Source of the DNA: Rhodospirillales bacterium
Lineage (GTDB): Bacteria; Pseudomonadota; Alphaproteobacteria; Rhodospirillales; 2-02-FULL-58-16
Length of the DNA: 18,288 nt
NCBI GenBank assembly: GCA_021775195.1
Contig: JAJFIG010000001.1
Location: 1-18,288 of the forward strand
Direction: 5' to 3'
Position 1 is the stretch's first letter, and the number at the start of each line of letters is the position of its first letter. The notes beneath the pieces are model-generated. The model made no database searches and had not been told where the DNA came from. It saw only the letters and a program-made list of their open reading frames with translations. The position numbers and the translations under genes are program-made. Shown one piece after another: positions 1-18,288 of the stretch.

Positions 1-459
1 ACCCCCGATCCCAAGGAGGCCCTGAACAGCATCGATTATATGAGCAACGAGATCCCACTCGGGGGGCTGGTCAGAAACATGCACCGATGGGGCGCGACGC
101 TGTTGCTGGCGTCGGTCTTCACCCACCTGGTCACCGTGTTCTATCGCAAGGCATACCGTAATCCCCGGGAATTCAACTGGATTTCCGGCGTGCTCCAGTT
201 CTTCGTCGTTTTCATGCTCGTGCTCAGCGGCATCATCCTGCCCTGGGACTGGCGCGCCTACTGGTCCTATGCGATCTGGGTCGATTACGTCGCCACCTGG
301 CCGCTGGTCGCCGAGTTCATGAAGAACTTCGTCCTCGAAACCTTCACCATTTACCGAAGCTTCATCACCCACATCGTGATCCTGCCCCTGATTCTGTTCG
401 CGCTCCTCGGTTTCCATTTCAAGATGGTGAGGAAACACGGCATTTCGGAACCTTTGTAG
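1..459 (+). CDS. Cytochrome b6-type subunit (N-terminal half of a split cytochrome b), 5' partial
   Basis: The reading frame is open from base 1, and the residues before the first ATG (base 40) already match the family, so the gene starts outside the window. This is the diheme membrane subunit of a quinol:cytochrome c oxidoreductase. Numbering from the ATG at 40, the heme ligands are His15/His29 (14 apart) and His111/His126 (15 apart). The second spacing is that of cytochrome b6 rather than mitochondrial-type cytochrome b. An LPWDWRAYW motif lies at about 68-76, and the chain ends RKHGISEPL, very like the b6 C-terminus. The next gene, 21 bases on, supplies the subunit-IV half. A Rieske protein gene is expected just upstream. 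The family call is firm; the physiological partner is unknown. Confidence 0.93.
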   Translation, partial: TPDPKEALNSIDYMSNEIPLGGLVRNMHRWGATLLLASVFTHLVTVFYRKAYRNPREFNWISGVLQFFVVFMLVLSGIILPWDWRAYWSYAIWVDYVATWPLVAEFMKNFVLETFTIYRSFITHIVILPLILFALLGFHFKMVRKHGISEPL

Positions 460-480
460 GAACGGCGGGGAAAACAGGGC

Positions 481-1158
481 ATGACCGACAAGCAACCGGA
501 CCTCATTCGTGATCCGAAATACGATCCACCCTATCCGCAGGATTTCCACCGCTTCTGGCCGCGCCACGTGCTCAAGACCCTGTTCGTCAGCGCCGTCACG
601 ATCGCCCTGGTGGTCGGCCTAGCCTATTTCTACCCCATACCGTCCGACGTCAACATGCCGCCGCTTCCCACCGAGGGGGAGTTCATTCCGGCCCCCGAGT
701 GGTATCTGATCTACATTTTCCAGCCGTTCTGGTACCTGACCGGCGAGGCCGCCGCGTGGCGGTCACTGGGAACCTTCTGGGCCCCCCTCGTCATCCTGCT
801 GGCGGCGTTCGTCCTGCCCTTCGTCTTCGGCCGCAAGAAGGCCTCCGGCAAACGATTGCCGGCCGGGGTCAAGCTGCTGATGGGAGCCGGCGCCCTGGCG
901 ATCTGGGTCGGCATGACGGCCAGCGTGTTCAACATCGCCTATCCCGCCAAGAGCGCCGGCTGCACCTCGTGCCACAACCCGATGATGGGCGTAAGGCAGG
1001 CACTGCCGCCCGCCGACATGGCGAAGTACTACAAAGGATCCCGGCAGATGCAGATCAACGTCGGCGGCTACCGGGCCGGCTCGACGGGCGTTGCGGAATC
1101 GTACAAGGACGCGAACTGGCAGTTGAGGCACTACTTCGAGCCGACCATGACGTGGTAG
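481..1158 (+). CDS. Cytochrome b C-terminal (subunit IV-like) protein fused to a C-terminal c-type heme domain
   Basis: 225 aa. The first 120 residues resemble subunit IV of b6f complexes: a hydrophobic helix at about 33-52, the quinol-site PEWY motif at 72-75, and a second helix at about 100-117. A third helix (about 130-152) then leads to a single c-type heme motif, CTSCH, at 161-165, followed by about 60 residues ending in an aromatic tail (HYFEPTMTW). The heme c should face the positive side and accept electrons in place of a separate cytochrome f or c1. It follows the b6-type gene by 21 bases, with an AGGG-type ribosome site before the ATG. The end of the protein is clearly related to the end of the fused cytochrome b at 10789-11931. 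Confidence in the family and fusion is high. Confidence 0.92.
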   Translation: MTDKQPDLIRDPKYDPPYPQDFHRFWPRHVLKTLFVSAVTIALVVGLAYFYPIPSDVNMPPLPTEGEFIPAPEWYLIYIFQPFWYLTGEAAAWRSLGTFWAPLVILLAAFVLPFVFGRKKASGKRLPAGVKLLMGAGALAIWVGMTASVFNIAYPAKSAGCTSCHNPMMGVRQALPPADMAKYYKGSRQMQINVGGYRAGSTGVAESYKDANWQLRHYFEPTMTW

Positions 1159-1163
1159 ACCCT

Positions 1164-2408
1164 GTGCAAACCTGTCGTCACTTTCGGGGTCGGCGGCCCG
1201 AACCGGGGCCCTGGGTGGCCGGCCTGCTTTTATGCCTTTTGCTGGCCGCGGTGCCGTTGCGGGGCGGGGCGGACGCGCAGACCGCGGATCCCGTGATCCA
1301 GGAATTCGCCGTCCCTGACGGGATCAGTTCCCCGCATTCCATCGCGGTGGGACCGGGCGGCAACGTGTGGTTCACGGAAAAGGTCGGGAAGAACCTCGTC
1401 ATGTTCGACCCCGAGCGGAAAACGTTCGAGGCTCATCCCCTCCCGTCCGACTGGGGCGACGTCGGACCATCGCGGATCGCCATCGCACCCGGCGGAAGGA
1501 TTTGGTTCAATGTTCGTCGATGGGCCAATTCCGACGATGATACATGGTTCCTCGGCCGGCTCGACCCGGCCACCGGTTCGTTTCGGCGACATCTCCTTGC
1601 GGATACGGACGCGGCCAAGGGCCACGTTTCACCGGATGACCTGATCGTCGACCGAAAGGGGCTGGTCTGGTTCCTGTCTCCGGAGGAAAACAAGCTCTAT
1701 AGCTTCGAGCCCGATACCGCCGGTCTACAGGGATACCCGATTCCGACGCCCAACAGCTATCCCAAGGGGATCGCCATCGACGGCAGCGACACCATCTGGT
1801 TTGCCGGGGCCAACGCCAACACGGTCATCAAGTTCGTTCCCGCCGACGCCGCATTCAGCGAGTACGCGATCCCGACACCCTTTGCCAATCCGGAAACGCT
1901 GACCGTCGATGGAGGGGACAGGGTCTGGTTCGTTGAACTGCGAACCAACCGGCTCAGCGTCTTTTATCCGGAAACGGAAAGGTTCTATGAAGCCGTGATC
2001 CCGACCGCAGGAGGCCTTCCCAGCGCCATCGCGGCCGGCGGTAGCGGCGGGATCTGGTTCCTGGAGTATATGGGCAACAAAGTCGGCGTCTTCGATCCCG
2101 GTCCGGCACGGTTCAAGGAATTCGACATCCCCACCTATGCCAGCCTTCCCGGAGATATGGCGATCGACCTCCCACGGGATCGCCTTTGGTTCTCGGAAAC
2201 CAGTACGGAGGCGAAAAGGCTGGGGATGCTTACCATGGCCCGAGCGCGAACGACGACGCCCGCGGCTGCGGCCGGGACCGGTTCAGGCGGCGCATCGACG
2301 GCGTCTCCCGAGGGATTTTCGACCTCCCTCGCCGTTTACGCTGCGGTGGCCCTGCTGGCCGTCTTCGCCGCATTGTTCGTGTTCTGGCGGCTGCGAACCG
2401 GGCAATGA
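1164..2408 (+). CDS. Membrane-anchored streptogramin-lyase-like seven-bladed beta-propeller protein
   Basis: 414 aa from a GTG at 1164. GTG at 1152 or 1215 is also possible, none has a good ribosome site, and the frame's longer upstream extension only shadows the cytochrome gene. A basic stretch and hydrophobic segment (about 18-31) form a signal peptide, probably cleaved near ADA (36-38). Seven repeats follow, each with a strand-turn motif of the form IWF-x-E and an F-D/Y-P ending, as in virginiamycin B lyase (Vgb). A Thr/Ala/Gly-rich linker then leads to a C-terminal helix (about 389-408) and RLRTGQ, so the propeller should sit outside the inner membrane. The Glu-x-His catalytic pair expected of Vgb is not seen after any WF-x-E turn, so antibiotic cleavage is unlikely. 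The gene is 5 bases after the cytochrome gene and overlaps the next propeller by ATGA, which suggests a role with the bc complex. Confidence 0.85.
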   Translation: MQTCRHFRGRRPEPGPWVAGLLLCLLLAAVPLRGGADAQTADPVIQEFAVPDGISSPHSIAVGPGGNVWFTEKVGKNLVMFDPERKTFEAHPLPSDWGDVGPSRIAIAPGGRIWFNVRRWANSDDDTWFLGRLDPATGSFRRHLLADTDAAKGHVSPDDLIVDRKGLVWFLSPEENKLYSFEPDTAGLQGYPIPTPNSYPKGIAIDGSDTIWFAGANANTVIKFVPADAAFSEYAIPTPFANPETLTVDGGDRVWFVELRTNRLSVFYPETERFYEAVIPTAGGLPSAIAAGGSGGIWFLEYMGNKVGVFDPGPARFKEFDIPTYASLPGDMAIDLPRDRLWFSETSTEAKRLGMLTMARARTTTPAAAAGTGSGGASTASPEGFSTSLAVYAAVALLAVFAALFVFWRLRTGQ

Positions 2409-3406
2409 GGGACACGGCCATTGCAATTGCGGCGTTCGCCGCCCTGCTGGTTTCCCCATTCGCCGCCGTCGGCGCGTTCGACTGGAACCTCGAGACCTAT
2501 CCCGTGCCGACCCATAACGCGTTGCCGTCCAGGATTGCCATCGATCCGAGCTGCGGCATCTGGGTCCTTGAAGCCAACGCCAACAAACTGGGCAAATTCG
2601 ACCCTGGAAAAAAGGCCATCACCGAATACGAGATCCCGACCTCCCGAAGCTTCCCTTCCGACCTCACCGCCGACAAGGCGGGGATGATCTGGTTCGTCGA
2701 GCAGGACGCCAATCAATTGGGCCGGTTCGACCCGGCCGCCAACTCGTTCAAGGAATTCGACATCCCGACCATCAACAGCGTCCCCCGCCGGATCGGCAGC
2801 GATGACAACGGCCTTATCTGGTTCACCGAGTTCTTCGGCAACAACCTCGTCAAATTCGATCCCCGGGCCGAGAACTTCACCGAATATCCCATCCCCACTC
2901 CCAACAGTCAGCCGACGGGCCTGGTGATCGACGCGACGGGCGTCATATGGCTCATCGAATCCCAGGGAAACAAGTTGGCCTCGTTCGATCCGGCAAGTGG
3001 AAAATTCAAGGAATTCGACTTTCCCGAACCGTTCCTGGTGCCCAAGGACCTGGTTCTCGATCACAACGGACTGATCTGGTTCGGCGGCCGCAGGAACAGC
3101 AAACTCATGATGTTCAACCCTTCGAACGGAAGCTTCGAGGGATTTGCCCTCCCCGTTAGGGGGGTCGTCGAGGGATTGGCCGTCGACGGGCCTGGAAACG
3201 TCCTGTTTTCGCTGGGCCATGTGGGCAAGCTCGGGGCCATGAATTCGGTTTCCAGGGAATTTCTCGAGTTCAAGGTCGTGCTGGGGAAAAGCGAGCCAAA
3301 CGATATCGAGGTCGATTGCGACGGCAATATCTGGTTCACCGACATCTCGCAGAACGCCCTGAACAAGCTGCGCGGCGAGGACCTCCTGGGTCTGTGGCTG
3401 AAGTAG
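2405..3406 (+). CDS. Periplasmic streptogramin-lyase-like seven-bladed beta-propeller protein
   Basis: 333 aa. The start at 2405 is chosen because its ATGA overlaps the previous stop and it opens with a clean signal peptide (hydrophobic 5-22, Ala-rich cleavage region near 20-24). Seven propeller repeats follow, with turns such as IWVLEANAN, IWFVEQDAN, IWFTEFFGN and IWFTDISQN, mostly followed by F-D-P. Unlike its neighbour it has no C-terminal helix, so it should be soluble in the periplasm. The mature chain has only two cysteines, Cys50 in blade 1 and Cys305 in blade 7, at equivalent places, so they could form a disulfide closing the ring. The Vgb Glu-x-His pair is absent. Function is unknown; it may be a partner or scaffold of the cytochrome complex. 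Confidence 0.85.
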   Translation: MRDTAIAIAAFAALLVSPFAAVGAFDWNLETYPVPTHNALPSRIAIDPSCGIWVLEANANKLGKFDPGKKAITEYEIPTSRSFPSDLTADKAGMIWFVEQDANQLGRFDPAANSFKEFDIPTINSVPRRIGSDDNGLIWFTEFFGNNLVKFDPRAENFTEYPIPTPNSQPTGLVIDATGVIWLIESQGNKLASFDPASGKFKEFDFPEPFLVPKDLVLDHNGLIWFGGRRNSKLMMFNPSNGSFEGFALPVRGVVEGLAVDGPGNVLFSLGHVGKLGAMNSVSREFLEFKVVLGKSEPNDIEVDCDGNIWFTDISQNALNKLRGEDLLGLWLK

Positions 3407-3605
3407 GTTCCGCGTCCCGGTCTATCGCAGTTTTGCGGCCTTTCGAACAATGCGGCGGGAAAGTACGTGCCCGCAGAACCCTTGACCAAAATCAAGGCGG
3501 CCATATTAAATCTATGGGCAAGTCGTAGGTGCATTTTCTCGTATTCGACAGCGGGTCCGTTAAGCGTATCCGAAAGTTGGCTTTGATTTACGGGGGGTAC
3601 TTTTG
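3407..3605 (+). other. Intergenic region between the propeller and cytochrome c genes
   Basis: 199 bases with no credible gene. It holds an FNR-like operator (3482-3495), an A/T-richer stretch after it, and a G-run (3592-3597) serving as the ribosome site of the next gene. Only weak short hairpins are seen after the upstream stop. This is the most likely internal promoter of the plus-strand block. Confidence 0.6.
3482..3495 (+). promoter_or_regulatory. FNR/CRP-family operator (TTGAC-N4-ATCAA)
   Basis: TTGACCAAAATCAA matches the FNR/Anr/Dnr consensus TTGAT-N4-ATCAA at 9 of 10 defined positions. It lies about 110 bases before the cytochrome c start. The same variant, with GGC directly after it, occurs once more in the divergent intergenic region at 16471-16484. 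No convincing -10 element is seen at the ideal class II distance. Regulator identity is inferred. Confidence 0.6.
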
Positions 3606-4544
3606 ATGAATAAGTTGATCATATGGGCGGCGGCGTTGGGCATCGCGACGGCAATGTCGGCGTCATCCGAATCATTCGCGGCGACGGCAAGGTGTCAGCT
3701 TAACGACGGCACACGAGTGGTTTGTCCGGTCCGCACCGATGCAGAACTGGAAGCCGCCGGTGCGGCCTATGAGGCAGAGGCCCATCAGATGTCTTCCGGC
3801 GAGTCCGGCAGCACCTACGGCGTGGCTCCCTTCGACTACCTGACCGGTGTCGGCAAAAGGAACGAAGGCACTACGCTCACGAAGGGCGACAGCGGCTACG
3901 GCGGCAAAGGCGGCAAAACCGAATTGTGGGACCGGGTCAAGAAACCGTCCGATGGCGAGTCCGTTTACAACCAGTGGACCAATAACTGGTCACCGTCGTT
4001 CAGTACCACAATGGTTCCAGGCGCCGACCCCAATGAAGGCAAGCAGTGGTACTACGTCTATTGCATTACCTGCCACGGCTGGGGCCTGCGGGGCGACGGG
4101 CCGAGCGCCGCGGAGATCGATCCGCGACCGCGCGTCCTGACCAAGGGCGATTACATGAACAATAAGTCCAATCTGCAGCTGTTCTCGGTGATCAAGGGCG
4201 GCGGCGAAGCCGTCAACCTGTCGTCGTCGATGCCGGCTTGGGGCAATTTCCTGCAGGATCAGGACATCTGGAATGTCGTTGCCTGGCTCCGGATGATGGC
4301 GGACGCCAAAGTGCCGACGACGATCGAGGAATACCTGAACCCGAAAACGACGTTCAAACCCATCGACGGCGATGTCGATGCCCTGACGGCAGCCAAGGAT
4401 GAGGACTTCCAGGATGCCCAGGAAATGAACGAACTGTCGCTGGCCGGGCGTGGCAAAGGCGAGCTTAAGGGCGGCGGCTACGTCGAAGGCGGCTTGCGCA
4501 AGAAGCCCGGCGAGGTCGCTGATAAGGTCAAGAAGGGATATTGA
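3606..4544 (+). CDS. Periplasmic monoheme cytochrome c
   Basis: 312 aa from the ATG at 3606; a TTG directly before it is the alternative. A run of six Gs eight bases upstream acts as a ribosome site. The signal peptide spans about 1-26 (cleavage near SFA-A). A cysteine pair follows at 30 and 40 and could form a disulfide. A Gly/Ser-rich region without a recognised fold precedes a class I cytochrome domain: CITCH at 153-157 and a likely axial Met209 in SSMPAWG. The lysine-rich tail (about 260-312) looks disordered. It probably shuttles electrons from the cytochrome b/c complex. It is preceded by an FNR-like box, which suggests oxygen- or NO-responsive expression. The N-terminal extension makes it longer than a typical small cytochrome c. 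Confidence 0.88.
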   Translation: MNKLIIWAAALGIATAMSASSESFAATARCQLNDGTRVVCPVRTDAELEAAGAAYEAEAHQMSSGESGSTYGVAPFDYLTGVGKRNEGTTLTKGDSGYGGKGGKTELWDRVKKPSDGESVYNQWTNNWSPSFSTTMVPGADPNEGKQWYYVYCITCHGWGLRGDGPSAAEIDPRPRVLTKGDYMNNKSNLQLFSVIKGGGEAVNLSSSMPAWGNFLQDQDIWNVVAWLRMMADAKVPTTIEEYLNPKTTFKPIDGDVDALTAAKDEDFQDAQEMNELSLAGRGKGELKGGGYVEGGLRKKPGEVADKVKKGY

Positions 4545-4623
4545 GCCCGGAACATCCACGCCACTGGAAAGTTCCGGCGAAAGCGCAGAGCTCATGTTCC
4601 GCGGCAATCATCGTTTTGTTCTA

Positions 4624-4672
4624 GGGGGAAGGGACGCTGGAAGCAGGAGCGCCACTGACCCCCTCTTTTTTT
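4624..4672 (+). terminator. Possible weak intrinsic terminator or attenuator
   Basis: GGGGG (4624-4628) can pair with CCCCC (4659-4663), with a short GC-rich inner stem between, and the structure is followed at once by TCTTTTTTT. It lies in the 150-base gap between two cytochrome c genes. It may trim expression of the downstream seven-gene block relative to the periplasmic cytochrome. The stem is imperfect, so the call is tentative. Confidence 0.35.
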
Positions 4673-4694
4673 GTCAGGCGGAAAGTAACGGGAG

Positions 4695-5237
4695 ATGAGG
4701 AAGGGTTGGATCATTGCGGTGGTTTCGTTTGCTGCGGTTCTAGGCGCGGCCGTCTTGATCGTCTTCGTCCCTAACGTCCTGGGCAGGGAAATCATCAAGG
4801 AAGCCAAGGCCATGGGGTATATCGCCTATACCCCGGAAGAGGCCGTCGCGCTTGCCTACGAAAGATGCTCGACCTGCCATACAGAAGAAAAGATGCTGAG
4901 GTACTGTTCCCGGTGCGGGCCGCCGTTCATCGTCGTCGCCCACTTCATGAAAAAATACACCGAGATCACCAACGCCCAGAATAAGGGCATCAATCTGAAA
5001 CAATACAGCGACGCGGAAATCGTCGCCATCGCCCAAGCCTGGAACGCCATGATCGGCAACTGGGAGAGCGATTGGCCCGAAAAGGATCTGCGAAAGCTCC
5101 TCGACCAGGATCAGGCCTTGATCGATCTGCTGGCTACACCGGTCGAAAAGAGACCGATCGAAACGGCGCTCAAGGGCAAGCAGGCGCCCGGCTCCTATCA
5201 GCGCTACGGTCTCGGGAAAAGCGACAAGAAACCATGA
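4695..5237 (+). CDS. Membrane-anchored c-type cytochrome with an extra CxxC
   Basis: 180 aa. An uncleaved-looking N-terminal helix (about 5-26) anchors a periplasmic domain. The heme motif is CSTCH at 58-62. Nine residues later comes CSRCG (71-75), a CxxC that lacks the ligand His; it could bind a metal, form a disulfide or be a decayed second heme site. The rest is helical and charged, including an AQAWNAMIGNWE segment. The ATG at 4695 is the first in-frame start after a stop, but the GGGAG beside it is too close to be an ideal ribosome site. Its stop overlaps the ATP-binding gene by ATGA, so a cytochrome opens the ABC operon. No close family is recognised. Confidence 0.8.
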   Translation: MRKGWIIAVVSFAAVLGAAVLIVFVPNVLGREIIKEAKAMGYIAYTPEEAVALAYERCSTCHTEEKMLRYCSRCGPPFIVVAHFMKKYTEITNAQNKGINLKQYSDAEIVAIAQAWNAMIGNWESDWPEKDLRKLLDQDQALIDLLATPVEKRPIETALKGKQAPGSYQRYGLGKSDKKP

Positions 5238-6175
5238 TCGAAGTAGAGGATCTGACCAAGAGTTACGGTTCACATCTTGGCATCGACGGCTTGACCTTTT
5301 CGGCGCAGAAAGGCGAGACCATCGGGTTTCTCGGCCCCAATGGCGCCGGAAAGACGACGACGATGCGCATCCTCACCTGTTTCTTTCCCGCGACATCGGG
5401 AAAGGCCGTGGTCGCCGGCTACGACTGCTTCGAGGATTCCTTCGAGGTACGCAAACGGGTCGGCTACCTGCCCGAAAGCGTGCCCCTGTACGGCGACATG
5501 ATCGTCGACGACTACCTGGCCTTCGTCGCCGGCATCAAGGGCGTGGAGAGCAAGGCGGTCAAGCAAACCGTCACCCGAACCATGGGTGACTGCGGCCTCG
5601 ACGCCGTCGCCGGACGGCCGATCAGAGAGCTTTCCAAGGGCTACAGGCAGCGGGTGGGACTGGCCCAGGCGTTGGTCAACGACCCCGAGATCCTTATTCT
5701 CGACGAACCCACCAACGGGCTCGATCCCAAACAAATCAAGGAAATTCGCAAGCTGATCAGTGCCTTGGCACAGCAACGCACGATCATCCTCAGCACCCAT
5801 ATCCTGCCCGAGGTGAGCATGGTCTGCGAACGCGTGGTCATCATCAACAAAGGCAAGCTGGTGGCGGTGGATAGTCCTGAAAACCTGACCGCCAACCAGC
5901 GCGACTCGTCGCGGATCTTTCTTCGGATCGCCGGTGATGGAGAGCAGATCATCAAGGCGCTCCGCGAGATCAAGGGGTTGAAGAAGGTCGACCCGGCGCC
6001 GGCGGCCGACGGCGGCAACGCATTTATCGTCGAACTGGCGGACGGGGCGGACGGCGAACAGAGCATCCTTCCCATCATCGTGAGCAACAGCTGGAAACTG
6101 ACCGAGATGCGCTCCGTGGAGACCAGCCTGGAGGATGTCTTCATTCAACTCGTGACCGAAGAGGACGGCGTGTGA
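5234..6175 (+). CDS. ABC transporter ATP-binding protein (GldA-like)
   Basis: 313 aa. The ATPase has every motif: Walker A GPNGAGKTT (34-42), signature LSKGYRQR, Walker B ILILDEPT and the switch His in LSTHIL. After the nucleotide-binding domain (about 1-220) comes a C-terminal extension of about 90 residues, ending in TSLEDVFIQL, typical of ATPases paired with ABC-2 permeases such as GldA. The start at 5234 overlaps the cytochrome c stop (ATGA) and the end overlaps the permease (GTGA). The ATPase acts on the cytoplasmic face with the next gene product. The substrate is unknown; NosF was considered, but the neighbours are GldF/GldG-like rather than NosY. Confidence 0.95.
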   Translation: MIEVEDLTKSYGSHLGIDGLTFSAQKGETIGFLGPNGAGKTTTMRILTCFFPATSGKAVVAGYDCFEDSFEVRKRVGYLPESVPLYGDMIVDDYLAFVAGIKGVESKAVKQTVTRTMGDCGLDAVAGRPIRELSKGYRQRVGLAQALVNDPEILILDEPTNGLDPKQIKEIRKLISALAQQRTIILSTHILPEVSMVCERVVIINKGKLVAVDSPENLTANQRDSSRIFLRIAGDGEQIIKALREIKGLKKVDPAPAADGGNAFIVELADGADGEQSILPIIVSNSWKLTEMRSVETSLEDVFIQLVTEEDGV

Positions 6176-6954
6176 GCCCGAGGAACATTGGACTTGTCTT
6201 CAAAAAAGACCTCAAGTCCTATTTCAATTCCTTTATCGCCTATGCGGTCATCGCCATCTTTCTGGCGGTGACGGGGTATCTCTTTTCCAATCTGCTGGCC
6301 AGCTTTTCGGTACTGAGTTTGCAGGCCCATGCCAACCCCATGGTGGCCAAGCAATATAACCTGTTGAACGTAAACGAGACCGTGGTGCGGCCATTGTTCG
6401 GAAATATCAGCATGGTCATGCTGCTGATGCTGCCGCTGTTGACCATGAAGCTGCTGGCCGACGAAAAGAAATCGGGAACGATGGAACTGCTTCTTACCTA
6501 TCCGGTAAGGGACGCGGAAGTCGTCCTTGGCAAGTTTCTCGCCTGCCTCACGGTGTTTGCAGCGATGCTGCTTTCCACCATCTCCTACCCGATCCTGCTG
6601 ATCAATCTGGGGGAACCGGAGGTTCTTCCGATGATTACCGGGTATGTCGGACTGTTCCTGCTCGGGGCGGCATTCATTTCGCTGGGCATCTTCACGTCGT
6701 CGCTGACCGAGAACCAGATCATCGCCGGCTCGCTTTCGATCGGCATTCTCTTCTGCTTCTGGCTGATGAGCTATTCGACGGCGTTCCTTTCCCCCGATGT
6801 TGGGCAGATCATCTCCTACCTCGCCATCAACGAACATCTCGAAAGCCTGGCCAAGGGCGTCGTCGATACCGAAGATATCATCTACTTCCTCATTTTCACC
6901 GTCCTCTTCCTGTTCCTGACCTTGCGGTCGCTTGAATCCAAAAGGTGGCGGTGA
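6172..6954 (+). CDS. ABC-2 type permease (GldF-like)
   Basis: 260 aa with about six membrane helices: near 18-40, 75-95, 118-140, 150-172, 178-200 and 235-253. It contains the DEKKSGTMELLLTYPV segment characteristic of ABC-2 permeases of the GldF/NosY type. The GTG start at 6172 overlaps the ATPase stop, so the two are translationally coupled. It should form the membrane channel driven by the upstream ATPase. It is followed by a GldG-like gene in the order seen for gldA-gldF-gldG. Substrate not known. Confidence 0.92.
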   Translation: MSPRNIGLVFKKDLKSYFNSFIAYAVIAIFLAVTGYLFSNLLASFSVLSLQAHANPMVAKQYNLLNVNETVVRPLFGNISMVMLLMLPLLTMKLLADEKKSGTMELLLTYPVRDAEVVLGKFLACLTVFAAMLLSTISYPILLINLGEPEVLPMITGYVGLFLLGAAFISLGIFTSSLTENQIIAGSLSIGILFCFWLMSYSTAFLSPDVGQIISYLAINEHLESLAKGVVDTEDIIYFLIFTVLFLFLTLRSLESKRWR

Positions 6955-8564
6955 TGACGGGCAAGAAATTGTTCTTCCTTCTCGGGTTGGTCGGTGTTGT
7001 CTGCATCGCCGCCGGCGGTGTCGTTTACGCCATCACCCGCGATTTCAGTGTCGTTCCGCTTTCCCTGGTGTGGGGCGGCCTGCTTTCGCTGTTGATATTC
7101 TTCTATGTCAATTTTTCCGAAATCAGGCGGTTCGTCTCCAAGCGATCGACCAAGCACGGCGCCAACATGACGGTGATGATCGCAATATTCGCCGTCATCA
7201 TCGGCATGACCGGCGTGATGTCGGTCCGTTACAAGATGCGCGTCGATCTGACCGATTCCGGCAGATATTCGCTCTCGCAACAGACGGTGAAGATTCTGAA
7301 GTCCCTGGAGAACGATGTCGAAGCCGTCGCCTTCTACAGGACCGATGAAAGATCCAGGCAGGCGATGCACGATCTCCTCAAGGAGTATTCCTACCACACG
7401 ACGAAATTCAAATTCTGGTCCGTCGATCCCGACCGGCGCCCCATCGAGACCGCGAAGTACGGAGTCACATCCTATCGGACGACCTTGATCCGCTCTCAGG
7501 GCAAGCAGGAGGTCGTCAGCTTCGAGTCAGAGGAGAAAATCACCAACGCCCTGCTCAAGGTCATCAGAGATCAGGTCAAGACCATCTATTTCCTCAAGGG
7601 CCATGGCGAAAAGGGTCTCCAGGACGATCAGAAGACAGGCTACAAATCGGCCGGGGAGGCGATTGAGAAGGAGACCTTCGAGGTCCGCGATCTTCTCCTC
7701 GTCAACGAGGAGCGCGTACCCGAGGACGCCGCCATTCTGGTCGTCGCCGGCCCGCGAAAGGACATCCCGCCGGCCGAGCTGGAAAAAATCGGGCGCTACG
7801 TCGATGGCGGCGGCAGTGTCCTGTTCCTGCTCGACCCGCTGCTGGCGCCCGAGATATCCAAGCATCTGGAGGCTTACGGGTTCAAAATCGGCAACGACAT
7901 CATCATCGACAAGCAGAGCAAGATGCTCGGCGCCAACTATCTGACGCCGGTGGTCATGGAATACAACCAAAAACACATGATCGGCCGGGACTTCAGTTTC
8001 GTCACCTTTTTCCCGGTTGCCCGCTCCATCGAGGTTCAGGAAGAGCCCGCCAGGGGCAAGTACAATCTGGCCAAGACCGGCTCGAGCAGCTGGGCCAAGA
8101 GCAAGGGCACCCTTGACGAGGACGACGTCAAGTTCGATCCAGCCGAGGACCAGCGCGGGCCGATCAACCTGGCCGCGGTCAGCATCATCAAGGTCACGGG
8201 CGGCGAAAACCGTCCGCCCGCCAAGGCCGCCAACCGAGGCGACGCCGGCGCACCGACCCCGGAGACCGCCCTCGAGGAGGGCGTCAACCGTTGGGGCCGG
8301 ATTATCGTCGTCGGGGATTCGGATTTCGCCGGCAACGCCTATCTCAACCTGATGGGCAATAAGGACTTCTTTCTCAACATGGTCGGCTGGCTGGCCGAGG
8401 AGACGGCCCTGGTCTCGGTGCGCAAAAAATCAACCGAACTTTCGCCGCTGACCTTGACGGATACCCAGGGCAACCTGGTTTTCTGGCTTTGCGTCATACT
8501 CGCGCCGACCCTGATTCTGGCGATCGGCGTAGGCGTCGTCGGACGCCGAAGGTGGGCGTCTTGA
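6954..8564 (+). CDS. GldG-like ABC transporter-associated membrane protein
   Basis: 536 aa. The ATG at 6954 shares one base with the preceding TGA and has AAAGG about nine bases upstream; GTG at 6945 or 6951 are alternatives. Helices lie at about 7-27, 33-52 and 73-90, then a large periplasmic region of the GldG/DUF7088 kind begins with the conserved-looking RVDLTDSGRYSLSQQTVKIL. A Rossmann-like core follows (IYFLKGHGE, ILVVAGP, GGSVLFLLDP, IIVVGDSDF). A C-terminal helix (about 509-529) ends in GRRRWAS. A low-complexity insert lies near 380-440. The protein probably forms the extracytoplasmic part of the ABC complex. Confidence 0.88.
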   Translation: MTGKKLFFLLGLVGVVCIAAGGVVYAITRDFSVVPLSLVWGGLLSLLIFFYVNFSEIRRFVSKRSTKHGANMTVMIAIFAVIIGMTGVMSVRYKMRVDLTDSGRYSLSQQTVKILKSLENDVEAVAFYRTDERSRQAMHDLLKEYSYHTTKFKFWSVDPDRRPIETAKYGVTSYRTTLIRSQGKQEVVSFESEEKITNALLKVIRDQVKTIYFLKGHGEKGLQDDQKTGYKSAGEAIEKETFEVRDLLLVNEERVPEDAAILVVAGPRKDIPPAELEKIGRYVDGGGSVLFLLDPLLAPEISKHLEAYGFKIGNDIIIDKQSKMLGANYLTPVVMEYNQKHMIGRDFSFVTFFPVARSIEVQEEPARGKYNLAKTGSSSWAKSKGTLDEDDVKFDPAEDQRGPINLAAVSIIKVTGGENRPPAKAANRGDAGAPTPETALEEGVNRWGRIIVVGDSDFAGNAYLNLMGNKDFFLNMVGWLAEETALVSVRKKSTELSPLTLTDTQGNLVFWLCVILAPTLILAIGVGVVGRRRWAS

Positions 8565-9514
8565 AGCTGTTCAAGAAAACCATCTTCTGGTTCATCGCCC
8601 TGGCGGCGGTGATCGGCGCTTCTCAACTGATCGAGGACAGGGTCGAGGAGGCCGGACGGGTCGAGGAAGCAACGCTGAAACTGTTTCCTTTCGAGATCGA
8701 CGACGTGGCCGAATTCTGGATCAAGACCGGCAAGAACGAAATTCGGGCGCGCGTTGTCAGGGACAAGGCCGGCTGGCGGCTGAGCCAGCCCCTGCTGGCG
8801 AAAGGCGACGACGAGAGCATCGCCAAGATGCTGAAAAACATCGTCAAGACGCGCAAGGATGCGGTTCTGTTCGAAAATCCGGATCCGGCCAAGCTGGCAG
8901 AACTGGGGTTGGCCGAACCCAATCTCGAAATCGCCTTCAGGACCGGCAACGGCGTCACGACCCTGCAATTCGGCAACAAGGGGCCGACCCTCAACGTGAC
9001 CTATGGCAGGTTCAAGGGCGAGGCGGCGGTCTACCGCATCCATTCGGATGTCCACAGGGAAGCGGACACGAGCGTCTACGCCCTTCGGGACAAATCAACC
9101 CTCGCATACGACCCGCTGAAGCTGAGCCGCCTGGAGATCGCGCGCCGGGCCAAGGACACGGTGGTGATCGTGCACGATCGCGGCCGTTGGGACATGCTCC
9201 AGCCGGATCAGGTGCGGGCCGATCAAGCCAAGGTGCTGGAGACCCTTTATGCGATCAAGGACACGCCGGTGAAGGCATTCATCGAGGAGGAGCCGACGGA
9301 CTTGACCCGCTACGGCCTGGAGGCCCCCGTCATCACCGTAACCGTCAGGGAAAAAGGTAAGACGGAAGCCCAGGTCCTGCGCATCGGAAGCAAGGACAGG
9401 AAGCGGCGGGGCTATTTCGCCAAGAGCAACGAAGCCCGTAACGTCGTTCTGCTCGAGGAGAACCTGGTCAATGGCCTCCTCGCCGGCAAGAACCGGTGGG
9501 CGGAGGCGGGTTAG
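8561..9514 (+). CDS. DUF4340-like membrane-anchored protein
   Basis: About 317 aa. The start is uncertain: TTG at 8561 overlaps the previous stop (TTGA) and has GAAGG eight bases upstream, while GTG at 8552 would also work. An N-terminal anchor helix (about 5-22) is followed by two similar alpha/beta repeats, each with a 'Y/L-G-L-x-x-P' element (AELGLAEPN near 112-120, RYGLEAPV near 250) and a GxKxxxxG-type strand pair. This is the usual companion of GldG in gldAFG-like operons and probably lies on the periplasmic side of the same complex. Nothing in it suggests an enzyme. The call rests on context and pattern, not on an alignment. Confidence 0.8.
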   Translation: MKLFKKTIFWFIALAAVIGASQLIEDRVEEAGRVEEATLKLFPFEIDDVAEFWIKTGKNEIRARVVRDKAGWRLSQPLLAKGDDESIAKMLKNIVKTRKDAVLFENPDPAKLAELGLAEPNLEIAFRTGNGVTTLQFGNKGPTLNVTYGRFKGEAAVYRIHSDVHREADTSVYALRDKSTLAYDPLKLSRLEIARRAKDTVVIVHDRGRWDMLQPDQVRADQAKVLETLYAIKDTPVKAFIEEEPTDLTRYGLEAPVITVTVREKGKTEAQVLRIGSKDRKRRGYFAKSNEARNVVLLEENLVNGLLAGKNRWAEAG

Positions 9515-9523
9515 TTTCACGCG

Positions 9524-10792
9524 ATGAATTTCAAGACGATCCTGATCTTCCTGGTTGGCATCGCCGTCGGCGGGATCTTTGTCTTTTTCCTCTTCGGAGA
9601 TCCCGGCGACCGCGGTGAGAAGTCTCCCGCGCCAAAGGCCGAGAAACCCGAGTGGCTGGCTTCCCCGCCAGCGAAGCCGCGGGGAGAGACCGGCAAGGCA
9701 ATAGAGAAGGAACGGGCCCTGATCGTCGGGGTGATCGGCCCGGAAACCGGTGCCGAGGCCAAATACGGTCTCGCCGTGCTTAACGGCGTCGTCATGGCGG
9801 CCGAGCGTTTCAATGCCGCCGGCGGCTTGCGCGGCGAGAAAATCAAGATCATCCACCACGACAACAGCGGCGGTTCCGGCCAAGCCCTCGACATCGCATC
9901 GGCGCTGATCGAGAAGAACGTGGTGGCGGTATTCTCGGCCCCCACCGGCTGGTCGACGTTTGCGCCGACCCACCTGGCGAACGGGTCGCAAACGGTTTTC
10001 ATATCCGTCGGGACGAGACGGAATATCGGCAGAAGCGGCGACTACATCTTCCGCTTCTCCCTGCCCGACGAAATCGCCATCGACGAAATGCTCGGTTACG
10101 CCGCCAAAGAGCTGGGCTACAGGAACTTCGCCCTGGTTACGTCATCGTCCTACGACTACTCGCTAAGCATCGCTTCGGCATTCAAGCAGGCGGTTCCAAG
10201 GCACGGCGGCACGATTCTTGTCGAGACCGACACGTACGATACGTTTTCGGGCAAAACGGACATTGGCAAGGCCGTAGCGGTCCTGAAGGCCGGCGCGGAA
10301 GGTTTGCAGGCCATCATCTTCACCGGCGACGCCCAAGAGGCCGCGAATCTGGCCCAGGCAGCCAATGATGAGGGCCTGACGTTACCCCTGATCGGCAGCG
10401 AAGACCTGTTCAGCGTACAATTCCTCAAGCAGGGCAGTCAGGCCGCGCGGGGCGCCCTGCTCTACGCCACTTTCGCACCCGATCGCGCCACGCCCCTGGT
10501 GAGCGACTTCGTGACCGACCATGTGGCCAAACATAGTGCCGTTCCAGACAGATTCACCGCCCTGGCCTATGACGCCTTCGGTCTTCTGTCGCGGGCCCTC
10601 GAGGCCGCCGGCTCGTTGCAGGGCCAGGCGGTCAGGGATGCCCTGGTCAACCTGAAGGAAGCCGAAGGAGTGACCGGGGCGAGCCGCTGGGCAGCCGACG
10701 GGACGCCGATCAAACACCCGCATCTCTACCGCGTCGGAGGCGGTTCAATGGGCGAGCGGTTCGTGCTGGTACAAGAAATGGCGAGAAAATGA
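9524..10792 (+). CDS. Membrane-tethered periplasmic ligand-binding protein (LivK/Peripla_BP_6-like)
   Basis: 422 aa. The N-terminal helix (about 5-24) lacks a clear cleavage site and is followed by a Pro/Lys-rich linker (about 30-65), so the binding domain is probably tethered. The rest has a type I periplasmic-binding-protein fold: VGVIGPETGAEAKYG, then a GVVMAAERFNAAGG helix, and a DALVNLKEAEGVTG-type ending seen in branched-chain amino acid binding proteins. No LivHMGF transporter genes are nearby. It sits between the DUF4340 gene (9 bases) and the fused cytochrome b (ATGA overlap). It could be a sensor or partner of the electron-transfer complex instead of a nutrient importer. Ligand unknown. 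Confidence 0.88.
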   Translation: MNFKTILIFLVGIAVGGIFVFFLFGDPGDRGEKSPAPKAEKPEWLASPPAKPRGETGKAIEKERALIVGVIGPETGAEAKYGLAVLNGVVMAAERFNAAGGLRGEKIKIIHHDNSGGSGQALDIASALIEKNVVAVFSAPTGWSTFAPTHLANGSQTVFISVGTRRNIGRSGDYIFRFSLPDEIAIDEMLGYAAKELGYRNFALVTSSSYDYSLSIASAFKQAVPRHGGTILVETDTYDTFSGKTDIGKAVAVLKAGAEGLQAIIFTGDAQEAANLAQAANDEGLTLPLIGSEDLFSVQFLKQGSQAARGALLYATFAPDRATPLVSDFVTDHVAKHSAVPDRFTALAYDAFGLLSRALEAAGSLQGQAVRDALVNLKEAEGVTGASRWAADGTPIKHPHLYRVGGGSMGERFVLVQEMARK

Positions 10793-11931
10793 TGAAGGTG
10801 CAAATAGAGCTCTATCACTGGCGTCACTACTTCGGTGGTGTCGCGGTTGTCCTACTCGTCGCGCAATTCTCCACCGGCATATTTCTGGGCCTGTTCTATC
10901 AGCCCGATCTGCAACAGGCCTATGCCAGCGTCCAGGGCCTCTATCGGGACGGTAGCGTCGGCGCCTGGATCAGGGACGGCCACCGCTGGCTGGCGTTCTT
11001 CATTTTCGCCGCGATCGTCGTGCACGTGGCGAGAAGCCTGCTCAGAAAGGATTTCCTGAACTATCTACGCAAGAGGTCCTGGCTCACCGGCGGGCTGCTG
11101 ATGCTGCCGATCCTGGCCCTGATGGTCACCGGTTTCATCCTGCCCTGGGAATGGAGGGCCTACTGGTTCATGGAGATGGTGCCCAACTACCTGGGCTCCA
11201 TCCCGCTCGTCGGACCGGCATTGAAAGCCTTTCTGATCGACGCCTTTACGCTCAGCCGGAATTTCATCGCCCATGTGGTGATCCTGCCGGTAGTCGCCTA
11301 CATCCTCATCGATTTCCATATCCTGGCGATGTTGCGGAGGAGAAAGACGCCGATTGGAAAATACCTCGCCAAGCACGCGATGATCACCATCCCCTTCTTC
11401 ATCGCCGTCGCGGCGCTGGCGGTCACCATCCCCATGCCGACCGAAGACCCGGACGTTATCCCGATGCCGCTCGAGGGCGCAAACATTCCGACAGCAGAAT
11501 GGTATTTCCTGTTCCTGCTGCGCCCGTTCCTGGATTTCGAAAAAGCCGTGGCGCCGTTTTTTGGCATCTACCTGCCCCTGGCACTTCTTGTCGTCCTGAT
11601 CGTCCTGCCGTACCTCTTCAAGGGCAGGAATAAAGTGCGGCCGGAAGGCGGCTCCCTGTCGCGTTCCATGGCCAGGCTGATGAAGAAAAAGATGGTCGGG
11701 GCGGCGGTGTCCGTCCTGGTCGTTTTCTTCGTAGCCGGCGCGGCGTTCGGGGTGCTTTACGCGGAAACCCACGAATCTCCCACCCTGGGCTGCAACTCAT
11801 GTCACAACATATCGATGGGAGTCCGCATGGGCATACCGCCGAAAGCCTTCAAGGACCGGAAAATCATCCCCCTGGTGGATGACAACCGCTGGATGGTCGA
11901 ACACTGGTTCTATCCGCAGGTGGCCTGGTAG
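10789..11931 (+). CDS. Fused cytochrome b (b6 + subunit IV) with C-terminal c-type heme domain
   Basis: 380 aa. The N half carries heme ligands His65/His79 and His162/His177, the b6-type spacing, plus LPWEWRAYW (118-126). The C half carries the quinol-site motif as AEWY (236-239) instead of PEWY. A final helix (about 302-324) leads to CNSCH (335-339) and the tail HWFYPQVAW. The cysteine that covalently holds the extra heme ci/cn in cyanobacterial b6 aligns with Tyr14 here, so that heme is not expected to be covalently bound. The ATG overlaps the preceding gene (ATGA). It is a paralogue of the split pair at 1-1158, with the same heme c tail. No Rieske gene is seen with it. Its 3' end overlaps the opposing gene by 22 bases. 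Confidence 0.93.
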   Translation: MMKVQIELYHWRHYFGGVAVVLLVAQFSTGIFLGLFYQPDLQQAYASVQGLYRDGSVGAWIRDGHRWLAFFIFAAIVVHVARSLLRKDFLNYLRKRSWLTGGLLMLPILALMVTGFILPWEWRAYWFMEMVPNYLGSIPLVGPALKAFLIDAFTLSRNFIAHVVILPVVAYILIDFHILAMLRRRKTPIGKYLAKHAMITIPFFIAVAALAVTIPMPTEDPDVIPMPLEGANIPTAEWYFLFLLRPFLDFEKAVAPFFGIYLPLALLVVLIVLPYLFKGRNKVRPEGGSLSRSMARLMKKKMVGAAVSVLVVFFVAGAAFGVLYAETHESPTLGCNSCHNISMGVRMGIPPKAFKDRKIIPLVDDNRWMVEHWFYPQVAW

Positions 11932-12125
11932 CGATCCCTTCGCTTCTGTATGGCCCCGACGACGAAAAGAGTGGTGCCGGCGCCGATCAGGAAGAGGAAA
12001 AAACCGTCCACCGGGATCCCGGTTATCAGGTTCATGACGGTATCGACAATCCCGAGCACGGCGAGAACGGCGCCGAAGGCCTGTTTCTTGAAACCAGCGG
12101 GGAGCTTGCGGATGGTCGTGGTCAT
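11910..12125 (-). CDS. Small two-helix membrane protein of unknown function
   Basis: 71 aa. Two hydrophobic segments (about 17-36 and 42-59) are separated by a short polar turn, and the C-terminus is basic (QKRRDRYQ). Its ATG overlaps the stop of the upstream CcdA-like gene (ATGA on the minus strand), which supports it as a real, coupled last gene of the operon. It runs into the convergent cytochrome b gene by 22 bases, and no terminator hairpin separates the two. It is not recognised. It may be an accessory subunit of the membrane thiol-redox system. Confidence 0.65.
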   Translation of the reverse strand: MTTTIRKLPAGFKKQAFGAVLAVLGIVDTVMNLITGIPVDGFFLFLIGAGTTLFVVGAIQKRRDRYQATCG

Positions 12126-12823
12126 CCGGCCAGAAAGCCCAGAAAGAACGCCTTGTAGTAGATCATCGTTCCGCTGAGGTTGAGGGCGGCAAGAAAGGCG
12201 AGGACGAGGCCGCAGGCGTTCCGTGCCATGGCCGGATGGCGCCCGACGACACCGACCCTTGCCAGCAGGTAAACCAGGGCGGCTCCCGTGACCGTCAGGC
12301 CGAGGCAGATGCCGAGGGCATAAAAGAAGGCGAGGGTGCCACCCCGCACGGCCGTTTCGGGCCGGCCGGCCATGCCCAGAATGTCCGACAGCGCCGGCGT
12401 GATGCAGGGCGAGTAGACGAGGGCGAAAGCGCTGCCCAGGGCGAGGGAGACGCCCGCCAGGACAAGCGGCCGACGCAGGAATCCGATGACCGGGAACCGG
12501 CCCGAAAGCAGCAGCGAAAGACTGGCGAGCAGGATATAGCCGCCGGCGATGAACTCGAGGGTGCCGAGGTTATAAACCAGCGCGCGGCCGATGGGCAGCC
12601 CGGCGACGGTCAACAAGGCATAGATGACGGCAAAACCGGGAGCGAAGGAGAGCGCCGGAAGAAGGACACGGCCACCTAGGCTGGCTTCGGCTCTCGGTGA
12701 ATTGGCGGTGAAATAAAGACCGGTAACATAGGCCAGGAAAAAGGGTGTGATCTGCAGGATGCAAACCTGCCAGATCGAAAAGAAGGACGAGAAGCCGTGG
12801 CCGAACGCGTCGAGGTTTCCCAT
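12122..12823 (-). CDS. ccdA: CcdA/DsbD-type thiol-redox membrane protein
   Basis: 233 aa from the ATG at 12823, which shares a base with the preceding TAA; a GTG 21 bases upstream is the alternative. Six helices are expected. The two redox cysteines of the family are present: Cys21 in WQVCILQITPFFLAYV (helix 1) and Cys140 in VYSPCITPAL (helix 4), the second being the typical S-P-C-I-x-P motif. Such proteins pass electrons from cytoplasmic thioredoxin to periplasmic TlpA/CcmG-like proteins for heme ligation or copper-site reduction. Helix 1 lacks the usual Pro-Cys-Val-Leu-Pro wording (here V-C-I-L-Q), so it is a divergent member. Two thioredoxin-fold genes lie directly upstream. Confidence 0.87.
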   Translation of the reverse strand: MGNLDAFGHGFSSFFSIWQVCILQITPFFLAYVTGLYFTANSPRAEASLGGRVLLPALSFAPGFAVIYALLTVAGLPIGRALVYNLGTLEFIAGGYILLASLSLLLSGRFPVIGFLRRPLVLAGVSLALGSAFALVYSPCITPALSDILGMAGRPETAVRGGTLAFFYALGICLGLTVTGAALVYLLARVGVVGRHPAMARNACGLVLAFLAALNLSGTMIYYKAFFLGFLAG

Positions 12824-13344
12824 TACAACAGCTCGCTCGTCCACTTGAAGAAATCGTCCTCCTTGTCCTTGATGTTGCCGTAGAACACCCGCCTGACCGT
12901 CCCTTCCCTGTCGATGAATACGGTGGTCGGCGGCGCCGATATCCCGTAAACGCGGGCGATCTTGTCGCCGTCATCGTAACCCACGGGAAAAGGGACCCGC
13001 CATTTGCCGGCGACGTCCGCGAACTTCTGCTCCGGGCTTTGGATGCCGATCATCAGGAAGGCGACCTTGCTTTCCGTCCCGCTGTTGTAGCGTTTGTAGG
13101 CCTCCTTGATGAACGGAATGGAGTCCTTGGAGCACGGGCACCAGGAGGCCATGAAGGTGATGACCTGGGCCTGGCCGGGATGATCCGTAACTTCCCTGGT
13201 CTCGCCGGTGAGCAGGGTCAGGGTGGAAGGCGGAGCCATTGCGCCGATCCTGAGCGGGTTCACGTTCTCCTCGAAACAGCCCGTCAGCAGAAGGCCGAGG
13301 AAAACGACGACGACCGGAACGCTAAAGTATCTTGTCCAGTTCAT
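12823..13344 (-). CDS. Thioredoxin-fold lipoprotein with CPC active site
   Basis: 173 aa. A signal peptide with lipobox LLTGC puts lipid on Cys23. The thioredoxin fold is evident from VITFMASWCPCSKDSIPF and the cis-proline strand APPTTVFIDREG. The active site reads Trp-Cys-Pro-Cys (Cys69 and Cys71), one residue shorter than the usual CxxC, and the bases read cleanly. This resembles redoxin-like proteins more than classical TlpA. The start overlaps the upstream lipoprotein gene by 23 bases, with GAGGA as a possible ribosome site. It is probably exported and lipid-anchored. A role in thiol reduction or copper handling for the neighbouring cytochromes is likely; peroxidase activity is possible. 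Confidence 0.85.
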   Translation of the reverse strand: MNWTRYFSVPVVVVFLGLLLTGCFEENVNPLRIGAMAPPSTLTLLTGETREVTDHPGQAQVITFMASWCPCSKDSIPFIKEAYKRYNSGTESKVAFLMIGIQSPEQKFADVAGKWRVPFPVGYDDGDKIARVYGISAPPTTVFIDREGTVRRVFYGNIKDKEDDFFKWTSELL

Positions 13345-13807
13345 GTTTGATCAGTTCCTCTGTCAGGGCCCCTGAATGGGTGTAGGTGATCAGGCCGTTC
13401 CCATTGATGAAGAAGGTCGTGGGAAGGCCATACACACCGAAGGACCCCTTGATTTTTTCGTCCTTGTCGAGCCCCGTGGGAAAGCTCAGCCCGTACTTCT
13501 TGACGAAGCCCCGGGCCTCGGAATCCGTATCCTTGATGGCGATACCCAGAAAATTCACCTTTTTTTCGATGTATTCCTGATGGACCGTCTCAAGCGCCTT
13601 GGCCTCGGCGCGGCAGGGAATGCACCACGAGGCAAAGAAGTTGACGACCACGGCGTCGCCTTTGTGCTTGCTCAGGGTGAACGTCCGGCCATCAAACAGA
13701 TGCAGGGTGAAGTCGGCGGCAACTTCCGGATCGGCCATTTCGTCGCAGCCCTGGGCCAAGGGCATCAGGAGGACGAGCAGCAAGGGGATCAGCGCGCGCC
13801 TAATCAC
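13322..13807 (-). CDS. TlpA/ResA-like thiol-disulfide lipoprotein
   Basis: 161 aa from a GTG with a good upstream ribosome site (GAGGGGAG, 7 bases). The lipobox LAQGC places lipid on Cys21. The thioredoxin domain has WCIPC (61-65) and the cis-proline motif GVYGLPTTFFI near 129-139. It should reduce apocytochrome CxxCH cysteines or metal-site cysteines in the periplasm, re-reduced by the CcdA-like protein. It is 3 bases after the preceding gene. Its last 40 residues closely match the lipoprotein at 16606-17124 (both end ELDK-I/L-L after GLPxTFFI), so the two are paralogues. Confidence 0.9.
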   Translation of the reverse strand: MIRRALIPLLLVLLMPLAQGCDEMADPEVAADFTLHLFDGRTFTLSKHKGDAVVVNFFASWCIPCRAEAKALETVHQEYIEKKVNFLGIAIKDTDSEARGFVKKYGLSFPTGLDKDEKIKGSFGVYGLPTTFFINGNGLITYTHSGALTEELIKHELDKIL

Positions 13808-13810
13808 GGT

Positions 13811-14683
13811 TCAGCTCCCCTCTCCCGCCGTATTGGTGACAAGCGCGGCGTCCGGGATCGGCAGGCGCCAGTGAAATACCCGTTCGCGCATGGCCGGCGG
13901 CCGGATCACGATTTCCAGGGTACCGGCCTGTGCGCCGCCACCGTCCGCGATGGCGGGAAACGCCAGAATCCCCTGCCTGTGGTGCTGTTGCCCGTCCTCA
14001 TAGAGCACCTGCCAAGTTGTTGCCTTCGCTTCATGTTTACCATCGATCCGGATGGCGGCGATGTCGGCGAGGTTCCAGCGCGGGAGGATGCCGGTGTGGG
14101 TATTGACGTAGACGATGAACAACGTCTCGTCGCTGTCCCGCGGTTTGCTCTTGAACGCCAGATACGGCATCAGATGGCGGTACCCCGCAGGCAGATAGAT
14201 GATGTCGAAGTAGAGGTCGCTCTCGCCGAAATCCAACCGCCATAAATGCTTCTTGACGAAACGCATGGTCGCGTCCGGCAGGATTGTCGGCACGTTGGAA
14301 AGGTAGTTTCTTTGCAGGTATTCGGTGATCGTTCGGGCCTCGGTTCCGGTAAGGTCGGCCTTCGCCTGCTTCTTCATGCGGGCGACGATCTGGCCCCATT
14401 CCAGGGCGGTGCGGGGGGTCTTTTCGATGACGTCCTTGCCGTGGCACCTCCTGGTACAGGCGGAACGGTAAAGGCGCCGGGTTTCCCCCGCGGTGAGTCC
14501 GTCGAAAAGATCGTATCGGTGCAGCAGCAACCTGCCCGTGGACGCCAGGTATTGCAGCCGGCCACCGGGGCCGGGTTCGATCATGACGACGAAGGCCAGA
14601 AACGAGATCGTTCCCAGGACAAGCGTGAACAGGGCAAGGCTGAGCATGAGAAGCCTCGCCCTAGACGGGAGCCCGGGTGACAT
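13811..14683 (-). CDS. Membrane-anchored periplasmic protein with CxxxCH heme-like motif
   Basis: About 290 aa. The start is uncertain: ATG at 14683 gives a basic N-terminus (SRAR) before the anchor helix (about 13-34), while ATG at 14647 has the better ribosome site (GGGCGAGG). GTG 14710 is also open. After the anchor comes CTRRCHGKD (Cys76, Cys80, His81), a CxxxCH spacing in place of CxxCH, followed by a helix of the EWGQIVARMKK type often found after heme motifs in cytochromes c. The C-terminal 150 residues are beta-rich and His-containing, and I do not recognise them. The gene lies between the CcmH-like and TlpA-like genes and is likely part of the same maturation or electron-transfer unit. 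Confidence 0.78.
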   Translation of the reverse strand: MSPGLPSRARLLMLSLALFTLVLGTISFLAFVVMIEPGPGGRLQYLASTGRLLLHRYDLFDGLTAGETRRLYRSACTRRCHGKDVIEKTPRTALEWGQIVARMKKQAKADLTGTEARTITEYLQRNYLSNVPTILPDATMRFVKKHLWRLDFGESDLYFDIIYLPAGYRHLMPYLAFKSKPRDSDETLFIVYVNTHTGILPRWNLADIAAIRIDGKHEAKATTWQVLYEDGQQHHRQGILAFPAIADGGGAQAGTLEIVIRPPAMRERVFHWRLPIPDAALVTNTAGEGS

Positions 14684-15107
14684 ATCGTCTAACACCATAA
14701 TAGATGCCACCTATGAAAATGAGCGCCCAGAACGCGATACCGGCCCACAGCATAGCCCAATCGGTTGTGCCAAACCCTCTCGTGTACTGGAAAATCTTGC
14801 CGTCGATCCTTTGCAGCATGGTGAGACGCGCTTCTTCGCCATATGTGGCGATGAAGTAGTCCATGATCTCCTGCTTGGTCTTGCCCGCCTTGACCATTTC
14901 GCCGATTTCTTCCTTCCAGTCGAGACCACAGGTCATGTTGCAGTCTTCCAGGATCAGCGGGCATTCGCAGGGGCAGGCGAGGTCCCTTGCCACCTCGCCG
15001 ACGGTCAGGGCGCGGGCACCCGTGGGCAGGAGAACCAGAACCGCCAGCAGCAATGCCATGAAAAGGCCGTGCCGGCGCTTGAACGGTTCGACCCTGGTTT
15101 CGGCCAT
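14661..15107 (-). CDS. CcmH/NrfF-like cytochrome c maturation protein with five-cysteine motif
   Basis: 148 aa from the ATG at 15107, with GGGAG seven bases upstream; a GTG one codon earlier overlaps the preceding stop as well. A signal-peptide-like helix (about 14-30) precedes the domain LACPCECPLILEDCNMTCGL and a three-helix region with VKAGKTKQEIMDYFIATYGEE, which matches the CcmH fold. One C-terminal helix (about 117-137) ends in basic residues. Classical CcmH has LRCxxC; here cysteines are at 45, 47, 49, 56 and 60. In the family the thiols hold apocytochrome cysteines for heme attachment. No CcmF or CcmG accompanies it here apart from the TlpA-like genes. The cysteine pattern could instead bind metal. 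Confidence 0.83.
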   Translation of the reverse strand: MAETRVEPFKRRHGLFMALLLAVLVLLPTGARALTVGEVARDLACPCECPLILEDCNMTCGLDWKEEIGEMVKAGKTKQEIMDYFIATYGEEARLTMLQRIDGKIFQYTRGFGTTDWAMLWAGIAFWALIFIGGIYYGVRRYVTRAPV

Positions 15108-15883
15108 CACGCCGCTCCCTTCCTTCGCCGTCTGGTCACGATCCAGAGCATGGCGGCTGACACCATCAAGACGCCGGTTCCGAAGACGATGTAGATAATG
15201 GTCCTGACGTTGCGCTGGGTCTCATAGGGTGAGCCCCAGACCCGGCGCCCGGTCATGGAGGCATATTTGACATCGACCGACGGTTCCCTGCTTTCCTTTA
15301 CGTAACCGATCTTGAAGACCCGGGCATCGCCCTTGGCGATGTCTTCGAGGGTGTAGTTGAAATGGTTGAAGTCCTTTTCCATTGATGCCTTGCCGCCGGA
15401 CGGAGAAATGGCGAATTCGGTCGACCGCAAGGGCTGCTGAATGTCCACCTCCATACTGCCGATGGGATGATTGGCCCGGATGACGTAGTCGATCCGCCGT
15501 TTCGCGGTTTCGAGGTCGACGGGGTCTAGATGAAAGCTGACGTAGAAATTCGAGAACGGCAGGGATAGGTGCACCGTATCGTAGGCCTCGCCCTCGCTGA
15601 CGTCGAAGAGTTGGCAGAAATGCTGTCCTCCCGGCGACAGGCTGCAGATATCGTTGATGATCGCGCCCTTGGGAATGAAGAAATCGGTGATGGTGGGGAA
15701 TTTCGAGTCGTCGTCAAAGCGGCCGTCATAGACCACAAGAACGCTGGGATCGTCGTACTCGGGCCAGATCATGACCCTCATCCGGCCGATCGACAGACCG
15801 TCCTCCGCCGGCGCTTTCGTCGCCAAGAGCGGAAACATCAGCAAGATCAGGACGAGACTGGATATCAGGACCCTTGTGCGCAT
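15107..15883 (-). CDS. Unknown membrane-anchored periplasmic protein
   Basis: 258 aa from the ATG at 15883, which opens directly with a signal peptide (MRTR, hydrophobic 5-21, cleavage near APA-E); the frame extends upstream without signal-like character. The middle (about 30-220) is predicted to be beta-rich, containing IWPEYDDPSVLVVYDGRF, two cysteines (80, 90) that may form a disulfide, and an Ig-like or transthyretin-like feel. A C-terminal helix (about 228-249) ends TRRRRKGAA on the cytoplasmic side. I do not recognise a family. Its stop overlaps the CcmH-like start (TGATG), and a small cytochrome c precedes it by about 95 bases, so it probably acts on cytochrome or metalloprotein assembly. 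Confidence 0.8.
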   Translation of the reverse strand: MRTRVLISSLVLILLMFPLLATKAPAEDGLSIGRMRVMIWPEYDDPSVLVVYDGRFDDDSKFPTITDFFIPKGAIINDICSLSPGGQHFCQLFDVSEGEAYDTVHLSLPFSNFYVSFHLDPVDLETAKRRIDYVIRANHPIGSMEVDIQQPLRSTEFAISPSGGKASMEKDFNHFNYTLEDIAKGDARVFKIGYVKESREPSVDVKYASMTGRRVWGSPYETQRNVRTIIYIVFGTGVLMVSAAMLWIVTRRRRKGAA

Positions 15884-15978
15884 TGCAAATTTCTGCCCCC
15901 GCCAAAAGCCGCCCGGGGCCAGGGGACGGCTTTGCATGAAGATGAACCAATCATCTGGTTCCAATGTTCGTATTGCTC

Positions 15979-16401
15979 CTAGTTCTTCTTGAACTCACAC
16001 TTGCAAACCTCTTTCCTCAGGTAGGTAACGACGTTGCCGATCTCCTCATCGCTCAGCTGCCCTTTGAAGGGGGTCATGTTCTCGGTCAGACCGACGGAGT
16101 GGCCACCTTCCTTGATGACCTTGAAGAGATGCTTGTCCGGCTTCGAAGTCATGAACGTGGCGTCCGTAAGGTTCCTGGGCTTCACATCAAGGCTTTCGGC
16201 CAGCATGCCGTCTCCCTTTCCCTCGGCGCCATGGCAAGGCAGGCAGTAGCTCATGAAATTGCCGGCGCCGGATGTGTTCCCGGCGCTCCATGCACCAGCG
16301 CTTGTCGGGTCGGTCTTCTCCCCGGCGTTCACCTGGGTCATGGCGAACAGTCCGGCACCCAGCAGTACCGCCAAGAACAACGTACGACTGATTGATTCCA
16401 T
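15979..16401 (-). CDS. Small periplasmic class I cytochrome c
   Basis: 140 aa. Signal peptide about 1-26 (cleavage VNA-G). The heme motif is CLPCH at 53-57, and the sixth ligand is probably Met109 in ENMTPFKG, followed by the typical last helix (SDEEIGNVVTYLRK). The chain ends with a Cys-Lys-Cys pair (133-135), which is not usual in class I cytochromes. A ribosome site of five Gs lies about 13 bases upstream, rather far. It is the first gene of the minus-strand operon, about 76 bases from the centre of an FNR-like box. It probably carries electrons between the bc complex and an unseen terminal enzyme, or serves the maturation genes behind it. Confidence 0.92.
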   Translation of the reverse strand: MESISRTLFLAVLLGAGLFAMTQVNAGEKTDPTSAGAWSAGNTSGAGNFMSYCLPCHGAEGKGDGMLAESLDVKPRNLTDATFMTSKPDKHLFKVIKEGGHSVGLTENMTPFKGQLSDEEIGNVVTYLRKEVCKCEFKKN

Positions 16402-16442
16402 GATTGGACACTACCCCCTTCTAAACCCAGAATCAGCCTTAG

Positions 16443-16448
16443 AACCTA
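16443..16448 (-). promoter_or_regulatory. Candidate -10 element (TAGGTT) of the minus-strand operon
   Basis: On the minus strand TAGGTT begins 22 bases after the FNR-like box, exactly the gap expected for class II activation (box centred at about -41.5). It would give a leader of roughly 35 bases before the cytochrome c start. Spacing is the main support. Confidence 0.45.
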
Positions 16449-16470
16449 CCCTGGATCGGTGATGCGGCAC

Positions 16471-16484
16471 TTGACGGAAATCAA
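16471..16484. promoter_or_regulatory. FNR/CRP-family operator (TTGAC-N4-ATCAA) between divergent operons
   Basis: TTGACGGAAATCAA is the same one-mismatch variant seen at 3482-3495, also followed by GGC. It sits between the minus-strand cytochrome c operon (16401) and the plus-strand TlpA gene (16606). Its distance to a minus-strand -10 element fits activation of that operon; control of the plus-strand genes is possible but less clear. Confidence 0.65.
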
Positions 16485-16605
16485 GGCCTAGAATGAATCA
16501 GGATGGCAGATTAGGGTGCTGTATTTTCTGAAAAATTCCGGTTTTTCCTTTCGGAATTCACCGGGAAAGCGCCAGCAAGAGGCATTGGCCAAGGCAACCG
16601 ACCGA

Positions 16606-17124
16606 ATGTATCCCCGATCACGAACACAATTTCCGCGGCTTGTCCTGTTTCTTTGCATCACGCTCGTCCTTCAAGGCTGCGGAGAAGGGGACGGCGGCGG
16701 CGGCGCGGCCGACCGGAGTTTGGCACCCGATTTCGAACTGACCCAGTTTGACGACGGCGGCAGCTTCCGGCTCAGTGAATACAAGGGGAATCCTGTCGTG
16801 ATCAATTTCTTCGCCTCGTGGTGCACGACCTGCGGGATCGAGGTGAACGACCTTGAAACGGTCTACCGGGAATTCGCCGCAAGGAAGGTGATGTTCGTCG
16901 GCGTCGGCATCGACGACACCGAGGCCAAGGCACGCAAATACGTGGCGAAATACGGGATTACCTATCCGACCGGCCTCGATGCGACGGGAACGATAAAAAA
17001 GGACTACGGCATTTACGGCCTGCCCTACACGTTCTTCATCGACCGCAAAGGCTTCATCACCTACATCCACGCCGGCGCCGTTACCGCGGCGCTGCTGAAA
17101 TATGAACTGGATAAACTTCTCTGA
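16606..17124 (+). CDS. TlpA/ResA-like thiol-disulfide lipoprotein
   Basis: 172 aa. The ATG at 16606 is chosen because it opens a lipoprotein signal (basic N-terminus, hydrophobic 11-23, LVLQGC with lipid on Cys25); an earlier GTG in frame at 16516 adds residues with no signal character. A Gly-rich spacer is followed by the thioredoxin domain with WCTTC (72-76) and the cis-proline motif GIYGLPYTFFI near 139-149. Closely related to the lipoprotein at 13322-13807. It probably reduces cysteines of apocytochromes or of copper sites. It comes 32 bases before the SCO-like coding region, a pairing typical of CuA-site assembly. Confidence 0.9.
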   Translation: MYPRSRTQFPRLVLFLCITLVLQGCGEGDGGGGAADRSLAPDFELTQFDDGGSFRLSEYKGNPVVINFFASWCTTCGIEVNDLETVYREFAARKVMFVGVGIDDTEAKARKYVAKYGITYPTGLDATGTIKKDYGIYGLPYTFFIDRKGFITYIHAGAVTAALLKYELDKLL

Positions 17125-17141
17125 CGGACAGCGCCGGGGAA

Positions 17142-17148
17142 AAGGAGG
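17142..17148 (+). promoter_or_regulatory. Strong ribosome binding site deciding an unusual start
   Basis: AAGGAGG is a full Shine-Dalgarno match. Eight bases later lies ATC at 17157, exactly where an ATG would be expected for the SCO-like gene. No ATG, GTG or TTG exists in this frame between the preceding stop and base 17283. Confidence 0.75.
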
Positions 17149-17156
17149 ACCGACCG

Positions 17157-17825
17157 ATCACAAGATTCCGCATCGCCATCCTTGTCATCGTTCTCGGCCT
17201 CGGCCTCGCCGCCGGGGCTCTGGGCTACCTCGTCTACATTGACGAGCCGGTCCAACAGGCGGAGACGATCGATCCCATAACCATGTTCCCGCCCGGGGGA
17301 CCGTTCACCCTTGCCGGTCATGACGGGAAGACGGTCACCGACAGGGACTACCTGGGCAAGTTCATGCTCATCGCCTTCGGCTACACCTATTGTCCGGATG
17401 TCTGCCCGACCGGCCTGCAGTCCATGAGCGTGGCCCTGGACATGTTGGGCGAGCAGGCAAAGTGGGTACAGCCGATCTTCGTCACCGTCGATCCCGAGCG
17501 CGATACGCCCGAAGTGATGAAGGAGTATGTGTCCGCCTTCCATCCCAGCTTCATCGGCCTCACCGGGACGCCGGAGCAGATCGCCCAGGCCGCCAAGGGG
17601 TTTCGTGTCTATTACAACAAGTCCCGCCTGCACGACAAAGAAGGAGAGGACAAGGACGACGACGATTACTTTGTCGACCACACGGCGTCGATCTATCTGG
17701 TCGGCATCGACGGCAGGGGACTGGCGGTCTTCAACTTCGGCATGGCGGCGACGGCGGTCGAGGAGATCGCCGACCGGATGCGGCATTTCATCAATATCCA
17801 AGAGGCCCTTGCCAAGGCCAAATAA
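17157..17825 (+). CDS. SCO1/SenC/PrrC-like copper chaperone with apparent ATC start
   Basis: 222 aa if read from ATC at 17157. This start includes the membrane anchor (FRIAILVIVLGLGLAAGALG, about 4-23) that SCO proteins need. The first ordinary start, ATG 17283, would remove the anchor but keep the copper domain. The copper site is YCPDVC (Cys79, Cys83) with His175 in DYFVDHTAS. A very acidic insert (about 161-170) precedes the His. SCO proteins deliver copper to, or reduce, the CuA centre of cytochrome oxidases and related sites. Gene order TlpA-SCO supports this. Either an AUC start is used or one base is wrong or mutated. Confidence 0.88.
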   Translation: MTRFRIAILVIVLGLGLAAGALGYLVYIDEPVQQAETIDPITMFPPGGPFTLAGHDGKTVTDRDYLGKFMLIAFGYTYCPDVCPTGLQSMSVALDMLGEQAKWVQPIFVTVDPERDTPEVMKEYVSAFHPSFIGLTGTPEQIAQAAKGFRVYYNKSRLHDKEGEDKDDDDYFVDHTASIYLVGIDGRGLAVFNFGMAATAVEEIADRMRHFINIQEALAKAK

Positions 17826-17886
17826 GGAGATTGGGTTTCGCGCGCGGGCGCGGCATTAGCAGACCCAATCCCGCCCCGGAAACGGC

Positions 17887-17914
17887 GAAACCCCAAGGTT
17901 TCCCTTGGGGTTTC
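17887..17914. terminator. Perfect 12-bp hairpin, likely terminator after the SCO-like gene
   Basis: GAAACCCCAAGG pairs perfectly with CCTTGGGGTTTC around a TTTC loop. It lies about 60 bases after the SCO-like stop and between convergent transcription units. It has no long T-run; the AAA/TTT stem ends give short T stretches on both strands, so it may act in both directions. Confidence 0.65.
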
Positions 17915-17985
17915 CATGGTGGGCGCGGCTGGGCCCCCGCGCGCAGGCGCGGTATTGGAAGAGTTAATCCCAGGCCGAAACGAGC

Positions 17986-18020
17986 GAAAGGCCCGGGGAG
18001 CGGTCTCCTCCGGGCCTTTC
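17986..18020 (-). terminator. Hairpin terminator directly after tRNA-Val
   Basis: An 11-bp stem (17986-17996 with 18010-18020) is extended by a 4-bp inner stem, GGAG/CTCC with a CGGT loop and one bulged base. It starts one base after the tRNA CCA end on the minus strand. Few Ts follow (CTTTCGCTCGTTT on the minus strand). It probably ends tRNA transcription. Confidence 0.7.
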
Positions 18021-18021
18021 A

Positions 18022-18096
18022 TGGTGGGCGCGGCTGGGATTGAACCAGCGACCCCTGCGATGTCAACACAGTGCTCTCCCGCTGAGCTACGCGCCC
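18022..18096 (-). tRNA. tRNA-Val (anticodon GAC)
   Basis: 75 bases including an encoded CCA. On the minus strand the acceptor stem is GGGCGCG/CGCGCCC (7 of 7), the D arm is GCTCAGCGGGAGAGC, the anticodon stem CTGTG/CGCAG surrounds the loop TTGACAT with anticodon GAC, and the T arm is GCTGG-TTCAATC-CCAGC. All stems pair (one G-T in the anticodon stem). It is preceded by a sigma70-like promoter and followed by a hairpin. The sequence is typical of proteobacterial valine tRNAs. Confidence 0.97.
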
Positions 18097-18136
18097 TAAT
18101 CCCGGGGCGGCGCAAGAATGCCGCCGGGACCGTGGC

Positions 18137-18165
18137 GTTTTAGTCCCATCGGGGGAAATTGGCAA
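18137..18165 (-). promoter_or_regulatory. Sigma70-like promoter of tRNA-Val
   Basis: On the minus strand TTGCCA (18160-18165) and TAAAAC (18137-18142) are separated by exactly 17 bases. The start of transcription would fall near 18130, about 33 bases before the tRNA, in a leader holding a GGCGGC/GCCGCC hairpin. Spacing and position are good; the -10 is imperfect. Confidence 0.55.
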
Positions 18166-18288
18166 GGTTGCAATGGCCCGGCGGCAGAGGTTCGGTCTTG
18201 CACGCCAGCGCCGGGACCGCTAACACATTGGTTGGGCGGCAGCGCTCCTGAAGGAGCGCGGCGCCCGCGGGAGCCACGATCCGGGAGA
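18166..18288. other. Gene-free right end of the window
   Basis: No credible coding frame or RNA gene is seen. A GCGCTCC-TGAA-GGAGCGC hairpin lies at 18242-18259 in very GC-rich sequence; its role is unknown. Confidence 0.4.

Follow-up and report, generated by a model that had tools for sequence, protein, structure and literature searches.

A conserved electron-supply and maturation gene set very probably belonging to a clade III (lactonase-type) N2O reductase gene cluster

The classic nos clusters of clade I and clade II NosZ carry NosDFYL. The menaquinol:cytochrome c reductase QcrBC has an architecture in which cytochrome b6 is split from a subunit IV that bears a c heme. A further clade of the N2O reductase, the lactonase-type clade III (L-NosZ), was reportedly described by He et al. 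in 2025 (Nature 646:152), and this enzyme class is already in print. N2O reductase is the enzyme known to convert N2O to N2 (excerpts of PMC13122619). As a related example, the Nitrospirota metagenome-assembled genome (MAG) nzgw271 has a nosZ-like gene that encodes a lactonase-type propeller together with a cupredoxin, and additionally carries nosDFLYX; the excerpts of this 2024 paper state that the function of such lactonase-type proteins requires experiment (PMC11033732). Excerpts of later papers treat clade III as an N2O reductase (PMC13122619, PMC13274427). For this recent clade III enzyme, no description of the accessory set reported below, or of its assembly and electron-supply needs, was found in the excerpts of PMC13122619, PMC11033732, PMC13274427, PMC12569097 and PMC13033781; He et al. 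2025, outside that scope, may hold one.

The stretch of DNA analysed here (the window) is an entire 18.3-kb contig (G000:C1) of an incomplete MAG. Its 21 genes, none of whose reading frames is interrupted, very probably make up that half of a clade III L-NosZ gene cluster which serves electron supply and maturation. The initial annotation listed cytochromes b/c, three further CxxCH proteins, a CxxxCH protein, CcmH-like and CcdA-like proteins, three thioredoxin-fold proteins, a SCO protein, two propellers and a GldAFG-like set, all of which are present, and it was also right that the window lacks a catalytic subunit of a known terminal enzyme. It went too far in calling the module self-contained, since the contig cuts off the end at which L-NosZ stands in the most similar locus found (in genome G001). 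Since the contig extends no further than the window, the left edge marks where the assembly broke, within a cytochrome b gene. The view that the gene set matches no named respiratory complex is not supported either, as the module very probably is part of the clade III cluster.

The truncated gene (1..459, plus strand) has lost its first ~58 codons and encodes a cytochrome b of the b6/QcrB-like type (PF13631, 80 bits; PF00033, 77 bits), 93% identical to a 210-aa protein of G001. It is followed on the same strand by a QcrC-like protein (481..1158), a subunit IV whose C-terminal part is a monoheme cytochrome c; it has no Pfam match but a CxxCH at residue 161, with C161/C164/H165 and an EWY motif conserved in 9 sequences. 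This split arrangement, with the c heme at the end of subunit IV, is what the window shares with QcrBC and cytochrome b6f. The difference is the Rieske protein, as Pfam scans detected its domain neither among the window's genes nor in the pair of genes preceding cytochrome b in G001. A second unit, also on the plus strand, is a fused cytochrome b - subunit IV - cytochrome c (10789..11931; PF00033, 96 bits), whose PDB match is cytochrome b6 (E = 5e-35) and whose C-terminal CNSCH motif is invariant in 32 sequences (alignment A2, 32 of the 120 proteins listed). Both cytochromes b come closest, within NCBIfam, to ExtP (NF040969), the b-type cytochrome of a selenite/tellurite reduction operon, but at 143 and 112 bits neither reaches the cut-off of 290, the first being a fragment, and identity with ExtP was rejected on these scores. 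Between the two units lie two Vgb-type beta-propellers (1164..2408 and 2414..3406, both plus; PF24684, 129 and 166 bits, cut-off 50), a monoheme cytochrome c (3603..4544, plus; PF13442, 41 bits) and a 180-aa protein of no assigned family (4695..5237, plus) with a CxxCH plus another conserved pair of cysteines (C58, C61, H62, C71 and C74 invariant in 8 sequences). Relatives of the monoheme cytochrome c adjoin L-NosZ in six loci (L015, L016, L017, L095, L096 and L097), in several directly after it. A small monoheme cytochrome c (15979..16401, minus; PF13442, 41 bits) stands further downstream.

The genes for an ABC system run on the plus strand from 5234 onwards and encode a GldA-like ATPase (5234..6175; TIGR03522, 320 bits, cut-off 402.6), a GldF-like ABC-2 permease (6172..6954; TIGR03518, 167 bits, cut-off 288.5) and a GldG-like auxiliary protein (6945..8564; PF09822, 100 bits; TIGR03521, 80 bits, cut-off 389.85). 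The gliding-type GldAFG system is the best-matching family for all three, but each stays under its curated cut-off, and the assignment to a Gld system proper was rejected for that reason. A DUF4340 protein (8558..9514, plus; PF14238, 128 bits, cut-off 25) and a periplasmic binding protein-like protein of the Peripla_BP_6 type (9524..10792, plus; PF13458, 168 bits) follow. In the census of relatives, labels are best BLASTP matches at E<=1e-4; the GldA-like calls in G012, G013 and G014 (3 of 11 in the census) are doubtful because identity is just 26-29%, and probably represent other transporters.

The genes that follow, up to 16401, lie on the minus strand. A CcdA-like thiol transporter (12122..12844) scores 23.7 bits against PF02683 (DsbD_TM), under the cut-off of 27.1, yet its two cysteines are kept in 96-100% of 24 sequences. 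Next to it are two TlpA-type proteins, a lipoprotein in which CxC (CPC) replaces CxxC (12823..13344, minus; PF00578, 54 bits; C69 and C71 invariant in 25 sequences) and a thioredoxin-fold protein with CxxC (13322..13807, minus; PF00578, 89 bits; C62 and C65 invariant, n = 27). The gene used here as the marker of the module encodes a CxxxCH cytochrome-like protein without a Pfam match (13811..14710, minus), in which an NTHxG / HHxQG C-terminal domain is conserved. Its C64, C68, H69, H184, H222 and H223 are invariant in 28 sequences (alignment A1, 28 of 120 listed proteins, including row P0210 despite an apparent frameshift). It scores 29 bits against the SorB model (cut-off 93), and a PDB profile search gave weak matches to the heme part only, the best (E = 0.0046) being subunit B of sulfite:cytochrome c oxidoreductase. 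A copper role for the C-terminal domain, through the invariant H184, H222 and H223, is a guess. A CcmH/NrfF-like protein (14661..15110, minus; PF03918, 36 bits, cut-off 25; five Cys invariant, n = 23) stands beside p285 (15107..15964, minus), a 285-aa membrane-anchored protein with no Pfam, NCBIfam or PDB match whose C107, H115 and C117 are invariant (n = 21), and which lies upstream of ccmH in every case where both were read. On the plus strand, a third TlpA-type protein (CxxC; 16516..17124; PF00578, 97 bits) is followed by a SCO1/SenC copper-site assembly protein (17166..17825; PF02630, 171 bits, cut-off 22.8) with the CxxxC...H pattern, C76, C80 and H172 being invariant in 20 sequences. For subunit IV, the 180-aa protein, CcdA, TlpA 1 and 2, CcmH, p285 and SCO, duplicates and sequences shorter than 60% of the window protein were dropped before residues were counted.

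The gene neighbourhoods of other genomes show that these blocks form a conserved unit, as the initial annotation supposed, with a linkage far beyond chance that is not confined to this genome. The order p285-ccmH-CxxxCH-TlpA-TlpA-ccdA is kept in 14 of 22 CxxxCH loci, some with an extra ORF in between, and in 2 more as far as the contig reaches; it departs in 6 (L006, L014, L018, L019, L021 and L025). Relatives of all 21 window genes are present in G001 and G011. In G001 the order is that of the window, starting with L-NosZ and a 222-aa protein of no recognised family, followed by cytochrome b, subunit IV, the propellers and so on to SCO. G597 has the marker block and L-NosZ in a single run together with cytochromes b/c, propellers and ABC genes; several other loci (e.g. 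L015-L018) showed no cytochrome b/c, propeller and ABC half in the vicinity of L-NosZ. As a conserved set of ~20 genes found in several proteobacterial groups, the module offers a testable parts list for the clade III N2O reductase, an enzyme that would remove a greenhouse gas.

A CuA-type target elsewhere had been predicted from the helper genes, and L-NosZ does adjoin the module in relatives. Among the neighbours suggested for a search, an N2O reductase type (L-NosZ) was found upstream of cytochrome b in G001, but a Rieske gene was not among the two genes scanned there. The G001 protein, which combines a beta-propeller with CuA, scores 788 bits against the clade III lactonase-type L-NosZ family (NF052460, cut-off 700). 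Its PDB match is N2O reductase (E = 2e-24), CuA domain included. All 9 members of an alignment of the linked enzyme (A3) match the family at E<=0.001, a score being given for one, and 6 of 7 L-NosZ from the second genome draw (395 genomes) are over the family cut-off. The window differs from this described system in holding accessory genes only. Starting from the module, 16 of 20 marker genomes gave an L-NosZ match at E<1e-60 (from 22 loci, L020 and L022 being omitted as the same assembly as L011), and in nine of these both genes are on one contig (G001, G002, G005, G011, G012, G013, G014, G016 and G019). The remaining four have weak matches only (G004 and G008) or none (G015 and G017). Starting from the enzyme, the marker occurs in 10 of 11 L-NosZ genomes over three draws, or 8 of 9 without two already known carriers: 2/2 in a family draw of 10, 2/2 in a phylum draw of 398 and 6/7 in the second draw of 395. 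One genome has L-NosZ without the marker (G442) and one the marker without L-NosZ (G256, apparently a duplicate of G004, with which it agrees in place and score, as G292 is of G013, the two agreeing in contig number and length). The marker is absent from all 18 phylum-draw genomes with only 30-36% NosZ-like matches, 15 of which have the canonical NosZ CuA motif. Lists of CxxxCH, fused cytochrome b-c and L-NosZ proteins share 10 and 7 contig sizes, a proxy only.

In comparison with the classic nos clusters, the end enzyme class is the same and an ABC ATPase, an ABC-2 permease and thiol and copper helpers are again present, but the window ABC genes are nearest to GldA/GldF, and NosL and NosD are absent or nearly so in the module genomes. 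The module kit probably replaces NosDFYL, because NosL was found in 0 of 20 module genomes and NosD is over its cut-off in 1 of 20, with weaker matches in 8 more; the window's own genome, G000, is one of these 20. This also sets it apart from nzgw271, which shares the lactonase-type propeller and cupredoxin but has nosDFLYX (excerpts of PMC11033732). In the mechanism proposed here, electrons would flow from quinol through the cytochrome b/c pair and the fused cytochrome b-c to the small cytochromes c, and on to CuA and CuZ of a periplasmic L-NosZ, which would reduce N2O to N2 in that compartment. The CcmH-like, p285, CcdA-like and TlpA proteins may keep the cysteines of apocytochromes and CuA reduced and aid heme attachment, including that of the CxxxCH heme, SCO and a TlpA would load CuA, and the GldAFG-like set with DUF4340 could take the place of NosFY(D). 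A wider reading, offered tentatively and with some doubt, is that L-NosZ is built and fed by dedicated machinery instead of NosDFYL. Copper would then arrive via the CxC thioredoxin-fold lipoprotein, SCO and the CxxxCH cytochrome with its three-histidine domain, a GldAFG-like ABC system would stand for NosFY, electrons would pass through cytochrome b/c units that have no Rieske protein beside them in the cluster, and CuA would have Met for one His. If this is true, it would represent a second solution to building an N2O reductase.

The methionine raises a sharp question about the CuA site, and it is one reason to consider that the linked L-NosZ-type protein, and the module with it, might serve a substrate other than N2O. 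In 121 L-NosZ sequences (one reference and the best 120 of 290 matches), one canonical CuA histidine, at the THGF position, is methionine in 121/121, whereas all 15 canonical NosZ loci whose motif could be read (of 18 examined) have His there; the caution in the 2024 Nitrospirota paper quoted above points the same way. In the same 121 sequences, however, H137, H138, H199, H223, H266, H321, H326 and H384, which include all candidate CuZ ligands, are invariant, as are C527, C531, H535 and M538 of the CuA region. Taken with the family score of the G001 enzyme and the usage of the later papers, this makes another substrate unlikely.

The preferred assignment to a clade III N2O reductase cluster also has to deal with the fact that searches of the MAG to which the window belongs did not find L-NosZ. 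A separate search of this MAG with PF02335 gave a single match, under the cut-off, and led no further. The module could be an orphan whose L-NosZ was lost and whose cytochromes feed something else, in line with the four other module genomes that lack a strong L-NosZ match. This is quite improbable, since the MAG is just 77.8% complete and in 569 contigs, the module reading frames are uninterrupted, and the contig breaks inside the very gene whose G001 counterpart is the second one after L-NosZ. From that arrangement, L-NosZ is expected ~1 kb outward of the left contig edge. Where a contig lacks the catalytic gene, as this one does, the set can serve as markers for clade III clusters. SCO and TlpA are helpers of oxidase CuA, and the MAG has a COX2 gene (contig C546, 186 bits), but it is highly improbable that an ordinary cytochrome c oxidase is fed by these cytochromes and has its CuA assembled by the kit. 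COX2 lies on a different contig and is very widespread (matched in 9 of 14 control genomes), whereas only 4 of the 398 phylum-draw genomes have the marker; COX2 was rejected as the target because the marker tracks L-NosZ.

We infer that the contig is the accessory part of a nitrous-oxide reductase cluster of a named clade, known in kind, and that the source genome possesses the catalytic gene, although searches of this MAG gave no match to it. PMC13122619 credits clade III N2O reductase to He et al. 2025; of real interest here are the set of parts, how well it is conserved and, in the genomes tested, the classic maturation genes that are missing (NosL) or rare above cut-off (NosD). The window's MAG is 77.8% complete, with 569 contigs totalling 3.27 Mb, and the window is one whole contig (G000:C1, 18288 bases), whose genes had been listed correctly in the initial annotation. 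The forward strand carries a cytochrome b cut by the contig start, a subunit IV-cytochrome c, two Vgb-type propellers, two CxxCH proteins, GldA/GldF/GldG-like ABC genes, a DUF4340 gene, a periplasmic binding protein and, after it, a cytochrome b-c fusion. On the reverse strand there are a CcdA-like protein, two TlpA-type proteins, the CxxxCH protein used as marker (13811-14710), a CcmH-like protein, a 285-aa protein of no matched family (p285) and a small cytochrome c, followed on the forward strand by a third TlpA-type protein and SCO.

The linked enzyme was identified in relatives. One related protein lies near the marker in four loci (585-592 aa, with a 399-aa fragment in L005). When three of these neighbours were scanned, two were above the nos_propeller cut-off and the fragment narrowly below it (29.8 vs 30), and Cupredoxin_1 was above cut-off in one. 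The protein from L015 matched N2O reductases in the PDB (E = 2e-24). In G001, which has the locus closest to the window, the linked protein is encoded upstream, with one gene between it and the cytochrome b where our contig begins, and gene order and orientation from cytochrome b to SCO are the same. NCBIfam identifies this protein as clade III lactonase-type nitrous-oxide reductase, L-NosZ (788 bits vs a cut-off of 700).

A search with the CxxxCH protein gave 130 homologues at E<=0.001, and an alignment of 28 of these led to 22 loci in genome contigs labelled Rhodospirillaceae, Gallionella, Mariprofundus, other Gamma- and Betaproteobacteria, unspecified Proteobacteria and one Deltaproteobacteria. 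The order p285-ccmH-CxxxCH-TlpA-TlpA-ccdA is kept in 14 of them, kept to the contig end in two and departed from in six. L-NosZ is found at E<1e-60 in 16 of 20 marker genomes, with weak matches in two (G004, G008) and none in two (G015, G017); both genes share one contig in nine. The assembly with prefix MGXK (G008), where L-NosZ matches are weak, has three copies of the CxxxCH block on three contigs (L011, L020, L022), and may be a mixed bin.

The link was also examined starting from the enzyme. In a family draw (10 genomes) the marker is present in both genomes with a strong L-NosZ match, and was not found in G029, which has a 33% match. In a phylum draw (398 genomes) both strong L-NosZ genomes (G066, G292) carry it, as do G000 and G256, which have no L-NosZ match; it is found in none of the 18 genomes with only 30-36% matches, at least 15 of which have canonical NosZ by motif. 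Among 395 genomes drawn around G018 the marker is present in six of seven L-NosZ genomes (exception G442). Pooled, this is 10/11, or 8/9 when two genomes are set aside: G018, whose selection rested on its marker, and G292, which appears to be the same genome as G013, known beforehand. G597 has L-NosZ immediately after the marker block; next come a small uncharacterised protein, cytochrome b, subunit IV, propellers, cytochromes and ABC genes.

In a census covering 23 genomes, and counting what the fetched stretches contain, CxxxCH was found in 22, ccdA in 21, p285 in 20, ccmH and L-NosZ in 19 each, SCO and the 313-aa cytochrome label in 16 each, and propeller 2 in 11, with five genomes having the fused cytochrome b-c; by these counts the maturation genes are conserved more consistently than those for electron supply. 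A cytochrome bd-like protein occurs in the fetched stretches of six census genomes, and its relative in L023 belongs to PF01654. In L094, L095, L096 and L099 it lies upstream of L-NosZ with further cytochromes c, an alternative electron-supply set.

Unlike classic nos clusters (NosDFYL), the genomes tested (the window's MAG plus 19 with L-NosZ, two of these apparently identical) gave NosL in 0/20 and NosD above cut-off in one, G003, with weaker matches in eight others; in G003, another NosZ match, of canonical-like type, lies ~3 kb from NosD. The NosDFYL work is presumably done by the window's kit, whose proteins have putative individual roles; the GldAFG-like ABC set would be the NosFY counterpart. 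Lactonase-domain nosZ-like genes are reported from Nitrospirota, where one MAG also has nosDFLYX (PMC11033732), in contrast to the NosL-free genomes here.

A PCu(A)C copper chaperone comes after SCO in six of 22 loci; one assembly supplies three of these. In the TlpA-type lipoprotein at 12823-13344 (reverse strand) CxC (CPC) replaces CxxC, invariant in 25 relatives, and this protein is perhaps a metal carrier, not a disulfide carrier. The C-terminal domain of the CxxxCH protein has, besides the heme site, invariant NTHxG and HHxQG motifs in 28 sequences, and their three histidines could bind metal. In the reference L-NosZ (L051:7037-8788, reverse strand) and the best 120 of 290 matches, C527, C531, H535 and M538 are invariant; the position of the first CuA histidine of NosZ (THGF) aligns with Met (TMGF) in all 121, whereas it is His in 15/15 canonical NosZ loci with a readable motif, of 18 examined. 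By these motifs L-NosZ is a possible CuA variant.

Beyond SCO lies a tRNA-Val (18022-18096, reverse strand), whose 3' end is overlapped by the second copy of a 37-nt direct repeat (17897-17933 and 18002-18038, 81% identical), possibly attachment-site-like or a terminator duplication.
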